From an uncultured Devosia sp. (lineage in GTDB: Bacteria; Pseudomonadota; Alphaproteobacteria; Rhizobiales; Devosiaceae), in contig NZ_CAMLHM010000015.1 of assembly GCF_946479885.1 (NCBI RefSeq), positions 1 through 64,000 of the forward strand: a stretch of DNA of 64,000 bases. Reading direction: 5' to 3'. This document shows, piece by piece, positions 1 through 64,000 of this stretch; position 1 is the first letter of the stretch, and the number at the start of each line of letters is the position of its first letter. Below the pieces are notes generated by a model that had not been told where the DNA came from, ran no database searches, and saw only the letters and a program-made list of their open reading frames with translations. Position numbers and translations under genes: made by a program.

Positions 1-47
1 GAGATCCGGAATAGTGACTGGAGTTCAGACGTGTGCTCTTCCGATCT
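1..47 (+). other. Illumina P7/Read-2 adapter remnant (not genomic)
   Basis: Bases 14-47 match the 34-nt TruSeq Read-2 adapter end to end (GTGACTGGAGTTCAGAC at its start, GCTCTTCCGATCT at its end). Bases 1-5 (GAGAT) match the end of the P7 flow-cell segment, leaving 6-13 as an 8-nt index. The order P7 tail, index, read-2 primer is exactly that of a library molecule. Genomic sequence therefore starts at about 48. Any reading frame crossing this point is chimeric. Confidence 0.97.
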
Positions 48-2405
48 CACGAGGCGCGAGGCCTCATAGCGCCACTCGAACCGGATCGCGGCGCGGTATG
101 GTCCGGTCTCAACCACCTCGGCACTCACCAGGGCGTCCACCGGCCAGCTGCGATCCTCGAAATAATCGTCGATATCCCAGGCATCGAAGTCGATCGGGAT
201 ATCCTGGTGCGCAACAAAGGCATTGCCCACCTTGCCCGCCATGATGACTTCGCGGCCCGCCCGCTTGTCGAACAGCGAGATCAACTGCCCTTTTTCGTTG
301 AACCGGGCACGCAGCGCGGCATTCTCCAGCAAGACCGGAGAAACCACCAAGCTTTCTTGCGGCAAGCTTGACGCTGCCTCGGTCAGCACCACCTCAAGCG
401 TCGAGAGCCCGGCAACATCAGTGACCGGCACCGCGCGAGCGCGCCTGCCATCGGCAAATGTCACCGTTTGCGCAGCGACCTCGACACCCCCGATACGGGC
501 CGCTCCGGTGCCCTCAGGCAGATGCACCAGGCCCGACCGGCTGTGGCTGGCGGCATTGAGCACCACATGCCTGCCCTGCCCCGCCAGCGCCCCGGCGAGC
601 CGCTGCTGCAGCGCCTCCGCCTGGGCGAAGAAGCCGGCATATTCGCTATCGCTGTCATCATAGACCGGCCCGATCGACGTCCCCGGCAGGATGTCGTGGA
701 ACTGGTTGAGCAGCACGACTTCCCAGAGCTTTTCCAGCTCCTCATGGGGATAGTCCACGCCTTGCCGGCGCGCCATGACACCCAGCAGCTCAAGCACGTG
801 CAGCGCCTGTTCGGCGCGGCGGTTGTTCTGCTTGTTCTTGGCCACCGAGGTCAGCGTACCGCGGTGATATTCGAGATAGAGCTCGCCCACCCAGCGCGGA
901 AACGCCTCGGGCTCCCGGCGCATGCGGTCCACCAGCCGTTCGAAATAGGGCGCCATCGGCTCATGCCGGATCTTGGGGCAACCCGGAATGCCGCGCTCCA
1001 TGCGGCGCACATTTTCCAGCATGCCCCGCGTCGGTCCGCCGCCACCATCGCCATGGCCATAGACCAGGAACAGCTCGTCATGCAGTCCCTGCTGGCTGAA
1101 GCGCTTCCAGGTCCCCATCACATGGCTGGGGACCAGATCGGGGCAATAGGTGGTGTTGATCCCGTCATACTCGTAGCGCTGGGTGGTGAGGAAATAGGTC
1201 GGCACCTGCGTGCCATCCAGCCCCTGCCAGAAGAAGATCTCATGCGGCATGCGGTTGGTGTCGTTCCAGCTCATCTTGTGTGTGATGAAGATGTCGAGAC
1301 CCGACTGCGCCATAAGTTGCGGCAGCGCCGCGGTATAGCCGAACGTGTCAGGCAGCCAGACGATACGCGGCTTCACGCCGAACTTGTCCTGGTGGTAGCG
1401 CGAGCCCTTGACGATATGGCGCACCAGGCTCTCGCCCGAGGCGATCACCACGTCGGGTTCGAGCCACAACGCGCCCTCGATTTCAAAGCGCCCGGCCTTC
1501 ACCTGCCCCGACAGGCGATCGAACAGCTCCGGATAATCCTTATCCAGGTAATCGAGCAGCACGCCCTGGTTGTACATGAAGCGATAGTCTTCATACTCGT
1601 CCATCAGGGCCAGCGCATTGGCCATCGAGCGGGCCATCTTCTGGCGCGTCTCCCGCACCCGCCACAGCCAGGCCACGTCGATATGGGTATGCCCCGTCGC
1701 CACGATCTCCGGCATGGCATCGGCATCGGCTTCCGCATAGATCGCGTCGGCGCGAGCCCGGGCCGCCTCGAGGCTGGCGGCGAAGCGCTGGGCATCGCCT
1801 GGGCGGAAATCGATCAGGTCGAGCGCCTCGTCGATATGGCGCAGCAACCGCGCCCGCCTCGCATCGTCCGCCTTGAGCAGCCGCGCCACGTCCAGCGGCA
1901 CCTTGAGGTCATAATAGACAATCTCGGCCAGCCGATCATGCGTCACCAGCTCGACGCCGAAGCCGAGCTGGCGCCGGTCCTCGATCGTCCCGGCCTCGAT
2001 CAGGATGTCGAACACCTGTCCGGCAGCGGCACCATCGGTCAGCCTGAATTCCCGGTGATTGCCGTCGCCGCCCTGGGCAATCCGCCCATCAAGCCGCACC
2101 AGCAGTTGCGGATCGCTGCGGCCCATCACCGAGCCGAACTGGGCATGCACTCGGCCAAACAAGGCCCGGCCCGCCAGCTCTTGCGGAATGGTGACCTGCC
2201 CGCCAAACCAGTAATAGCCGTCCGGCTCGCCCCAGATCAGGTCGCGATCGACCCTCGTCCAGCCGCTCCAGTCCTCGTCGGGCACGGTACCGCGCTCGAC
2301 ATTGTCGGCCGCCCGATAATGCAACGATGCAAAAACTGCTGATGGCACAAAGATTCGCTCGCGCAGAACGGCGAGCAGACGGTCAAGCTTGGCAAGGCGG
2401 GGCAT
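48..2405 (-). CDS. Alpha-mannosidase, GH38 (3' end missing)
   Basis: Reads from ATG at 2405 leftwards for 786 codons without a stop until the adapter interrupts it; family members are about 1000 residues, so roughly the last fifth (C-terminal beta domains) is absent. The N-terminal part (about 1-230) is the usual GH38 accessory domain. The catalytic domain follows with the zinc-binding motif GHTHIDVAWLW (H239, D243) and the nucleophile motif WLPDTFGYT (D353). The family hydrolyses terminal alpha-mannosides. No signal peptide is visible, so it is probably cytoplasmic. It is divergent from the AraC regulator at 2543, which could control it. The frame runs on into the adapter, producing the artefactual tail RSEEHTSELQS. 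Confidence 0.93.
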
Positions 2406-2542
2406 GGAACATTCGCTGGTTTGCTACCAGCGCCTTCTAGGCCAGATCGCGCCGCATCGCCAGATATCTGGACCGGCAATCACCAACGCCGGATGGTCGA
2501 TCCACCGCTTGTTTCCAGACGGATTGTAGCTATTATTACCGA

Positions 2543-3529
2543 ATGCTTGACCTTCCGTCTCCCGACCCGGCCCCACCACTGGCCATGGACGCCCTGAGCG
2601 AAGTCCTGCAGGATTTCCGCCTCACCGGCGTCAGCTATGGCCGCTGCGAATTGCGGGAGCCCTGGGGCCTCGATTTTGCCGAGCAGAAGCTGCTCCGCTT
2701 CCACTTCGTCAGCGAGGGTACCTGCTGGCTGCACACCGACGCCAATGGCTGGCAGCAATTGCAGGAGGGCGATCTTGTCCTGCTGCCGCAGGGCGTGGCC
2801 CACAAGCTGGCCGGTTGCCCCGATACGCCAGGCGGTACCCTCACGGGCTGCCAGATCACCGGCTTCGGCGGCAATGTCTGCTCGGTGGTGCAACCGGGCG
2901 ATGGTGTCACGACCACCCTGTTCAGCGGCTCGATGGAACTGGGCTCGCTGGCACTGCACCCCCTGCTCGAGGCCATGCCCGAGGTGTTGCAGGGCTGCGA
3001 CGTCGCCTCCCGGGATCCCCTGGTCAAGCCGCTGCTCGACACCATGACGATAGAAGCGGCGCAGCCGCGCATGGGCAGCGCCACCATCCTCTCGCGCATG
3101 GCCGACCTGGTCACGGCGCGCCTCATCCGGTGCTGGGCCGATTCCGCGCCCAATTCCACTACCGGTTGGCTCGCCGCCATCCGCGATCCCAGCATCGGCC
3201 GGGCACTGGCCGCCATCCATCGCGATCCGGGCAGCAACTGGACCCTGGAACGGCTGGCCTCGGTTGCCGGGCAATCGCGGTCCGTCTTCGCCGAGCGCTT
3301 CAGCGCCCTGATGCGCGAGGGACCGGCGCACTATCTCGGTCGCTGGCGCATGCAACTGGCCCATGCCTGGCTGGCCGGCGATGGCCTGGCGGTCGCTGAC
3401 GTGGCCTTCCGCCTGGGCTACGAGTCCGAGGCGTCTTTCTCCCGCGCCTTCAAGCGCATAGTCGGCAAGCCGCCCGGTCTGGTCCGGCGCGAAGGCTCCG
3501 GACGAAAAGACATATCTTTCGGATTTTAA
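2543..3529 (+). CDS. AraC-family regulator with N-terminal cupin
   Basis: A 328-residue protein. Residues about 20-200 form a cupin-like ligand-binding domain (HFVSEGTCWLHTD, then GDLVLLPQGVAHKLAG, typical of the cupin subset of AraC proteins). Residues about 220-315 are a double helix-turn-helix AraC domain (LERLASVAGQSRSVFAERF, then VADVAFRLGYESEASFSRAF). It is divergent from the mannosidase and 59 bp upstream of the co-oriented MFS exporter. In this subfamily the regulator commonly controls an adjacent exporter or oxidoreductase, so the MFS gene is the likelier target. The ligand cannot be read from the sequence. Confidence 0.9.
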   Translation: MLDLPSPDPAPPLAMDALSEVLQDFRLTGVSYGRCELREPWGLDFAEQKLLRFHFVSEGTCWLHTDANGWQQLQEGDLVLLPQGVAHKLAGCPDTPGGTLTGCQITGFGGNVCSVVQPGDGVTTTLFSGSMELGSLALHPLLEAMPEVLQGCDVASRDPLVKPLLDTMTIEAAQPRMGSATILSRMADLVTARLIRCWADSAPNSTTGWLAAIRDPSIGRALAAIHRDPGSNWTLERLASVAGQSRSVFAERFSALMREGPAHYLGRWRMQLAHAWLAGDGLAVADVAFRLGYESEASFSRAFKRIVGKPPGLVRREGSGRKDISFGF

Positions 3530-3588
3530 GCCGCAGTTCGTCCGAGAATAGCCGCCTATATACGGGCTCCAATTTCCTGGAGCTCCCC

Positions 3589-4779
3589 ATGACAGACGCA
3601 ACGTATGATGCCGGCGCGTCGGGCATCCCCAACCGCTGGTCGCCCAGTATCTGGATGTCGGTGGTCTCGATGGCCGCCGCCACCTTTGCCCTGGTCTCCG
3701 CCGAATTCCTCCCCGCCGGGCTGCTGACGCCGATGGCGGCTGACCTCGGGATCAGCGAGGGCACGGCCGGGCAGGTCGTCACCGCCACCGCCACGGTGGG
3801 CGCGGTCGCTGCGCTCTTTGCCAACGTTGTCATTGGCCGACTCAACCGCAAGACGGTGCTGGTGGGTCTGAGCGCCCTTGCCGTCGTCTCGAACCTAGTG
3901 GCAGCCTTTGCCACCGACTTCTGGATATTGCTGCTGGCCCGCGCCGGGCTGGGCATTGCGCTGAGTGGCTTCTGGTCGCTCTCGGCCGCGGTGGTCGCGC
4001 GCCTGGTTGGCGTCAAGGCCCTGGGCCGCGGCATGTCGATCATCTTCATCGGCGTTTCGCTGGCCACCATCGCCGCCCCCTCGATCGGCGCCGTCATCAG
4101 CGACTGGATCGGCTGGCGCGCCGCCATGACAGCAACCGCGGCCGCCGCGGTCCTCGCCATGCTGCTGCAGGCAGTCAGCCTGCCGAGCCTGCCCGCCAGC
4201 GAGAGCAACAGCCTGTTCGAAGTGTTCCGCCTCACCGCCCGGCGCGGCGTGCAGCTGGGCATGCTGGCCATCATTCTCGTGGTGACCGGCCATTTCTCGG
4301 CCTTCGTCTATGTCCGCGCCTATCTTGAGCAGGTCACGCAATTGCCGACCGCCACCGTTGCCCTGGCTCTGCTCGGCTATGGCGTAGCCAGCGTCGTCGG
4401 CAATGTCGTTGGCGGCAAGATGGCGGACAGCAATGTGCGCACCGCCCTGGTCTTTACCGGCCTGGTGCTGGGCGGCGCCATTCTGGGGCTGATGCTGTGG
4501 GGCGGTTCTGCAGCGCCGGCTTTGGCTCTGGTGGCGCTCTGGGGCTTCGGTTTTGGCACCGCCCCCATCGTGCTGCAGACCAAGCTCTCCAAGGAGGCGC
4601 TCGATGCCCTCGAAGCATCGGGCAGCCTGGTGGTGGTCTGCTTCCAGGTGGCCATCGCCCTCGGCGCCGCCATCGGCGGGCAGCTTGTGGACGTCTATGG
4701 CGTCGCCAGCGCCCTGCTGTTCGCCGGCATCGTGGCCCTGCTCGCCTTGCCGGTAGCCCTCGCCTCCAAGCGCACCTGA
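3589..4779 (+). CDS. MFS transporter, DHA1 (NepI-like) family
   Basis: A 396-residue integral membrane protein with about 12 hydrophobic segments. The sequence SAEFLPAGLLTPMAADLGIS early on and a GRLNRKTVLVG loop between helices 2 and 3 are typical of DHA1 drug/nucleoside or sugar efflux permeases (NepI, AraJ-like). It probably exports a small molecule by proton antiport; the substrate is not predictable. It follows the AraC regulator by 59 bp on the same strand and ends before a strong hairpin. Confidence 0.88.
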   Translation: MTDATYDAGASGIPNRWSPSIWMSVVSMAAATFALVSAEFLPAGLLTPMAADLGISEGTAGQVVTATATVGAVAALFANVVIGRLNRKTVLVGLSALAVVSNLVAAFATDFWILLLARAGLGIALSGFWSLSAAVVARLVGVKALGRGMSIIFIGVSLATIAAPSIGAVISDWIGWRAAMTATAAAAVLAMLLQAVSLPSLPASESNSLFEVFRLTARRGVQLGMLAIILVVTGHFSAFVYVRAYLEQVTQLPTATVALALLGYGVASVVGNVVGGKMADSNVRTALVFTGLVLGGAILGLMLWGGSAAPALALVALWGFGFGTAPIVLQTKLSKEALDALEASGSLVVVCFQVAIALGAAIGGQLVDVYGVASALLFAGIVALLALPVALASKRT

Positions 4780-4786
4780 CCCCGTG

Positions 4787-4812
4787 GCGCCGCCCCTGAC
4801 GGTGGGCGGCGC
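4787..4812. terminator. GC-rich hairpin between convergent genes
   Basis: A perfect 9-bp stem (GCGCCGCCC / GGGCGGCGC) with an 8-nt loop lies between the convergent MFS gene and the sigma54 activator gene. It probably ends transcription from both sides. There is no long T tract. Confidence 0.6.
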
Positions 4813-4862
4813 GTTCTCCATACCCCTGTCTGGCGTGTTCACAGTCCCCGCCGCCCCGTCGC

Positions 4863-6707
4863 TCAGCCTCTGGGCTCCTTCCAGACAAGACGCCGATACA
4901 GCGTGGAGCGATCGACGTTCAACGCACGGGCCGCCGCGGACAGGTTTCCCTTGTGCAGGTCGACAGCGCTGCGCATCGCCGCTTCGGTGAGTTTGCCGAG
5001 ATCCCCGTGCAACGATGCGGTTGACGCGGCCTGGACCACGGATCGCGGCAAAACCGCCAGGCTGATCGGTTCGCCCGGATCGTGCAGAGCCGCAATGGTT
5101 CGCAGGCAGCCGGCCAACTCGCGGAAGTTGCCGGGCCAGTGACAGAGCGCAAGCTGCTCCAATACCGGCTCCGGCAGAAGGCCATGCGCTGGCGAGATTT
5201 GACGCCACAAGGACGAGACCACGGCGCGCCGATCAGGCAGTTCGGCCAATGTGGGAAGCCTGATCGTGTATTGCGCGATGCGGAAATAGAGATCGGCACG
5301 GAAGGTGCCGGCTTCCACCATGGCATTGAGGTCGCGGTTGGTGGCGCAGATGGGAACAAAATCGGCCTTGTGAGGCGTTCCCCCACCAAGCGGCGAGATT
5401 TCCTTGTCCTGCAGGACGCGGAGCAGGCGCGATTGCAGCAGCAGCGGCATGTCGCCGATTTCGTCGAGGAAGAGGATGCCACCTTCGGCCTGCTGAACCA
5501 GACCCTTGGCGCCCTGCTTGCGCGCCCCGGTGAAGGCGCCCGGTTCATAGCCGAAGAGCTCCGCTTCGATCAGCGATTCAGGGAGCGCGGCGCAGTTGAC
5601 GGCGACAAAGGGCTTGCCGCCGCGGACGGACTGGGCGTGCAGGTGGCGAGCGAAGACCTCCTTGCCGACGCCCGTCTCGCCAGTGATGAGCAAGGGTATT
5701 TCGGCATTGACCAGGCGAACCGCCTTGGCAAGGTCGGCGCGGGTCTGCGGGGTGAGAAAGGGCGCGGGCTGGACGGACCTGGCGACGCCCGCAGGCAGGC
5801 CGGCAACACGGCTCCTGACGACGCGTGGCTGGCTGATGGCGGCAAAGTACCGCTCGCCGCCGCGGGTACGGAGCTCGCCGCGATCCATGGCAAGGTCAGC
5901 CCCTTCGAATATCTCCTCACGGGTGGATTGGCGCAGCGCCTTGCGGTCAAGGCCAACCAGATGAAGGGCGCGCCGATTGCCCGCGACGAGCCTGGCGCCA
6001 TCGAAAACGAGAATACCCTCGCGCGCCGTGCCCAGCAGATCGGCCGAGCGGTGGAAGCGCACCACGGTCATCTCCCCAAAATCGCGCGCGAAGAAGCGAT
6101 GCTCGATCTGCTCGACGGCGAGGCGGATCAGGCCCATGGCGTGGGTGTGCTCGGCGGATGCGTGGCCTGACATGTCGAGGACCCCAGCGAGCTTGCCGTA
6201 GGGGTCGAAGATCGGGCTGGCGGCGCAGTGGAGAATGCCGTGCGGCTCGAAGAAGTGTTCGGCCCCGTGCACCTCGATGGCGCGGCGTTCGGCCATGGCC
6301 GTTCCGATAGCGTTGGTGCCGGTGACGGTTTCGGACCATGCAACGCCGGGGCGCAGGGCGACCGCTGCCGCCTGCCCCGCAAATTCGGGGCTGCCGGCAG
6401 TGTCGAGCACGATGCCCTTGGCATCGGTGAGGATGACCACGCTGTCGGTCAGCTTGGCTTCGATACGCAGCGAAACCAGTTCGGAGCGCGAGAGCAGGCG
6501 CAGGGTCTCGTTCCGCTCGTGCAGGGCTCGCAATTCGGCGGTGGTCATCGGCTCGGCCCGGATGGCGCTGCCCGCGTCGAGACCCTGCTCGGCGCAGCGC
6601 TGCCACGACCGCAGGATCGGTGGCGGTACCAGGCCATCGGGTGGCATGTGGCCAGAGAAGAATTTTTCGCGGGCCGATGCAAGGGCCGTGGCAGACGCCA
6701 AGTTCAT
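4863..6707 (-). CDS. acoR: AcoR-type sigma54-dependent activator
   Basis: A 614-residue bacterial enhancer-binding protein. An N-terminal GAF-like sensor (about 60-220) is followed by a short PAS-like linker. The AAA+ domain carries Walker A GETGVGKE, an intact sigma54-contacting GAFTGA motif and Walker B ILFLDEIGD; a C-terminal Fis-type helix-turn-helix ends at LNVDRSTLYRRL. It matches the AcoR family that activates acetoin/alcohol catabolism genes in response to acetaldehyde-generating substrates. The start at 6707 has a good GGGAGGA site 7 nt upstream. It is divergent from the aldehyde dehydrogenase, which has a sigma54 promoter, so that gene is almost certainly its target. The inducer is inferred from the family. 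Confidence 0.92.
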   Translation of the reverse strand: MNLASATALASAREKFFSGHMPPDGLVPPPILRSWQRCAEQGLDAGSAIRAEPMTTAELRALHERNETLRLLSRSELVSLRIEAKLTDSVVILTDAKGIVLDTAGSPEFAGQAAAVALRPGVAWSETVTGTNAIGTAMAERRAIEVHGAEHFFEPHGILHCAASPIFDPYGKLAGVLDMSGHASAEHTHAMGLIRLAVEQIEHRFFARDFGEMTVVRFHRSADLLGTAREGILVFDGARLVAGNRRALHLVGLDRKALRQSTREEIFEGADLAMDRGELRTRGGERYFAAISQPRVVRSRVAGLPAGVARSVQPAPFLTPQTRADLAKAVRLVNAEIPLLITGETGVGKEVFARHLHAQSVRGGKPFVAVNCAALPESLIEAELFGYEPGAFTGARKQGAKGLVQQAEGGILFLDEIGDMPLLLQSRLLRVLQDKEISPLGGGTPHKADFVPICATNRDLNAMVEAGTFRADLYFRIAQYTIRLPTLAELPDRRAVVSSLWRQISPAHGLLPEPVLEQLALCHWPGNFRELAGCLRTIAALHDPGEPISLAVLPRSVVQAASTASLHGDLGKLTEAAMRSAVDLHKGNLSAAARALNVDRSTLYRRLVWKEPRG

Positions 6708-6735
6708 CTCTCAATCCTCCCTATTGTGGCAGTTT

Positions 6736-6749
6736 GCAACAGGTGTTGC
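6736..6749. promoter_or_regulatory. Candidate upstream activating site for the AcoR-like activator
   Basis: A perfect palindrome, GCAACA-GG-TGTTGC, lies in the divergent region about 112 bp upstream of the -24 element of the aldehyde dehydrogenase promoter. A second, imperfect copy (TGCGGCAAAGTGTTGCA, 6769-6785) follows. Spacing and symmetry fit enhancer sites for a sigma54 activator; binding is inferred. Confidence 0.55.
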
Positions 6750-6860
6750 GCCCGCCATCGTTCTAGGTTGCGGCAAAGTGTTGCACCTGAACTTCCGGTC
6801 CGTCCAGAAAATTGCGACGCGGGAATAGCTCCGCTTTTGCATCAATGACTTAGCCTCTAC

Positions 6861-6876
6861 TGGCACAGCGGTTGCA
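6861..6876 (+). promoter_or_regulatory. Sigma54 (-24/-12) promoter
   Basis: TGGCAC-N5-TTGCA matches the sigma54 consensus TGGCAC-N5-TTGCW exactly, including the spacing. It lies 33 bp upstream of the aldehyde dehydrogenase start, and transcription would begin near 6886. The divergent AcoR-type activator with an intact GAFTGA motif supports it. Confidence 0.88.
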
Positions 6877-6908
6877 GAGACATGGCCATCCAATAAAGGG
6901 AGGATGCC

Positions 6909-8429
<1,521 letters not shown>

Positions 8430-8440
8430 CGCGACAGTGT

Positions 8441-8481
8441 GCCGGAGTGGCCCGCGGATCGGTCCGCGGGGCACTCCCGGC
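8441..8481. terminator. Long hairpin between convergent genes
   Basis: An inner perfect 8-bp stem, CCCGCGGA-TCGG-TCCGCGGG (8451-8470), extends through one mismatch into GAGTG/CACTC and then GCCGG/CCGGC. It sits between the convergent aldehyde dehydrogenase and BON genes and could terminate both. Confidence 0.7.
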
Positions 8482-8496
8482 CCGCCCATCGCCGTT

Positions 8497-8793
8497 TCAG
8501 GCGGCCGCGGGCAGCACGACATCCAAACCCCGGGCGATCCTCAGATCGTTCACGACGTCGTCGCAGCAGTAGAGGTCTTGCAGGATCGCGGTGGCAAGGT
8601 CGATTTCCTCGTCGGTATCGACAACGCCTCTCAGCACGACGCGGCTTGCCTCGACGGCCACCGCAATATTGGACGGATCGAGGAATGGATTGGCCCAAAG
8701 CGCCTGGGTCACCCGCTCGGCGATGTTGTCATCGATGCGTGCTCTGCCGGGCCTGCTGGCCGCTGCAAACACGCCTGTTGCTGTCATTGCCAT
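8497..8793 (-). CDS. Small BON-domain protein
   Basis: A 98-residue protein consisting almost entirely of one BON domain (DDNIAERVTQALWANPFLDPSNIAVAVEASRVVLRGVVDT, read in overlapping pieces), a fold associated with membrane or phospholipid binding. The start at 8793 was chosen because AAGGAG lies 6 nt upstream; a longer reading from 8940 lacks a ribosome site. There is no obvious signal peptide. An adjacent cysteine pair (LYCCDD) is present. Its role is unknown; it shares the intergenic region with fnrL. Confidence 0.75.
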   Translation of the reverse strand: MAMTATGVFAAASRPGRARIDDNIAERVTQALWANPFLDPSNIAVAVEASRVVLRGVVDTDEEIDLATAILQDLYCCDDVVNDLRIARGLDVVLPAAA

Positions 8794-9142
8794 TTCCAAC
8801 TCCTTGGCTACGGCGACAGATTGGCCTCGGACGAACCGACATTCCTTGCGCCAGATCAAATCCGTCTCCGGCTTCAATCTGCCGCCATCTCGCGCGCAAG
8901 GAAATTTATCGTTCACTATCATTGGTTTAGTTTCAGGCATCTCCGAGTATGCTCTTGCTGCATCGCTGGTCTGAACTGGGCGGGCGGCCCGTGCCGCGGT
9001 GCCGCAGTACCGGTCCGGCAGCTATCTGGTAGGGCATGGAACGAAGCAGCTTGGGGACGACAAATGTCAATTTTCGTCCCGCCAATGTCCTTAGGATGGT
9101 CCCGCGCCAAGGCGTGACTTGTCGCCCAACCAAGAAGCACCG
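8794..9142. other. Intergenic region, BON gene / fnrL
   Basis: 349 bp between the divergent BON-domain gene and fnrL. No convincing gene was found on either strand, and no TTGA-N6-TCAA palindrome, so fnrL itself does not appear to carry the box seen at the other low-oxygen genes. AT-richer DNA around 8896-8935 (TTTATCGTTCACTATCATTGG and neighbours) may hold the promoters. Confidence 0.5.
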
Positions 9143-9862
9143 ATGTCGAGCATCCATCTGCCTGAGGAAGAGCCTCGCGCGTGCCAGCGCTGCAATGTCC
9201 GGCATAGTGGCATCTGCGGCGTGCTGGATGTCGCGCAGTTGCACGCGCTGGCCCGCCACACGCGCTTAAGCCGCCACGAAGTCGGTTCCGAGCTGTTCGG
9301 CGACGAGACCGACATCACCAGTTACGCCAACATCGTGAGCGGCGTGATCAAGCTGATGAAGGTGCTCGAAGACGGCCGCCAGCAGGTGGTCGGTCTCAAG
9401 TTCGCCAATGACTTCATCGGGCGGGTGCACGCCACCTCCAATACACTGTCGGCCGAGACGGCGTCGGAAGTCGAGCTCTGCCAGATTCCCCGTTCGATCC
9501 TCGAGGCGATGCTGGAGGACAACCGGACGCTCGAGCAAAGGCTCATGCGGGAGACCCTGCGGGAGCTGGACGAGGCACGGGAGTGGATGGTTACCCTGGG
9601 CCGCAAGTCCGCCGCGGAGCGCGTCGCGAGCTTCCTTTACCTCATCGCCGTGCATGTTCGCCCCGGCCTCGGCCATGCCGCCACCGAGATCGAGTACGAC
9701 CTGCCCCTGACGCGGAGCGACATGGCGGACTTTCTCGGTCTGTCGATCGAAACCGTGTCGCGACAGCTCACCGAATTGCGGCGGATGGAAATCGTGGTGA
9801 TCCGCAACAAGCGCCACGTGACCATCCCCGATACCGAGCGGCTGCGCCAGCGGGCTGGCTAG
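9143..9862 (+). CDS. fnrL: FNR-type oxygen sensor FnrL
   Basis: A 239-residue Crp/Fnr regulator. The N-terminal CQRCNVRHSGIC (C14, C17, C25) plus C113 in the beta-roll gives the four-cysteine set of alphaproteobacterial FnrL, which carries an oxygen-labile 4Fe-4S cluster. The HTH reads LGLSIETVSRQL with the E-x-x-S-R residues that read TTGAT half-sites. Under low oxygen it should dimerise and bind the TTGA-N6-TCAA boxes seen across this window. An in-frame TTG at 9119 would add 8 residues; ATG at 9143 is preferred. It overlaps convergent hemN by 4 nt. Confidence 0.93.
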   Translation: MSSIHLPEEEPRACQRCNVRHSGICGVLDVAQLHALARHTRLSRHEVGSELFGDETDITSYANIVSGVIKLMKVLEDGRQQVVGLKFANDFIGRVHATSNTLSAETASEVELCQIPRSILEAMLEDNRTLEQRLMRETLRELDEAREWMVTLGRKSAAERVASFLYLIAVHVRPGLGHAATEIEYDLPLTRSDMADFLGLSIETVSRQLTELRRMEIVVIRNKRHVTIPDTERLRQRAG

Positions 9863-11205
9863 ACGGCCTTGGAATACCGCGCGCTTCCCACCTGCAGATA
9901 GGCGTCCAGGCCTGCCGCGATCGAGCGCACGAAGGGCTTGCCGCGCTCGGTGACTTCGAGACGCCCCGGCAGCAGCCGCACGAGACCGTGCTCGTCCGTC
10001 ATCGCTATCGCGACAGCATCCTCCACCACCGGACTGGCGTCGGCGCCAAAGCTGGCGCGCAGTGCCGCGAAGTCCAGGCCGAAGTCGCAGAGCAGGCGTT
10101 CGATGGCGTGGCCCCGGACATGGTCGTCCCGCGTCAAGGCAACGCCCCGCTCGACGGCGCCGGCACCGGCCATCGCCCGGCGCTGGTATTCGTGGGTCGA
10201 AACCACATTCTGTACATAGCCTTGCGGCAGGCGGCCGATCGCCGAGGCGCCAAGCCCGATCAGGGCGTCATGCTGGTCGGCGGTATAGCCCTGGAAGTTC
10301 CGCCGCAGCCGGCCGGTCTGGCTGGCGACGGCGAGGCGGTCATGGGCCAGTGCGAAATGGTCGAAGCCTATGCGCTCATAGCCGCTGGCGACGAGCTCGG
10401 CCGCCGCGGCCTGGCTCTGCAGGTAGCGCTCGGTGGCGTTGGGCAAGGCCTGTTCATCGATCATCGCCTGGTGCTTCTTCATCCAGGGGACGTGGGCATA
10501 GCCGAACAGGGCAACCCGCTCCGGGCGCAACGAAGCCACCTGCCGGGCCGTTTCGGCAGCGCCGGCAACGGTCTGGTGCGGCAGGCCATAGAGCATGTCG
10601 ATGTTGAGCGAGCGCACACCAACCGCCCGGACCGATTCAACGACATGACGGGTCTGTTCGTAGGTTTGGATGCGATTGATGGCTGCCTGGACCTGCGGGT
10701 TGAAATCCTGCACGCCAATGCTGGCGCGTGTGAGGCCCGCATCTGCCCACGCGCCGTATTTCTCCGGCGCCATGTCGTTGGGATCCAGCTCGACGCTGAA
10801 CTCCACCTCTGCGGCGAAATCGAACGCCTCTCGCAGCAGCCGGGACGTCGCGGCAATGTCTTCAGGTTCGAGCAAGGACGGCGATCCACCGCCCCAGTGC
10901 ACGGCGGTAACCGGCCGACTGCCGACAAGGGGGCCGATCCGCCCGATTTCGGCCCCGAGGGCTTCCAGATACGCGGTGATGGGCGTGTACCGATTGATCT
11001 GCTTGGTGTGGCAGCCGCAGAACCAGCACAGGCGATCGCAAAAGGGCAGATGCAGGTATAGCGAGACGTGGGCTGCCGGCGGCAGGGCCTGGAGCCAGGC
11101 TTCATACTGGCCCTGATCTATCCCCGCATGGAAATGCGGCGCGGTCGGATAGCTGGTGTAGCGCGGGACGGGTTGGGAGAGCTTGGTCGCCAGTTCTTCG
11201 GTCAT
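9859..11205 (-). CDS. hemN: Oxygen-independent coproporphyrinogen III oxidase HemN
   Basis: A 448-residue radical-SAM enzyme with the cluster motif C56-x3-C60-x2-C63 followed by C65 (FCDRLCWFCGC), a glycine-rich SAM-binding stretch (VHWGGGSPSLL) and the C-terminal HemN domain. It decarboxylates coproporphyrinogen III to protoporphyrinogen IX without O2, using SAM, and so supplies haem when oxygen is scarce. It lies directly downstream of fixGHIS, but an FNR-type box 54 bp upstream of its start indicates its own promoter. Length and motifs are complete. Confidence 0.96.
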   Translation of the reverse strand: MTEELATKLSQPVPRYTSYPTAPHFHAGIDQGQYEAWLQALPPAAHVSLYLHLPFCDRLCWFCGCHTKQINRYTPITAYLEALGAEIGRIGPLVGSRPVTAVHWGGGSPSLLEPEDIAATSRLLREAFDFAAEVEFSVELDPNDMAPEKYGAWADAGLTRASIGVQDFNPQVQAAINRIQTYEQTRHVVESVRAVGVRSLNIDMLYGLPHQTVAGAAETARQVASLRPERVALFGYAHVPWMKKHQAMIDEQALPNATERYLQSQAAAAELVASGYERIGFDHFALAHDRLAVASQTGRLRRNFQGYTADQHDALIGLGASAIGRLPQGYVQNVVSTHEYQRRAMAGAGAVERGVALTRDDHVRGHAIERLLCDFGLDFAALRASFGADASPVVEDAVAIAMTDEHGLVRLLPGRLEVTERGKPFVRSIAAGLDAYLQVGSARYSKAV

Positions 11206-11258
11206 CGGAGGCCCCGGATCAGATCATGCCCATCTAGCCGGGATCGACCCCGGGCACT

Positions 11259-11272
11259 TTGATCCCGGTCAA
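11259..11272. promoter_or_regulatory. FNR/FixK box upstream of hemN
   Basis: TTGATCCCGGTCAA fits TTGA-N6-TCAA. It lies between fixS and hemN, 54 bp before the hemN start, a usual activating position for class I/II Fnr or FixK promoters. Confidence 0.8.
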
Positions 11273-11284
11273 TTACGGCTCCGG

Positions 11285-11431
11285 TCAGGGCATATCGTCA
11301 TCGAGCAAGATGCGCTGCGCCGATCCTTCGATGTCTTCGTACTGGCCGGTACGGAGGGCCCAGAAGAAGCCGGCAAGCGCCAGGGCGCCAAGACCCATCG
11401 CCGAGACCACGAGAACGACCAGACCACTCAT
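11285..11431 (-). CDS. fixS: cbb3 oxidase assembly protein FixS/CcoS
   Basis: A 48-residue protein with one transmembrane helix (SGLVVLVVSAMGLGALALAGF) followed by FFWALRTGQYEDIEGSAQRIL, the FixS/CcoS signature. It is required for cofactor insertion into cbb3 oxidase. The start at 11431 lies 1 nt after the fixI stop; a longer reading from 11476 would overlap fixI. Last gene of fixGHIS. Confidence 0.92.
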   Translation of the reverse strand: MSGLVVLVVSAMGLGALALAGFFWALRTGQYEDIEGSAQRILLDDDMP

Positions 11432-11432
11432 T

Positions 11433-13598
11433 TCATGCCATCCTGGCTGGGGTCGCGAAGCGAAGGCGCAACGCATTGAGGACCACGATCATCGAAGACG
11501 AGGACATCGCCACGGCAGCGACCAATGGCGTCACCAGACCGGCAGCGGCCAGCGGCAGAACCACCAGGTTGTAGGCGATGGATATTGCAAGGTTTTGTCG
11601 AACCACGGCGTCGGTCTTTCGCGACAGCCATAGGGCAAAGGGTACCCCCGCCAGTCGGTCGTTCGTCAGCACGAAATCGGCCGCGGCACGCCCCACATCC
11701 GCCGCTGTGGCGGGAGCGAACGAGACGTCGGCGCCGCGCAGCGCGACCGCGTCGTTGATGCCGTCGCCGACCATGGCAACCGGTCCCGCCCGCCGCAAGG
11801 CGTCTATGGCGTCCAGCTTGGACTGAGGGCTCAGGCCATGCGATGCATCCGAAATCCCCAGCATTGATGCAACGCGCCGCACGCTGGCGCCGCGGTCCCC
11901 CGAAATAATGCTGGTGCCCAGGCCTGCTTTTTGCAGCGCGCGCAGCGTCGCGGCGGCATCGGCGCGCAACGGGTCCTCGAATTCGAAGCAGGCGACTATC
12001 GCGTCGTCGCGCGCCAGCCAGACGCGGCTGCGATCGCCTTCGCCATCATCTGCCGCGCCGCAGAAGCTGGCGCTGCCCAGGCGCCAGGTCCGGCCATCGA
12101 TCCTGGCTTCGACGCCGCCACCGGGCACCTCCCGGCAATCGGCGGGGACGGGCCCGTGGCTGGCTGACGCCAGCGCGACCGACAGTGGGTGATTGCTTGC
12201 CGCTGCGATGGCGCGGGCAACGGACAGGCTCTCGTCGCTGCCAAAGATCTTGCCCACATAGACCGGCCGACCCGATGTCAGGGTGCCGGTCTTGTCGAAG
12301 GCAATGTGCCGCACGGTGGCCAGGCGTTCCAGCGCCGCGCCGTCTTTCATCAGCACGCCCTGCGCAAACAGCCGGCCGGCCGCCACGACATGGGCGATGG
12401 GCACGGCCAGGGCCAATGCGCAGGGACAGGTGACGATCAGCACCGCCACGGCATTGATCAGGGCGGTGTGCCAGCCAGCGCCCTTGCCCAGCCAGAACAC
12501 GAAGGTCAGAAGGGCCGCCAGGTGAACCAGCGGCGCATAGAGATCCGCCGCCCGGTCGGCGACGCGGCGATATCGCGTACGGGTGGTTTCGGCTGCCTCC
12601 ATCAGGGAGGCGGTGCGGGCGATGAAGGATTCGACGGCCGGTCTTGCAGCAATCGCAGCGATGGGGCGGTCGACGACCAGCGCTCCGGCCGGCGCGGTTT
12701 CGCCCGGTCCGACCGCCAGCGGCATCGCTTCCCCGTTCACGAGGGACATGTCGACTGCCCCTCCTTCTCCCACAACGTCACAATCGACGGCAACACGGTC
12801 GCCGGCCCGCAGCAGCAGCCGCATGCCCGGGACGATATCGGCAGACCTGACAAAGGCGGTGGAGCCGTCCTCAAGGACCTGCTGGGCGCCGCGCGGCGCC
12901 AGGCGGGTCAGGCTGGAGACCGCCTGCCGCGCCTGGCCACGCATCACATGATCGAGGGTGCGGCCGATCAGCAGGAAAAACAGCAGCATGGTGGAGGCAT
13001 CGAAATAGGCATGCTGCCCGGCCAGCCGGGTTTCAAGCAGGCTGATCGCCGTGGTGGCTATCAGGGCGATGGCAATGGGCACGTCCATATTCGTCTTGCC
13101 AACGCGCAGGGCGGCGCGCGCGGAGCGAAAGAAGGGGCGGCCGGCAAATGCCACCGCCGGCACGGCAACCAGGGCCGACAGCCAGTAGAACAGGGTGCGG
13201 GAATCGCCCTGGACCCCAGACCACACGGCCTCGGAGAAGAACATGGTATGGGCGGAGGCAAAGCCGGCGACGACCAGGGCCGATACCAGCTCGCGGAGGG
13301 CAGGATCCTTGCCGTCCAGCTCGAGGGGATCGATCGGATGGTTACGGTAGCCGCTCCGGTTCACGGCGTCTTCGAACCGCCCCGGATCCGTGGCCGGGTC
13401 GAAGTCGATCTGGACCCGCCGGCGATCGAGGTTGACCCGTGCGGTTCTGACCCCCGGGAGCCCGGCCAGCGCCCCCTCGATCGTCTGGATGCAGGTGGCG
13501 CAATAGGCGTCCGGAACCGACAGGTTGAGCCGGCTGGCGCCGTCAGGGCCAGGCTCGATGAACTCCAGTAGCTCGGGCCCGGCGCTCACCCTGCTCAC
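11433..13598 (-). CDS. fixI: Copper-exporting P1B ATPase FixI/CcoI
   Basis: A 721-residue P-type ATPase. The N-terminal metal-binding domain has the CATC motif (YCATCIQTIEGAL), followed by transmembrane helices, the ion-path motif TCPCALALAVP, the phosphorylation site DKTGTLTSG and the hinge GDGINDAVALRGADVSF. The FixI/CcoI subgroup delivers copper across the inner membrane for the CuB site of cbb3 oxidase. It overlaps fixH by 4 nt (ATGA) and is followed by fixS after 1 nt, so translation is probably coupled. Confidence 0.95.
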   Translation of the reverse strand: MSRVSAGPELLEFIEPGPDGASRLNLSVPDAYCATCIQTIEGALAGLPGVRTARVNLDRRRVQIDFDPATDPGRFEDAVNRSGYRNHPIDPLELDGKDPALRELVSALVVAGFASAHTMFFSEAVWSGVQGDSRTLFYWLSALVAVPAVAFAGRPFFRSARAALRVGKTNMDVPIAIALIATTAISLLETRLAGQHAYFDASTMLLFFLLIGRTLDHVMRGQARQAVSSLTRLAPRGAQQVLEDGSTAFVRSADIVPGMRLLLRAGDRVAVDCDVVGEGGAVDMSLVNGEAMPLAVGPGETAPAGALVVDRPIAAIAARPAVESFIARTASLMEAAETTRTRYRRVADRAADLYAPLVHLAALLTFVFWLGKGAGWHTALINAVAVLIVTCPCALALAVPIAHVVAAGRLFAQGVLMKDGAALERLATVRHIAFDKTGTLTSGRPVYVGKIFGSDESLSVARAIAAASNHPLSVALASASHGPVPADCREVPGGGVEARIDGRTWRLGSASFCGAADDGEGDRSRVWLARDDAIVACFEFEDPLRADAAATLRALQKAGLGTSIISGDRGASVRRVASMLGISDASHGLSPQSKLDAIDALRRAGPVAMVGDGINDAVALRGADVSFAPATAADVGRAAADFVLTNDRLAGVPFALWLSRKTDAVVRQNLAISIAYNLVVLPLAAAGLVTPLVAAVAMSSSSMIVVLNALRLRFATPARMA

Positions 13599-14059
13599 CT
13601 CACCGTTATCCGGGTCTCGCGCTCAATCGCGCCCAGGGCGGTCGGAGCCGTGGTGACGGTGACGTCCCAGACCCCAGGCGCGAGATCGATGGCGCCTTCA
13701 TAACCGCCCGGGCCAAGCGACAGCGGCACCGTGGCGTCGTCGTTGCCGCCGACCGGCCGGCGCACGAAGGCCTCGACCTGCGCCAGTTCAAGTTCGCGCC
13801 CATCGGCGGCAATCTGAACGATCAACCGGCCATCCCGGTAGGTGATGTCCATCGTCCAGCCTGCCGCGTTCTGGCGGTGGGCGGCGTCCGACTTCACCTG
13901 AAACTCCTGGCTGGCGACATAGCTGTTGGCCACCACCAGGCCAGTCCAGGTGCGGGACGCCGAGACCGCCATCGCCACGTTGACCCCGATGACCACGGTG
14001 AAGAAGGCTATCGTGATCAGCAGCATATGCCCGCCAGTGAACTCCCTGGTTCTGGCCAT
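13595..14059 (-). CDS. fixH: cbb3 oxidase assembly protein FixH/CcoH
   Basis: A 154-residue protein with one N-terminal transmembrane helix (about 12-34) and a periplasmic beta-rich FixH domain containing NSYVASQEFQ and the conserved GxW region near WTMDITYRDGRL. It stabilises the cbb3 assembly intermediate. ATG at 14059 has GGAGGA 6 nt upstream; ATG at 14065, which overlaps the fixG stop, lies too close to that site. It overlaps fixI by 4 nt. Confidence 0.92.
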   Translation of the reverse strand: MARTREFTGGHMLLITIAFFTVVIGVNVAMAVSASRTWTGLVVANSYVASQEFQVKSDAAHRQNAAGWTMDITYRDGRLIVQIAADGRELELAQVEAFVRRPVGGNDDATVPLSLGPGGYEGAIDLAPGVWDVTVTTAPTALGAIERETRITVR

Positions 14060-14061
14060 GG

Positions 14062-15627
14062 TCATTCCTCCTGTTCCGGGCCCTCGAAGCGGACGGCCGT
14101 GGACGCGCTCATGGCGCCGTCCTGACTGGTGACGACCATGGTGAAATCCGACTGGGACGGAAGGTTCTGGTCGGGCGAACGCACATAGAGGCGGAGCGGC
14201 AGAACCAGGTCAGGTTCAACGCTCACATGCAGCTCGCTCGCCCCGCCGTCGGACAGTCCGGGTCCGGCCAGCGTCGCGCCCTCCAGACCCTCGATCGACA
14301 GCACCAGCTCGCGCGGCTGCTGCGTCATGTTCAGTATCTTGATGTCGTAGCCATTCTGGATCGAGCCGTCGGCCAGCATGACGAAAAGCGGATTGCGGTC
14401 GTGCAGCACGTTGAGCCCGATCGACGGGCGCAAGGACAGGGCCACCAGCATGGCCATGCCGATGGCCGACCAACCCAGGAAATAGACGAGCGTTCTCGGA
14501 CGCAGAACCGAGCGCCAGTTGGTGTGCCTGACGCCATCGACAAAGCGACCCACGGCATCGCGGACCCGCTCGGGACGGATGATATCATCGGTGCCCCGGC
14601 CGATCTGCATGTTGGTGCTGTAGTCGTTCAGGGTCGCGTAGGAGATCAGGCCACGCTCGCGGCCCAGCTTGTCCATGACCGCGTCGCAGGCGTCGATGCA
14701 CAGTGCACAGGTGATGCATTCGAGCTGCTGGCCATCGCGAATGTCTATGCCCATCGGGCATACGACGACACAGGCCTTGCAATCCACGCAATCCCCGACC
14801 GGCTTTCCGCCCGAAGCCTCTCGCTTTGCGGGCTTGCCGCGGGGCTCGCCGCGCCAGTCGTTGTAGGTGACTGTCAGGGAATGCTCGTCGAGCATCGCGC
14901 CCTGAATGCGGGGCCAGGGGCACATATAGGTGCAGACCTGCTCGCGCATCAGGCCGCCGAAGGTGTAGGTCGTGGCTGTCAGGATCGCGATGGTGAAATA
15001 GGCAACGGCCGGTGCGCGGAAACTGAAGATGTCCCCTGCCAGCGTTGGCGCGTCGGCGAAGTAGAATATCCAGGCGCCTCCGGTGGCCACACCGATCAGC
15101 AGCCATATGCCGTGCTTGAGGACGCGCTTTGCCACCTTTTCCGCTGACCAGGGCGCAGCGTCGAGCTTGATGCGCGCATTGCGGTCGCCCTCGACGAACT
15201 GCTCCACCCCGATGAAAAGGTCCACCCAGACCGTCTGCGGACAGGCATAGCCGCACCAGGCCCGGCCGACGGTGGAGGTGATGAGGAACAGGCCCACCCC
15301 GGCCATCACCAGCAGGCCGGCGACATAGTAGAATTCGTGCGGCCAGATCTCGATGAACAGGAAGTAGAAGCGCCGGTTGTTGAGGTCGAGCAGCACGGCC
15401 TGATCGGGGGCATAGGGACCGCGGTCCCAGCGGAGCCAGGGCGTCAGGTAATAGATCGACAGGGTGAGGGCCATGACGATCCACTTGAAGGTTCGAAACC
15501 GACCTTGCACGCGCTTGGGAAATATCTTGCGACGGGCCGCATAGAGGGGCTGCCGCCGCGAGGACGAGTTGACCGCCTCCACGTCGTCATGGGATTCAGG
15601 GAGTCTCGTATTGTCGATGATGATCAT
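14062..15627 (-). CDS. fixG: Membrane ferredoxin-like protein FixG/CcoG
   Basis: A 521-residue protein with about five transmembrane segments, the CGYACPQTVWVDLF motif and a double 4Fe-4S ferredoxin segment (CVDCKACVVVCPMGID, then CITCALCIDACD). The C-terminus is an Ig-like periplasmic domain. CcoG reduces copper before its incorporation into cbb3 oxidase. First gene of fixGHIS, with an FNR/FixK box 51 bp upstream. The ribosome site is weak. Confidence 0.94.
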   Translation of the reverse strand: MIIIDNTRLPESHDDVEAVNSSSRRQPLYAARRKIFPKRVQGRFRTFKWIVMALTLSIYYLTPWLRWDRGPYAPDQAVLLDLNNRRFYFLFIEIWPHEFYYVAGLLVMAGVGLFLITSTVGRAWCGYACPQTVWVDLFIGVEQFVEGDRNARIKLDAAPWSAEKVAKRVLKHGIWLLIGVATGGAWIFYFADAPTLAGDIFSFRAPAVAYFTIAILTATTYTFGGLMREQVCTYMCPWPRIQGAMLDEHSLTVTYNDWRGEPRGKPAKREASGGKPVGDCVDCKACVVVCPMGIDIRDGQQLECITCALCIDACDAVMDKLGRERGLISYATLNDYSTNMQIGRGTDDIIRPERVRDAVGRFVDGVRHTNWRSVLRPRTLVYFLGWSAIGMAMLVALSLRPSIGLNVLHDRNPLFVMLADGSIQNGYDIKILNMTQQPRELVLSIEGLEGATLAGPGLSDGGASELHVSVEPDLVLPLRLYVRSPDQNLPSQSDFTMVVTSQDGAMSASTAVRFEGPEQEE

Positions 15628-15677
15628 GGGTGCCCGTCTTTCGAGCGCAGTTTGATACCCGCCGACACCCTCGCCCC

Positions 15678-15691
15678 TTGATCTGCGTCAA
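15678..15691. promoter_or_regulatory. FNR/FixK box upstream of fixGHIS
   Basis: TTGATCTGCGTCAA fits TTGA-N6-TCAA and lies 51 bp before the fixG start, giving the assembly genes a promoter independent of ccoNOQP. Confidence 0.82.
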
Positions 15692-15729
15692 AACCAACGG
15701 AAAAAGGGAGCGCCACGACGCCCCCCTCT

Positions 15730-15765
15730 CGATCCCGGATCGCTTTTGCATGCCGATCCCGGGTA
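15730..15765 (-). terminator. Weak hairpin after ccoP
   Basis: On the minus strand CCCGGGATCG and CGATCCGGG pair across an 11-nt loop with one bulged base, just after the ccoP stop. There is no T tract. It may only partly stop read-through into fixG. Confidence 0.35.
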
Positions 15766-15768
15766 TCG

Positions 15769-16662
15769 CTATTGGCCGCCGCCAAGACCGTGCACATAGA
15801 TTGCCAGTTCCTTGATGGTGGCGTCGTCGAGCTTCTCGGACCAGGCCTGCATCATGCCGTGCCGCGGGCGGTCGATCTGGGCCGTGATGGCCTGGAGTGA
15901 GCCGTCATAGAGCCAGATCTTGTCCGTCAGGTCGGGGCCGCCGACATCGGGCATGCCGATGCCACGATCGCCGTGGCATCCGGCGCAGTTGTCTGCGAAC
16001 AGTTGCTCGCCCTCCGGCGTGGCCGCCGCGCCATCGACACCGGACAGGCTGGCGACGTAGGTGGCGATCTGGTTGATCGCGCCGCTGTCGAGCATGCCGT
16101 CCACGCCGAAATTGGGCATGAGGTTGTAGCGGGTGTCCGGATCGGTGGGCGACCTGACGCCATGGGCGATGGTCGAGTAGATTTCGTCGACCGTGCCGCC
16201 CCAGATCCAGGCGTCGTCATTGAGGTTGGGATAGCCGGGACCGCCTGCGGCGCCCGTTCCGTGGCACTGCGAACAGTTGACCCCGAACGCGGATGCTCCG
16301 GCGGAGGTGGCAAAACGTGCCAGTTCCGGATCGATCAGAATATCCCCGAGCGGCGCCTCCGCGATGCGCGCCACGATTGCGCCGTTGGCCTCGTCCACAG
16401 CCGCCATTGTCTGCTCGAGCTCGGCGCGGCTGGAATAGCCGAGCAGGCCCGAAGTCGCGGATGAAACGAGCGGCCAGGCCGGATACATGACGGTGTAGCC
16501 GATGGCCCAGACGATGCAGGCATAGAACGTCCACAGCCACCATCGCGGCAGCGGGTTGTTCAGCTCCTTGATGCCGTCCCACTCGTGGCCGGTGGTTTCC
16601 ACGCCACTGAGGTGATCGACATCCTTGTCCTGCTTGCCGCCGGTATTGTCGTGCCCGCTCAT
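15769..16662 (-). CDS. ccoP: cbb3 oxidase di-haem subunit CcoP
   Basis: A 297-residue subunit: a cytoplasmic N-terminus, one membrane helix (about 42-65, WWLWTFYACIVWAIGYTVMYP), then two cytochrome c domains with CSQCH and CAGCH motifs and methionine ligand regions NLMPNFG and GIGMPDVGG. It passes electrons from cytochrome c to CcoO. The start at 16662 overlaps the ccoQ stop (ATGA). Confidence 0.95.
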   Translation of the reverse strand: MSGHDNTGGKQDKDVDHLSGVETTGHEWDGIKELNNPLPRWWLWTFYACIVWAIGYTVMYPAWPLVSSATSGLLGYSSRAELEQTMAAVDEANGAIVARIAEAPLGDILIDPELARFATSAGASAFGVNCSQCHGTGAAGGPGYPNLNDDAWIWGGTVDEIYSTIAHGVRSPTDPDTRYNLMPNFGVDGMLDSGAINQIATYVASLSGVDGAAATPEGEQLFADNCAGCHGDRGIGMPDVGGPDLTDKIWLYDGSLQAITAQIDRPRHGMMQAWSEKLDDATIKELAIYVHGLGGGQ

Positions 16663-16826
16663 CGTGGTGCGTTCCCTTCGTCGTTCTTGAGAGGAATGAG
16701 TGCCGCGTCCTGCGCCCGGGCCCCGGCGCCCGGTCGCAGCATGAAGGCGCCAACGGCCAGAAAGACCGCGAACAGGTAGACCAGACCCCAGGAGTCGGCG
16801 AAGTGGCGGAGGGTGTCGTAATGCAT
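16659..16826 (-). CDS. ccoQ: cbb3 oxidase small subunit CcoQ
   Basis: A 55-residue protein with one transmembrane helix (WGLVYLFAVFLAVGAFMLRP), sitting between ccoO and ccoP. Size, topology and place are those of CcoQ, which stabilises the CcoNO-CcoP interaction. It overlaps ccoP by 4 nt. Confidence 0.9.
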   Translation of the reverse strand: MHYDTLRHFADSWGLVYLFAVFLAVGAFMLRPGAGARAQDAALIPLKNDEGNAPR

Positions 16827-16837
16827 GGTGCCCCCTC

Positions 16838-17569
16838 CTACCGCGCGTTCGCCGCAGGGTCGTAGGTGTCGAAATCCACCAGGGTGCCGAGCATCTGGAG
16901 ATACGCCACAAGGGCGTCCATTTCCGTGATGCGCATGCGGTTCCCGTCGAAATCGCCGATGACCGCCTTGGGGTAGTGCTCCAGGACATCGCTGGTGTCG
17001 GCGTCCGGCGTCGCCTGTGCGATCAGGTCGGCCGCCGCAGCGTCAATCATCTCGGGTGTGTAGGGCACACCAACCGTGGCATTGGCCTGCAGCATCCCGC
17101 CGATCGTGTCATAGTCCAGCGTGGCATTGGCCAGGAACGAATAGCTCGGCATGATCGACTCGGGCACCACGGACCTTGGGTCCATGAGATGCTGAACCTG
17201 CCACTCGTTGGAATACCGACCACCGACGCGGGCCAGGTCAGGCCCGGTGCGCTTGGAACCCCATTGGAACGGGTGGTCGTACATGGACTCGGCGGCCAGC
17301 GAATAATGGCCGTAGCGCTCCACTTCGTCGCGGAAGGGCCGGATCATCTGGCTGTGGCAGACGTAGCAGCCTTCCCGGACATAGATGTCGCGACCGGCCA
17401 GCTCCAGCGGCGAGTAGGGGCGCATGCCCTCCACCTTTTCGATGGTGTTCTGGAAGTAGAACAGGGGCGTGATTTCGACGATGCCACCGATGCAGACCAC
17501 CACCAGCGAGCCCACCAGCAGAAGGGAAGCGTTTCGCTCGATGACGCCGTGTTTGTCGAGAATGGACAA
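16838..17569 (-). CDS. ccoO: cbb3 oxidase mono-haem subunit CcoO
   Basis: A 243-residue protein anchored by one N-terminal helix, with a single haem c motif CYVCH near residue 69 ([15 protein letters not shown]) and a methionine-containing axial region near ESIMPSY. It is located 12 nt after ccoN and carries electrons from CcoP to the haem b of CcoN. Confidence 0.95.
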
Positions 17570-17581
17570 GGTGAGGGCTCC

Positions 17582-19183
17582 TTACTCGGCGGGTTGAAGC
17601 TGGGGAGAGACGGGCATTGGCGCTTCGGTGCGAACCTTGCCGGCGATCGTCATGGCGATGTTGAACGCCATGATCAGGGCACCGATCAGGTATAGAAGCC
17701 CGCCGAGAGCACGCATGATGTAGTAGGGATGAAGCGCCGCTACGGTCTCTGCGAAGGAATAGACCAGGAAGCCTTCGCTATCGTATTCGCGCCACATGAG
17801 CCCCTGCATCACGCCGGAAACCCACATCACGGCGGCGTAGACCACGATGCCGAGGGTCGCCAGCCAGAAGTGCCAGTTGACCATGCGGAGCGAGTAGAGG
17901 CGTTCACGCCCCCACAGCTTGGGAACCATGAAGTAGACCGCGCCAAAGCTGATCATGCCGACCCAGCCGAGGGCGCCGGAATGGACGTGGCCGATTGTCC
18001 AGTCGGTGTAGTGGCTGAGCCCGTTCACCGACTTGATGGACATGACGGGACCTTCGAAGGTCGACATTCCATAGAAGGCGATGGCGATGACCATCATGCG
18101 AATGATGGGGTCGGTGCGCATCTTGTCCCAGGCGCCGCGAAGGGTGAGCAGGCCGTTGATCATGCCGCCCCAGCTGGGCATCCACAGCACCACCGAGAAC
18201 ACCATGCCCAGCGTCTGCGCCCAATCGGGCAGAGCGGTGTAGTGCAGGTGATGCGGGCCGGCCCAGATATAGAGGAAGATGAGGGCCCAGAAGTGGATGA
18301 TCGAGAGGCGGTATGAATAGACCGGCCGCTCGGCCTGCTTGGGCAGATAATAGTACATCATGCCCAGGAAACCTGCCGTCAGGAAGAAGCCGACGGCATT
18401 GTGGCCGTACCACCACTGCGTCAGCGCATCCTGGACACCCGAGAACAGGGAATAGCTGCGCGCGCCGAACGGGGAGACGGGCACGGCCAGATTGTTGACG
18501 ACGTGCAGCAGCGCAACGGTGACGATGAAGGCCAGGTAGAACCAGTTCGCCACATAGATGTGGGGCTCCTTGCGTCTGAGGAGGGTGCCAAGGAACACAA
18601 CCAGGTAGGCGACCCACACGACGGTCAGCCAGATGTCGACATACCATTCCGGCTCGGCATATTCGCGGCTCTGGGTGATGCCCAGGAGATAGCCGGTGGC
18701 CGCCATCAGGATGAAGAGCTGGTAGCCCCAGAAGACGAACCAGGCCAGGTCCCCGCCGAAAAGGCGGGCACGCGTGGTGCGCTGCACGACATAGAAGCTC
18801 GTGGTCATCAAGGCGGTGCCGCCAAAGGCGAAGACCACCGCGCTCGTATGCAGCGGCCGCATGCGCCCGAAGTTGAACCAGGGCCCGAAATTGAGTTCCG
18901 GGAAAGCGAGTTGGGTGGCGATCACCACGCCGACCAGGAAGCCGACCACGCCCCAGAACACGGTGAGAATGCTCCCCAGCCGAACCGGACCATCCATATA
19001 GCTCGAGACGGGCTCGGCGACCGCCGGTTGTGGCAGCCGCATGGCGACAATTGTCGCCAGGCCCAGAACCAGGCTGAGGACGCCCATATGGACGCGGAAG
19101 GGATCGTCAACCGCCAGCCCGGAAAGAGCCACTGCCACGAGCGTGCCCGCGGCCAACCCAATGATCCAACCCGTATATCTCAC
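17582..19183 (-). CDS. ccoN: cbb3 oxidase catalytic subunit CcoN
   Basis: A 533-residue, about 12-helix haem-copper oxidase subunit I. Visible ligand segments are the CuB/tyrosine region [20 protein letters not shown], the CuB histidine pair in [12 protein letters not shown], and the haem ligands in [10 protein letters not shown]. It reduces O2 to water with high affinity at the inner membrane. The start is placed at GTG 19183, with AAGGGGG 4-5 nt upstream. A longer reading from ATG 19273 would begin inside the FNR box and gives a non-hydrophobic extension absent from the family. Confidence 0.95.
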
Positions 19184-19259
19184 GATGCCCCCTTCAAGTT
19201 TGACCGACGCGTTGGGCAGGCCGGCATTTCGGCAATAGCGTCTGTCGGCGGGGACCACT

Positions 19260-19273
19260 TTGACTTTTGTCAA
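19260..19273. promoter_or_regulatory. FNR/FixK box, divergent ccoN / hemerythrin-like gene
   Basis: TTGACTTTTGTCAA is a perfect TTGAC-N4-GTCAA palindrome, 77 bp from the ccoN GTG start and 63 bp from the plus-strand gene at 19336. It can serve both directions. Confidence 0.85.
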
Positions 19274-19335
19274 TGTGAAGCGCTCAGACGCGAATAAGTC
19301 TGGGCCCGTTGCCCCTGATGGGAGGAGACGCGAAA

Positions 19336-19788
19336 ATGCTGGACTCTCTGAACGGCTCTGCCCTCCGCGAGATCGTCGTCGGCCACCGGGAACAGATCGG
19401 CTTGTGCAAGACGCTCGAGCTGATCGCCGATGCCTTGCCCGACAATATCGATCCGGCTTTGTGCAAGGCGGCAGCGGGCAGCATTCACCGGGTGATGACC
19501 AAGGTCGTCCAGGTGGAGCAGGAAGCGCTGACCGACGATCTGGCCCGGCGCGGTCCGGCCCGCGTCCTCGACCTCACCGCCACAATCGACCGGCTGCTGC
19601 GCGAGAATGCCGAAGACCTCTGCTATGCCGAAGAGCTGCAGGAGACCCTGAGGGAGCTGGGGAACGGCCGCCGCACCGTGTCGGCCGACGCGATCGGCTA
19701 CATGCTGCGCGGATTCTTCGAATCCCGCCGACGCCGCATTGCGCTCGAGCGCGAGATCCTGGCTGCGCTGGTCTCCTCGCCGCCATGA
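19336..19788 (+). CDS. Degenerate hemerythrin-like protein
   Basis: A 150-residue all-helical protein. The framework [13 protein letters not shown], then [16 protein letters not shown], then [13 protein letters not shown] matches bacterial hemerythrin-HHE proteins. Most iron-ligand positions appear substituted: H17 is kept, but the expected HHxxE in helix 2 reads VVQVEQ (about 57-62), the helix-3 histidine is N91 (D94 kept), and the helix-4 histidine is R133/R134 (E138 kept). It probably cannot bind a di-iron centre. The start at 19336 has GGGAGGAG 8-9 nt upstream. It is divergent from ccoN under a shared FNR box and overlaps the next gene by 4 nt. Function unknown. Confidence 0.65.
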
Positions 19789-20477
19789 TCCCATCGCCAC
19801 TCGTTTGGGGCCTGCTTCTGGGACTGGGCTCGAGCCTGCATTGCGCGGGCATGTGCGGACCATTGGGATGTTCGCTGCTGCTGCTGGGCGGGCCCGACCG
19901 GTCCCGGGCGACGCTGCTGGGTCGGCTGGCCGCCATGCAGCTGGGCAGGGTCATGTCCTATCTCGGTCTTGGCCTGGCATTCGGCACATTCGGGGCCGGC
20001 CTGCAGGCCGGGTTCGATACCACGGCGGTGCATCTGGGCTTTCAGTGGGCGGCCGGTGGCGCAATCGTCTGGCTCGGGCTGGCGACGGCCGGCGTCATTC
20101 CCTCGCTGGCCATGGCCGACCATCTTGCAGCCCCGGTCGCGCGCGGCCTTGCCGGGGTGCGAGGCAAGCTGTCCGGTGGTGGCCCCGAGATTGCCCTGCT
20201 GGCCGGCATTGTCTGGGGCATTACGCCATGCGCGATGGTCTACACGGCTCTCTTCAACTCGCTGCTCACCGGAAACGCCGCCGACGGCATGCTGCTCATG
20301 CTCGCTTTCGGTCTGGGGACCGTGCCCGCCGTGGTGCTCTCAACGCTCGCCCTGGTGGGCGCTCGCTCGATGGCGCGGCGGCCCGGGCGCAAGGTCGCAG
20401 GCGCTTTGATGGTCGGCGCCGGCGCCATCGCTCTGCTGTTCACCGTTCCGGGCAGCCCCCTCTGCATCTCGGCCTGA
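19785..20477 (+). CDS. TauE/SafE (UreH-like) family membrane protein
   Basis: A 230-residue protein with about six membrane helices and the cysteine-rich opening SSLHCAGMCGPLGCSLLLL plus GITPCAMVYTALF, typical of the DsbD_2/UreH-like transmembrane family often found with cbb3 oxidase genes. The cysteines near the membrane entry suggest a role in metal (copper) or thiol transfer for oxidase assembly; this is inference from family context. The start overlaps the previous stop (ATGA). Confidence 0.82.
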   Translation: MIPSPLVWGLLLGLGSSLHCAGMCGPLGCSLLLLGGPDRSRATLLGRLAAMQLGRVMSYLGLGLAFGTFGAGLQAGFDTTAVHLGFQWAAGGAIVWLGLATAGVIPSLAMADHLAAPVARGLAGVRGKLSGGGPEIALLAGIVWGITPCAMVYTALFNSLLTGNAADGMLLMLAFGLGTVPAVVLSTLALVGARSMARRPGRKVAGALMVGAGAIALLFTVPGSPLCISA

Positions 20478-20560
20478 CGCCCGGACTGGGCCCTTGTTTG
20501 CCCTCTGACAAAGACGATCGAGGATCGGCGCTTCATCTTGCCCACGGGGAGGAGATGAAG

Positions 20561-20794
20561 ATGCGCCACCAACCTGCAGCACTGGACGATTTGAGCGTCA
20601 AGGAGATCATGGATCGATGGCCGGAAACGGCGTCGGCATTCATCGCGCGCCGCATGCATTGCGTGGGCTGTCCGATCGGTCCGTTTCACACCCTGACGGA
20701 CGCCGCCGGCGAACATCGGCTCGATGCGGCGGCCTTCGCAGTGGAGGTCGAAACCAGGATCAAAGCAAGCCAGGGGCCAGGCCGTCGCCGATGA
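20561..20794 (+). CDS. DUF1858-domain protein
   Basis: A 77-residue protein matching DUF1858: VKEIMDRWPETASAFIARRMHCVGCP, with a CxxC pair then IGPFHTLTDAA. The domain occurs in ScdA/YtfE and anaerobic redox proteins. GGGGAGGAG places the start at 20561 rather than the ATG 6 nt earlier. Its 3' end overlaps the convergent NnrR-like gene by 35 nt. It probably belongs to the hemerythrin-like/TauE unit. The biochemical role is unknown. Confidence 0.82.
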   Translation: MRHQPAALDDLSVKEIMDRWPETASAFIARRMHCVGCPIGPFHTLTDAAGEHRLDAAAFAVEVETRIKASQGPGRRR

Positions 20795-21470
20795 GCAGGA
20801 TGCGGTGGGGGTTCTTCAGCAGCAGTTTCTGCCGGCCCCCTTCCACCAGCCCGGCCGCCTCCCATGCGCTCAATATCCGCGAGACCGTGTGCAGGGTCGT
20901 TCCCGACAACTCGGCGATATCCTGCTTGCTCACGGGGAAGTCGATACGCACGCCAGCGGCCTCCTTGCGGCCGGATTGATTGCCCAGCCTGAGAACGGTG
21001 TGGGCCACGCGCCGCTCTACTTCCTCGGTCGCCATTTCGCGCAGTCTCGAATGCGCCTCCTGCAGCCGATCGCCCATCGTCTGCATGGCCTCCACCGCCA
21101 TTGAGGGATAGGCCGCCATGAAGGATGACCATCGCGCGGTCGGCCAGGACAGAACCACGCTCTCCGACAACGCCGTGGCGGTGCCGGGATAGTCGGTACG
21201 CTGCAGAGCCTTGGCTATCCCGAACAGATCGCCGGGCGTCACGATGCGCACGATGACCTGCTGGCCCTCGGCGGTAACCTGGGTCACCCTCAGCCGCCCG
21301 GACACAAGCACGAAGAACGACAGCGCGTCCTCGCCTTGCTCGAACACCGTCTCACCGGCCGCCACCTGCCGGTGCGACGAGGCGGAGAGCACGTCGTCAA
21401 ACTGCGTGTCCGACAGGGTGGAGAATATTTCGAAGGACCGGATCGTGTTCCGATCGACGCCACTGCTCAT
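20760..21470 (-). CDS. Crp/Fnr regulator, NnrR-like
   Basis: A 236-residue Crp/Fnr protein: a cyclic-nucleotide-fold sensor (about 15-135), a long dimerisation helix and an HTH reading [26 protein letters not shown]. There is no cysteine cluster, so it is not an FNR oxygen sensor. The TTLHTVSR helix, with histidine where FNR has glutamate, resembles my recollection of NO-responsive NnrR proteins. The denitrification genes nearby and the NnrR-like TTGCG-N4-CGCAA site at 42332 fit that role. The start at 21470 has GGAG 6-7 nt upstream; longer readings overlap fixL. An alternative is another DNR-type branch. Confidence 0.7.
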
Positions 21471-21554
21471 TGGCACTCCGGGTGTTCGTCCGGCCAAGCC
21501 GGCGTCGCCAAATCTGTTCGCCTCGAATACTATCCGCTTCGTCTCGAATTCGCC

Positions 21555-23042
21555 ATGCGGAAGCGCCCGTTCATGAAGCTGCCCTATCGTTACCAATGGA
21601 TCGCGCTGGGGGTGGCCGCTTGCGCCTTGGCTGCCGGATTCGCCCTCAGGCTGCTGCTCAACGATCTTCTGGGCGCCTCCGCCGCCGGCCTGCTGTTCAT
21701 GCCCGCCATACTGGCGGCGGTGGTGCTCGGCGGAACGGCTCCCGGCCTTGTCGCCACCGTGGCGTCCCTGCCGCTGTCGTGGTTCTTTGCCCACCAGAAC
21801 CAGTCCGCAATGGCGGCCGGCACCAATGTTGCCCTGCTGCTGCTGGTCGGGGCGATGTTCTCCTGGCTGGGCGGCGCCTGGCGGCGCGAACGGCAGCGAT
21901 CGCTGGACAGCGTCCGCACCATTCTCCAGCAACAAGCCCATCTCCAGTCCATTCTGGACACCGTGCCCGACGCCACGATCGTCATCGATACGCGCGGGCT
22001 GATCGAATCGTTCAACGTCGCCGCGGTCCGCCAGTTTGGCTACCAGCCGGGCGAGGTGATGGGGAAGAACATCAGCATGCTGATGCCGTCGCCCTATCGG
22101 GAGCAGCATGACGGTTACCTGCATCGCTATCTCGGCACCGGGGAGAAGCGCATCATCGGGATCGACCGGGTGGTGGTGGGCCTGCGCAAGGACGGCTCGA
22201 CCTTTCCCATGAAACTGGCCGTGGGCGAGACGAAGTCAGGCGACCGGCGCTATTTCACCGGCTTCATCCGGGACCTGACGGAGCGCGAGGAGCATGCTGC
22301 GCAACTTCAGATCGCGCAGACGGAGCTGGCCCGCCTGGCGCGTCTCAACGAGCTGGGCGAGATGGCGAGCACGCTGGCCCATGAGCTCAACCAGCCCCTG
22401 TCGGCCATCGCCAATTACGTCCAGGGCTGCAAGAGACTGCTGCTGAAGCTGGAGGACCGCTATGCCGCCCAGATGCGGGACGCGTTGGACGAAACGGCAA
22501 GGCAGGCGCTGCGCGCCGGCGACATCATCCGCCACCTCCGTGAATTCGTGACGCGCGGCGACACCGAAAAGCATCCCCAGGACGTCAAGAAACTGGTGGA
22601 GGAAGCCGGCGCCCTGGCCCTTGTCGGGTCCCGCGAGCGCGGCGTCAAATCGACCTTTATCTATGAAGACGATGTGGGCCTGGTGCTCGCCGACCGCGTC
22701 CAGATCCAGCAGGTGCTGATCAACCTGCTCCGAAATGCCATGGAAGCGATGCGGGACAGCCCTGTTCGCGAGCTTGAGGTCCGCGTCTCAAGGACCGATA
22801 ATCACAGGATATCCCTGGCGGTGTCCGATACCGGCCCGGGCATAGCCGAGGACATAAGACCCCAGTTGTTCCAACCCTTTGTGACCAGTAAACCTGGCGG
22901 CATGGGTATCGGGCTGTCGATATCCAAGCGCATCATCGAATCGCACGGGGGTGACCTTCAGGTGGACCGCAGCGCAGCGGGCGGAGCCCGTTTTGTTTTC
23001 ACATTGCCCCTGGTGACGGAGGATCTGGATGAGCAGCCCTGA
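21555..23042 (+). CDS. fixL: Oxygen sensor histidine kinase FixL
   Basis: A 495-residue kinase. Four N-terminal membrane segments (about 13-107) precede a haem PAS domain (about 130-245) with the proximal histidine H185 in QHDGYLHRY and the ligand-sensing arginine R205 in IIGIDR. The dimerisation domain has the phosphorylated histidine H276 ([15 protein letters not shown]), followed by a HATPase domain with DTGPGI and [10 protein letters not shown]. The 91-residue spacing between the two histidines equals that of Sinorhizobium FixL (H194/H285). Deoxy-haem should activate the kinase. The start at 21555 has no strong ribosome site; 21573 is an alternative. It overlaps fixJ by 14 nt. Confidence 0.96.
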
Positions 23043-23652
23043 TATTGTGGTCCATATTGTGGACGACGAGGAAGCTGTCCGGAATTCTCTCGCCTTCCTG
23101 CTGGGCACCAGCGGCTTTGCCACGCGGATCCACGAATCGGCGTCGGCATTCCTCGACGTGGCGCCGGGCATCCGCAATGGCTGCCTGATCACCGATCTGC
23201 GCATGCCTGATCTGGACGGTGTCGAGCTTCTGCGTCGGCTGAGGGAGCGCGACGCCATGCTTCCGGCCATCGTCATTTCCGGACACGGCGACGTCCAGAT
23301 GGCCGTCGAGGCCATGAAGAACGGCGCCCTGGACTTCATCGAGAAGCCGTTCAGCGACGAGGTGATGATCACCGCAATCGAGCGGGCGGTGAGGCAGGCC
23401 GAGACCTCGACGCGGGACGATGCGGCCACCAAGGAAATCCTGGCACGCCTGTCATCGCTCAGCGAACGGGAGGCCCAGGTGCTCAAGGGTGTGGTCGAGG
23501 GTCTGCCGAACAAGGTCATCGCCTACGAGCTGGGGCTCAGTCCGAGAACGGTGGAAGTCTACCGCGCGGGCCTGATGGGCAAGATGAATGCGGGCAGCCT
23601 GTCCGAACTGGTGCGCATGGTGCTCAGCGTCAGCGGCAAGGCCGCCCAGTAA
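23029..23652 (+). CDS. fixJ: Response regulator FixJ
   Basis: A 207-residue regulator: receiver domain with acidic pair D12/D13, phosphoacceptor D56 in ITDLRMPD and lysine in EKPF; a linker; then a LuxR-type HTH ([20 protein letters not shown], then [17 protein letters not shown]). Phosphorylated by FixL in low oxygen, it activates fixK. Translationally coupled to fixL. Confidence 0.96.
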
Positions 23653-23666
23653 TCGGACGCCCGAAC

Positions 23667-23680
23667 TTGATCTAGCTCAA
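23667..23680. promoter_or_regulatory. FNR/FixK box upstream of the FixT-like gene
   Basis: TTGATCTAGCTCAA (TTGA-N6-TCAA) lies 15 bp after fixJ and 75 bp before the next start. It suggests that the small receiver gene is expressed under FixK or FnrL control rather than only by read-through from fixLJ. Confidence 0.8.
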
Positions 23681-23754
23681 TTCGGCGCCTTTGCCGGAGC
23701 GATAGAAGCGTAATTCGCGAGGGAGATTGGCAATCTCGCGTGGAGACGTTCCCT

Positions 23755-24105
23755 ATGGACTCCGGCCGCATCCTGCTGGTCGCGCCCGACAATGACCTGC
23801 GCCGATCCCTGACCTTTGCCCTTGCGGCCTATGGATATGCGGTGACGGCCGAGCAGGCCTGGCCGGTCGATGTGGTGCCCGATGCATTTGACTGCACGGT
23901 TCTGGATGAACACGTCCTGGCCGGGGCCGCGATCCGTGCACCCGCGCTCCTGTCCGGACGGCGGCCGGTGCTCCTGCTCGCCTATACCGACGAAGGAATG
24001 GCAAACGAGGCGGTCACCGAGGCGATCGCCATGCCGCTAAAGGGCGAGGCCGTTATCCAGGCCGTGGCCGCAGCCATCGCCACAGCCCGTCACAACGCTA
24101 AGTAG
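23755..24105 (+). CDS. FixT-like single-domain receiver protein
   Basis: A 116-residue CheY-like protein. Strand 1 reads ILLVAPDNDLRRSL (D12, D14), the phosphoacceptor position is D51 (DCTVLDEHVL), and the usual lysine is in MPLK (K96), but the surroundings are divergent and there is no output domain. Position between fixLJ and fixK and a FixK box upstream match FixT, the FixK-induced receiver-like anti-kinase that inhibits FixL. Only one cysteine (C47) is present, so it lacks the four-cysteine Fe-S site I recall for Caulobacter FixT. TGGAGA lies 8 nt before the ATG; GTG 23740 is less likely. The FixT assignment is an inference from context. Confidence 0.6.
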   Translation: MDSGRILLVAPDNDLRRSLTFALAAYGYAVTAEQAWPVDVVPDAFDCTVLDEHVLAGAAIRAPALLSGRRPVLLLAYTDEGMANEAVTEAIAMPLKGEAVIQAVAAAIATARHNAK

Positions 24106-24118
24106 AGTCCCTAAGAGG
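24098..24118 (+). promoter_or_regulatory. Candidate FixJ-binding repeats upstream of fixK
   Basis: CTAAGTAG (24098-24105) and CTAAGAGG (24111-24118) are direct repeats 13 bp apart. The first matches the FixJ K-box GTAMGTAG at 7 of 8 positions. They lie 67-87 bp before fixK, consistent with phospho-FixJ activation. The first overlaps the stop codon of the FixT-like gene. Confidence 0.5.
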
Positions 24119-24184
24119 CCCGCCGGAATTTCGCGATTCGACGCCAACTGGCAGTTTGATGTCCATGAACAACGAGGCATCGAC

Positions 24185-24808
24185 ATGCTGATCCAAACCA
24201 AATTCCGCACCAGCAGCAACGACGGCATCCTTGCCTTTTCGCAGCCCAGCGCCGTGACGCTCTATGAGGCCGGGACCACGATCTATGGCCAGGGCGATGC
24301 GTCGGGCCCGCTCTACATGGTGGAGTTCGGTACGGTTCGGCTCTGCCGCGTCTCCGCCGATGGGCGCCGTCAGATCAGCGCCTTCTATTTTGCCGGCGAG
24401 ATCTTCGGCCTGGAGGCCGATCAGCAGCGGCATTTCTATGCCGAGAGTGTTGATAGCACCGGCATCCGGGTGCTGCGTCCCAGCCAGGGCGACATGTTCA
24501 ACCAATCCATGTTCCAGGTGGCGCTGAAGGGCCTGACCCGCGCGCAGGAACATCTGATGGTCCTGGGTCGCCAGAATGGCACCGAAAAGGTCGCCGCCTT
24601 CCTTCTGGACATCGCCGACCGCCAGGCTTCGGACCGCTATGTCGATCTGTCGATGCAGCGCTCCGACATTGCCGACTATCTGGGCCTGTCGTTCGAAACG
24701 GTCAGCCGCATCCTCACCAAACTGAAATGCGCCGGCACGATCCGCATTCCGCATGTGAAGCAGATCGAGCTGGTGGATATCGAAGAGCTTGAATACCTGC
24801 GCGGCTGA
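24185..24808 (+). CDS. fixK: Crp/Fnr regulator FixK
   Basis: A 207-residue Crp/Fnr protein without the FNR cysteine cluster. The beta-roll includes GTVRLCRVSADGRRQISAFYFAGEIFGLE, and the HTH reads LGLSFETVSRILTKL with E-x-x-S-R for TTGA half-sites. Place after fixLJ identifies it as FixK. It is the likely direct activator of ccoNOQP, fixGHIS and hemN here, sharing boxes with FnrL. Possible FixJ repeats lie upstream. Confidence 0.94.
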   Translation: MLIQTKFRTSSNDGILAFSQPSAVTLYEAGTTIYGQGDASGPLYMVEFGTVRLCRVSADGRRQISAFYFAGEIFGLEADQQRHFYAESVDSTGIRVLRPSQGDMFNQSMFQVALKGLTRAQEHLMVLGRQNGTEKVAAFLLDIADRQASDRYVDLSMQRSDIADYLGLSFETVSRILTKLKCAGTIRIPHVKQIELVDIEELEYLRG

Positions 24809-24830
24809 TATCCGCGCCGACCGGAGCATC

Positions 24831-25313
24831 ATGACCGCCTCTGCCGCCATACGCCGCAAGACCTCATCCCGAAAGCGCCGACGCCTCGCAGTCATTGCGG
24901 GGCTCGGCGTCGTTTTCGCATTGGCATCCGGTCTGGTACTTTATGCCCTGCAGGATCAGATCGTGTTCTTCTACTCGCCCAGCGACCTGCAGGAACGCCA
25001 CATCGAGCCCGGAACACCGATCCGCCTGGGCGGACTGGTCAAGGAGGGAAGCTGGATCCGTGAGGGCGAGTCCAGCTCGTTTGCCATCACCGATGGCGTC
25101 GCCGACGTCGCCACCCACTATACCGGCATGCTGCCTGACCTGTTCCGCGAGGGACAAGGCGTGGTGGCCGAAGGCAGGACGCTGCCAGACGGCACGTTCG
25201 AAGCGACCAATGTGCTCGCCAAGCACGACGAGAACTACATGCCAAAGGAAGTTGTCGAGGCTCTCAAGGCGAGCGGCGAATGGCAGCATGGCGAGACCGC
25301 CACTGATCAGTAA
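24831..25313 (+). CDS. ccmE: Haem chaperone CcmE
   Basis: A 160-residue protein: a basic N-terminus, one membrane anchor (about 19-40) and a periplasmic OB-fold with the covalent haem-binding histidine in LAKHDENYMP (H132, Y136). It hands haem to CcmF/H for cytochrome c maturation in the periplasm, needed here for CcoO, CcoP and the amine dehydrogenase cytochromes. It starts 22 nt after fixK, so it is probably co-transcribed. The other ccm genes are not in the window, which is unusual because ccmE normally sits with ccmF/H. Confidence 0.94.
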   Translation: MTASAAIRRKTSSRKRRRLAVIAGLGVVFALASGLVLYALQDQIVFFYSPSDLQERHIEPGTPIRLGGLVKEGSWIREGESSSFAITDGVADVATHYTGMLPDLFREGQGVVAEGRTLPDGTFEATNVLAKHDENYMPKEVVEALKASGEWQHGETATDQ

Positions 25314-25325
25314 GGTCAAGCCTCG

Positions 25326-26909
25326 TCACTCGGGGCGCAACGACACCGTCACCTGATCGAAATCATCGACACGCACCCTCAGCTCCACCATCCATTGCGT
25401 CATGAGTCCGGCAATGGGCAGCTTGGTCATGGTCGACCAGCGTCCACCCATAAGGTGCAGTGGCGCCTCCAGCGGCACGGGGCCGTCGCCCGCTGGAATG
25501 AAGATTGCCGTGATCGAGCGGGGGGCCAGAGGTTGCCCCATGCAGTCGGTCAGCCGCACGTCGAAGGCAACGCCATCCCTGGTTTCGGTGGTCTCCATCA
25601 CGGCATGGAATGTCTCCGTGCTGGCCGAGAGCTGCGCCACACCAGCGGTGTCGATCGCCCTTGGCGGCGTGGTGAACCGCCAGGTCGAGGTCAGGACCAG
25701 GACAAGCACGATCAGCATGGTCTCAACGACGATGGCGCGCCGCAGGTGCCTGACAGCCCGGACCTCGCCGCGCGCGGCTGGCGCCGTCAGCATCCAGCGG
25801 TTGTAGCATGCAATGCCCATCACCAAGCCGACGAGCGAGAGCTTGGCTGCCAGAACAATGCCATAGGCGGATAGCCACTGTGCGCCGGGCGGCCCCAACT
25901 GCACGGTAGCCAGAGCTATGCCCGAGACGAACAGCAACGCCACCGGCACGGGGACAACCCGCGAAAACCGCACCAGCGAGGCGCGCGCGGCGTCATCATT
26001 CACCGCCAGAAGCGCGAAGAGCGGCTGCAGCGCGCCGACCCAGGCGGCGATGGCGGCAATGTGGATGACGAGGGCCGTCCGTGTCAGCCATTGCGGATCC
26101 GCGGCGCCCGCATGGCCGCTGGCGCTGATCGCCACACCGGCCACGACCGGGGCCAGCAGCGCGGCCGTGGTGAAGACGGGAACGGGGACCCGGAGCAGAC
26201 CCGCCGCGGTCAAACCGAAGGACAGCAGGCAGAGAGCGCTGGTCGTCGCGTAGCTGCTCTGGAGGCCCCTGCACCAGGTAGTCAGGTGCAACAGGCCCGC
26301 CAGTCCAAGACCAAGCATGTCGAGCCCCTGAAGGCCGACGACGGCGATGGCAGCGAGCGCGCCGGTGCCCAGCAATGTTCCCGCCAGGCGTGTACTCGAA
26401 GGCGGCAGGGCGCCGGCCAGCACCCGGAATGCCGAAATGCCGACGCCGAAGAACAGGGCGCAGAACAAGACGGCGCGCGCGATGACCAGGGCAATCGAGC
26501 CGTCGACGGCACCGGTTTCCACCGGCGTCGTTGCCGGAGCAGATTGGGCGCCGATGGTGAAGGCAATGGTGCCTGAAACGGGGTGACCGTCCTCCGACAC
26601 GACCCGCCAGGTCAGAGCATAGCCACCATCGCTCAGATCATCGGGCAAACCGACGACGACACGGCCATCAACACCCCGCCCATCGAGGGGCATCGCATTG
26701 CCCCCCGATGCGAGCAGGGTTGCCTGGAGCAGCTCGACGGGTTCGTTGAACGTCAGGTCGATGCCCGAGGGCCGCTGCATCAGCATGGCGCCGTCAGGCG
26801 GCGAGGAGCGCATCAGGCCGGCATGTGCCATGCAGGCGGACACCAGCACCGCCCAGATCAGGAGAGCGAAGGGAAGTCGCCTGGCAATGTGCCGATGGTG
26901 CGCGTGCAT
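25326..26909 (-). CDS. CopC-CopD fusion copper protein
   Basis: A 527-residue protein. A signal peptide precedes a CopC domain (about 30-125) with the mature N-terminal histidine (AHAGLMRSSPP) and SEDGHPVSGTIAF. About eight CopD membrane helices follow (about 140-410), then a C-terminal periplasmic beta domain resembling YtkA/FixH (about 430-527). It is likely to import or handle copper. ATG 26909 has AGGA 9-10 nt upstream and clears the preceding ycnI stop; an ATG at 26951 would overlap ycnI. It probably shares the ycnI promoter with the FNR box. Confidence 0.9.
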   Translation of the reverse strand: MHAHHRHIARRLPFALLIWAVLVSACMAHAGLMRSSPPDGAMLMQRPSGIDLTFNEPVELLQATLLASGGNAMPLDGRGVDGRVVVGLPDDLSDGGYALTWRVVSEDGHPVSGTIAFTIGAQSAPATTPVETGAVDGSIALVIARAVLFCALFFGVGISAFRVLAGALPPSSTRLAGTLLGTGALAAIAVVGLQGLDMLGLGLAGLLHLTTWCRGLQSSYATTSALCLLSFGLTAAGLLRVPVPVFTTAALLAPVVAGVAISASGHAGAADPQWLTRTALVIHIAAIAAWVGALQPLFALLAVNDDAARASLVRFSRVVPVPVALLFVSGIALATVQLGPPGAQWLSAYGIVLAAKLSLVGLVMGIACYNRWMLTAPAARGEVRAVRHLRRAIVVETMLIVLVLVLTSTWRFTTPPRAIDTAGVAQLSASTETFHAVMETTETRDGVAFDVRLTDCMGQPLAPRSITAIFIPAGDGPVPLEAPLHLMGGRWSTMTKLPIAGLMTQWMVELRVRVDDFDQVTVSLRPE

Positions 26910-26928
26910 GGCCGTGATCCTGCGCCAG

Positions 26929-27447
26929 TCAGTGCGAATGATCGCCCTCAATGATGGTCAGGGATGGCGCCGGCATGTCCGCCCCCTCGGCGCCGCTCGT
27001 GTCGATCCATGCCTGTTCCGCCGAACCGCACATTTGCAGCACGGGAAAATGCAGCACCGCACCGTGCTCAAGCTCGGCATCGATGGCGATGCGAAACACG
27101 AACTCGTCGTACCAGGCGTCCGGCAACTGGCCGCCTGCCCAGGAGATCTCGACCACGCCGGAGGTCACTTCGGTGCCATGCGACAGATAGGTCTTGCCGA
27201 AGGCCCCTTCCCTTGTGGTCAGCTCCCAGTCGGGCTTGGGCATGGGCTTGGCGTTGAACACGCCCTCGGGCAGCTTGACGCGAATGGAGGTGGTTGCCTC
27301 ACCGGCGCAACCATGGGGAATGCGGAGCACTGCCTTGTAGGTCGTGCCGGCCGCTGCCTCTGCCACTTCGAGTGTCACATGCGCGAAGGCCGGCTGGGCC
27401 ACCAGCGTCGTGAGCACGGTTGCGGCAAGGGCGGCTTTCCAGTTCAT
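26929..27447 (-). CDS. YcnI-like DUF1775 copper-associated protein
   Basis: A 172-residue exported protein: signal peptide ending ...AQPAFA, then a mature N-terminus AHVTLEVAEA with the candidate copper histidine and the DUF1775 core PHGCAGEATTSIRVKLPEGV. CAGGAG lies 6-7 nt before ATG 27447. Family members bind Cu(II) and occur with CopC/CopD, as here. An FNR-type box lies 57 bp upstream. Confidence 0.88.
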   Translation of the reverse strand: MNWKAALAATVLTTLVAQPAFAHVTLEVAEAAAGTTYKAVLRIPHGCAGEATTSIRVKLPEGVFNAKPMPKPDWELTTREGAFGKTYLSHGTEVTSGVVEISWAGGQLPDAWYDEFVFRIAIDAELEHGAVLHFPVLQMCGSAEQAWIDTSGAEGADMPAPSLTIIEGDHSH

Positions 27448-27503
27448 TTTCAGCTCCTGAATGTTCATGCCCTGCTGTTTGTCAGGTTCGCCGCCCCCAA
27501 TCT

Positions 27504-27517
27504 TTGACGCGGGTCAA
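27504..27517. promoter_or_regulatory. FNR/FixK box, divergent ycnI / nnrS
   Basis: TTGACGCGGGTCAA is a perfect TTGAC-N4-GTCAA palindrome between ycnI-copCD and nnrS. A weaker second site, TTGACCCAGCGCAA (27539-27552), lies nearer nnrS; its right half CGCAA resembles NnrR half-sites. Confidence 0.82.
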
Positions 27518-27607
27518 TAACCGCGGCGCTCCCTGTTCTTGACCCAGCGCAAAGACGCCAGCGCGTATCGCGGCGATCAACTGGACCGTGGCGTTCAGGA
27601 GTGTGAA

Positions 27608-28831
27608 ATGACCCAGGTGGAGAGACTGAACCGAGATCCCGTCCCCAGGGGCCTCGCAAGGACAGGCCCTGTCATCCTCTCATACGGCTTCCGGCCGTTC
27701 TTTCTGGGTGCCGCGATCTGGGGCGCGCTGGCCATGGTCCTGTGGATCCTTGAGCTGCTGCTCGGGCTGGGCCTGGGCGGCGGATCGGGCGCCGCCTGGC
27801 ATGCCCACGAGATGCTGTTCGGCTATACCTCGGCGGCGCTGGCGGGTTTTCTGCTGACCGCGATTCCGAACTGGACGGGGCGGCTGCCGGTTTCCGGACG
27901 GCCGCTGCTGGGCCTGTTCGCGCTCTGGACGGCCGGACGACTGGTCCTGCTGTGGCCGAGCGCGCTGGGCGAGGTCGTCGCGGTGGCGATCGATGCGTCC
28001 TTTCTGCCGGTCCTGTTCCTGATCTGCGCCCGCGAAATCGTCGCCGGGCGGAAGTGGAAAGACCTCAAGGTACTGGGAGCGCTGCTGGCGCTCGCTTCCG
28101 CCAATCTCTTTTTCCACTACGGCAATATCGTGCTCGGCGATGTGACGCTGCCCTCCCGGCTCGCAATCGGCGCCTACCTGATGCTGATCATGATCATTGG
28201 CGGCCGGATATTGCCGAGCTTCACCAGCAACTGGCTCAAGAAGCGTGGCGCGACGCGGATGCCGGCCCCCTATGGCCAGCTCGACACCGTCGCGCTGTTG
28301 GTGGCCCTGGTCGCCCTGGTGTCATGGACAGTGCGTCCCGACGACCCGATCACCGGCCTCGCATGCATTGCGGCCGCCATTCTCCACGGCATCCGGCTGG
28401 TCCGGTGGCGTGGCTGGGCGACCACGACGGAGGGGCTGGTCCTCATTCTCCACCTGGCCTATGCCTTCGTCGTTCTCAGCTTTGCGACCCTGGCGGCAGC
28501 GGCCTTTGGCCTCATCGAGCCGGTAGCCGCGCTGCATGTCGCGACCGTGGGCAGCATCGGGGCAATGACCCTGGCGGTGATGACGAGAGCCACGCGCGGT
28601 CACACAGGCCTGGAGTTGCGTGCCTCCGGCGTGACCACGGTCAGCTATGGCGCCATGCTTGTGGCCGGTGCGATCCGGCCGCTGACCGCCGCGGTGCCGG
28701 AGCTCCGGTCCGAGATCATCGAACTGGCGGGCGCGGCATGGATACTCGCCTTCGTCCTCTATGCTGTCGAATACGGCCCGGTGCTGCTGCGCAAGCGCAA
28801 GGACCTGCTGGCACCGCGCGGTTCACTCTAG
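27608..28831 (+). CDS. nnrS: NnrS haem-copper membrane protein
   Basis: A 407-residue protein with about 12 membrane helices. It matches NnrS: SYGFRPFFLGAA near the start, HAHEMLFGYTSAALAGFLLTA, IGGRILPSFTSNWL, and ALHVATVGSIGAMTLAVMTRATRGHTG with conserved histidines. NnrS is an NO/nitrosative-stress protein co-regulated with denitrification genes. AGGAG lies 7 nt before the ATG. FNR-type sites lie upstream. Confidence 0.94.
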   Translation: MTQVERLNRDPVPRGLARTGPVILSYGFRPFFLGAAIWGALAMVLWILELLLGLGLGGGSGAAWHAHEMLFGYTSAALAGFLLTAIPNWTGRLPVSGRPLLGLFALWTAGRLVLLWPSALGEVVAVAIDASFLPVLFLICAREIVAGRKWKDLKVLGALLALASANLFFHYGNIVLGDVTLPSRLAIGAYLMLIMIIGGRILPSFTSNWLKKRGATRMPAPYGQLDTVALLVALVALVSWTVRPDDPITGLACIAAAILHGIRLVRWRGWATTTEGLVLILHLAYAFVVLSFATLAAAAFGLIEPVAALHVATVGSIGAMTLAVMTRATRGHTGLELRASGVTTVSYGAMLVAGAIRPLTAAVPELRSEIIELAGAAWILAFVLYAVEYGPVLLRKRKDLLAPRGSL

Positions 28832-28844
28832 CCCGGCATAGGCG

Positions 28845-29420
28845 CTAGTCGCCTGTTCCCTGCCAGGCGACCGCCTCCTGCGGCCCTGGCAGACACAGCA
28901 GATCTATGGCACGACCCGCGAGGTGATCGACGATTTCGCCGACCGTCCCCGGCCGGTGATAGAATGCTGGTACCGGCGGCATGACGATGGCCCCCATTTC
29001 GGTCACGGCGACCATATTGCGGAGGTGGCCAAGGTGAAGCGGCGTCTCGCGCGCCACCAGCACCAAACGGCGGCGTTCCTTGAGGTGGACGTCCGCCGCC
29101 CGCACAATCAGATTGTCGGCGAGGCCGGCGGCTATCGCGGCCAGCGTCCGCATCGAGCATGGGGCCACGATCATTCCTGCGGTCGGGTGCGATCCGCTGG
29201 CCAATGTGGCGCCGACATCGTCGTGGCCGTGCACCGCGCCTGCCGTGGCCAGAAGCTGGTCCAGGGCCTCGGGCGAAACTTCGTGGGCGATGGTACGGCG
29301 GGCAGAGGGCGAGATGACCAGTTGCGGCATGATGCCCGGTCGGGCGCGCAGGCGTTCGAAGACACGCATCCCGATGGCGGCCCCGGAGGCGCCCGTGATG
29401 GCGACGACGATCTCGGTCAT
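28845..29420 (-). CDS. ubiX: Flavin prenyltransferase UbiX
   Basis: A 191-residue protein with the FMN-binding start VVAITGASGAAIGMRVFE and the conserved APCSMRTLAAIAAG and PPVPAFYHRP segments. It makes prenylated FMN, the cofactor of UbiD, and does not itself decarboxylate. Overlaps ubiD by 4 nt, so the pair is translationally coupled. Confidence 0.95.
   Translation of the reverse strand: MTEIVVAITGASGAAIGMRVFERLRARPGIMPQLVISPSARRTIAHEVSPEALDQLLATAGAVHGHDDVGATLASGSHPTAGMIVAPCSMRTLAAIAAGLADNLIVRAADVHLKERRRLVLVARETPLHLGHLRNMVAVTEMGAIVMPPVPAFYHRPGTVGEIVDHLAGRAIDLLCLPGPQEAVAWQGTGD
28849..28870. terminator. Hairpin between convergent nnrS and ubiX
   Basis: A 7-bp stem (TCGCCTG / CAGGCGA) with an 8-nt loop overlaps the last codons of ubiX, just after nnrS. 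It is a possible bidirectional terminator, without a T tract. Confidence 0.45.
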
Positions 29421-30937
29421 GGCCGCCCTGCCCCCAGTCCCAAGCGCCCGACCAGGTCATCGACGCGCGTCATCACATCGGCACTCATGGTGAGCGGGCG
29501 GCCCCATTCCCGATCCGTCTCTGCGCCCAGCTTGGTTGTGGCGTCCAGGCCCAGCTTTCCACCCAGCCCCGGCTTGGCGGAGGCGAAATCGAGATAGTCG
29601 ATAGGCGTGTCGGAGACGACCAGGAGGTCACGCGGGGCATCAAAGCGCGTGCTGAGCGCCCACAAGACATCGCTCCAGTTCCGCACGCCGATATCGGGAT
29701 CCACCACGATGATCAGTTTGGTCATGCTGAACTGCGGCAGCATGGACCACAGCCCCATCATCACCCGTCGGGCCTGGCCGGGATAACGCTTGTCGATCGA
29801 TACGACCATGGTGCGATAGGAGCATGCCTCGGGCGGCAGCCACAGGTCGACGATTTCGGGGAATTGCTGGCGTGCCAGAGGAATGAAGAGCTCGTTCAGC
29901 GCCTCGCCCAGCCGAGACGGCTCGTCGGGCGGCCGTCCCGTATAGGTCGACAGGTAGATCGCATCCCGGCGGCGTGTCATCGCCTCGATGGTGACGACGG
30001 GAAATGGCTCGACCCCGTTATAGTAGCCGGTGTGATCGCCGTATGGGCCTTCCGGGGCGGTTTCGGTGACCGATACCTTTCCTTCCAGCACGATCTCGGC
30101 CGAGGCCGGTACCGGCAGCGCGACGGTGACGCCACGCGCGAGCAGACTCGGCCGGCGCCGCAACATACCGGCAAATGCCAGCTCGTTCATGCCCTCGGGC
30201 AGCGGCATCACTGCCGACAGGATGGTGGCAGGGTCAGCGCCGATAGCGATGGCCACGGGCATGTCCTGCCCAAGCTTCTGCCACAGCCGATGATGGCGGG
30301 CGCCGCCCCGGCTGGGCAGCCAGCGCATGATGGCTCGTCGTCGGCCGAGAACCTGCATGCGGTAGATGCCGACATTGATGTCGGCCGGATCATCCGGGGA
30401 ACGCGTGATGACCAGGGGCCAGGTGATCAGCGGGCCCGGCTCATCGGGCCAGCACCATTGGACCGGGAGCATACCCAGATCCACGGCGTCGCCATGCTCG
30501 ATGCGTTCCTGGCAGGCGGGGCGATGCGTGGTACGCGGGCGCATGTCGAGCGCGGCGCGCAGCATGCCCCGCTGTGCCCAGGCGGTCCTGATATCGCGCG
30601 GTGGCCGCGGCGACCGAAGCGCCGCCATGGCGTTGCCAAGAGTCGGCAGGGCGGACGGCTCGATGCCCAGACCCCAGGCAACCCGCTCGACTGTGCCGAA
30701 CAGATTGACCAGCATGGGCATGGCGGATCGCTGCCCGTCGGGCAGTATCGGCTGCTCCAGCAGCAATGCCGGCCCGTTCGCCGAGAGCACACGCCGATGC
30801 AACTCGGTCACCTCCAGTTGCACCCGCACCGGCTCGGCGATGCGGCGCAACTGGCCGCGGGCCTCGATCAGGTCGAGGAAGGCTCGCAGATCGGTGAAAG
30901 GAGGGTGCGCGAGGGCGGGCAAGCCGGGCATGGACAT
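29417..30937 (-). CDS. ubiD: UbiD-family decarboxylase
   Basis: A 506-residue prenyl-FMN-dependent decarboxylase. The N-terminal FTDLRAFLDLIEARGQL and the active-site region APEGPYGDHTGYYNGVEPFPV are typical, as is the C-terminal LGLDATTK segment. It removes the carboxyl group of the polyprenyl-4-hydroxybenzoate intermediate in ubiquinone synthesis. Coupling with ubiX and divergence from ubiTUV argue for ubiquinone rather than aromatic-acid degradation. Confidence 0.92.
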   Translation of the reverse strand: MSMPGLPALAHPPFTDLRAFLDLIEARGQLRRIAEPVRVQLEVTELHRRVLSANGPALLLEQPILPDGQRSAMPMLVNLFGTVERVAWGLGIEPSALPTLGNAMAALRSPRPPRDIRTAWAQRGMLRAALDMRPRTTHRPACQERIEHGDAVDLGMLPVQWCWPDEPGPLITWPLVITRSPDDPADINVGIYRMQVLGRRRAIMRWLPSRGGARHHRLWQKLGQDMPVAIAIGADPATILSAVMPLPEGMNELAFAGMLRRRPSLLARGVTVALPVPASAEIVLEGKVSVTETAPEGPYGDHTGYYNGVEPFPVVTIEAMTRRRDAIYLSTYTGRPPDEPSRLGEALNELFIPLARQQFPEIVDLWLPPEACSYRTMVVSIDKRYPGQARRVMMGLWSMLPQFSMTKLIIVVDPDIGVRNWSDVLWALSTRFDAPRDLLVVSDTPIDYLDFASAKPGLGGKLGLDATTKLGAETDREWGRPLTMSADVMTRVDDLVGRLGLGAGRP

Positions 30938-30970
30938 GCCCCTTCATAGCGCTCTGTTCGAGGGCGCTCT

Positions 30971-30984
30971 TTGAGCTAGAGCAA
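30971..30984. promoter_or_regulatory. FNR-like box, divergent ubiDX / ubiTUV
   Basis: TTGAGCTAGAGCAA has a canonical left half TTGA and a GCAA right half; it lies inside the longer palindrome CTTTG-N8-CAAAG. It is 34 bp from ubiD and 56 bp from ubiT and may control both arms of anaerobic quinone synthesis. Confidence 0.62.
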
Positions 30985-31039
30985 AGCGGGGCGCGTGCGA
31001 CCTGGATAAAGCTGGGTCGAAACATCGAAGGAACGCCTC

Positions 31040-31534
31040 ATGCTCCTGCCCCGCCAACTCACTTCGGTTCTCGATCGGGTGCCGCTCACGATTGTCCAGC
31101 GCGTCGTCAGCCTCGTCTTCGCCCAGGCCATGAAACAGCATCCGGGCCTTTTCGATCGGCTCGGCGACAATGCCTCCCGGCGCTACCGGTTCACGCCGGC
31201 CGAGCTCGACTGGAGCTTCGTGATCCGGCCATCGCTGCGACACATCAAGGTCTATCGCAAGGACAAGGCGCCCCCCGTTGATGCGGCCGCATCAGGGCCC
31301 ATGGTAACGCTGCTGGCCCTGCTGGAGGGGCGGCTGGACGGCGACGCGGTGTTCTTCTCGCGCAGCCTCACGCTGACGGGCGACATGGAGGCGATGCTGG
31401 CGCTGCGCAATGCGCTGGACGACTGCGATTTCGACCTGCCGACCGATCTCTCGGCCGCGGCGGGACCGTTTTCATCGGCATTCCGGCGGCTGGGTGAAAG
31501 GGTGCGGGACCGCGCGCTTGCAGGCCTCGCATGA
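31040..31534 (+). CDS. ubiT: SCP2-domain ubiquinone factor UbiT
   Basis: A 164-residue protein with an SCP2-type lipid-binding domain (about 45-130) and a hydrophobic N-terminal segment (VPLTIVQRVVSLVFAQAM). Family UbiT binds ubiquinone intermediates in the O2-independent pathway. AAGGA lies 8 nt before the ATG. It overlaps ubiU by 4 nt. Confidence 0.9.
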   Translation: MLLPRQLTSVLDRVPLTIVQRVVSLVFAQAMKQHPGLFDRLGDNASRRYRFTPAELDWSFVIRPSLRHIKVYRKDKAPPVDAAASGPMVTLLALLEGRLDGDAVFFSRSLTLTGDMEAMLALRNALDDCDFDLPTDLSAAAGPFSSAFRRLGERVRDRALAGLA

Positions 31535-32511
31535 TGGAATTGATCTGTCCGGCAGGCACGCCGGCCGCCTATCGTGAGGCCGCCGAGGCGGGCGCCGATG
31601 CAATCTATTGCGGCTTCCGCAACCAGACCAATGCCCGGAACTTCCCCGGCCTCAATTTCTCGCCCAGGGAATTGTCGGACGCGGTCGCTTACGGCAAGGC
31701 GAGGGACGTCGCGACCCATGTCGCCCTGAACACCTTCATGAAGGCGGGCGAGGAAGAGCTTTGGTACCGCGCCGCCAGCGACGCGGTTGCGGCGGGAGCG
31801 GACGCGTTGATCGTCGCCGACCTGGCGCTGATGGCCCATATTGCCGAGCGCTATCCCGAGCAGCGGCTGCACGTTTCGGTACAGGCCTCGGCATCGAACG
31901 TGGAAGCGATCAACTTCCTGGTCTCCTCGTTCGGCGCCAGGCGGCTGGTGCTGCCCCGGGTGCTGACCATTGCCGAGATCGCCGCGCTGGCCCGCGAGGT
32001 CGACTGCGAGCTAGAGGTCTTTGCCTTTGGCGGTCTCTGCGTCATGGCGGAGGGGCGCTGCAGCCTGTCGTCCTATGTCACGGGCCTGTCGCCCAATATG
32101 CAGGGGGTGTGTTCGCCGGCCAGCCACGTTCGCTATCGCGAGGACGGCGACGAGATGGTGTCCGAACTTGCCGGCTTCACCATCAACAGGTTCGGCGCCG
32201 GGGAAGCCGCCGGCTATCCGACGCTGTGCAAGGGCCGCTTCCACATCGCCGACGACGACGGCTATGCCTTCGAGGACCCCGTCAGCCTCGACGTGATGAA
32301 CCACATCGAGGCCCTGGCAGCAGCAGGCGTCAAGGCACTCAAGATCGAAGGGCGCCAACGCGGCAAGGCCTATGTGGCCGAAGTCGTCCGCCGGCTGAAG
32401 GACGCCCTGAATTCCCTGCCCGCCGATCGCGCCCGACACGTTGAGGCGCTGCGGCGTCTCAGCGAAGGCCAGCGCACAACGGCTGGCGCCTACGAGAAGA
32501 AATGGCGGTGA
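31531..32511 (+). CDS. ubiU: Anaerobic ubiquinone hydroxylase subunit UbiU
   Basis: A 326-residue U32-family protein. Cysteines C170, C177 (GLCVMAEGRC), C194 (GVCSPASH) and C233 (TLCKGRF) match, one residue offset, the 4Fe-4S ligands of E. coli UbiU (C169, C176, C193, C232). With UbiV it forms the complex that hydroxylates the quinone ring without O2, using prephenate as oxygen donor in E. coli. Overlaps ubiT; the stop is 2 nt before the ubiV ATG. Confidence 0.94.
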   Translation: MMELICPAGTPAAYREAAEAGADAIYCGFRNQTNARNFPGLNFSPRELSDAVAYGKARDVATHVALNTFMKAGEEELWYRAASDAVAAGADALIVADLALMAHIAERYPEQRLHVSVQASASNVEAINFLVSSFGARRLVLPRVLTIAEIAALAREVDCELEVFAFGGLCVMAEGRCSLSSYVTGLSPNMQGVCSPASHVRYREDGDEMVSELAGFTINRFGAGEAAGYPTLCKGRFHIADDDGYAFEDPVSLDVMNHIEALAAAGVKALKIEGRQRGKAYVAEVVRRLKDALNSLPADRARHVEALRRLSEGQRTTAGAYEKKWR

Positions 32512-32513
32512 AC

Positions 32514-33410
32514 ATGGGCAAGTTGCGGATAACGGTCGGCCCCGTGCCATACCTTTGGGACGGCCCCAAATGGCGCGACTTCTACTTCAGGCTGGCCGAT
32601 TGCGCGGCGATCGACGCCGTCACGCTGGGCGAGGTGGTGTGCTCCAAGCGCGATCATTTCGTGCGTCCCTTCACCGATGCGGTCGTCGAGCGATTGCTGG
32701 CAGCGGGCAAGGAGGTGGCGCAGGCGACGCTTGCGCTTGTTACCCTCGACCGCGAGCGGCAGGCCACACGCCAGGTCGTGCAATCGTCCACGCTCGTGGA
32801 GGCCAACGATCTGTCGGCGCTGGCCATGCTGGCCGGGCGACCGCACCATGTCGGGCCATTCGTCAATGTCTACAACGCGCCGACAGCAGCACTGCTGGGG
32901 CGTCAGGGCGCCCGGCGCATCTGCCTGGGCGCGGAACTGCCGGCGAGTTCCCTGGCAAGCATCACCGCTGGGGCGCCGGGGCTGGACTACGAGCTGGTCG
33001 CCTTCGGTCGGCTGCCGCTCGCCATGTCGGCGCGTTGCGCCCATGCCCGTGCCAAGGGCCACACCAAGGACAACTGCAAATTCGTCTGTGGGGAGGACCC
33101 CGATGGCCTGGACGTCGATACCCTCGACCGCCAGGCCTTCCTGACCATCAACGGCGTCCAGACCATGTCGCGCCACTGCCAGGCGCTGATCGGTGACCTC
33201 GACATGCTGGGCCGCATCGGCATTACCCATCTCAGGCTCTCCCCGCAGGACTGCGACATGGTGGCTGTCGCCGAGGTGTTCGCGCAGGTGCGAGACGGAG
33301 CTTTGGGCACCGACGAGGGCCTCGGGCAACTCCGCGACATCTACCCAGCCGCGCATTTCTCCAACGGGTTCCTCCACGGAGCGCCGGGGATGGATTGGGT
33401 GGCAGCGTGA
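32514..33410 (+). CDS. ubiV: Anaerobic ubiquinone hydroxylase subunit UbiV
   Basis: A 298-residue U32-family protein. C43, C175, C188 and C192 have the spacing of the E. coli UbiV cluster ligands (the 13- and 4-residue steps are identical). The start at ATG 32514 matches the short N-terminus of UbiV (KLRITVGPVPYLWDG). It is the partner of UbiU in a heterodimer. The last codons overlap the next small gene by 4 nt. Confidence 0.94.
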   Translation: MGKLRITVGPVPYLWDGPKWRDFYFRLADCAAIDAVTLGEVVCSKRDHFVRPFTDAVVERLLAAGKEVAQATLALVTLDRERQATRQVVQSSTLVEANDLSALAMLAGRPHHVGPFVNVYNAPTAALLGRQGARRICLGAELPASSLASITAGAPGLDYELVAFGRLPLAMSARCAHARAKGHTKDNCKFVCGEDPDGLDVDTLDRQAFLTINGVQTMSRHCQALIGDLDMLGRIGITHLRLSPQDCDMVAVAEVFAQVRDGALGTDEGLGQLRDIYPAAHFSNGFLHGAPGMDWVAA

Positions 33411-33697
33411 ATCGGGGAGGAGAGATCGAGGCACAGGATCCGGGACGCCTTGTCGCCCGCATCCGGACGCTCATTGCGACGGCCGCTCTCGATTGCGATT
33501 GCCGGCAGAAAGTTGGCGATGCCCTGCAGCGCTTCGTGGACCAGGAGCAGCAGCGCATCGATCGGCGGCATCTGCTGGAGGCACGGCAACACCGCACCGC
33601 CATCACGGCGCTGCTGGAGCTGCTGGCCGATCTGGAAGACGTAAGCTGGAGCGAAAGCGAATCGCTCGGTCTTCCACGAACTGGCCCATCTGTTTGA
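33407..33697 (+). CDS. Small uncharacterised protein coupled to ubiV
   Basis: A 96-residue protein, GTG start at 33407 overlapping the ubiV stop (GTGA). It is mostly helical, with many Arg, Glu, Gln and Leu residues and a CDC motif (TAALDCDCRQKVGDALQRF), a heptad-like stretch RFVDQEQQRIDRRHLLEAR and LLELLADLED. No family was recognised. The tight coupling suggests it works with UbiTUV. It could also be a spurious frame, as the codon signal was judged only by eye. Confidence 0.5.
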   Translation: MNRGGEIEAQDPGRLVARIRTLIATAALDCDCRQKVGDALQRFVDQEQQRIDRRHLLEARQHRTAITALLELLADLEDVSWSESESLGLPRTGPSV

Positions 33698-33760
33698 TGA
33701 CGTAGCCGCCCAGGCACACCGCGGCGCCGAGGCTCTGCGCTGCATCGGGGGACTTTGACT

Positions 33761-34246
33761 GTGGCGGGCATCGGCCGGGTCGTGCTGATGATCGCCGGCA
33801 GCGTGTTCGTCGTCCTGGGGATCGTCGGCGTTGTCGTCCCCGTCTTGCCGACGACGCCATTCGTGCTCCTGGCCATCGCCTGTTATTCGCGATCGTCGCC
33901 TCGGCTGGCCGCCTGGCTGGAAGCCCATCCTTGGCTCGGCCCAACGCTTCGGGCCTGGCGGAACGAGGGGGCGATCGCCGGCAGGGCCAAAGTCGCGGCG
34001 GTCTTCGCCATGGCACTGGGCTATGGCGCCGTCCTCGCGGGGACGCCCATGCCCTTGGCCGGAAGCGCCGCCATTGCAGCCACTCTGGTTTGCTGTGCCG
34101 CGTTTATTGTGACCCGTCCCCGGCCGACGACCGATGGTTTGTCGCTCCGGCACGCTGCTCAGTGCGAGAGCAGTATCGGCAGCCTGGGGGCGGCAAGTAC
34201 CGATCTGGTGGCTCCGCCGAGGACGAATTCCCTCAGCCGGTTGTGA
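33761..34246 (+). CDS. YbaN-like DUF454 membrane protein
   Basis: A 161-residue protein. Residues 1-130 match DUF454/YbaN: two N-terminal hydrophobic stretches with VLPTTPFVLLAIACYSRSSPRLAAWLEAHPWLGP, then two further helices. GTG 33761 has GGGGGA 9 nt upstream. The last 30 residues or so lie antisense to the end of the universal stress gene and are not family-like, so the tail may be a read-on. The family often sits beside denitrification or haem genes. Confidence 0.78.
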   Translation: MAGIGRVVLMIAGSVFVVLGIVGVVVPVLPTTPFVLLAIACYSRSSPRLAAWLEAHPWLGPTLRAWRNEGAIAGRAKVAAVFAMALGYGAVLAGTPMPLAGSAAIAATLVCCAAFIVTRPRPTTDGLSLRHAAQCESSIGSLGAASTDLVAPPRTNSLSRL

Positions 34247-34992
34247 CCATAGGCGCCCATCACCAACAGCCCCGCGCCGATTTCGTGCGCTCCATCCTGG
34301 AGGGCATTGCCGATACCATTGGCCGCTTTGGCGGAAATCTCTCTGTGCTCGGCCTGTATGCCGTGACGGTTCAGATAGGCCACCAGCGCCTTCAAGTCGT
34401 TGTCGCCGACAGGCTTGTCGTCCGACGCCGTAAGCAAGGTCACCTTGCGCGCTCCAACCAGCAGCGGCATGGCGTCAAAGACGGCCCGATTGGCGCATCG
34501 CTCACCATCCCAGGCGATGGCAATATTGCCCAGGTCGGCAGAGGCGAGATGCTGTTCGGGCACGACCATGACGGGTCGGCCAGTCCCGAAGATGAACGTC
34601 TCGGCCAATCCTGTCTTTTCATCCGATCCGGCATCGATGGCGACCAGAGACAGATCGTGGCTCCTGGCATGGGGCAAAAGGGCGGACCCGACCTGCCCGA
34701 AGGCGGCTCGAACCATTTGCTGGTGAACGGCCAGCGGTCCGCCGACGCCGCTGGTCTCCTGCTTCAGGTGCTGGGCCAGGCGACGGCTCCTTGCTTCGAC
34801 CTCGGCGATCATTTGCGGCAAGGAGATCAGCGCGGCACCCCAACGGTTGGCGAGATCGGGCACATCGATCTCGGTGGGGCAGAAGGTGACACTTGAGGCG
34901 AAGCGGCCAATGAAGTCCGGCAGGGTCTTCGCAAACTCAACCGGTGTCGGGTCGGGGTAGGTCAGAAGGGGCACAAAGACGTCGCTCAACAT
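34159..34992 (-). CDS. Universal stress protein (two-domain)
   Basis: A 277-residue protein with two UspA-like halves; the second ends in the nucleotide-binding pattern LLVMGAYGHNRLREFVLGGATRSVLAAPRLPILLSH. Tandem USPs are commonly induced under oxygen limitation in these bacteria. It overlaps the convergent ybaN-like gene by 88 nt and is followed upstream by a 54-residue membrane protein gene, perhaps in one unit with the FNR-like box at 35286. Confidence 0.88.
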   Translation of the reverse strand: MLSDVFVPLLTYPDPTPVEFAKTLPDFIGRFASSVTFCPTEIDVPDLANRWGAALISLPQMIAEVEARSRRLAQHLKQETSGVGGPLAVHQQMVRAAFGQVGSALLPHARSHDLSLVAIDAGSDEKTGLAETFIFGTGRPVMVVPEQHLASADLGNIAIAWDGERCANRAVFDAMPLLVGARKVTLLTASDDKPVGDNDLKALVAYLNRHGIQAEHREISAKAANGIGNALQDGAHEIGAGLLVMGAYGHNRLREFVLGGATRSVLAAPRLPILLSH

Positions 34993-35049
34993 GGTTTCCT
35001 CCGTGCTTCAGCGTTCTGAAAGTCGTGGGATACGCCGGGGCGAAAGTGG

Positions 35050-35214
35050 TCAGACAGCGAGCGCGGCCACATGCTGGCCGATGAAGTAGGGCCACAGGAG
35101 CAGGCCCAACAGGCCCTGCCAGAAATCGAGATGCAGGTAGCCGATGGTGAACAGCCACCCGGCGAACCAGAAAGCGCCAAGTGAGGTATGCTGGGTAATC
35201 TTGATGCGTTCCAT
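35050..35214 (-). CDS. Small membrane protein, 54 residues
   Basis: ATG 35214 follows a perfect GGAGG by 5 nt. The protein has one or two hydrophobic stretches (LGAFWFAGWLFTIGYLHLDF and GLLGLLLWPYFIGQHVAALAV). No family was recognised with certainty. It sits 57 bp upstream of the universal stress gene on the same strand and 72 bp from an FNR-like box, suggesting oxygen-regulated expression. Confidence 0.7.
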   Translation of the reverse strand: MERIKITQHTSLGAFWFAGWLFTIGYLHLDFWQGLLGLLLWPYFIGQHVAALAV

Positions 35215-35285
35215 CGAGGCCTCCGGTGTTTGCGACGCTTGGTGGCGATCCCACGATGTCAAAGCACGATCGCCTCTCGCTGTAA

Positions 35286-35299
35286 TTGATCCATGGCAA
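35286..35299. promoter_or_regulatory. FNR-like box upstream of small membrane protein/USP unit
   Basis: TTGATCCATGGCAA: canonical TTGAT left half and a GCAA right half, as at the ubi promoter. 72 bp upstream of the start at 35214. Confidence 0.55.
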
Positions 35300-35478
35300 A
35301 TTCAACGCCGCAACCGGGCGCTATGCTCGTCGAAACGCCATGCCAGGCATCGGTCGGCCGCTGCCCAACCAGGTGGCCATCGTGGTGCTTTGGCAGCCCG
35401 CGCGTTATCCTGAACGTCGCAGCGCATCCGCGGTCCCGTCGGACGAGTGTGCCCAATCGATCAACCGACAGGTGACCC

Positions 35479-36075
35479 ATGCCGGACTTACTCGGCTTCA
35501 TGCTGGCTTCGGCACTCATCGAGCTGACCCCCGGCCCGAACATGACCTACCTGGCCATTCTTGCGGCGCGGGAAGGTCGCGGGGCGGGATATGTGGCCGT
35601 CGCAGGCGTCGCGCTGGGCCTGGCAATCCTTGGTGCGACCGCCGCCCTGGGGCTGGCGACGCTGTTGGCCGCTTCGCCTGCGCTTCATTCCCTCCTGCGT
35701 TGGGGAGGCGTCCTCTATCTGCTGTATCTGGCGTGGAGTTCGTGGAACGAGGCGGACGATCCGCCCGAAGTGTCGGGACATTCCCGTTTCTTCATCCAGG
35801 GCGTGGTGACCAACCTGCTCAATCCCAAGGCCGCGCTTTTCTTCGTCGCCGTGATGCCCAACTTTCTCCCGGCATCTGGCGACAATCTATGGCCGCCGAT
35901 CATGCTTGCGGCGGTCTATGTCTTGATTGCCACCGTCATCCATCTGGCGATTGTCACGGCTGCCGGTGCCCTGGCCCCCGTGCTCGAGCGCGGCGCAGGT
36001 CGCCTGGTGGTCACACGCCTCTTCGCTCTGGCCCTTGTCGGCGTTGCAATATGGCTTGCCTGGGCGACCCGCTGA
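35479..36075 (+). CDS. LysE/RhtB-family exporter
   Basis: A 198-residue protein with about six membrane helices. The N-terminal ELTPGPNMTYLAILAAREGRGAG and FIQGVVTNLLNPKAALFFVAVMP are diagnostic of LysE/RhtB amino-acid exporters. The substrate is unknown. It looks unrelated to the respiratory genes around it. Ends 13 bp before the convergent DUF305 gene. Confidence 0.92.
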   Translation: MPDLLGFMLASALIELTPGPNMTYLAILAAREGRGAGYVAVAGVALGLAILGATAALGLATLLAASPALHSLLRWGGVLYLLYLAWSSWNEADDPPEVSGHSRFFIQGVVTNLLNPKAALFFVAVMPNFLPASGDNLWPPIMLAAVYVLIATVIHLAIVTAAGALAPVLERGAGRLVVTRLFALALVGVAIWLAWATR

Positions 36076-36088
36076 CCACCCGGAGGGG

Positions 36089-36550
36089 CTATGGAGCGCT
36101 TGCCGACACCGCCGGCTGCCGCGCCAGCCATTGCTGCATCTCGGCAATCTCGGTCCGCTGGGCGGAAATGATCTCCTGCGCGACCATCTTCACCCACGGA
36201 TCGCTGCCGTGATCCAAGGCGACCTGCGCCATCGCCACCGCCCCCTGGTGGTGGGGCAGCATGCTGCAGACGAAAGCGACATCGAAGTCTGGCGCCGTCA
36301 TGCCGCGCATCATGTCGGAAAGCATCGGCTCCATCGTCTGTAGCAGCGCCCCGTGGGGCTGGTCGACCATCGCCGCCATCATGTCGATATGCGCCTGAGT
36401 GGAGCCCGCCTCGTGGTCGCTCGCGACATCTCCGCAGATCGGCGGCATAGGCATTGTGGCGACGGCCATGGGCTGCTGGTCACGGACGAACAGCGATCCG
36501 GCGAAGGCCGCGAGCAGCACTGCGCCCGCGCCGTATTTCAGAAGGTCCAT
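36089..36550 (-). CDS. DUF305 exported protein
   Basis: A 153-residue protein with an N-terminal membrane/signal segment and the DUF305 ferritin-like repeats: HIDMMAAMVD, then FVCSMLPHHQGAVAMAQVAL with the paired histidines. Members are often linked to copper or metal handling in the periplasm. It is divergent from the 396-residue membrane protein across a shared FNR box. Confidence 0.88.
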   Translation of the reverse strand: MDLLKYGAGAVLLAAFAGSLFVRDQQPMAVATMPMPPICGDVASDHEAGSTQAHIDMMAAMVDQPHGALLQTMEPMLSDMMRGMTAPDFDVAFVCSMLPHHQGAVAMAQVALDHGSDPWVKMVAQEIISAQRTEIAEMQQWLARQPAVSASAP

Positions 36551-36599
36551 TGGTGTTTCCTTTCAAGGACCGTCTTGGCCCAGCTCCAATGCCGATCGG

Positions 36600-36613
36600 T
36601 TGACGTAGATCAA
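36600..36613. promoter_or_regulatory. FNR/FixK box, divergent DUF305 / 36682 gene
   Basis: TTGACGTAGATCAA (TTGA-N6-TCAA), 50 bp from the DUF305 start and 69 bp from the plus-strand start. Confidence 0.82.
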
Positions 36614-36681
36614 CAATGGTCGTCCGTTGGGGTGTATTTCGTAGGCAACTGCGGAACCGCAGATTTTTCAGGAGCTTATTG

Positions 36682-37872
36682 ATGACCACGTTTTTGCAGG
36701 ACACCAAAAGGGTGCCGATTGCCCGAAATTGGCTGCCCAAGGTCCAGCGCATCGGCGGCGCGGCCGCCTTGTTCTCCATCCTGGGTGGTCTCTCGGCCGC
36801 GACCCCTGCCAGCGCCCATGTGAAGTGGTTTGCGCCCTATGTCGTGGGCAATGCGCCCGCGCCCATCACACGGACGCTCACCAACGGCTGGTTCTGGCTC
36901 GGTATCATCCTGGTATTGGCGTTCTTTGCCGTCACCGTGATCATCGAGCGCTTGCCGTTGGGCGTTCAGACCAATGCGGGGCTGGACCGGTTGGGCGCAC
37001 CGCTGTGGAACAGGTCCGACGATTTCATGCGGGCCGTGATCGGCGCGTTCTTCGTGGCGATCTTCGCCGTCGGCGGTGTCTATCTGACGCCGGACCTGCA
37101 GACGCCAAACGAATGGGTATCGTGGCTGCAGCTGCTCATCGCCGCCCTGGTCTTTTCGCGCCGCACCATGCCCCTGGCGGCTGCCGGCATTATCGGGCTC
37201 TGGGTCATCGCGTTGCGCGACTATGACTTCTTCCACCTGCTCGACTACCTGGCCCTCGGTGTCGGTGTGGCCGGCTACCTGGTGCTGGCCTCCAACCCAG
37301 ACGCCGGTTGGTACAAGCACCGTTTCGCCGTGCTGCGGTGGGGCGTTGCCATTGCGCTGATGTGGTCGAGCCTGGAGAAATTCGCCTATGCCGAGTGGTT
37401 CTACCCGCTCGTGGAGGAGCGGCCGTTCCTGACCTTCGGCATGCCGCGGGACACCTTCATCCCGATGGCCGGTGTGGCCGAGTTCACCATGGGCTTCGGC
37501 CTGCTGTGGACGCCGCTGATCCGCCGGCTATCGGCGCTCGCGCTCATCATCATCTTCACCACGGCGGTCTATCCATTCGGCCGCATCGACCTGGTCGGTC
37601 ATGCGCTCATCATGGGCACGCTGTTCCTGATTGCCGCCGATCCGTCGCCGTCGGGCCTGAAGCTGCCCAAACTGGCACCTGCCCTGGGCAGCGTGCCCGC
37701 CGGCCTGCTGGCTGCGCTGGTGATCATTGCCGGGGCCTATTGGGGCCTGCACGGCGTGTTCTATGCCGGTGCCGTGCCCACGACACCCGGGCAGAGCAGC
37801 GGTGAACTGCTGACGCACCTGCCCAATGCGGAACATCCACACGATGCTGCCCCGGCGCCGACGGCGCAGTAG
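36682..37872 (+). CDS. Polytopic DoxX-like membrane protein
   Basis: A 396-residue protein with an N-terminal signal-like segment ending near ATPASAHVKWFAPY, then about ten hydrophobic segments. The C-terminal half (FAVLRWGVAIALMWSSLEKFAYAEWF, then FIPMAGVAEFTMGFGLLW) resembles DoxX-type proteins. CAGGAG lies 7 nt before ATG 36682. The mature start AHVKWF and several other histidines recall copper-site proteins. The FNR box and nearness to nirK suggest a role in nitrite respiration or NO defence, but the function is unknown. Confidence 0.72.
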   Translation: MTTFLQDTKRVPIARNWLPKVQRIGGAAALFSILGGLSAATPASAHVKWFAPYVVGNAPAPITRTLTNGWFWLGIILVLAFFAVTVIIERLPLGVQTNAGLDRLGAPLWNRSDDFMRAVIGAFFVAIFAVGGVYLTPDLQTPNEWVSWLQLLIAALVFSRRTMPLAAAGIIGLWVIALRDYDFFHLLDYLALGVGVAGYLVLASNPDAGWYKHRFAVLRWGVAIALMWSSLEKFAYAEWFYPLVEERPFLTFGMPRDTFIPMAGVAEFTMGFGLLWTPLIRRLSALALIIIFTTAVYPFGRIDLVGHALIMGTLFLIAADPSPSGLKLPKLAPALGSVPAGLLAALVIIAGAYWGLHGVFYAGAVPTTPGQSSGELLTHLPNAEHPHDAAPAPTAQ

Positions 37873-37878
37873 CTGATG

Positions 37879-37906
37879 AGTGAGCGGGCCGTCAGGCCCG
37901 CTCACT
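37879..37906. terminator. Strong bidirectional hairpin terminator
   Basis: A perfect 12-bp stem (AGTGAGCGGGCC / GGCCCGCTCACT) with a GTCA loop between the convergent genes; it includes the stop codon of the minus-strand gene. The best terminator-like structure in the window. Confidence 0.8.
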
Positions 37907-38747
37907 TGTAGACCGCCTGCAGTATCTGAGCTTGGTAGAAGGCAAAGTAGTCCGCGGTGCCGAACATGTTGCCGACCTTCACCACCGAGGGGATGGTGTA
38001 ACCATCAAAGGTCGCCTCTTCCGCCATGGTGCCGCCAAAGGGCTGGAGCTGGAACCGCTTCTGCGGATTGGCATCGCTCCAGCGCAACCCCACCACCGCC
38101 TTCAGGGCGCCAGCCTGATCCACTGTCAACTGCAGAACGACAGGGCCGCCAGGCAGGTCAATCGTGACCGATGCCGTGTCCGGACCCTCGGCCTTCCAGG
38201 CGATGCCGTCGCGCGGCAGTATTGCCGCCGGGGCCCAGATGCTCTCGATGGCCGAGCGGAACTGGGCCGAGCGAACCAGATCCGGCGATGTGGCGACGTC
38301 GGCCACCGGCAAGAGCGACGCGATCCAGAACCGCGTCCAGGCCCTGCCATCCAGTGCCGCATCCGACCCCGTGATGGTCAGCGGGCCCGAGCGCAGAACG
38401 GGCATCCACACGAACCTGTCCGGCGGCGCCAGTATCTGACGGGCCTCCATGTCGTAGCTCTGGCTGCTGTTCTTGTCGCCGAGCAGGAACACGCCCTTGT
38501 GCCGCAATTCGACGGTCGTTTTCAGGGGCGTGCCAGGCGCGATGGCGTGCAGGAAGTAGCGCTGGGCCACCTCTGGTAGCCCTGACACCATAGCAGGGTC
38601 GAACACGCCGGACGGCGGAACAGCGGCCTGGGCGATCTCGGTCCAGGCCCGCTCGGCCTCCCCCATGGCCAGTCGATAGGATGCGAACAGGTATCCCACG
38701 ACAACGATGATCAAAACGAGAAATACGGCAACCGCTTTCAGAAGCAT
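37902..38747 (-). CDS. DUF6544-type membrane-anchored protein
   Basis: A 281-residue protein: N-terminal membrane helix (about 3-24), then a soluble region with GLPEVAQRYFLHAIAPGTPL, QSYDMEARQILAPPDRFVW and FQLQPFGGTMAEEATFDGYTIP, matching the DUF6544 family as recalled. No catalytic motif is evident. It lies downstream of nirK-nirV on the same strand and may belong to that unit. Confidence 0.7.
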   Translation of the reverse strand: MLLKAVAVFLVLIIVVVGYLFASYRLAMGEAERAWTEIAQAAVPPSGVFDPAMVSGLPEVAQRYFLHAIAPGTPLKTTVELRHKGVFLLGDKNSSQSYDMEARQILAPPDRFVWMPVLRSGPLTITGSDAALDGRAWTRFWIASLLPVADVATSPDLVRSAQFRSAIESIWAPAAILPRDGIAWKAEGPDTASVTIDLPGGPVVLQLTVDQAGALKAVVGLRWSDANPQKRFQLQPFGGTMAEEATFDGYTIPSVVKVGNMFGTADYFAFYQAQILQAVYK

Positions 38748-38821
38748 GTGTCGACCTCCAATACGCTACGCGACTATGATGCAACGCCGTGCAGGTCCGC
38801 GAATCGTCGGTCAGGGCACGG

Positions 38822-39706
38822 CTACGAAACGAAGGGTATCCGCCACGCGGAGCCGGGCTCGCGCACAAGCCTGAAGCCGAGATTGTCGGGCGGTGCTCCA
38901 ACCGAACAGCCACCGCCGCGCGCATCGCGGACAAACACGCTCATGGGTGTCAGGTGGCGGCCTTCCAGATAATGTACGCCGCAGCTCTCGACCACGCTGG
39001 CGATGGCGCCATCGGGGCCGAGCGTCGTGCGATTGGCGCAGGTCGCCGTCCATTCCCAGACATTGCCGCCGATGTCCATGACCCCAAGGTCATTGGCGCC
39101 GAACGAGCCGGGAGGCTGGGGCATGGCATTGGCCGAAACGGCGCGGCTCGTCTCCTGCTCATAGGCCGCGAGCCAGCGGGCGGCCGGATTGGCGGCGTCG
39201 GTCTGTTTCTCGATGGCGTGGTCGACAGCACGATCGCCGGCGACAAATATCCACTCGGCGACCGTGGGCAGGCGCCATTGGTCGCCGGTACGGTCCGACA
39301 ACCATGCGGCATAGGCAACGGCGTCATCATAGCTGACGCCCGTGACAGGTACGTCGTCCCGCGCCGGCCGAACGGCCGGTTCGGGCGTGTCGCAGAAGCC
39401 GTCGTCCACGCATCGCCGATAGTCGGCCAGCGTAACCTGGTGGCGCATCACCTCGACCGGCTCCATGGCTGTGTGCTGCAGGATGCCATTGACCGGGGCG
39501 CCGTTCATCTGGAAATCGCCGGGCATGCGGTGGTCATAGGGCCGGGCCTCGACGGTAACCGTCTCGGGGCCAAGGGCCGCCCGGTCGCCAGGGCCGACCG
39601 TGATAACGCCCGCCTGCACCAGCACCAGGGCGCTGAGACCCACCAGCAGCGCCGCTGGCAGCAGCAGATCCCCGAACGTCACGTCCTTGATGGCCTGGGC
39701 AGTCAT
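38822..39706 (-). CDS. nirV: NirV, formylglycine-generating-enzyme-like protein
   Basis: A 294-residue protein with an N-terminal membrane helix (about 14-38) and a SUMF1 domain (about 80-290): EVMRHQVTLADYRRCV, TGVSYDDAVAYAAWLS, WRLPTVAEWIFVAGD, GGNVWEWTATC and NLGFRLVRE. NirV genes follow nirK in many rhizobia; the molecular role is not settled. ATG 39706 is preferred over 39739 for its upstream GGAG. It starts 57 bp after nirK. Confidence 0.9.
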   Translation of the reverse strand: MTAQAIKDVTFGDLLLPAALLVGLSALVLVQAGVITVGPGDRAALGPETVTVEARPYDHRMPGDFQMNGAPVNGILQHTAMEPVEVMRHQVTLADYRRCVDDGFCDTPEPAVRPARDDVPVTGVSYDDAVAYAAWLSDRTGDQWRLPTVAEWIFVAGDRAVDHAIEKQTDAANPAARWLAAYEQETSRAVSANAMPQPPGSFGANDLGVMDIGGNVWEWTATCANRTTLGPDGAIASVVESCGVHYLEGRHLTPMSVFVRDARGGGCSVGAPPDNLGFRLVREPGSAWRIPFVS

Positions 39707-39762
39707 GATCTGGCTCCATATGGAGAAGCGGCCCGCCAACAGGTGGCGGGCCGCAGACGCGG

Positions 39763-40911
39763 TCAGGCGATCGGGCTAGGAGCCTGTACCTGCGTCATGA
39801 GGTCGTCGTTCCACTCGCCTTCCACTTTGAAGTGCGCAGTGGCCCCCAGTTCGACGGCCTCGATGAGGTTGTGGTTGACATAGGCATAGATGCCCGGCTG
39901 CAGGAACGTGTAGAGCGCGGCACCGGCGCAGCCGCCGGGGATATGCCAGGTCTCGAGGTCGACCTGCGGCGGGTTGCGGAACTTGCCGGTATTCCAGACG
40001 TAATCGCCGTGGCCGCCGATCAGATGCGGACGGGTGTCGCGATTGGCCTGGCTGTGGATGATCAGCACCGTCTCGCCGACATTGGCGGTCATGGCGTTCT
40101 CGCCCGTCAGGGCACCAGCGGCGCCGTTGAACACCTCGTGGGTCGGCGTAAGGGTCTTCATGACCTCGAGCATGTCCGAGTAGCCGTCGCCGGCCGATTC
40201 ATAGGTCTTGAAGTTGCCGTCGGCATCCTTGGGCACGTAGAAGTCCTGTTCGCCGATATAGTAGATGCGATCGTAGGTCAGCTTGTTGCCCTGGCCGTCC
40301 TTCAGGCCGTCGCGCGGCAGGACCATGATGGCCCCGTTCATACCCGACACCACATGCCACGGGATCATCGGACCCCCGGGCGCGCAGTGGTAGACGAACA
40401 CGCCCTGGCGGGTTGCCTTGAAGCGGAGCTTCACCTGCTCACCGGGGTTGATCAGCGTAAGACCGCCGCCGCCCAGCGCACCGGTAGCCGAGTGGAAGTC
40501 GATATTGTGCTGCATCATGTTGGTGTCGGGATTGGTCAGCGTCAGCTCGACATAGTCGCCCTCGTGGACCACCATCAACGGGCCCGGAACCGAACCGTTG
40601 AAGGTCATGGCCTGCACCGTTGTACCCAGGTCGTCGATGACCAGTGCCTTCTCCTGAATCTCCAGGGTGAACTCGACCACCTTGGGGCCGCTGCTGGCGA
40701 CCTGCTCGTGGTCGTGCACTCCGGGAGGGGCAACCAGGTCCACCTTCACGCGCGGCAGGGCGCTCAGATCGGGTGCAGGCCCGGTCACTACACCGGTTTC
40801 TTCGGCGCCCGCCGGAACCGACGCGAGGACGGCGCCGAAAACGCCTGCGAACGCGACGCCGGCCATCAGGTTGCGGCGTCCTAGGTTGATGTCGTCGTCA
40901 TGGTCTTGCAT
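39763..40911 (-). CDS. nirK: Copper nitrite reductase NirK
   Basis: A 382-residue protein with a Tat-type signal ([16 protein letters not shown]). Type 1 copper ligands are H135, C176, H186 and M191 ([17 protein letters not shown]); type 2 ligands are H140, H175 and H347, with catalytic D138 in QHNIDFH. The [11 protein letters not shown] spacing, one residue longer than in Alcaligenes, is the rhizobial type. It reduces nitrite to NO in the periplasm, with pseudoazurin (divergent gene) as probable donor. An FNR box lies 75 bp upstream. Confidence 0.97.
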
Positions 40912-40986
40912 TCAAGCTCTCCAGCATTGCCGCCCCGTTATCGGCGTCGGTCGATGCTGGAATAGTGCCTTGCGAGCCGCCATTCT

Positions 40987-41000
40987 TTGACGCGGCTCAA
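40987..41000. promoter_or_regulatory. FNR/FixK/NnrR-type box upstream of nirK
   Basis: TTGACGCGGCTCAA (TTGA-N6-TCAA), 75 bp before the nirK start. Confidence 0.82.
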
Positions 41001-41047
41001 ATTGTGCCAACGATTAATTTGGGCCTGCCTGCGACATTTCGGCTAAT

Positions 41048-41061
41048 TTGACACGCGTCAA
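41048..41061. promoter_or_regulatory. FNR/FixK-type box upstream of pseudoazurin
   Basis: TTGACACGCGTCAA, a perfect TTGAC-N4-GTCAA palindrome 77 bp before the pseudoazurin start. It is 61 bp from the nirK box, with both boxes at almost the same distance from their genes. Confidence 0.85.
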
Positions 41062-41138
41062 AGAAACCGAGCCTCCATCCGAGCAAAAGGGCGGCAGGAG
41101 ACGCGAATGGATCGCATCTCTCGATCCAGGAGAACAAG

Positions 41139-41579
41139 ATGAACACGCTCTTCAAAGCAACCATCGCCACGCTGATGCTCGTCACTGCTGCGCCCACCTA
41201 TGCAGCCAACTTCGAAGTGCAGATGCTCAACAAGGGCGCCGACGGCGCCGGGATGGTCTTCGAGCCCGCGCTGACCCAGATCGCGGTCGGCGACACGGTG
41301 ACCTTCATACCCACCGACAAGGGGCACAATGCCGAAACGGTCAAGGATATCCTTCCCGACGGGGCCGAGGCCTTCAAGGGCGCCATGGGCAAGGAAGTTG
41401 TCGTCACGTTCACCGCGCCGGGTGTCTATGCCGTGAAGTGCGCGCCCCATCTGGGCATGGGCATGATCGCCGCCATCATTGTGGGCGATGCGGTCAATAT
41501 CGACGCCGCCAAGGCCGCGCACTTGCCGGGCAAGGCAAAGGAACGCTTCGACGCAGCACTTGCCGGCGCCGGCCTCTAG
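41139..41579 (+). CDS. paz: Pseudoazurin
   Basis: A 146-residue cupredoxin. A signal peptide (about 1-22, ...APTYA) precedes the domain with copper ligands H63, C101, H104 and M109 (KGHN, then [10 protein letters not shown]). It is a periplasmic electron carrier, the usual donor to NirK, and may also accept electrons from the amine dehydrogenase further on. Divergent from nirK with symmetric FNR boxes. Confidence 0.95.
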
Positions 41580-41590
41580 CACACTGGCAT

Positions 41591-41615
41591 GCAGGATTGC
41601 TTCCGGCGATCCTGC
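41591..41615 (+). terminator. Hairpin after pseudoazurin gene
   Basis: GCAGGATTGC and GCGATCCTGC form a 10-bp stem with one G-T pair and a 5-nt loop, 11 nt after the stop. There is no T tract; it may end or attenuate transcription before nnrU. Confidence 0.5.
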
Positions 41616-41631
41616 CTCCGCGGAGAGCGCG

Positions 41632-42318
41632 ATGCCCCACGACGCCCAGTTGTGGATCCAGTTCGCCGGATCCATGGCCGCCTTGCTCGCAGCGCACGCC
41701 GTCCCGGCGAGACCGCCTCTCAGGAGGCGGCTCGTCGGCGCCCTGGGCGAAGGCGTCTATGTCGCTCTCCACTCGGCAATGTCGCTTTTGCTCCTGGCCT
41801 GGATGTTCCGGGCGACCGCGGAAGCGCCCTATGTCGAACTCTGGCCGGCGATGGACTGGCAGCGGTTCATCCCCCGCCTGCTGGTTCCCGCGGCATTCGC
41901 ATTTGGGGTGGTCGGATTGTGTACCCCCAATAGGCTGTCGCTCTCGGCCAACCGGCGTCCAGACGACGCCAGCGGGAGCATTCTTGGGATTACGCGCCAT
42001 CCGGTCCTGTGGGCCCTCGCGCTCTGGGCTGCCGCGCATATCGTACCAAATGGCGATCTCGCCCATGTCATGCTGTTCGGAACATTGCTCGCCCTTTGCC
42101 TGGCCGGAATGGCACTGATGGACAGGGGGGCGCGCAGGCGCCTTGGGCAAGATGAGTGGAAGTCACTCGCGGCGCGCCGGCCACTGGTGCCGTTCTCCCG
42201 ACCGGCGTCGCTGAGCTGGCCCTCGCGCCGGGACCTTCTGCTGGGCTTTGTCGGGCTCGCGCTCGCCGGCGCCGCGCTCGCCCTGCACGAAATCATCATA
42301 GGGGTGCCGGCCGCCTAG
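41632..42318 (+). CDS. nnrU: NnrU-family membrane protein
   Basis: A 228-residue protein with about six membrane helices and the NnrU pattern: AAHAVPARPPLRRRLVGALGEGVYVALHSAMSL, then ITRHPVLWALALWAAAHIVPNGDLAHVMLFG. NnrU genes accompany nir/nor clusters and are regulated by NnrR; the family also shares features with NnrU/15-cis-zeta-carotene isomerases, which bind haem. GGAGA lies 8 nt before the ATG. Confidence 0.88.
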   Translation: MPHDAQLWIQFAGSMAALLAAHAVPARPPLRRRLVGALGEGVYVALHSAMSLLLLAWMFRATAEAPYVELWPAMDWQRFIPRLLVPAAFAFGVVGLCTPNRLSLSANRRPDDASGSILGITRHPVLWALALWAAAHIVPNGDLAHVMLFGTLLALCLAGMALMDRGARRRLGQDEWKSLAARRPLVPFSRPASLSWPSRRDLLLGFVGLALAGAALALHEIIIGVPAA

Positions 42319-42331
42319 CTGCGTCCAGTCG

Positions 42332-42345
42332 TTGCGCTGTCGCAA
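42332..42345 (+). promoter_or_regulatory. NnrR-type box
   Basis: TTGCGCTGTCGCAA fits TTGCG-N4-CRCAA, the motif proposed for NnrR in Rhodobacter denitrification promoters. It is a perfect palindrome except in the centre, 52 bp before the DUF59 gene. It differs from the TTGA boxes elsewhere, suggesting NO rather than oxygen control. Confidence 0.6.
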
Positions 42346-42396
42346 AGATCGGTCCGCAAACATCGTTTAGTCATCCTGCGTCCACCTGGGGATATC

Positions 42397-42726
42397 ATGA
42401 CCTTCCAACCATGCATCTCGCCGGCGTTGCAGCCCTGCCTTGAGCAGGTGCTCGACCCGGAGATCGGCATCAACATCGTCGACCTCGGCCTGGTCTATCT
42501 CGCCCGCGAGCAGGACCGGCAGATCGAGGTGCAGATGACGCTGACGAGCCGCGCCTGCCCGATGGGACGGCTCGTGGTCGACGAGGTTCGTGACCGGATT
42601 GCTTCGGGCTTTCCGGCTGCCACCCGGGTGAACGTCGAACTCGTCTGGGATCCGGTATGGACCTCCGACTTCATCAATGATGCCGGGCGCCGCGCGCTCG
42701 GCAGAACACCCAAAGGAACCTTGTAA
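42397..42726 (+). CDS. DUF59 (MIP18-type) metal-sulfur cluster assembly protein
   Basis: A 109-residue protein covering the DUF59 domain: QVLDPEIGINIVDLGLVY, TLTSRACPMG and VNVELVWDPVWTSDFINDAGRRALG. Such proteins help assemble or insert Fe-S clusters. First of a three-gene unit with TAATG overlap to the next gene. The NnrR-type box upstream suggests repair or supply of clusters under NO. Confidence 0.88.
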   Translation: MTFQPCISPALQPCLEQVLDPEIGINIVDLGLVYLAREQDRQIEVQMTLTSRACPMGRLVVDEVRDRIASGFPAATRVNVELVWDPVWTSDFINDAGRRALGRTPKGTL

Positions 42727-42977
42727 TGTGCAGCGATTGCCAGTCCGGCGAAACCATCATCGACGTGCGACAGATCGCGCCGCGGCTGCGGCACCCAATG
42801 ATCTTCAACGCCTTCCAGAATCTCAACGCGGGTGAGGCCTTTCTCATCGTCAACGACCACGACCCAAAGCCGCTGCACTACCAGTTCGCTGCGGAATATC
42901 CGGGCACGTTCGATTGGGTCTACGAACAGCAGGGTCCGGAAGTTTGGCAGGTACGGGTCAGCCGCACCGCAGCCTGA
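42726..42977 (+). CDS. DUF2249 protein (short)
   Basis: An 83-residue protein with the DUF2249 core: IDVRQIAPRLRHPMIFNAFQNLNAGEAFLIVNDHDPKPLHYQF, read in overlapping pieces, ending PEVWQVRVSR. CSDC at the N-terminus may bind a metal. The family occurs with nir/nor and hemerythrin genes and its biochemistry is unsettled. It overlaps the DUF59 gene by 1 nt (TAATG). Confidence 0.87.
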   Translation: MCSDCQSGETIIDVRQIAPRLRHPMIFNAFQNLNAGEAFLIVNDHDPKPLHYQFAAEYPGTFDWVYEQQGPEVWQVRVSRTAA

Positions 42978-42979
42978 CC

Positions 42980-44041
42980 GTGTTCGCGACCAGTCTGATA
43001 CCGAGGTCGTTGTTGGCCGCCACTGCCGTCCTGGCGGTGGCGGGCCTTTATGGTGGGCTCGTCCGCATCGGCGTCCCCTTGCCCAATGCGGCGGTGCCCG
43101 CCGAACTTCACGGCCTCATCATGATGCAAGGGGTCTTCGGCACCTTGGTGCCGCTGGAAAGAGCGGTCGCCCTGCGCGGGCCGATCTGGTTTGTCTCGCC
43201 AATCCTGTCCATCCTGGCAACGGCCGGGTTGCTGGCCGGCTTTCCTGCAATCGCCGCGTTCGTCGCCTACGCCGCCGCGGCAGCACTCTTCTGCTGGATG
43301 TCCGGCCACGTGCTGCGGCTGCAGCCCGCCCCGTTTACCGTCGCACTCCTGCTGGGTGCCGTTTGCCTGCTCATCGGTTCGATCCACACTGTGGTGGCCA
43401 CCGGCGCGAACGCGACCTCCATCCCCTGGTGGCTCGCCTACCTCGTCTTGACGGTGTCTGGTGAACGGCTGGAACTCAGCCGCCTCATGGGGCATAGCAG
43501 AACAATCGTGGCGGCATTCTTCGCGGCGGCGCTCGTTCTGCTGATCGGGTGTTTCATCGGTCTTGCGGATGCCTGGGGCGCCAGGTGTTTTGGCCTCGGC
43601 CTGCTGTTGCTGTCGATATGGCTGTGGCGCCACGACATTGCCCTTCGCACGATCCGAACGCGTGGTCAGGCCAGGTTCATGGCGGCGGCAATCCTTTGCG
43701 GGCATGCCTGGCTGGGCATCGCGGGCCTGCTCGGCCTCGGTCTTCCGGAATACGGTGCCGGACCCGATGCCTTGATCCATGCCGTCACGATCGGCTTCGC
43801 CCTCTCCATGGTCATGGGGCACGCCCTGGTGATCCTCCCGGCCGTCGCCGGGGTCAGGATCCAGTATTCCCGGTTTCTCTACGCCCCGCTCGCCATCCTC
43901 GAGGCTGCGGTGTGCTACCGCGTTCTGGCCGACGCGTTCTTCATCGACTGGCGCTGGGTGTCGGGCCCTGTAACGGTGCTGGCGCTTGCCGTGTTTGCCA
44001 CGCTCGTCGTCGCGGCGCCCAGGCCCCGCGTCGACGCCTAG
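42980..44041 (+). CDS. NnrS-like polytopic membrane protein
   Basis: A 353-residue protein with about 11-12 helices. GTG 42980 is 2 nt after the previous stop. It has ELHGLIMMQGVFGTLVPLERAVAL and, near the C-terminus, DALIHAVTIGFALSMVMGHALVILPAV, recalling the haem-ligand helices of NnrS (LHVATVGSIGAMTLAVMTRA), but overall similarity to the nnrS product at 27608 is low. Probably a distant member of the same superfamily acting in NO or nitrite metabolism. Third gene of the DUF59-DUF2249 unit. Confidence 0.65.
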   Translation: MFATSLIPRSLLAATAVLAVAGLYGGLVRIGVPLPNAAVPAELHGLIMMQGVFGTLVPLERAVALRGPIWFVSPILSILATAGLLAGFPAIAAFVAYAAAAALFCWMSGHVLRLQPAPFTVALLLGAVCLLIGSIHTVVATGANATSIPWWLAYLVLTVSGERLELSRLMGHSRTIVAAFFAAALVLLIGCFIGLADAWGARCFGLGLLLLSIWLWRHDIALRTIRTRGQARFMAAAILCGHAWLGIAGLLGLGLPEYGAGPDALIHAVTIGFALSMVMGHALVILPAVAGVRIQYSRFLYAPLAILEAAVCYRVLADAFFIDWRWVSGPVTVLALAVFATLVVAAPRPRVDA

Positions 44042-44080
44042 CCGACCTCGCCGGCATCGCAGCACGCACCGACGGCTGCC

Positions 44081-44719
44081 TCAGGGGGCCAATCTCGCCG
44101 CTGACCAGACGCCGGCGCCGATCGGCCTGGTAAAGAGCAGCCGGTCGTGCAGCCGGTCGGCCCCGTCCTCCCAGAACTCGATCGCAGAGGGCACCAGGCA
44201 CATGCCGCTCCAATGCGCAGGACGGGGGACTGGCCCGCCCGCGAAGCGGTTCGCGATCTCGCCGGCTTGGTCAATGAGCGTGGCGCGGTCGGCGATGACC
44301 GAAGACTGGGCGGACGCATGGGCTCCTATCTGGGAGCCGCGCGGGCGACCAGCGAAGTACTGGTCTGCATAGGTATCGTCAACCTGATGCACGGTGCCGC
44401 GAACACGGACCTGCCGACCCAGCGCCGGCCAGTGGAAGCACGCGGCCGCCTTGCCGCTCGCCAGCATCTGCTTGCCCTTGGGACTGGTGAGATTGGTGAA
44501 GAAGACCAGACCATCATCCCGAATGGATTGCAGCAGGACCATCCGCACGTCCGGATCGCCGGTGGGCGTCACAGTGGCGAGCGACATGGCGGACGCGGCA
44601 AAGCCGACCTGGCTCCTGGCTTCGCCCAGCCATCGCTCGAGTACGAACATCGGATCGTCCTGCGGGCGATCGTACGTCGCCAGGAATAGTGCATCTGGTC
44701 TATGCTGGGTTTCGCTCAT
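44081..44719 (-). CDS. pdxH: Pyridoxamine 5'-phosphate oxidase family (PdxH)
   Basis: A 212-residue flavoprotein. The FMN-binding region is MVLLQSIRDDGLVFFTNLTSPKGKQM, and the C-terminal PdxH signature is IEFWEDGADRLHDRLLF. It oxidises pyridoxine/pyridoxamine phosphate to pyridoxal phosphate, normally with O2. AGGAG lies 7 nt before the ATG. Its place inside an anaerobic respiration cluster is unexpected; it may be a second copy or a related flavin enzyme. Confidence 0.85.
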   Translation of the reverse strand: MSETQHRPDALFLATYDRPQDDPMFVLERWLGEARSQVGFAASAMSLATVTPTGDPDVRMVLLQSIRDDGLVFFTNLTSPKGKQMLASGKAAACFHWPALGRQVRVRGTVHQVDDTYADQYFAGRPRGSQIGAHASAQSSVIADRATLIDQAGEIANRFAGGPVPRPAHWSGMCLVPSAIEFWEDGADRLHDRLLFTRPIGAGVWSAARLAP

Positions 44720-44756
44720 CCCAAGCTCCTGTTTCCGGATCGGTCGGCGGGATTCG

Positions 44757-45458
44757 TCACCGCACTCGATCGCCGTGCCAATTGATCTCGCGCAGTACGT
44801 CCACCGACTCTGGTGGCAGGTGCTCTTGCCTGATCGGTGCCCCGGCAAGACGACCGCCAAGGCGGCGCGTCAGTCCCATGGTGGTCGCGAGCAGCCATGA
44901 GGCGAACAGCAACTCGCTCGCCAACGTCCAGACATCGCCAGTCGAGCCGGCCAAAGCGCGCGCGATCGCTTCGCCCAGTTGCAGATTGGCCAGCATGGCG
45001 AAGGCCGCCGTCGACCATCTGGTGCCCCTGACGTTTCGCCCCGCCGTTGACCAGGCGAGGGCCGTCATTCCCATGGCGCCCAGTTGGGCGGCTCCATGCA
45101 GACCTTCGATACTGAAGCGCGCGATTGCCGATGGGGTCACGAAATGCTCCGCTGCGGGAAGCAGCGCCAGTGCGATCCCGCTTGCTCCGACCAATCCGAG
45201 AAAGATCAGCGCCGGAGCCCAGCAGCGACGATAGGGGCGGTTGGCGTTCATGACGGCGAAGAGCAGCAGCGCGACATTGCCACCCAGACCGGGGCCCACC
45301 GCCTCCGCCTCGCCCAGTGCGGCCATCAGTGCCGCAGCCGCCATCATCGCGGCCGCTGCACAACCGGTGACAGCGAGCGTCGCCGGGTCAGGCCTTAGGG
45401 CACGGACGTGCTTGGCAGTCGTCCGCTCCAGGGCGGCAAAGGGTGAGATAGCGTTCAT
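44757..45458 (-). CDS. Unknown polytopic membrane protein
   Basis: A 233-residue protein with about five or six hydrophobic segments (LAVTGCAAAAMMAAAALMAALG, GLGGNVALLLFAVMNANRPYRRCWAPALIFLGLVGASGIALALL and others, quoted in parts). No family was recognised. It lies 37 bp upstream of pdxH on the same strand, with an FNR-like box 50 bp before its start, so it probably belongs to the oxygen/NO regulon. Confidence 0.65.
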   Translation of the reverse strand: MNAISPFAALERTTAKHVRALRPDPATLAVTGCAAAAMMAAAALMAALGEAEAVGPGLGGNVALLLFAVMNANRPYRRCWAPALIFLGLVGASGIALALLPAAEHFVTPSAIARFSIEGLHGAAQLGAMGMTALAWSTAGRNVRGTRWSTAAFAMLANLQLGEAIARALAGSTGDVWTLASELLFASWLLATTMGLTRRLGGRLAGAPIRQEHLPPESVDVLREINWHGDRVR

Positions 45459-45507
45459 GGGCTGCTCCAGATTCGCGCCAGATCAGCACGCGGCCCGGGC
45501 TCCATCG

Positions 45508-45521
45508 TTGATCAAGCGCAA
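45508..45521. promoter_or_regulatory. FNR/NnrR-like box upstream of the 233-residue membrane protein
   Basis: TTGATCAAGCGCAA: TTGAT left half and CGCAA right half, intermediate between FNR and NnrR motifs. 50 bp before the minus-strand start at 45458. Confidence 0.6.
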
Positions 45522-45589
45522 ATTGAGCCAGGAACAGGGGGATATTTCGCCAAGGTCCGTTGGGGATCACCAGACCGTTTGCCGGATCC

Positions 45590-46096
45590 TCAACCCGCCG
45601 TTTCTGCCGCGCCCCGCACCAGGACAAGGACGCGATAGGTTCCGTCCTGCCATCGGCCGAAGCAGAGGTGATTGTCGTCGAGAAGCCGGAAAGGCAGGTC
45701 CGTGGGCTCCTCGCGCAGGAGGGCGAAGAGCACCTGCTTGTCCAACATGCCGTCGAGCGCTTCAAGGACTGCATCAGTGGCTGACCTGGTAGGCGTGGCG
45801 CTGAGGTCGACGAGCACGGCGGGTTTCGGCCAGGTGAGCGGGTTCCTGGCATCCACTGATGCTTCCGGTTGGGGCCGGCGCGTGAAAAGCACCTGCCAAT
45901 TGCCATCCTCGCCGGAACTGGCCCGGTGATCGAAGCCCTTGCTGTCGAGCAAGCGCAGCAACGGTTCGGGCTTGAACGGAGCAGTCAGCAGCAGCGGCTC
46001 GCCGGGCCGCAGCGCCTCGACGGCCGCCATGATGCTGGCGAACGGCTCGCCCTTCGCCCGGGAAATGTCGCTTACGTCCAGGGTCTTCGGTTCCAT
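45590..46096 (-). CDS. DUF2249 protein (tandem-like)
   Basis: A 168-residue protein with two DUF2249-like halves: LDVSDISRAKGEPFASIMAAVEALRPGEPLLLTAPFKPEPLLRLLDSKGF (read in parts) and, from about residue 90, VLVDLSATPTRSATDAVLEALDGMLDKQVLFALLREEPTDLPFRLLDD. AAGGGAG lies 5-6 nt before ATG 46096. An FNR box is 54 bp upstream. Function unknown, recurrently linked to denitrification genes. Confidence 0.82.
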   Translation of the reverse strand: MEPKTLDVSDISRAKGEPFASIMAAVEALRPGEPLLLTAPFKPEPLLRLLDSKGFDHRASSGEDGNWQVLFTRRPQPEASVDARNPLTWPKPAVLVDLSATPTRSATDAVLEALDGMLDKQVLFALLREEPTDLPFRLLDDNHLCFGRWQDGTYRVLVLVRGAAETAG

Positions 46097-46149
46097 TGCA
46101 GCTCCCTTCGGAAGTCGTTCAGCGATGCCCGTCCTCACTGCCCTCCGCA

Positions 46150-46163
46150 TTGACGCAGCTCAA
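46150..46163. promoter_or_regulatory. FNR/FixK box upstream of DUF2249 gene
   Basis: TTGACGCAGCTCAA (TTGA-N6-TCAA), 54 bp before the start at 46096; nearly the same sequence as the nirK box. It is the last box before the amine dehydrogenase operon. Confidence 0.82.
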
Positions 46164-46444
46164 ATTCCTCGCCCCTGCGCTGTTCGCTTCAGGAAGCCGC
46201 GGAAATTCCCTCGAGGCGCACAGCCACCTCGCCATTGCGCGCGAGGCGATTACTTCCTCGACCCAAGAATGGCTGGAAGGGGGGCCGAATGCGCCTGTCA
46301 GCTTATGGGAGCGACGACTGGATACCGGGCATCGATGCCGTCAGTATTCGGCAGCGGGCCCGCCATTGGATATGGCCGCAGTAAGTCTCAAGCCCGCGCG
46401 GAAGGTACCCTCCCGCAGTCCTGCCTCGCACCGCGGCAGACAGG
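46164..46444. other. Gene-free stretch at the end of the aau operon
   Basis: About 280 bp between the FNR box and the last aau gene (348 bp between the two genes). Frames present here are arginine/proline-rich and not protein-like. No clear terminator hairpin was found for the aau operon. Confidence 0.5.
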
Positions 46445-46888
46445 TCAGGGCCAAGGGTACTCCGCGACGTCATAACCCTGGGCTTCGAGTTCGGCAGCGA
46501 TCTGGCGGCGGTAGGATACGACGTTGCCCACGTCCTGGGCCCTGAGGACGGCGACCTCGTCGGCCGTGAAGGGCTTCCAGGCCTCGGGCATCGATTCACC
46601 GGCATAGGTGTTCATGATGTAGTTGAGAAGGTCGGCCGTTTCCTTGTTACCCAGGCCCGAATTGATCACGCCTGGCACGTGAAGCAGGTAGCGCCGCCCG
46701 TTGTCTGAGCGCGCGAACACGCCGACCTTGCCGACGAAGTCGGGAATGCCGGCCGACGGCAAGCCGGTACCATCCTGGAGGTGGCAACCAAGGCAACGCA
46801 GCACGTAGTTTACGGGCGCCGACCGCTCCGCTGCCACGACCGGCATGGCGAAAATGAGCGCGAGGGCCAAACCCCATTTGCCGATCAT
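46445..46888 (-). CDS. Cytochrome c, aau operon (second)
   Basis: A 147-residue exported monohaem cytochrome c: signal peptide (GLALALIFAMPVVAA), haem motif CLGCH near residue 32 and candidate methionine ligands in the C-terminal half (ESMPEAW). It starts inside the preceding gene's stop (4-nt overlap). The position at the end of aauBEDA suggests an electron acceptor from the amine dehydrogenase or a cofactor maturation role. Confidence 0.85.
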   Translation of the reverse strand: MIGKWGLALALIFAMPVVAAERSAPVNYVLRCLGCHLQDGTGLPSAGIPDFVGKVGVFARSDNGRRYLLHVPGVINSGLGNKETADLLNYIMNTYAGESMPEAWKPFTADEVAVLRAQDVGNVVSYRRQIAAELEAQGYDVAEYPWP

Positions 46889-47328
46889 TGTGTGGCTTCC
46901 TTTCTGATAGCGCGGAGATCGCCATGGGATGGGGGTGCCTGACGCAGCGTCACAAACGTGTCGGCCGGGATATCGAGACCAAGTCCATTGAGGTCGTTGA
47001 GGACATAGTCGGCGACTGCCTGCAGTTCCGCGTCCGTCATCCAGTCCTGCGGCGGCATGGCGAGGCCAATGAAGCGTTCGCCGCCGGCCACGATGGTCCC
47101 GGTAAAGCCGCCGATCATGACGCCCGCGAGGTATTCGGTGCTGCGCGGGCCAAGCCCGGTCCACAGCGACTTGTCGACCAGCGGCGGGGCCAGCCCTGAT
47201 TGCCCTGTACCACCCACCTGGTGGCAGCCACTGCAATTGTCCTCGAACAGCGTCCGCCCGGCATCGTCCGCGAAGGCTGGCGCTCCCCAGAGCGCCAGCA
47301 TGAGGACGGAGAAAGTCCGCAGTCTCAT
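46885..47328 (-). CDS. Cytochrome c, aau operon (first)
   Basis: A 147-residue exported monohaem cytochrome c: signal peptide (LMLALWGAPAFA), CSGCH near residue 32 and methionine ligand in FIGLAMPPQDWM. It overlaps aauA and the next cytochrome gene by 4 nt each. The aau cluster of Alcaligenes faecalis also has cytochrome genes after the small-subunit gene. Confidence 0.87.
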   Translation of the reverse strand: MRLRTFSVLMLALWGAPAFADDAGRTLFEDNCSGCHQVGGTGQSGLAPPLVDKSLWTGLGPRSTEYLAGVMIGGFTGTIVAGGERFIGLAMPPQDWMTDAELQAVADYVLNDLNGLGLDIPADTFVTLRQAPPSHGDLRAIRKEATQ

Positions 47329-47864
47329 TCAGCCAGACCCACCACGATGGCAACAGTGCAGTGGATGCCCTTGTTGTCGTTGGCCTGGCACCAGCTCGAT
47401 TCACTGGCAAGACCCATCAGATAGCCCGGGCGATCGCCTTCCTGGCGTGAGCACATGTCGCCACAAGCCCCACCCTTGCCGCAGCAATCGTTGTAGGAGA
47501 CCAGATAGTCCTTGTCGTCGTTGGGATTGCGGCAGGTGCCGACCCAGGCGACCTTGGATGGCTGGGTGCCCGGCGGGCATTGGGTCACCGCGCCGCCACA
47601 CTGGCTGCAGAGCGAACCATGCAGCGAGCAGTAGCGCCAGTATTCGCAATCTTCCGGCAGTTCGTCGGGCTCGCCCAGGCCGCGCGCATAGGCGGCGCCG
47701 TTGGAATTGTCATAGGGCAGCATGGGCAGGACGGCGCCGCCCACCAATGCCCAGCCCGCCTTCTGCAGGAAACTGCGTCGGCCGGCGCGATGGGCGATAT
47801 TGCGGGCACGGTTCTCGGCGGCATCGTCCATCCATCCGAGAAGTCTTTCGGTCAATGTGGCCAT
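47325..47864 (-). CDS. aauA: Aralkylamine dehydrogenase small subunit (TTQ)
   Basis: A 179-residue precursor: Tat signal with GRRSFLQKAGWALVGG, then a 12-cysteine domain (C73 to C169; six disulfides in the family). W107 (VAWVGTC) and W158 (SSWCQAN) are 51 residues apart, the spacing of the two tryptophans fused into tryptophan tryptophylquinone. GTCRNPNDDKDYLVSYNDCCGK and RPGYL are closer to aromatic amine dehydrogenase than to methylamine dehydrogenase. It oxidises amines to aldehydes in the periplasm. Substrate class inferred. Confidence 0.88.
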   Translation of the reverse strand: MATLTERLLGWMDDAAENRARNIAHRAGRRSFLQKAGWALVGGAVLPMLPYDNSNGAAYARGLGEPDELPEDCEYWRYCSLHGSLCSQCGGAVTQCPPGTQPSKVAWVGTCRNPNDDKDYLVSYNDCCGKGGACGDMCSRQEGDRPGYLMGLASESSWCQANDNKGIHCTVAIVVGLAE

Positions 47865-47896
47865 AGCGGCTCTCCTTGTGGTGAGGTGTTCGCGGA

Positions 47897-48496
47897 CTAG
47901 TGTTGAACCGCCGGCTGCTGATCGATGTAGGACTGGATCGACGCAACGTTCATGTCGTGGGCGTTGAAGAGGCTGTCGAACTGCTCGCGGCTGTTGATCA
48001 GGCCCTTGGCGCGGATGGTGCCGTGCTCATCGAACAGCACGGCATAGGGCAGCCGGGCCACGCGATAGGCCAGACCCAGTTCGGTCGAAACGACATAGGG
48101 GTAGTCGCCAAGCTTGGCCGTTTCGATGAAGCGTTCGTGCTGGGCCTTCTGGCCGTCGCTGGCCAATACGACATCCAGCCAGCGCGACTCCGCCTTGCGG
48201 GCGGATTCCACGATCGGCAGCAGCTTCTTGCAGACCGGGCAGGTCGGCGAGAGGAAGAAGACCAGGGTTGCCCTGCCCGGCTTGGGGCCCAGGGTGACCG
48301 TGCCCCCGGTGAGGCTGGGCAGGCTGAATAGCGGGGTCTGCTGCCCGACTTCAGGGCCGGAGTCATTGACCAGCGCACCCATGGGCGAAACCCGTTCGAA
48401 CAGGATGCCGACCTGCCGCCCAAGCGCCAGAAGGCCGACGGTCAGCGCGATCACCAAGGCAAAGAGGATGGCAAGAGCAAAGATAACGAGTGTCAT
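47897..48496 (-). CDS. aauD: Amine dehydrogenase accessory thioredoxin-like protein
   Basis: A 199-residue MauD-type protein: N-terminal membrane helix (about 5-28), then a thioredoxin fold with LVFFLSPTCPVCKKLLP. MauD/AauD is needed to form the many disulfides of the small subunit, whose gene follows. Confidence 0.92.
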   Translation of the reverse strand: MTLVIFALAILFALVIALTVGLLALGRQVGILFERVSPMGALVNDSGPEVGQQTPLFSLPSLTGGTVTLGPKPGRATLVFFLSPTCPVCKKLLPIVESARKAESRWLDVVLASDGQKAQHERFIETAKLGDYPYVVSTELGLAYRVARLPYAVLFDEHGTIRAKGLINSREQFDSLFNAHDMNVASIQSYIDQQPAVQH

Positions 48497-48517
48497 GTGT
48501 TGAACTCCGAAGCGGCG

Positions 48518-49051
48518 TCAGCGGGTGAGCCGGGCGAGTGAGGCGTTGGACAGGATCTGTTCGACGAGGAGGAAGGCCATCCAGACGGCAAAGCCGGAAG
48601 CGATTGCCGCAATGGCATCGGAGGCGTTCATCGGACCGAGCGGGAGGAAAAGGGCGAGCAGGCCCATCGTCGCGAGCAGCCCGTTGCGGACCACCAGCGA
48701 CCAGGCAAGTGGCTGAACCGCGCCGCCGCAGCCGCATTCTATCGCGGTGCGACCGCGGCGGATGTTGATGGTCATGGCGCCGGCATAGGCAACCAGCATC
48801 AGCACCGCGAGGACCAGGCCAAATGGCCGTCCGTACGGAACCAGTTGCAGTGCCACAGTCAGCACCTCGACCCCGGCAATCGCCCAGGAGGCTGGAATGA
48901 CCAGCCGTTCCGGCACAAGCTTGTAGTCCGCGACAAAGCCGGTGAATTCGGTGAATTCACCGAGCTTGTGCCAGGCGGCCCGGGCAAAGATCAGGCTGAT
49001 AAAGACGGTGAGGGCTGCCGCCAGCAGGGAAACCAGGTTGGCGTCGGTCAT
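48518..49051 (-). CDS. aauE: Amine dehydrogenase accessory membrane protein
   Basis: A 177-residue MauE-type protein with four or five helices; RAAWHKLGEFTEFTGFVADYKLVPE and the cysteine motif ECGCGG are characteristic. It works with AauD, probably supplying oxidising or reducing equivalents for disulfide formation. Overlaps aauB by 4 nt (ATGA). Confidence 0.92.
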   Translation of the reverse strand: MTDANLVSLLAAALTVFISLIFARAAWHKLGEFTEFTGFVADYKLVPERLVIPASWAIAGVEVLTVALQLVPYGRPFGLVLAVLMLVAYAGAMTINIRRGRTAIECGCGGAVQPLAWSLVVRNGLLATMGLLALFLPLGPMNASDAIAAIASGFAVWMAFLLVEQILSNASLARLTR

Positions 49052-50211
49052 GGCTTGGCCGCGAGCGTGGTGGTGAAACCCGACGTGCCATGCTCGGCAA
49101 CCGGCCTGGCCGCGAACTTGGCTTCCGGATCCACGTCGTACTTCACCACCCTGCTGCCGCCGATATCGAGACCGAACAAGGTCGGAACCGCATCATCGGT
49201 GGTGATGACGGAGGTGATCCCCTCGACGGGCGAGCGGTAGAGCAATTTCTGGTTGGCGAGATCGTAGGCCCAGATTTCCTCGGCATCATGGTGGTGCGAG
49301 CCGTCGTAGCGGCCCGATGCCATGGGCACGAACAGGATGCCGTTGGGCTCATTGTAGCTGACCACGGTGTAGCCCGCGGTGCCCCAGTCGCCTTCGACGC
49401 CTTCAGCGATGGGCGTGGTGGACACCGCCGTTATCACGCCCGCCCCATCGGCAAGTCGGTGCACCACACCCTTGAAGGAGATGAACAGCAGATCGCTGCC
49501 GGCCCGGTCAAACGACAGGTAGATCGGATCCTCTTCAGGATCGAAGATGACCTCGCTTTTCTTGGATTCGAAGCTGGTGCCATCAACGCTCAGCGTCATG
49601 GTGGTGAAGGTGCCATCGCCGCAAATGGTCGAATAGGAGTGGCCTTCCAGCGTCGGATAGATGCCGAAGCAGCCCGGTGAGGGCACCTCCTGGACCACCT
49701 CACCCTTTTCAAGGTCGACCACCGTGACCGACGTGGCGGGTGTGGCATTCTGCAGGTAGAGATACTTCTCGTCGGCGCTGAGCTGCATCAGCGATGCATC
49801 GTCGGTATATTGCGATACCTTGAGCGGCAGCTGGATTTCCTTGGTCAGGGTGGCAGTGTCGACATCGAAAATCTGCAGCACATGCTCGCCCTCGCCGGAG
49901 CTGAGTCGGCTGTAAAAACCGGAAGCCATGTAGACGGTCTTGCCGTCCTTGGAGATGGCGAAATGGCTCTGCGCCCCGGCATCCACCGTGCCGACCACTG
50001 ACAGATCATCGGCGGAATAGAAGCGCACCACGCTCGGTCCGCCACTCCAGTTCTGCACATTCACGAAAACCTTCGGGCCCGGATCGACGGTTGCCTTGGC
50101 ACTCAGGGTCTCGGGTACGAACGTGTCGTCTTGCGCCCAGGAATGCGCAGGCAGTGCAAGCTGGCTGGCGAGCAAAGCCGAGCAAGCGAGAACCAGATAT
50201 GTGTTGGCCAT
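49048..50211 (-). CDS. aauB: Aralkylamine dehydrogenase large subunit
   Basis: A 387-residue precursor with a signal peptide (ACSALLASQLALPAHSWA) and a seven-bladed beta-propeller of the MauB/AauB family (KVFVNVQNWSGG, FAISKDGKTVYMASGFYSRLSSGE, LQLSADEKYLYLQNATPA read approximately). It pairs with AauA as an alpha2beta2 enzyme. The third of three close methionines (50211) is chosen because GGAG precedes it by 6 nt; 50217 and 50223 are alternatives. First gene of the operon. Confidence 0.9.
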   Translation of the reverse strand: MANTYLVLACSALLASQLALPAHSWAQDDTFVPETLSAKATVDPGPKVFVNVQNWSGGPSVVRFYSADDLSVVGTVDAGAQSHFAISKDGKTVYMASGFYSRLSSGEGEHVLQIFDVDTATLTKEIQLPLKVSQYTDDASLMQLSADEKYLYLQNATPATSVTVVDLEKGEVVQEVPSPGCFGIYPTLEGHSYSTICGDGTFTTMTLSVDGTSFESKKSEVIFDPEEDPIYLSFDRAGSDLLFISFKGVVHRLADGAGVITAVSTTPIAEGVEGDWGTAGYTVVSYNEPNGILFVPMASGRYDGSHHHDAEEIWAYDLANQKLLYRSPVEGITSVITTDDAVPTLFGLDIGGSRVVKYDVDPEAKFAARPVAEHGTSGFTTTLAAKP

Positions 50212-50363
50212 GGCCATCTCCATTGTCACGGAGGGGCACCACACCAGCGTCTGGATCGCCGCGAAATCCGAAACCAAAACATATTCGGCCTATTTTTTAG
50301 GCACGAATTTCGGTTGCTCCAATTCTGATCACAAGTTACGAGTCCATCGTCCCAGAGGCACAG

Positions 50364-51290
50364 ATGCGCGCGCAGCCGAGCTTTTCCATTGCCGCCTTTG
50401 CCGACGCATCCGAGCAGGAACGCGGGCTAGCCGGTTGGGACCAGCGCTACACCCAGATGAGCAGCGGCCGTTTTGAGGGCACGGTGGTCCGGCTGGATTT
50501 CGGCCGCGTCAGCATCAGCGAGGAGCGGCTTAACGTCAGCGTGGCGCAATCGACGGCACCACCACCCGGCAAAGTTGTCCTGATCCTGCCGGGACCGACG
50601 CTGGACGCCCGCATAAACGGCGTGGCGCGGCAAGGGCCGGGGTTTCTGCATTTTGGCGGTCACGAGATCAGCGTCGTCACCGCGCCAAAGACGCACGGTT
50701 ACTATGTGACGCTGGACGAAGCGGACCTGCCCAGCCTTGATCGCCGGCGGACCGGTCCGCTTTGCAGCATCGAGGCCTATCCCGGGGCACATGAAATGGG
50801 CACCTGGATTTCCTCCGTCATGGCGACAGCACCCGAGGGCATGCGCCGCTCGCCGAGAGAGTTAGGCGCAGTCTTGCCCGGCTACATTATCGACCGGGTT
50901 GCCGAACTGTGCGCCCATCTTTCGTCGATCAATCACAAGCGGATCACGGAAACCTATGCCCAATCGGTGGTCCGCAAGGCGCGAGCCCATCTCGATTCCA
51001 TGCCGCCAACGCAACTGAGCGTAGCGGCATTGGTGAAATCACTCGACCTTCCGGACCATATCGTGCGGAGCGCATTTGCACAGGCTGTGGGCGTCAGTCC
51101 GCAAATCTGGCTGCGCCAGTTGCGGCTCGATCAGGCGCGACGGGCCTTGCTTCGCCCCGAAGAGGCGCGCAAGGGCGTTACCCAGATAGCCATGGATAAC
51201 GGCTTTTTCCACCTGGGGCGCTTCGCCGCCTACTATGCCCAGACGTTCCACGAGCTGCCGATCGAGACGATACGCAGCGTAATCGGCTAG
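50364..51290 (+). CDS. AraC-family regulator, probable aau activator
   Basis: A 308-residue protein with an N-terminal beta-rich domain of the AraC_binding_2/FeaR type and a C-terminal AraC HTH (about 205-305: VAALVKSLDLPDHIVRSAF, then VTQIAMDNGFFHLGRFAAYY). It is divergent from aauB across 152 bp. FeaR, a similar regulator, controls phenylethylamine oxidation in E. coli, so control of aauBEDA by an aromatic amine is plausible. Confidence 0.85.
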   Translation: MRAQPSFSIAAFADASEQERGLAGWDQRYTQMSSGRFEGTVVRLDFGRVSISEERLNVSVAQSTAPPPGKVVLILPGPTLDARINGVARQGPGFLHFGGHEISVVTAPKTHGYYVTLDEADLPSLDRRRTGPLCSIEAYPGAHEMGTWISSVMATAPEGMRRSPRELGAVLPGYIIDRVAELCAHLSSINHKRITETYAQSVVRKARAHLDSMPPTQLSVAALVKSLDLPDHIVRSAFAQAVGVSPQIWLRQLRLDQARRALLRPEEARKGVTQIAMDNGFFHLGRFAAYYAQTFHELPIETIRSVIG

Positions 51291-51414
51291 CCGAGTTGCA
51301 TTCGGAGCTGCGGCCTTGCCGAAACCCTGTGCAGCGGCATGCCGTTCTGTCCGGGACGTTCGCTTCCCTTGCAGGCCGCTGGCGTACCATCAGGACTGCT
51401 GGAACGAGCCAGGT

Positions 51415-52371
51415 CTATTCCGCACCAGCCCAGACCACCGAGTTCTCATGGCGTTGAATGGTGTGCTTGAGCTCGTCGAAGACGCCGATCACATGCTGAG
51501 CAAAGCGCTCGGCAGCGGGCGACCGGGGGCCGTCGAGCCGGCGCAGGATACCCAGCGAGCGGTCGGGTTGGGGGATGGCGAATGGGAGAGCCGTGACGCG
51601 ATTTTCCTTGCGCAGGGCAAAGAGCACCGAAAAGGGCAGGACAGCCAAGGCCTCGGAATCGGCGAGGAAATTGATCACGCTCATCAATGATCCGCCGGAA
51701 TAGCGGATATTGAGTTCGGAAAGCCCGATGCTGAGCAGGATCATCTGCAGATCGGTCAGGAGGGGAGAGCCGGGCAGGGGCGCGATCCAGGGATAGGCAG
51801 CCAGATCGGTCGCCTGTGGGTTAGGGCGCTTCAACAACGGATGGCCAGTCCGGCAGGCAACCACATTGCGGCCGGGCAAAATGTCGATGAACTCGTAGGC
51901 ACCGCCCGGATGGGCCGAGCCGATTGGGACTATGCCGATATCGATCAACCGCGCATCGAGAGACGAAACAAGATCGGGAAGATTGCCATAGCTCTGATGG
52001 ATACTGATTTCGGGCTCGTCCTGATGGAATTTGGCGATCATCTGGCTAACCAGCGCATCCATGAAAAACGGCACGCCGCCAACCCGGACCACCCCGCTGG
52101 TGCCCTTGAGATGCCCCTGCACGGCATCGGTGGCCCGGCGCGAAGCGGTGAGAATGGCTCGCCCGTGAACGGCAAGTTGTGTCCCCAGCGCCGTGGCCTG
52201 CAGCGGTCGGCGCCCCCGGGCAAAGAGCGGTTCGCCGACCCGCGCTTCCAGCATGGACAATGAGCGGCTTACGGCAGATTGCGTCATGCCCAGAATGGCG
52301 GCGCCCTCGGATACCCCACCGGCATCCAGAACCGCGGCAAGTTGCATCAGGTGGCGCTCATTCAGCCTCAT
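51415..52371 (-). CDS. LysR-family regulator
   Basis: A 318-residue LTTR: N-terminal winged HTH (LAAVLDAGGVSEGAAILGMTQSAVSRSLSMLE) and a periplasmic-binding-like effector domain. It is divergent from the ring-cleavage dioxygenase, esterase and maleylacetate reductase genes, which it probably controls, as LinR/PcpR-type LysR regulators do for hydroquinone pathways. Confidence 0.92.
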   Translation of the reverse strand: MRLNERHLMQLAAVLDAGGVSEGAAILGMTQSAVSRSLSMLEARVGEPLFARGRRPLQATALGTQLAVHGRAILTASRRATDAVQGHLKGTSGVVRVGGVPFFMDALVSQMIAKFHQDEPEISIHQSYGNLPDLVSSLDARLIDIGIVPIGSAHPGGAYEFIDILPGRNVVACRTGHPLLKRPNPQATDLAAYPWIAPLPGSPLLTDLQMILLSIGLSELNIRYSGGSLMSVINFLADSEALAVLPFSVLFALRKENRVTALPFAIPQPDRSLGILRRLDGPRSPAAERFAQHVIGVFDELKHTIQRHENSVVWAGAE

Positions 52372-52596
52372 AGCAAAGTGCTATAATTGCTATCGCAACA
52401 TTCATCAATGCCGGGCCCGGACCGTGCCAAGTTGGAAGTGGGCGAGGAGGCCCTTTCAGCAGGACGAGTGGAGATCGCGGGCGCAGTGGTGGGCGAAGCG
52501 CCGCCCGCTTGCTAGGTTCCGCGACACGTCCAGACAGTCCCAATCTTGCGCTCCACCCCGGCGTCGAGCGCAGTCCATGCCAGGAAGGAGCTCATT

Positions 52597-53556
52597 TTGA
52601 GTGGCATTAACGGCTATCATCACCTGACACTGTCGACCGACGGCGCGCAGGAAGATTTCGACTTCTATACCAAGACCCTGGGACTGCATTCGGTGAAGCG
52701 CACCGTGCTGTTCGACGGCGTGCTGCCGGTCTATCACCTCTACTATGGCTCGCCGAACGGCGATGCCTCGACCATCATCACCACCTTTCCGTTCCGCAAA
52801 CCCGGCGTGTTCGGTCGTCGCGGCACCAATCAGTCGCGCGCCATCCTGCAGGCCATTCCCGTCGGGGCCGCCGACTTCTGGGTTGACCGGCTCAATGGCC
52901 GGGGTATCGAGGCGCGCAAGATCACGCGCTTCGGCGCCGAGCGGGTTGTCTTCGCACATCCCTGCGGCATTCCGCATGAACTGGTGGAGAGCGACAGCGA
53001 CCGGCGCGAGCCGATCACCAATGCGGCTCTGGGCATCGGCCGGGAGCAGGGCATCAAGGGCATCTATGGCAGCGTCGTCGCCACGACCGACAAGTCCGCG
53101 ATGAACGACTTCCTGACCATCGCACTGCCGCTGCAACTGGAGTCGCGGACCGATGACGGCGACGTCTATCGCGTGCCCGATGCCAGCGGCGTGATCCAGC
53201 GTGTCGAGGTCATCAATGATCGTGACAGCCCGCAAGGCACCTGGACGCTGGCCGGTGGTACCATCCACCACCTGGCCCTCAATACCGGCGACGAGGAAAG
53301 CCAGCTCAAGCTGCGCGCCCATATCGAGGGCCTGGGCTTCACCGACATTTCCGAGCAGAAGGACCGCAACTACTTCAAGTCCTGCTATGTCCGCTCGCCC
53401 GGCGGCGCCCTGTTCGAGCTGGCCTGGACCACTGCGCAGGGTTGGACCTCGGACGAAGCTCCGGGCCAGATCGGCAAGACGCTGGTGTTCCCACCCTGGT
53501 TCAAGGATCGCGAGGCCGAGCTGCGCGAGGGCCTCGAACAGGCGGAATTCGTCTGA
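52597..53556 (+). CDS. Hydroquinone-type ring-cleavage dioxygenase (VOC; LinE/PcpA/MhqO family)
   Basis: A 319-residue two-domain vicinal-oxygen-chelate protein. Predicted Fe(II) ligands H9 (GYHHLTL), H225 (GTIHHLAL) and E274 (GGALFELAW) match, two residues offset, H11/H227/E276 of PcpA. SVKRTVLFDG, PVYHLYYG and STIITTFPFRKPG are family segments. It cleaves (chloro)hydroquinones next to a hydroxyl group. TTG start with AAGGAG 6 nt upstream. First gene of a unit with a maleylacetate reductase. Confidence 0.88.
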   Translation: MSGINGYHHLTLSTDGAQEDFDFYTKTLGLHSVKRTVLFDGVLPVYHLYYGSPNGDASTIITTFPFRKPGVFGRRGTNQSRAILQAIPVGAADFWVDRLNGRGIEARKITRFGAERVVFAHPCGIPHELVESDSDRREPITNAALGIGREQGIKGIYGSVVATTDKSAMNDFLTIALPLQLESRTDDGDVYRVPDASGVIQRVEVINDRDSPQGTWTLAGGTIHHLALNTGDEESQLKLRAHIEGLGFTDISEQKDRNYFKSCYVRSPGGALFELAWTTAQGWTSDEAPGQIGKTLVFPPWFKDREAELREGLEQAEFV

Positions 53557-54212
53557 TGGAAACGGCGGCCGGCCTGCGGTTGGGGGCGACCGGCTCCAGG
53601 GTGAGGGCGCTATGCGTCCTGGTCCATGGCCGCGGCCAGTCGCCCGAGGAGATGATCAGGCTCATCCTGCAGCGCCTCGAGGCTCCCGATGTTGCCTTCG
53701 CCCTGCCGCGCGCGGCAAAAGGCGCATGGTATGACGCTCGCGCAGTCGACCCCTTGACCGGGCCGACGCGCGAACAACTGGACGAGGCGCTGCAGCAGCT
53801 GGCCGGCGAGATCGCCCGCCTGCGCGGCGAGTACCCGGATGTACCCTTGCTGCTGGCCGGGTTTTCGCAGGGCGCGTGCCTGTCGATCGAGCATGTCTGC
53901 CGCGGCCAGGACCTGCCGGATGCGTTGCTGGCGCTGACCGGCTGCCGCGTCGGCACGCCCGATTGCGACCGTCCGAAGGCGGCGCCGGCGGGACTACCGA
54001 TCTATCTCAGCGGCAGCGACAGCGATCCCTGGATTCCGCTGCAGGCTATGCTGGAGGCCGCAGGCAGCCTGGGCGGGCAAGGCACAAACCTGCGTGCCGA
54101 TGTGTTCCCCGGTCGGGGTCACGAAGCGTCGGATGCCGAAATCGCCATGATGGGGGGCATGCTTGCCGATCTGGCGGCGGGACGGTCTCCGCGGTTTGAC
54201 GCCACGCGATGA
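53556..54212 (+). CDS. Phospholipase/carboxylesterase family hydrolase
   Basis: A 218-residue alpha/beta hydrolase with the serine nucleophile in LAGFSQGACLS, aspartate in GSDSDPWIP and histidine in GRGHEAS; VLVHGRGQSPEEM is the oxyanion segment. Similar hydrolases (MhqD) travel with MhqO-type dioxygenases. The start overlaps the dioxygenase stop (TGATG). It may hydrolyse an ester or acyl product of ring cleavage; unproven. Confidence 0.88.
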   Translation: METAAGLRLGATGSRVRALCVLVHGRGQSPEEMIRLILQRLEAPDVAFALPRAAKGAWYDARAVDPLTGPTREQLDEALQQLAGEIARLRGEYPDVPLLLAGFSQGACLSIEHVCRGQDLPDALLALTGCRVGTPDCDRPKAAPAGLPIYLSGSDSDPWIPLQAMLEAAGSLGGQGTNLRADVFPGRGHEASDAEIAMMGGMLADLAAGRSPRFDATR

Positions 54213-54252
54213 CCGCCACCACGCGGCATCGTCGTGTTCTGGGGTGGCATTG

Positions 54253-55326
54253 ATGTCCCATTTCACGGCAAGCTTCGCCGCTCAGTTCGCCCAGGTCAGG
54301 GTTCGGTTCGGCCCCGGCATCCGCCGTCAGGTCGGCGAAGAGATTTCTCGCCTCGGCTGCAAGCGGGCTCTGGTGTTGTCGACGCCGCCGCAAGCCGATC
54401 AAGCCATGGAGATGGCGCAGGAGATCGGTGACCTTGCCGTCGGCGTCTTCACGCGGGCCACCATGCACACCCCGGTTGCCGTCACCCAGGAGGCCGTGGC
54501 CCATGCCCTGTCGGTCGGCGCTGACTGCCTGGTTGCGGTCGGGGGCGGCTCGACGACCGGGCTCGGCAAGGCCATCGCGCTCCGCACCGACCTGCCGCAG
54601 ATTGTCGTGCCCACCACCTATGCAGGCTCGGAGGCCACCAACATCCTCGGGCAGACCGAAAACGGCGTGAAGACCACGCTGACCGATGTCAGGGTGCAGC
54701 CTGAAGTCATCCTGTACGACGCCGAACTCGTGCGCAGCCTGCCGGCCGGCCTGACCGTGACCAGCGCCCTCAACGCCATGGCCCACGCCGCCGAAGGGCT
54801 CTATGCCCGCGACCGCAATCCGGTATCGACCCTTCTGGCGATAGAGGGCCTCGAAGCCTTTGCCGAAGCGCTGGAGAGAGTTGTGGCCGTTCCGGATGAC
54901 CTCGAGGCCCGCGGACGCACGCTATATGGCGCGTGGCTGTGCGGCACGGTGCTGGGTCAGGTCGGCATGGCGCTGCATCACAAGCTTTGCCACACGCTGG
55001 GCGGCTCTTTCGATCTGCCGCACGCCGAGACCCATGCCGTGATGCTGGCTCACACCATCGCCTTCAACGCCCGCGCCGCTGCACGGGAACTCGAACCGGT
55101 GAGCCGTATCTTCGGCATGGCCAATCCGGGGCAGGCCCTGCACGCCTTTGCCCAAAAGCTCGGGGCGCCGATGGCGCTTCGGGACCTTGGTCTTGACGAG
55201 ACCGATCTGGACAAGGCGGCGGAGATCGCCACATCCAAGCCCTACTGGAATCCGCAGCCGGTGACAAAAAACGACATTGCCACTCTGCTGGCCGCCGCAT
55301 GGAGAGGCGATCCGCCGGCATTCTGA
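54253..55326 (+). CDS. Maleylacetate reductase
   Basis: A 357-residue iron-containing-alcohol-dehydrogenase-type protein: VAVGGGSTTGLGKAIAL (cofactor), VPTTYAGSEAT, and metal-region histidines in ALNAMAHAAEGLYA, HHKLCHTLGGSFDLPHAETHAVMLAH, as in LinF/TcbF. It reduces maleylacetate to 3-oxoadipate with NAD(P)H, completing the hydroquinone route begun by the dioxygenase. Confidence 0.93.
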   Translation: MSHFTASFAAQFAQVRVRFGPGIRRQVGEEISRLGCKRALVLSTPPQADQAMEMAQEIGDLAVGVFTRATMHTPVAVTQEAVAHALSVGADCLVAVGGGSTTGLGKAIALRTDLPQIVVPTTYAGSEATNILGQTENGVKTTLTDVRVQPEVILYDAELVRSLPAGLTVTSALNAMAHAAEGLYARDRNPVSTLLAIEGLEAFAEALERVVAVPDDLEARGRTLYGAWLCGTVLGQVGMALHHKLCHTLGGSFDLPHAETHAVMLAHTIAFNARAAARELEPVSRIFGMANPGQALHAFAQKLGAPMALRDLGLDETDLDKAAEIATSKPYWNPQPVTKNDIATLLAAAWRGDPPAF

Positions 55327-55572
55327 ACCTGCCACGCACCATGAAGGTACGGCGTGACCTGGGTCGGGGCGGGACAAGTGCCCGAAGGCGACCAGGGATC
55401 CGTCCTGAAGGCGAATACCGTTGCATTCGCACCACAAAATCGGCTCACAACATCGCGAGCGATTGCTCCTGTTAAGAATCGCAGCGTATTGCTGGAATCG
55501 CGGTGCGGCCCGTCAGCTTCCGTTCAGGAAAGGACGTGTAACCCGTCGAAGCGTCGCCGTGCTGGAGCTCAC

Positions 55573-57270
55573 ATGAACAAGATACTGGTCTGCCTTGTCG
55601 CCGCCCTCGCGGGCATTGGCAGCATGCCCGCCACCATGGCGCAGGATGTCGCCAGCCTGGCACTGAGCCCCGTCATCATAGCTCCGCCGCAAACCCCGCT
55701 GGCGCAGACCATCAAGTCCGGCCTCGGCGCGGTCTATTACGGCGCGGCCAAGGATAGCGCGGCCTATCTCGAGGCCCAGAAGCTCTATTTCTTCTATGGA
55801 AACCGCCACTTCGAGCCCATCTGGCTCGATGAAGGCGCCAATGGGGAAGTCGTCTTTTCCGAGCCGGCCCGTAAGATCCTCAAGCTGTTCGAAGCGGCGG
55901 CCAGCGAAGGCCTCCGCCCGTCGGACTATTTGACGCCGGATCTCGACCCGGCGGGCGCCAAGGGCGATCCGATCAAGATGGCGGCGCTCGAAACCGCTTT
56001 CTCCGGCGCCACGCTGCGCTATGCCAGCCACATCTATAACGGCCGCATCAAGCCGCAATCGGTCAGCGTCCTGCTCGACATCACGCCCAAGCCGCTCGAT
56101 ACCACCTCGTTGCTGGTCGAGCTGGCTTCGAGCCCCGACCCGGTCGCCGTGCTGGCGGCGCTCGAGCCGGCTCACCCCGAATTCCTGGCGCTCAAGGCCG
56201 CCTTGGCCACCTTCGATGATGCCAATGTCGACCGCCCGACACAGGTCGCCGAAGGCCCGACGCTGCGCCCCGGCATGAGCGATCCGCGCGTGCCCGCCCT
56301 GCGCGACCGTCTCGGCCTCGCTGCCCAGGATGGCCTGGTTTACGACGACGTGCTCGTCGATGCCATGAAGGCATTCCAGGGCACGCTCGATCTCGACGTC
56401 GATGGCGTCATGGGCCCGGCAACCCTGGCCGCCCTCAATGGCGGCGTGCCGGTGACGCGCGCCGATATCATTGCCAATATGGAACGCTGGCGCTGGATGC
56501 CGCGAGAATTGGGCGCCTTCAACGTCTTCGTCAACATCCCCGAGTTCCGGCTGGCCATCAACCGGGACGGTGCCGAGGAATACACGACGCGCGTCGTGGT
56601 CGGCACCACCAAGAACCAGACGCCGATCTTCTCGGACAATATCCGCCACATCGTGGTGAACCCCTACTGGAACGTGCCGAGCTCGATCCTGCGCGGCGAA
56701 GTCGCCCCGGCTGTGATGCGCAACCCCGGCTATGTCGAAAACCAGAACATGGACCTGCTCTATAACGGCTCGCCGGTCAGCCCCTGGCAGGTCGATTGGA
56801 GCCAGGTCTCGACCTCCAATTTCCCGTTCCGCGTGCGCCAGCGCCCCGGGCCGGGCAATGCCCTGGGCCAGATCAAGTTCCTGTTCCCCAACAAGCACGA
56901 CGTCTATCTGCACGATACGCCGTCCAAGTCGCTGTTCGCCCGCTCCTTCCGCGCCTATAGCCATGGCTGCGTGCGGGTGCAGAACCCGATGGAATTTGCC
57001 GATGCGCTGATGGCCAACGAGCCCAATATCTCCCGGGCTTCGCTCGAGGCGATGTTCGGATCCACCGAGCGCTGGGTCAATCCAGACCACCAGATTCCGG
57101 TGCACATCACCTATTTCACCATCCGCGTCCAAGCCGATGGCTCGCTGAAATCCTTTGGCGACGTCTACGGCCACAATGCCAAGCTGATCGCAGCCATGGA
57201 CCTGGTGCAGCCCGAAATCGCTCCGGAAATCGTCGCCGAAGCCGCGCCCGTCGTCGAGCTGTCGCCTTAA
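55573..57270 (+). CDS. L,D-transpeptidase, YcbB type
   Basis: A 565-residue exported protein: signal peptide (about 1-23), a scaffold region, a peptidoglycan-binding domain (about 230-290, PRVPALRDRLGLAAQDGLVYDD, then DLDVDGVMGPATLAAL) and a YkuD catalytic domain with SHGCVRV (H464, C466). It forms 3-3 cross-links in peptidoglycan or attaches lipoproteins. The 246-bp upstream region holds no recognised signal. Confidence 0.93.
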   Translation: MNKILVCLVAALAGIGSMPATMAQDVASLALSPVIIAPPQTPLAQTIKSGLGAVYYGAAKDSAAYLEAQKLYFFYGNRHFEPIWLDEGANGEVVFSEPARKILKLFEAAASEGLRPSDYLTPDLDPAGAKGDPIKMAALETAFSGATLRYASHIYNGRIKPQSVSVLLDITPKPLDTTSLLVELASSPDPVAVLAALEPAHPEFLALKAALATFDDANVDRPTQVAEGPTLRPGMSDPRVPALRDRLGLAAQDGLVYDDVLVDAMKAFQGTLDLDVDGVMGPATLAALNGGVPVTRADIIANMERWRWMPRELGAFNVFVNIPEFRLAINRDGAEEYTTRVVVGTTKNQTPIFSDNIRHIVVNPYWNVPSSILRGEVAPAVMRNPGYVENQNMDLLYNGSPVSPWQVDWSQVSTSNFPFRVRQRPGPGNALGQIKFLFPNKHDVYLHDTPSKSLFARSFRAYSHGCVRVQNPMEFADALMANEPNISRASLEAMFGSTERWVNPDHQIPVHITYFTIRVQADGSLKSFGDVYGHNAKLIAAMDLVQPEIAPEIVAEAAPVVELSP

Positions 57271-57294
57271 CTTTCCAAAATTCGGCAGTCGACA

Positions 57295-57336
57295 CCCTCC
57301 CCCTTGCGGGGAGGGATCAAGGGTGGGGGATGTCTG
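57295..57336. repeat. Intergenic GC hairpin element
   Basis: CCCTCCCC-CTTGC-GGGGAGGG forms a perfect 8-bp stem (57295-57315), followed by ATCAAGGGTGGGGG. This composition is common in intergenic repeats of Hyphomicrobiales and may also terminate the transpeptidase transcript. A related hairpin lies at 59314. No long T tract. Confidence 0.55.
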
Positions 57337-57552
57337 GCCCGGATAGCGGGAGGTGCCGCCCTGCAGACGCCGCGCCTCAGCCCCCTAACCCCCCGTTTAC
57401 AATTTCGCCTTGGTTGCGCCCGCTTTTGCCCTTAGTATTTTATGGTGAGGGGTCCGGCACTGGCCGATTGAGATCTCGTTAGCGTTAATCAATTCGATCA
57501 ATTTTCGCGCTAACGTCCGACGACAACTGGCAATAACCGGGCAGAGTTTGGC

Positions 57553-59244
57553 GTGACGGGGACTTCCTATTTGATACGGAACCATATCGTGCGGCTGTTT
57601 GCTGCCGCCCTTATGAGCATCACGGTCATCCTGCCGCAGGCTGTCGTGCCCGCCGCGGCCGCCAGCGAACGCGCGCTCTACCTCTATTATACCCATACCC
57701 AGGAAACCGCCCGGATCGTCTTCAAGCGCAACGGGCAATATGTCCAGTCCGGTCTCAACGAGCTCAACCAGTTCCTGCGCGATTGGCGGCGCAACGAGCC
57801 GACCAAGATGGATCCCCGCCTGTTCGACCTGGTCTGGGAAGTCTATCAGGAGGTCGGCGCCAGCCAGCCGATCAACGTCGTCTCGGCCTATCGTTCTCCG
57901 GCCACCAACGCCATGCTGGCGGAGAAATCGTCCGGCGTCGCCGACAATTCCCAGCACATGCGCGGCACCGCGATGGACTTCTTCATCCCCGGCATTCCGC
58001 TGGCCAAGCTGCGCGCCACCGCGATGCGCAAGCAGGTGGGCGGCGTCGGCTACTATCCCACCTCGGGCAGCCCCTTCGTGCACCTCGACGTAGCCTCCGT
58101 CCGCGCCTGGCCGCGCATGACCCGCGCCCAGCTCAAGGAAATCTTCCCCGACGGCAAGACCATGCACCTGCCCACCGATGGCACGCCGCTGTCGCAGGAG
58201 GGCTATCAGGTCGCCATGGCCGAGTGGAAACGCTGCCACGCCTATCCCTGTAACGGGAATACCTCGGGCACCCAGGTCGCCGAGGGCGGCAGTGGCCGCT
58301 CGCTGATGGACCTGTTCTTCGGTGGCGGCGACCAGCCGACTTCGGCTGCCGCTGCAGCACCCGCCCCCGTTCAGGTGGCCACGGCTGCGCCGCAGCCTGC
58401 AATGCCCCAAGCCGCACCCATGCCCGCCTTGCGCCCCGCTTCGCTCGGTGGCGTTGCGGCGCCGACCGAAGTCGCGGTGGCAGCAGAGCCGGCCATGGGC
58501 GCCATCCCCTTTTCCAGTGTCGGCAGCGCCCCGCTCGATCCGTCCGAGCTGACCACGGCCATGACTGCGCCGGTCCCCGCCATGAAGTCTCAGGCGCTGC
58601 AGGTGGCCACGGCCGCCGCGCTGCCAGCCGGCGACGCTGTCACGGCGCTCGCCGCCCTCACCGCCCCTGTGCCGCAGCCACGCCTGATCATGAGCGAGCC
58701 CGCCCGGCCCGAGATCATGACGGCTTATCTGCCGACCACGGCGCAGGACCCCGAGGCGCAGCGCGCCCTCGAAATGATCATCCAGCGTGAAACCACGGCT
58801 GCCGTTCCGCCACCCTCGCCCGCCACCCGCCTGCCCGTCCTGCCGCCGCTCACCGCGGCCACCGGCCTGCGCACCGCATCGCTGGGTGGCCAGCCCGTCA
58901 ACGCCCTGGCGGGCCTGTTCAGCGGCACCTTCGGCGCTGCCCAGCAGAGCGAACCGGTTGCCGCGGCCCTGGCCGAGCATATCGCCCGGCGTCCCGCGCC
59001 CGGGGGCATGCGTCGCCCCGATCTGATCGCGCCCGATCTCGAACATGTGGCCGAGGTCTTCATGACCCCTGATGTCATGACCTCGTCCCACTTCGCGGTG
59101 ATCTGGGATCACGACGAGGCGGACTTCGATCCGACCGCCGAGATGGGCAACTACGTCACGACCATGGGTGTCGGCGACTTCCCCACCGGCCTGCCCCATA
59201 CGCGCTTCGTCGCCGCCATGCCCGTGGCCCTGGCGTCGAACTGA
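57553..59244 (+). CDS. DUF882 (peptidase M15-type) murein hydrolase
   Basis: A 563-residue protein, GTG start. A signal-anchor (about 12-37) precedes the DUF882/M15_2 domain (about 40-215): VVSAYRSPATNAMLAEKSSGVADNSQHMRGTAMDFF with zinc ligands in QHMRGTAMD and FVHLD. The C-terminal 330 residues are Ala/Pro-rich and low complexity. Likely cleaves peptidoglycan peptide bonds. Its neighbour is an L,D-transpeptidase, the complementary activity. Confidence 0.9.
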   Translation: MTGTSYLIRNHIVRLFAAALMSITVILPQAVVPAAAASERALYLYYTHTQETARIVFKRNGQYVQSGLNELNQFLRDWRRNEPTKMDPRLFDLVWEVYQEVGASQPINVVSAYRSPATNAMLAEKSSGVADNSQHMRGTAMDFFIPGIPLAKLRATAMRKQVGGVGYYPTSGSPFVHLDVASVRAWPRMTRAQLKEIFPDGKTMHLPTDGTPLSQEGYQVAMAEWKRCHAYPCNGNTSGTQVAEGGSGRSLMDLFFGGGDQPTSAAAAAPAPVQVATAAPQPAMPQAAPMPALRPASLGGVAAPTEVAVAAEPAMGAIPFSSVGSAPLDPSELTTAMTAPVPAMKSQALQVATAAALPAGDAVTALAALTAPVPQPRLIMSEPARPEIMTAYLPTTAQDPEAQRALEMIIQRETTAAVPPPSPATRLPVLPPLTAATGLRTASLGGQPVNALAGLFSGTFGAAQQSEPVAAALAEHIARRPAPGGMRRPDLIAPDLEHVAEVFMTPDVMTSSHFAVIWDHDEADFDPTAEMGNYVTTMGVGDFPTGLPHTRFVAAMPVALASN

Positions 59245-59313
59245 CCGGTCTCGGCCTTTAGGCCATCCCCGACAACAACCCCTCTCAGGGTTTGGCCATT
59301 GCGCCACGGCTCC

Positions 59314-59332
59314 CTCTCCCCTCAAGGGAGAG
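59314..59332. repeat. Intergenic GC hairpin element (second)
   Basis: CTCTCCC-CTCAA-GGGAGAG, perfect 7-bp stem followed by ATCACCCG; resembles the element at 57295 (pyrimidine-rich arm, purine arm, ATCA). Lies between the DUF882 gene and dxs and may end transcription. Confidence 0.5.
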
Positions 59333-59483
59333 ATCACCCGTTCCAGTCACGCCTCAATTCAGCCCTCTCTCGTCCCTAGCACTCCCTGCCGCAGATTGGC
59401 GCAGGCGGGCTGGCGTTATTGCAAAGCCTTGACCCGAAGCCTAAAGAATTGACTTAGCGCCGTTTTGGCAAAGGACCGCCCGC

Positions 59484-61415
59484 TTGGCCGACAAGCCCTC
59501 CACGCCCCTTCTCGACACCGTCCAGTCTCCGGCCGACCTGCGCGCCATGCCGCGGGAAGACTTGCGGCAGCTGGCCGACGAATTGCGCGCCGAGATGATC
59601 GACGCGGTGTCGGTGACCGGTGGCCATCTGGGCGCTGGGCTTGGCGTGGTCGAGCTGACGGTAGCCCTCCACGCCATTTTCGATACCCCGCATGATCGCA
59701 TCATCTGGGACGTCGGCCACCAGGCCTATCCGCACAAGATCCTGACCGGCCGCCGCGACCGCATCCGCACCCTGCGCCAGAAGGATGGGCTTTCCGGCTT
59801 CACCCGTCGGGCCGAGAGCGAATACGACCCGTTCGGCGCCGGCCATTCCTCCACCTCCATTTCCGCCGGCCTCGGCATGGCAGTGGCCAGCGATCTCATG
59901 GACAAGCCGCGCAATGTCGTGGCCGTCATCGGCGATGGCGCCATGTCCGCTGGCATGGCCTATGAAGCGATGAACAATGCCGGCGCCATGGATGCCCGGT
60001 TGATCGTCGTGCTCAACGACAACGACATGTCCATTGCCCCGCCGACCGGCGCGCTGCGCACCTATCTGGCGCGCCTCGTCTCCGGCCCGGTCTATCGCGG
60101 CACCCGCGAGGCGGCCAAGACTGTCGTCAGCAAGCTGCCCAAGTTCATCCACGAACCAGCCCGCAAGACCGAAGAATTCGCCCGCTCCTTCTTCACCGGC
60201 GGCACGCTGTTCGAAGAACTCGGCTTCTACTATGTCGGTCCGGTTGACGGGCATGACCTCGAAAACCTGCTGCCCATCTTCGAGAATGTGCGCGACGCCG
60301 CTGAGGGCCCGATCCTGGTCCATCTGGTCACCCAGAAAGGCAAGGGCTATGCCCCGGCTGAGCATTCCGCCGACAAGTATCATGGCGTTTCGAAGTTCAA
60401 CGTCATCACCGGCGCCCAGGCCAAGGCTGCGTCCAACGCGCCGTCCTATACTTCGGTCTTCGCCGAGAGCCTGATCCAGGAAGCCAATGACGATCCACGC
60501 ATTGTCGCCATCACCGCGGCCATGCCATCGGGCACCGGCCTCGACAAGTTCGCCGAGATCCACCCCAGCCGCATCTTCGATGTCGGCATAGCCGAGCAGC
60601 ATGCCGTGACGTTCGCGGCGGGCATGGCCAGCGAAGGCATGCGCCCCTTCTGCGCCATCTATTCCACCTTCCTGCAGCGCGCCTATGACCAGGTCGTGCA
60701 TGACGTGGCCATCCAGCACCTGCCGGTGCGCTTCGCCATCGACCGTGCCGGCTATGTCGGTGCCGATGGCCCGACCCATGCCGGCAATTATGACGCCGCC
60801 TATCTCGGCGCCATCCCCGGCATCGTGCAGATGGCGGCCGCCGACGAGGCCGAACTGCGCCATATGGTGGCCACCGCCGCCGCCTATGACAATGGCCCAA
60901 TCGCCTTCCGCTATCCGCGCGGCGAAGGCCTGGGCGTCGACATGCCGGCCCGCGGCCAGGTCCTGCCCATCGGCAAGGGCCGCATCGTCCGCCAGGGCGC
61001 CACCATCGCCATCCTCAGCTATGGCACGCGCCTGGGCGAAGTGCTCGCCGCCGCCGACAAGCTGGCCGCACTGGGCCTCAACCCCACCGTCGCCGATGCC
61101 CGCTTTTTGAAGCCGCTCGACGAAGAGCTGATCGCCCGCCTGGCCACCACGCATGACGTGCTGCTGACGACCGAGGAAGGCTCCATCGGCGGCTTCGGCA
61201 GCCATGTCGCCACCTTCCTCGCCAGCAACGGCCTGCTCGATGGCAAGCTGCGTTTCCGCCCGCTGATGATCCCGGATACCTTTGTCGAGCATGCCAGCCA
61301 GGCCGACATGTATGCCGCCGCCGGCCTGGACCGGTCAGGCATCGTCGCCACGGCGCTGACCACGCTGGGCTATGACGAAGCCGCCATGGCAGCAGCCCTG
61401 GGCCAGATCAGCTAG
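59484..61415 (+). CDS. dxs: 1-deoxy-D-xylulose-5-phosphate synthase
   Basis: A 643-residue transketolase-like enzyme: thiamine diphosphate motif [18 protein letters not shown], early [38 protein letters not shown], and [15 protein letters not shown]. It condenses pyruvate and glyceraldehyde-3-phosphate, the first step of the MEP isoprenoid pathway, which also feeds the ubiquinone side chain. TTG start with AAGGA 8 nt upstream. The 3' end overlaps the convergent kinase gene by 4 nt. Confidence 0.96.
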
Positions 61416-62974
61416 CCGTTCCTTACCCCGGTCGAGAGCGCGATATCGGCCTCGAACACCGTGCCGCCCTCATTGCGGAATGTGTGCGTGCCGTCCATTT
61501 GCGCGACAACGCCCTTGATGAGCCGCATCCCCATGCTGCCGCCCGTCAGGCGCTCCGGCTCGATCCCGACGCCTGTGTCGCGCACCGACAACTGTGCCCG
61601 TCCACCCGCACTCTGGCGCAGCCCCACCGTGATGGTGCCGCCACCATCGGCAACAGCATATTTGCAGGCATTGGTCACCAGCTCGCTCAGCAGCAGGGCC
61701 AGCGGCGTCGCATGGTCGCGATCGACCGGGATATGGTCGACCTCGTAGTTGACCACCGCAGCCGAGCCATAGGCCATCATCACCTCATCGACCACCGCGG
61801 GGATGAAGTCATGCGCGTCGATATCCTCGTAGCGGTCGTGCTTGTAGATATGCTCGTGCATCGCCGCCATGGCAGCGAACCGGCTCTGCAGGTCGAGCTT
61901 GGCGGCCTGTGGCAAGTCTTGCATGCGCACGAGCGACTGCACCGATTGCAGGTTGTTCTTCACCCGATGGTGGATTTCGCGGAACAGCATGGTGTTGGCC
62001 TCGAGCGAAGCCTGCAGCGCCCTCGCCTGGGCCGCGTCGCGATAGAGCAGCCGCACGATCCAGGCGCAACCCAGCACCAGCCCGAGCACGATGGGCGAGA
62101 CGATGATGAACACCGCGACCACCGCACCTCTGAAGTTCGCCCAGGTCTGCGCCGAACCCACAGAGGCTATGGCGATGATATTGGTGTCCGGCACGCGGCG
62201 ATAACTGACGACGCGCGCCACCCCGTCGACCGGCGAGCGCTCCGAAGTATAGGTCCCGGTATCGGCCGCTGTCAGATACTGGGTGAAGAGCGGCGTCGAG
62301 CTCAGATCGACCGGCCCTTCGGTCGGCGGAAAGCGCGCGATCAGTTGCCCGTCGTCGCGCACCAGGCTGATCGTCGACGTATCCTCGAAGTCGAGGTTGC
62401 GCCACAGCTCCTCCAACAGCGTCTCGGGAAACGAGACCATGATGGCGCCGGCGAATTTGCCCGCGCGTTCCACCCGTTTGCTGAACACGAAGATGCGGTC
62501 GCCCGTCAGCCGGCTGACCAGCAGCGGCGAGGTGTAGAACGGCGCGCCGTCCCGCACGGCAATGTAATAGTCGCGGTCGGCCACCGACACCGCGCTGGCC
62601 CCTTCCACCGTCGCGTAGATCGTCTTGGCCTCTGCGTCGATGATGTAAACCTGCGTTACAGACGGCAGCCCTTCGAGCACCGGCCCCAGGTCTGCGATGG
62701 TGCCCGACATGGCCGGGCCCAATGCGGCATCCACGCGCCGCAGCGTCTGGTGCGCCACCTCGGCGATCCAGAACGCATTGCTTGAAACGACCTGCACGGC
62801 GGCGCTGGAGCGCTCGACCAGCCGCTCCTCCGTCTGCCTGATGCCAATGGCGAGAAAGTACCCGAATATCGCCGCAAAGACGGCAAGAAACACCAGCATG
62901 AGACCGATGGCGGCCGGGATGGCGGACACTGTCCTCCTGGCGATACGTGGCTGCTCCAGTCTTGCCTCCCCCAT
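61412..62974 (-). CDS. Sensor histidine kinase with periplasmic Cache domain
   Basis: A 520-residue protein: membrane helix (about 14-40), a dCache-like periplasmic sensor (about 40-285), second membrane helix (about 290-315), then a HisKA_2-type dimerisation domain with [21 protein letters not shown] and a HATPase domain ([14 protein letters not shown], then DTGVGI). The kinase type is common in alphaproteobacterial general stress signalling. ATG 62974 is chosen; longer readings overlap the Lrp gene. Ligand and partner regulator are unknown. Confidence 0.9.
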
Positions 62975-63027
62975 GACCACATCGACGGGCCACGCCAGTA
63001 ACGAACGGCCGCCGCGCCAGTTGCGTG

Positions 63028-63492
63028 CTAGTCGATGTAATTCGTCGGCACGCCGGTGGCCAGTTTCACCGTCTCCATCGAGATATAGGCCGACATGTCG
63101 AACAGCTCGACCCGTCCCACCAGGCGCCGATAGATCACGTCGTAATGCTCCACATTGGGCAGCACCAGCTTGAGGATATAGTCGAAATTGCCGGTGAGCC
63201 GATGCACCTCGACGATTTCGGGGATGGCGCTCACCGCCGCGTGGAATTCGTCCAGCCACCCCGCCTCATGCTTGCCGGTGCGCACGATGACGAACACGGT
63301 CGTCGGCAGACCCACCTTCTTGCGGTCGAGCACCGCGACGCTGCGCGCGATATAGCCATCTTCGCGCAGCCGGGTGATCCGCCGCGAACAGGCCGACGCC
63401 GACAGCGCCACCGCATCGGCGACATCGTTCACCGCCATCTCGGCATTGGCCTGCAGCAGATCGAGGATTTTGCGGTCGCGGTCGTCAAGCAT
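63028..63492 (-). CDS. Lrp/AsnC-family regulator
   Basis: A 154-residue protein: N-terminal HTH ([39 protein letters not shown]) and C-terminal RAM ligand-binding domain ([13 protein letters not shown], then [18 protein letters not shown]). Feast/famine regulators sense amino acids. Divergent from the amino-acid racemase at 63653, its likely target. Confidence 0.94.
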
Positions 63493-63652
63493 GCGCTATT
63501 TCTGCATGATTCAGCACCGCTGCGCAAACAGGAAGCGCCGTCAGGCAATTTTACAATCGCAAGATGCGTGCACTTTGTGGGGACGGGCCCACTTTGCACA
63601 CCGCTTGCACGGCATCTGCCGCACACTGGTGTCACTAGAGGAGTGCGTCACC

Positions 63653-64000
63653 ATGAAGACCATCGGCCTGATCGGCGGCATGAGCTGGGAATCCACCGCA
63701 GTCTATTACCGCCTCATCAACGAGGCGGTGCGACGCCAGCGGGGTGGCCTGCACTCCGCCGAGATTGCCATGCGTTCGCTGGATTTTGTCAGCGTGGTCG
63801 AACTGCAGAAAGCCGGTCGCTGGGACGAGGCCGGCCGGTTGCTGGGCGAGGCAGGCGCCGGCCTCGCGCGCTCCGGCGCGGCCTGCGTGCTGATCTGCAC
63901 CAACACCATGCACCTGGTAGCCGACCCGGTCGCCGCCATGAGCGGCGTCCCCCTCATCGACATCATCGATGAAACCGCCTCTGCCCTGCGCGCCGATAAC
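63653..64000 (+). CDS. Aspartate/glutamate racemase family protein (3' end beyond window)
   Basis: The first 116 codons of an open frame that continues past the window. MKTIGLIGGMSWESTAVYYRLINEAV and the cysteine segment VLICTNTMHLVADPV identify the Asp/Glu/hydantoin racemase family (YgeA-like); the second catalytic cysteine would lie outside. GAGGAG lies 9 nt before the ATG. Divergent from the Lrp-type gene. Confidence 0.88.
   Translation, partial: MKTIGLIGGMSWESTAVYYRLINEAVRRQRGGLHSAEIAMRSLDFVSVVELQKAGRWDEAGRLLGEAGAGLARSGAACVLICTNTMHLVADPVAAMSGVPLIDIIDETASALRADN

What the first reader, a model, noticed from the sequence alone, without database searches (positions are those of the whole stretch)
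11259..46163. Twelve FNR/FixK-type palindromes define one regulon across 35 kb
Sites at 11259, 15678, 19260, 23667, 27504, 30971, 35286, 36600, 40987, 41048, 45508 and 46150 fit TTGA-N6-TCAA (nine) or TTGA-N6-GCAA (three). All lie in intergenic regions, usually 34-77 bp from a start. They join cbb3 oxidase, haem, quinone, copper and nitrite genes with several unknown genes, giving the latter a testable physiological context.
Basis: partly seen in the sequence, partly recalled or inferred. Interest (0 to 1): 0.75.

Follow-up and report, generated by a model that had tools for sequence, protein, structure and literature searches.

The report
Low-oxygen gene switches in Devosia
A Devosia-like bacterium carries a tight cluster of low-oxygen and nitric-oxide gene switches of a well-known kind; comparison with relatives suggests that they belong to at least two overlapping control systems and that one of their targets is a poorly understood membrane protein.

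Summary
All twelve palindromes exist exactly as stated. The TCAA form is far above chance (9 found, 0.48 expected). All 14 TTGA-N6-(T/G)CAA matches of the 64 kb lie between genes (intergenic 8.9%). A -10-like element sits 20-22 bp after the sites in the gene direction only, so they look like class II FNR/FixK sites centred near -41.5. Orthologous sites recur in Devosia relatives.

"One regulon" is too simple. FnrL and FixK have an ETVSR recognition helix; the NnrR-like regulator has HTVSR (30 of 30 relatives examined). Across Devosia, close ccoN orthologues and the 396-aa gene use only TTGA half-sites (66 of 66), nnrS mostly TTGC/TTGT (51 of 54). This is the known FixLJ-FixK/FnrL/NnrR network.

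Least expected: the 396-aa membrane protein gene at 36682 keeps its site in 20 of 20 full-length close homologues. In 14 of them an nsrR-like gene follows and an NsrR-type box abuts the FNR site. The window copy has no such neighbour and no box at that place, only a weak match 16 bp further.

The parts
8846..8859 (-).
9119..9862 (+). FnrL-like regulator, ETVSR helix, four Cys (CxxCx7C plus one)
   Evidence: NCBIfam FnrL 201.6 bits, below curated cut-off 300
9859..11205 (-). hemN
   Evidence: above cut-off
11259..11272 (.). A/A site, hemN promoter
   Evidence: TTGATCCCCGTCAA at the same place in G030
11433..15627 (-). ccoI, ccoH, ccoG
15678..15691 (.). A/A site, ccoG promoter
   Evidence: identical 14-mer in G030, TTGATCTAGCTCAA in G001
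15769..19183 (-). ccoN, ccoO, ccoP of cbb3 oxidase (ccoQ not checked)
19260..19273 (.). A/A site, ccoN and perhaps divergent hemerythrin promoter
   Evidence: 13 of 13 close ccoN orthologues have an A/A site
19309..20794 (+). hemerythrin, TauE/SafE-like membrane protein, DUF1858-like protein (last two named by eye)
20760..21440 (-). NnrR-like CRP/FNR regulator, HTVSR helix
21555..23652 (+). fixL, fixJ
   Evidence: FixJ above cut-off; FixL 500.9 bits, below cut-off 850
23667..23680 (.). A/A site upstream of fixT-like gene
   Evidence: identical 14-mer in G030; absent with fixT in G001
23755..24105 (+). fixT-like receiver-domain protein, feedback inhibitor candidate
   Evidence: (26.1 bits, far below cut-off 150)
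24099..24114 (+). FixJ-type box TAAGTAGAGTCCCTAA, overlaps the fixT stop codon
   Evidence: 12 of 16 positions match the S. meliloti fixK site quoted in PMC4999443, counted by eye
24185..24808 (+). fixK, ETVSR helix
   Evidence: (168.9 bits, below cut-off 300)
27504..27517 (.). A/A site, DUF1775-copCD promoter
27608..28831 (+). nnrS
30971..30984 (.). mixed site between divergent ubiDX and ubiTUV
   Evidence: -10-like elements in both directions
35286..35299 (.). mixed site near the Usp/70-aa/RhtB genes, target unclear
36600..36613 (.). A/A site between copM and the 396-aa gene
36631..36649 (+). weak NsrR-type match (3 mismatches), not at the place where relatives have it
   Evidence: 21 of 2000 shuffles as good
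36682..37872 (+). 396-aa membrane protein, some homologues match MauE or are named DoxX; conserved target
36089..36550 (-). CopM-family metallochaperone
   Evidence: 91.2 bits, cut-off 90
39763..40911 (-). nirK
40987..41000 (.). A/A site, nirK promoter
41048..41061 (.). A/A site, pseudoazurin promoter
41139..41579 (+). pseudoazurin
42332..42345 (.). TTGCGACAGCGCAA, NnrR-type C/C site upstream of SufT-like/DUF2249/353-aa genes
   Evidence: TTGCGCCACGTCAA at the same place in G009
45508..45521 (.). mixed site, 233-aa membrane gene 44757-45458
46150..46163 (.). A/A site, DUF2249 gene 45590-46096
   Evidence: little conserved

Best explanation
The region is a micro-oxic/denitrification island of a Devosia-like alphaproteobacterium. 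Its palindromes are, in the main, working class II activator sites for FNR-type dimers centred near -41.5. Proposed circuit: low O2 activates FixL; FixJ-P binds the box at 24099 and switches on fixK. FixK and the Fe-S regulator FnrL bind TTGA half-sites and activate hemN, ccoG, ccoNOP, fixT, copCD, the 396-aa gene beside copM, nirK and pseudoazurin. FixT feeds back on FixL. The NnrR-like regulator, probably NO-sensing, reads TTGC/TTGT half-sites; mixed sites (nnrS, ubiD/ubiT and others) may be read by either class. Shown here: sites, spacing, conservation, recognition-helix difference, half-site split. Inferred: binding, signal sensing, direction of control, feedback.
For: Motif excess and 14 of 14 intergenic. 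TATAAT matches peak at offset 22 (2.59) and 20 (2.53) after the site in the gene direction for 17 site-gene pairs; 0.82 and 1.36 for 11 opposite-direction controls; 0 of 3000 shuffles reach the peak. A peak at offset 20 also in relatives for ccoN and nnrS, and, less sharply, for the 396-aa gene. Conserved sites at hemN, ccoG, ccoN, fixT, nirK/paz and ubiD/ubiT in one or more of three relatives. ETVSR/ETVSR/HTVSR helices (HTVSR in 30 of 30 loci examined). Half-sites: close ccoN orthologues 26 of 26 A, 396-aa gene 40 of 40 A, nnrS 2 of 54 A. FixJ-type box once in the window and once each in G030 and G001, upstream of fixK. Published FNR/FixK/NnrR motifs agree.
Against: No binding or expression data for this organism. 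GCAA-form count alone is near chance (4 of 100 shuffles). FnrL, FixL, FixK and FixT names rest on best hits below NCBIfam cut-offs. nirK sites in the window are A/A although nirK is often NO-controlled; in relatives nirK-side sites are A/A, A/C or A/T. A second, more distant ccoN (17 of 30 loci, left out of the half-site count) has mixed and TTGT-type sites as well as A/A ones, so ccoN as a family does not obey the split. The FixJ-type box is absent by exact match from 8 of 10 genomes searched, including G009, which has fixLJ. The related genomes are not independent, so the half-site contrast is not a true probability. In B. diazoefficiens data the contrast of A/A against all other sites is not significant (p 0.098), although A/A against no-A sites is (p 0.008).
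Confidence: 0.85

Rival explanations
1. One single regulon: FnrL, FixK and NnrR read all sites interchangeably, so the base differences mean nothing.
For: FNR, FixK and DNR motifs are reported virtually identical (PMC2908626); the B. diazoefficiens authors argue that the FixK2 box may also serve NnrR (PMC6710368). The second ccoN has mixed sites.
Against: Half-site split in Devosia; HTVSR helix; separate published NnrR consensus TTGcg-N4-cgCAA (PMC1274295); stronger NnrR dependence at no-A sites (median 12.3-fold against 4.1-fold).
Confidence: 0.15
2. Only part of the sites work; those at 35286, 45508, 46150 and 8846 are chance or decayed.
For: GCAA count near chance; DUF2249 site seen in few homologues (5 of 30); weak -10 match for DUF2249 and the 70-aa gene.
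Against: All are intergenic, with centres 30-61 bp from a start.
Confidence: 0.4
3. Chance excess caused by base composition.
For: None found beyond the weak GCAA count.
Against: 0 of 100 shuffles reach 9; reversed pattern 1.8- to 10-fold rarer in 9 of 9 relatives; conservation and spacing.
Confidence: 0.01

Closest known systems
FixLJ-FixK2-NnrR cascade of Bradyrhizobium diazoefficiens (PMC6710368: passages, and part 1 of 2 of section 15 with Table 1)
   Same: FixK box TTG(A/C)-N6-(T/G)CAA; hemN, ccoN, nirK, nnrR, a sterol-binding/U32 peptidase unit (UbiT/UbiU-like by my reading) and DUF1858 in Table 1; nnrS and nnrR driven from one divergent box
   Different: Here an fnrL-like and a fixT-like gene lie in the same cluster; I saw no copM or DoxX/MauE-like product in Table 1
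Core FNR/FixK/DNR regulons of alphaproteobacteria (PMC2908626: sections 8 and 10, and passages)
   Same: cytochrome oxidase, hemN, metal ATPase, UspA, NnrS, U32 peptidase; a site listed in its section on experimental tests, between the lipid-carrier (UbiT-like) and ubiD units of R. sphaeroides, matches the divergent site at 30971 in position
   Different: The 396-aa gene was not among the passages I saw; the tables were not read whole
NnrR and NsrR regulons (PMC1274295: passages)
   Same: NnrR consensus TTGcg-N4-cgCAA; NsrR consensus gATGyAT-N5-ATrCATc; an FNR-like site with an NsrR box downstream at enterobacterial hcp
   Different: Here the composite promoter drives a MauE/DoxX-like membrane protein and an nsrR-like gene, in relatives, not in the window
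FixT feedback of Caulobacter and S. meliloti (PMC7078487: passages)
   Same: Small receiver protein tied to the FixLJ system
   Different: FixT-like here has one Cys, a weak family score, and an FNR/FixK-type site of its own

Membership tests
FNR/FixK-type class II promoter sites | TTG(A/C)-N6-(T/G)CAA palindrome upstream of target genes | tested here: met
FNR/FixK-type class II promoter sites | Site centre near -41.5 relative to transcription start | tested here: inconclusive
   Fixed -10-like spacing fits; transcription starts not mapped
FNR/FixK-type class II promoter sites | Regulator binds and activates | not testable with these tools
   needs footprinting or reporters
FnrL | NCBIfam NF045989 cut-off | tested here: not met
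   201.6 bits against 300; best family all the same
FnrL | Cys set for an Fe-S cluster and ETVSR helix | tested here: met
   that these Cys hold the cluster is recalled
FixK | NCBIfam NF050806 cut-off | tested here: not met
   168.9 bits against 300
FixJ | NCBIfam NF006900 cut-off | tested here: met
   304.2 against 255
FixL | NCBIfam NF041777 cut-off | tested here: not met
   500.9 against 850
FixT | NCBIfam NF051882 cut-off | tested here: not met
   26.1 against 150; kept as FixT-like
NnrR | HTH differs from FNR at the Glu position | tested here: met
   HTVSR; criterion from PMC2908626
NnrR | NO response | not testable with these tools
   needs expression data
NsrR (gene next to the 396-aa gene in relatives) | NCBIfam NF008240 cut-off 182 bits | tested here: not met
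   0 of 75 genomes over it; the adjacent genes score about 97-122 bits
NsrR (gene next to the 396-aa gene in relatives) | Three cluster-type Cys | tested here: met
   C-x5-C-x5-C in 14 of 14 adjacent genes; that these are the cluster ligands is recalled
MauE/DoxX-like membrane protein (396-aa gene) | Pfam match | tested here: inconclusive
   0 families for the window protein; MauE in 3 of 25 homologues
GGCX-like membrane fold (396-aa gene) | Structural match to solved GGCX | tested here: inconclusive

The most novel reading that the evidence does not exclude
The 396-aa membrane protein is a new, quinone- or copper-linked component of the low-oxygen/NO response. In Devosia it is typically an operon with an nsrR-like repressor, driven by a composite promoter in which an FNR/FixK site abuts an NsrR box, so that it fires only when O2 is low and NO is present. 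In the window lineage the neighbouring repressor gene is absent and the box is absent from its usual place (at most a weak, displaced match remains), and the gene lies beside nirK under FNR/FixK control, so that the NO check is missing or taken over by NnrR.
Probability: 0.35. Interest if true: 0.55.

Novelty: new member of a known kind. Interest (0 to 1): 0.4.

Why it matters
The island itself is a known kind of network, so the main value is a good case for pulling apart overlapping CRP/FNR regulons: one base of the half-site and one residue of the recognition helix seem to separate O2-type from NO-type control in one genus. It also ties a widespread membrane protein family, mostly recorded as hypothetical, and a CopM chaperone to low-oxygen and NO signals, which makes their function testable.

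Tried and rejected
Splitting the window sites by the fifth base (TTGAT against TTGAC) as micro-oxic against N-oxide genes, weighed by eye on the site lists: the sites read in both directions and relatives break the split; dropped in favour of the fourth base.

NsrR-type boxes in the window: 7 matches with up to 3 mismatches in 64 kb, one of them at 36631 in the 396-aa gene's promoter but 16 bp beyond the usual place, where the window has 9 mismatches; 21 of 2000 shuffles of that promoter do as well. The match at 49782 (one mismatch) is inside the MauB-like gene and judged chance.

Foldseek against PDB for the 396-aa model gave no match with E below 0.001; the GGCX-like rows by VIA-align are suggestive only. 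A search for papers with DoxX, copper, cbb3 and CopM and one with NsrR, DoxX and nitric oxide (8 of 299 listed) showed no title on this pair; I opened none of those papers.

tRNA and Rfam scans were empty. For the 233-aa protein 14 relatives were found among the 7,999 candidates scored, too few for a footprint. The pairs 70-aa gene and RhtB at 35286 were in the first -10 test (19 pairs: 3 and 4 of 6 matches) and dropped because the target is unclear.

Of 27 loci of the 396-aa gene, one gave no tblastn match; of the other 26, 20 have the site. The six without are three relatives at 64-67% identity, one partial match at 33%, and two loci that hold pieces of one broken copy in G004. The limit of 3 mismatches for the NsrR-type box was set; four of the 15 boxes (G026, G035, G039, G004) are near-identical sequences.

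In one search only the site nearest the start was counted, within set distances, and ccoN loci under 80% identity (17 of 30) were left out.
Full report
1. The observation. Pattern scans find all twelve sites at the coordinates given. The TCAA form is greatly in excess (9 against 0.48; 0 of 100 shuffles). The GCAA form is not clearly so by count (5 against 1.32; 4 of 100 shuffles reach 5). All 14 TTGA-N6-(T/G)CAA matches in the 64 kb are intergenic with my gene calls, while 8.9% of the window is intergenic. A TTGC-N6-GCAA site at 42332, upstream of the SufT-like/DUF2249/353-aa genes, also fits the published FixK2 consensus; two further TTGC-N6-GCAA matches (45939, 51866) are inside genes.

2. 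Genome-wide density. The window's genome is not held. Nine related genomes hold 36-81 TCAA-form sites each, the reversed pattern 5-29. In G030, the closest relative found (nnrS 81%), 6 of 32 sites lie in the 17 kb fix-cco-nir cluster. The window has 9 in 35 kb.

3. What the genes are. In order: BON-domain gene, fnrL-like, hemN, ccoIHG, ccoPON, hemerythrin with a TauE/SafE-like and a DUF1858-like gene (the last two named by eye), an NnrR-like regulator, fixL, fixJ, fixT-like, fixK, ccmE, copCD, DUF1775, nnrS, ubiXD, ubiTUV, Usp, RhtB-like, copM, the 396-aa gene, DUF6544, a gene with weak PvdO/EgtB-type matches here called nirV from recall, nirK, pseudoazurin, nnrU, SufT-like, DUF2249, 353-aa gene, pdxH, 233-aa gene, DUF2249, then a methylamine dehydrogenase cluster. 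Several regulator names rest on best hits below curated cut-offs; see the membership table. The organism is judged Devosia-like from its closest nnrS matches.

4. Promoter anatomy. For 17 site-gene pairs in the gene direction, TATAAT matches peak at offsets 22 (2.59) and 20 (2.53) after the 14-mer; in 11 opposite-direction controls these offsets give 0.82 and 1.36; 0 of 3000 shuffles reach the observed peak. In relatives the best offset is 20 for ccoN (13 distinct sequences), nnrS (26) and the 396-aa gene (20); for the last the peak is not sharp (2.85 at 20 but 2.80 at 16), because the stretch after its site is itself conserved. This places the site centres near -40 to -41.5, as for class II FNR promoters. 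-10-like matches stand on both sides of the ubiD/ubiT site and of the ccoN/hemerythrin site; at 36600 the 396-aa side has the better one (4 of 6 against 2 of 6 for copM).

5. Conservation. In G030 sites stand at hemN, ccoG, ccoN, fixT and nirK/paz, not at nnrS; in G001 at ccoG, ccoN, nnrS, ubiD/ubiT and nirK/paz; in G009 at hemN, ccoG, ccoN, fixT, ubiD/ubiT and nirK/paz, not at nnrS, with a different gene order. Only the fetched stretches were read. The fixT 14-mer is identical in the window and G030. G001 lacks both fixT and that site between fixJ and fixK, but keeps a FixJ-type box upstream of fixK. That box, TAAGTAGAGTCCCTAA, matches 12 of 16 positions of the S. meliloti fixK site quoted in PMC4999443 (passage). 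It occurs once in the window, once each in G030 and G001, and in 0 of 8 other genomes searched.

6. Not one regulon. The recognition helices read ETVSR in FnrL and FixK and HTVSR in the NnrR-like protein (HTVSR in 30 of 30 loci of relatives). PMC2908626 (section 8 read) reports that NnrR proteins differ at this position and that their motif keeps 6 of the 10 conserved positions; PMC1274295 (passages) gives the NnrR consensus ctTTGcgnnnncgCAAag. Against a simple split, the 17 loci of a more distant ccoN, left out of that count, show A/A, A/C, A/T, C/T and T/T sites. The genomes are related, so the Fisher value is not a real probability. In the window nine sites are A/A, five are mixed A/C (8846, 27539, 30971, 35286, 45508) and 42332 is C/C. 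As an outside check I re-used Table 1 of PMC6710368 (42 motifs): NnrR dependence is stronger at sites without an A half (n 10, median 12.3-fold) than at A/A sites (n 18, 4.1-fold; p 0.008), but A/A against all others is not significant (p 0.098).

7. The unknown gene at 36682. It was found in 23 of 75 genomes at E below 0.001, two of these very weak. All 20 full-length homologues of 74% identity or more keep a TTGA-N6-TCAA site 43-79 bp upstream, often far from the denitrification genes (about 285 kb away in G030, another contig in G001), though in G014 and G066 within about 15 kb of nnrS. A random 350-bp stretch of fetched loci holds a site of the wider pattern in 8%. copM lies divergently upstream in 17 of the 20. 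In 15 of 20 a box with at most three mismatches to the NsrR consensus gATGyAT-N5-ATrCATc starts one base after the FNR site, and an nsrR-like gene with three cysteines follows in 14 of these 15 and in 0 of the other 5 (limit set, and some loci are near-identical). G030 and G001 have neither. In the window a DUF6544 gene on the other strand follows, the usual place of the box has 9 mismatches, and a weak match (3 mismatches) lies at 36631. The nsrR-like genes stay below the NCBIfam cut-off. The protein has a signal-like N-terminus followed by a conserved HVKWFAPYVVG stretch and several invariant His; 3 of 25 homologues match MauE; the model (pLDDT 77) best resembles the membrane part of GGCX, a quinone-binding enzyme, at a Z that helical bundles can reach by chance.

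8. Weak members. DUF2249 at 45590: 5 of 30 homologues (36-59% identity) have any such motif within about 300 bp. The 233-aa gene: 14 relatives found. The Usp gene could not be tested.

9. Verdict. It is the known FixLJ-FixK/FnrL/NnrR network in a new organism, with at least two site classes rather than one regulon. The copM/396-aa pair is the part worth following.

Noticed in passing
window 46445-50277: Methylamine dehydrogenase (mau) cluster directly beyond the last site; no TTGA-N6-(T/G)CAA site among its genes.
   Followed up: no
window 23755-24114: FixT-like gene whose last codons and stop overlap the FixJ-type box of fixK; gene and its own site are missing together in G001.
   Followed up: partly
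window 40987-41061: nirK and pseudoazurin have two sites about 60 bp apart; 9 of 10 nirK loci of relatives keep two sites 47-63 bp apart, and in 7 of these 9 the nirK-side one is A/C or A/T.
   Followed up: partly
L145-L163, L168: FNR/FixK site, NsrR-type box, 396-aa gene and nsrR-like gene in 14 of 20 loci.
   Followed up: yes
G004 C1:11782-12689 (L170, L171): A second, broken copy of the 396-aa gene near an intact one.
   Followed up: no
relatives, second ccoN (about 60% identity), e.g. L217, L220, L231: Two sites upstream, the distal one of TTGTCG type.
   Followed up: no
window 4863-8429: Sigma-54 activator with GAF domain divergent from an aldehyde dehydrogenase gene.
   Followed up: no
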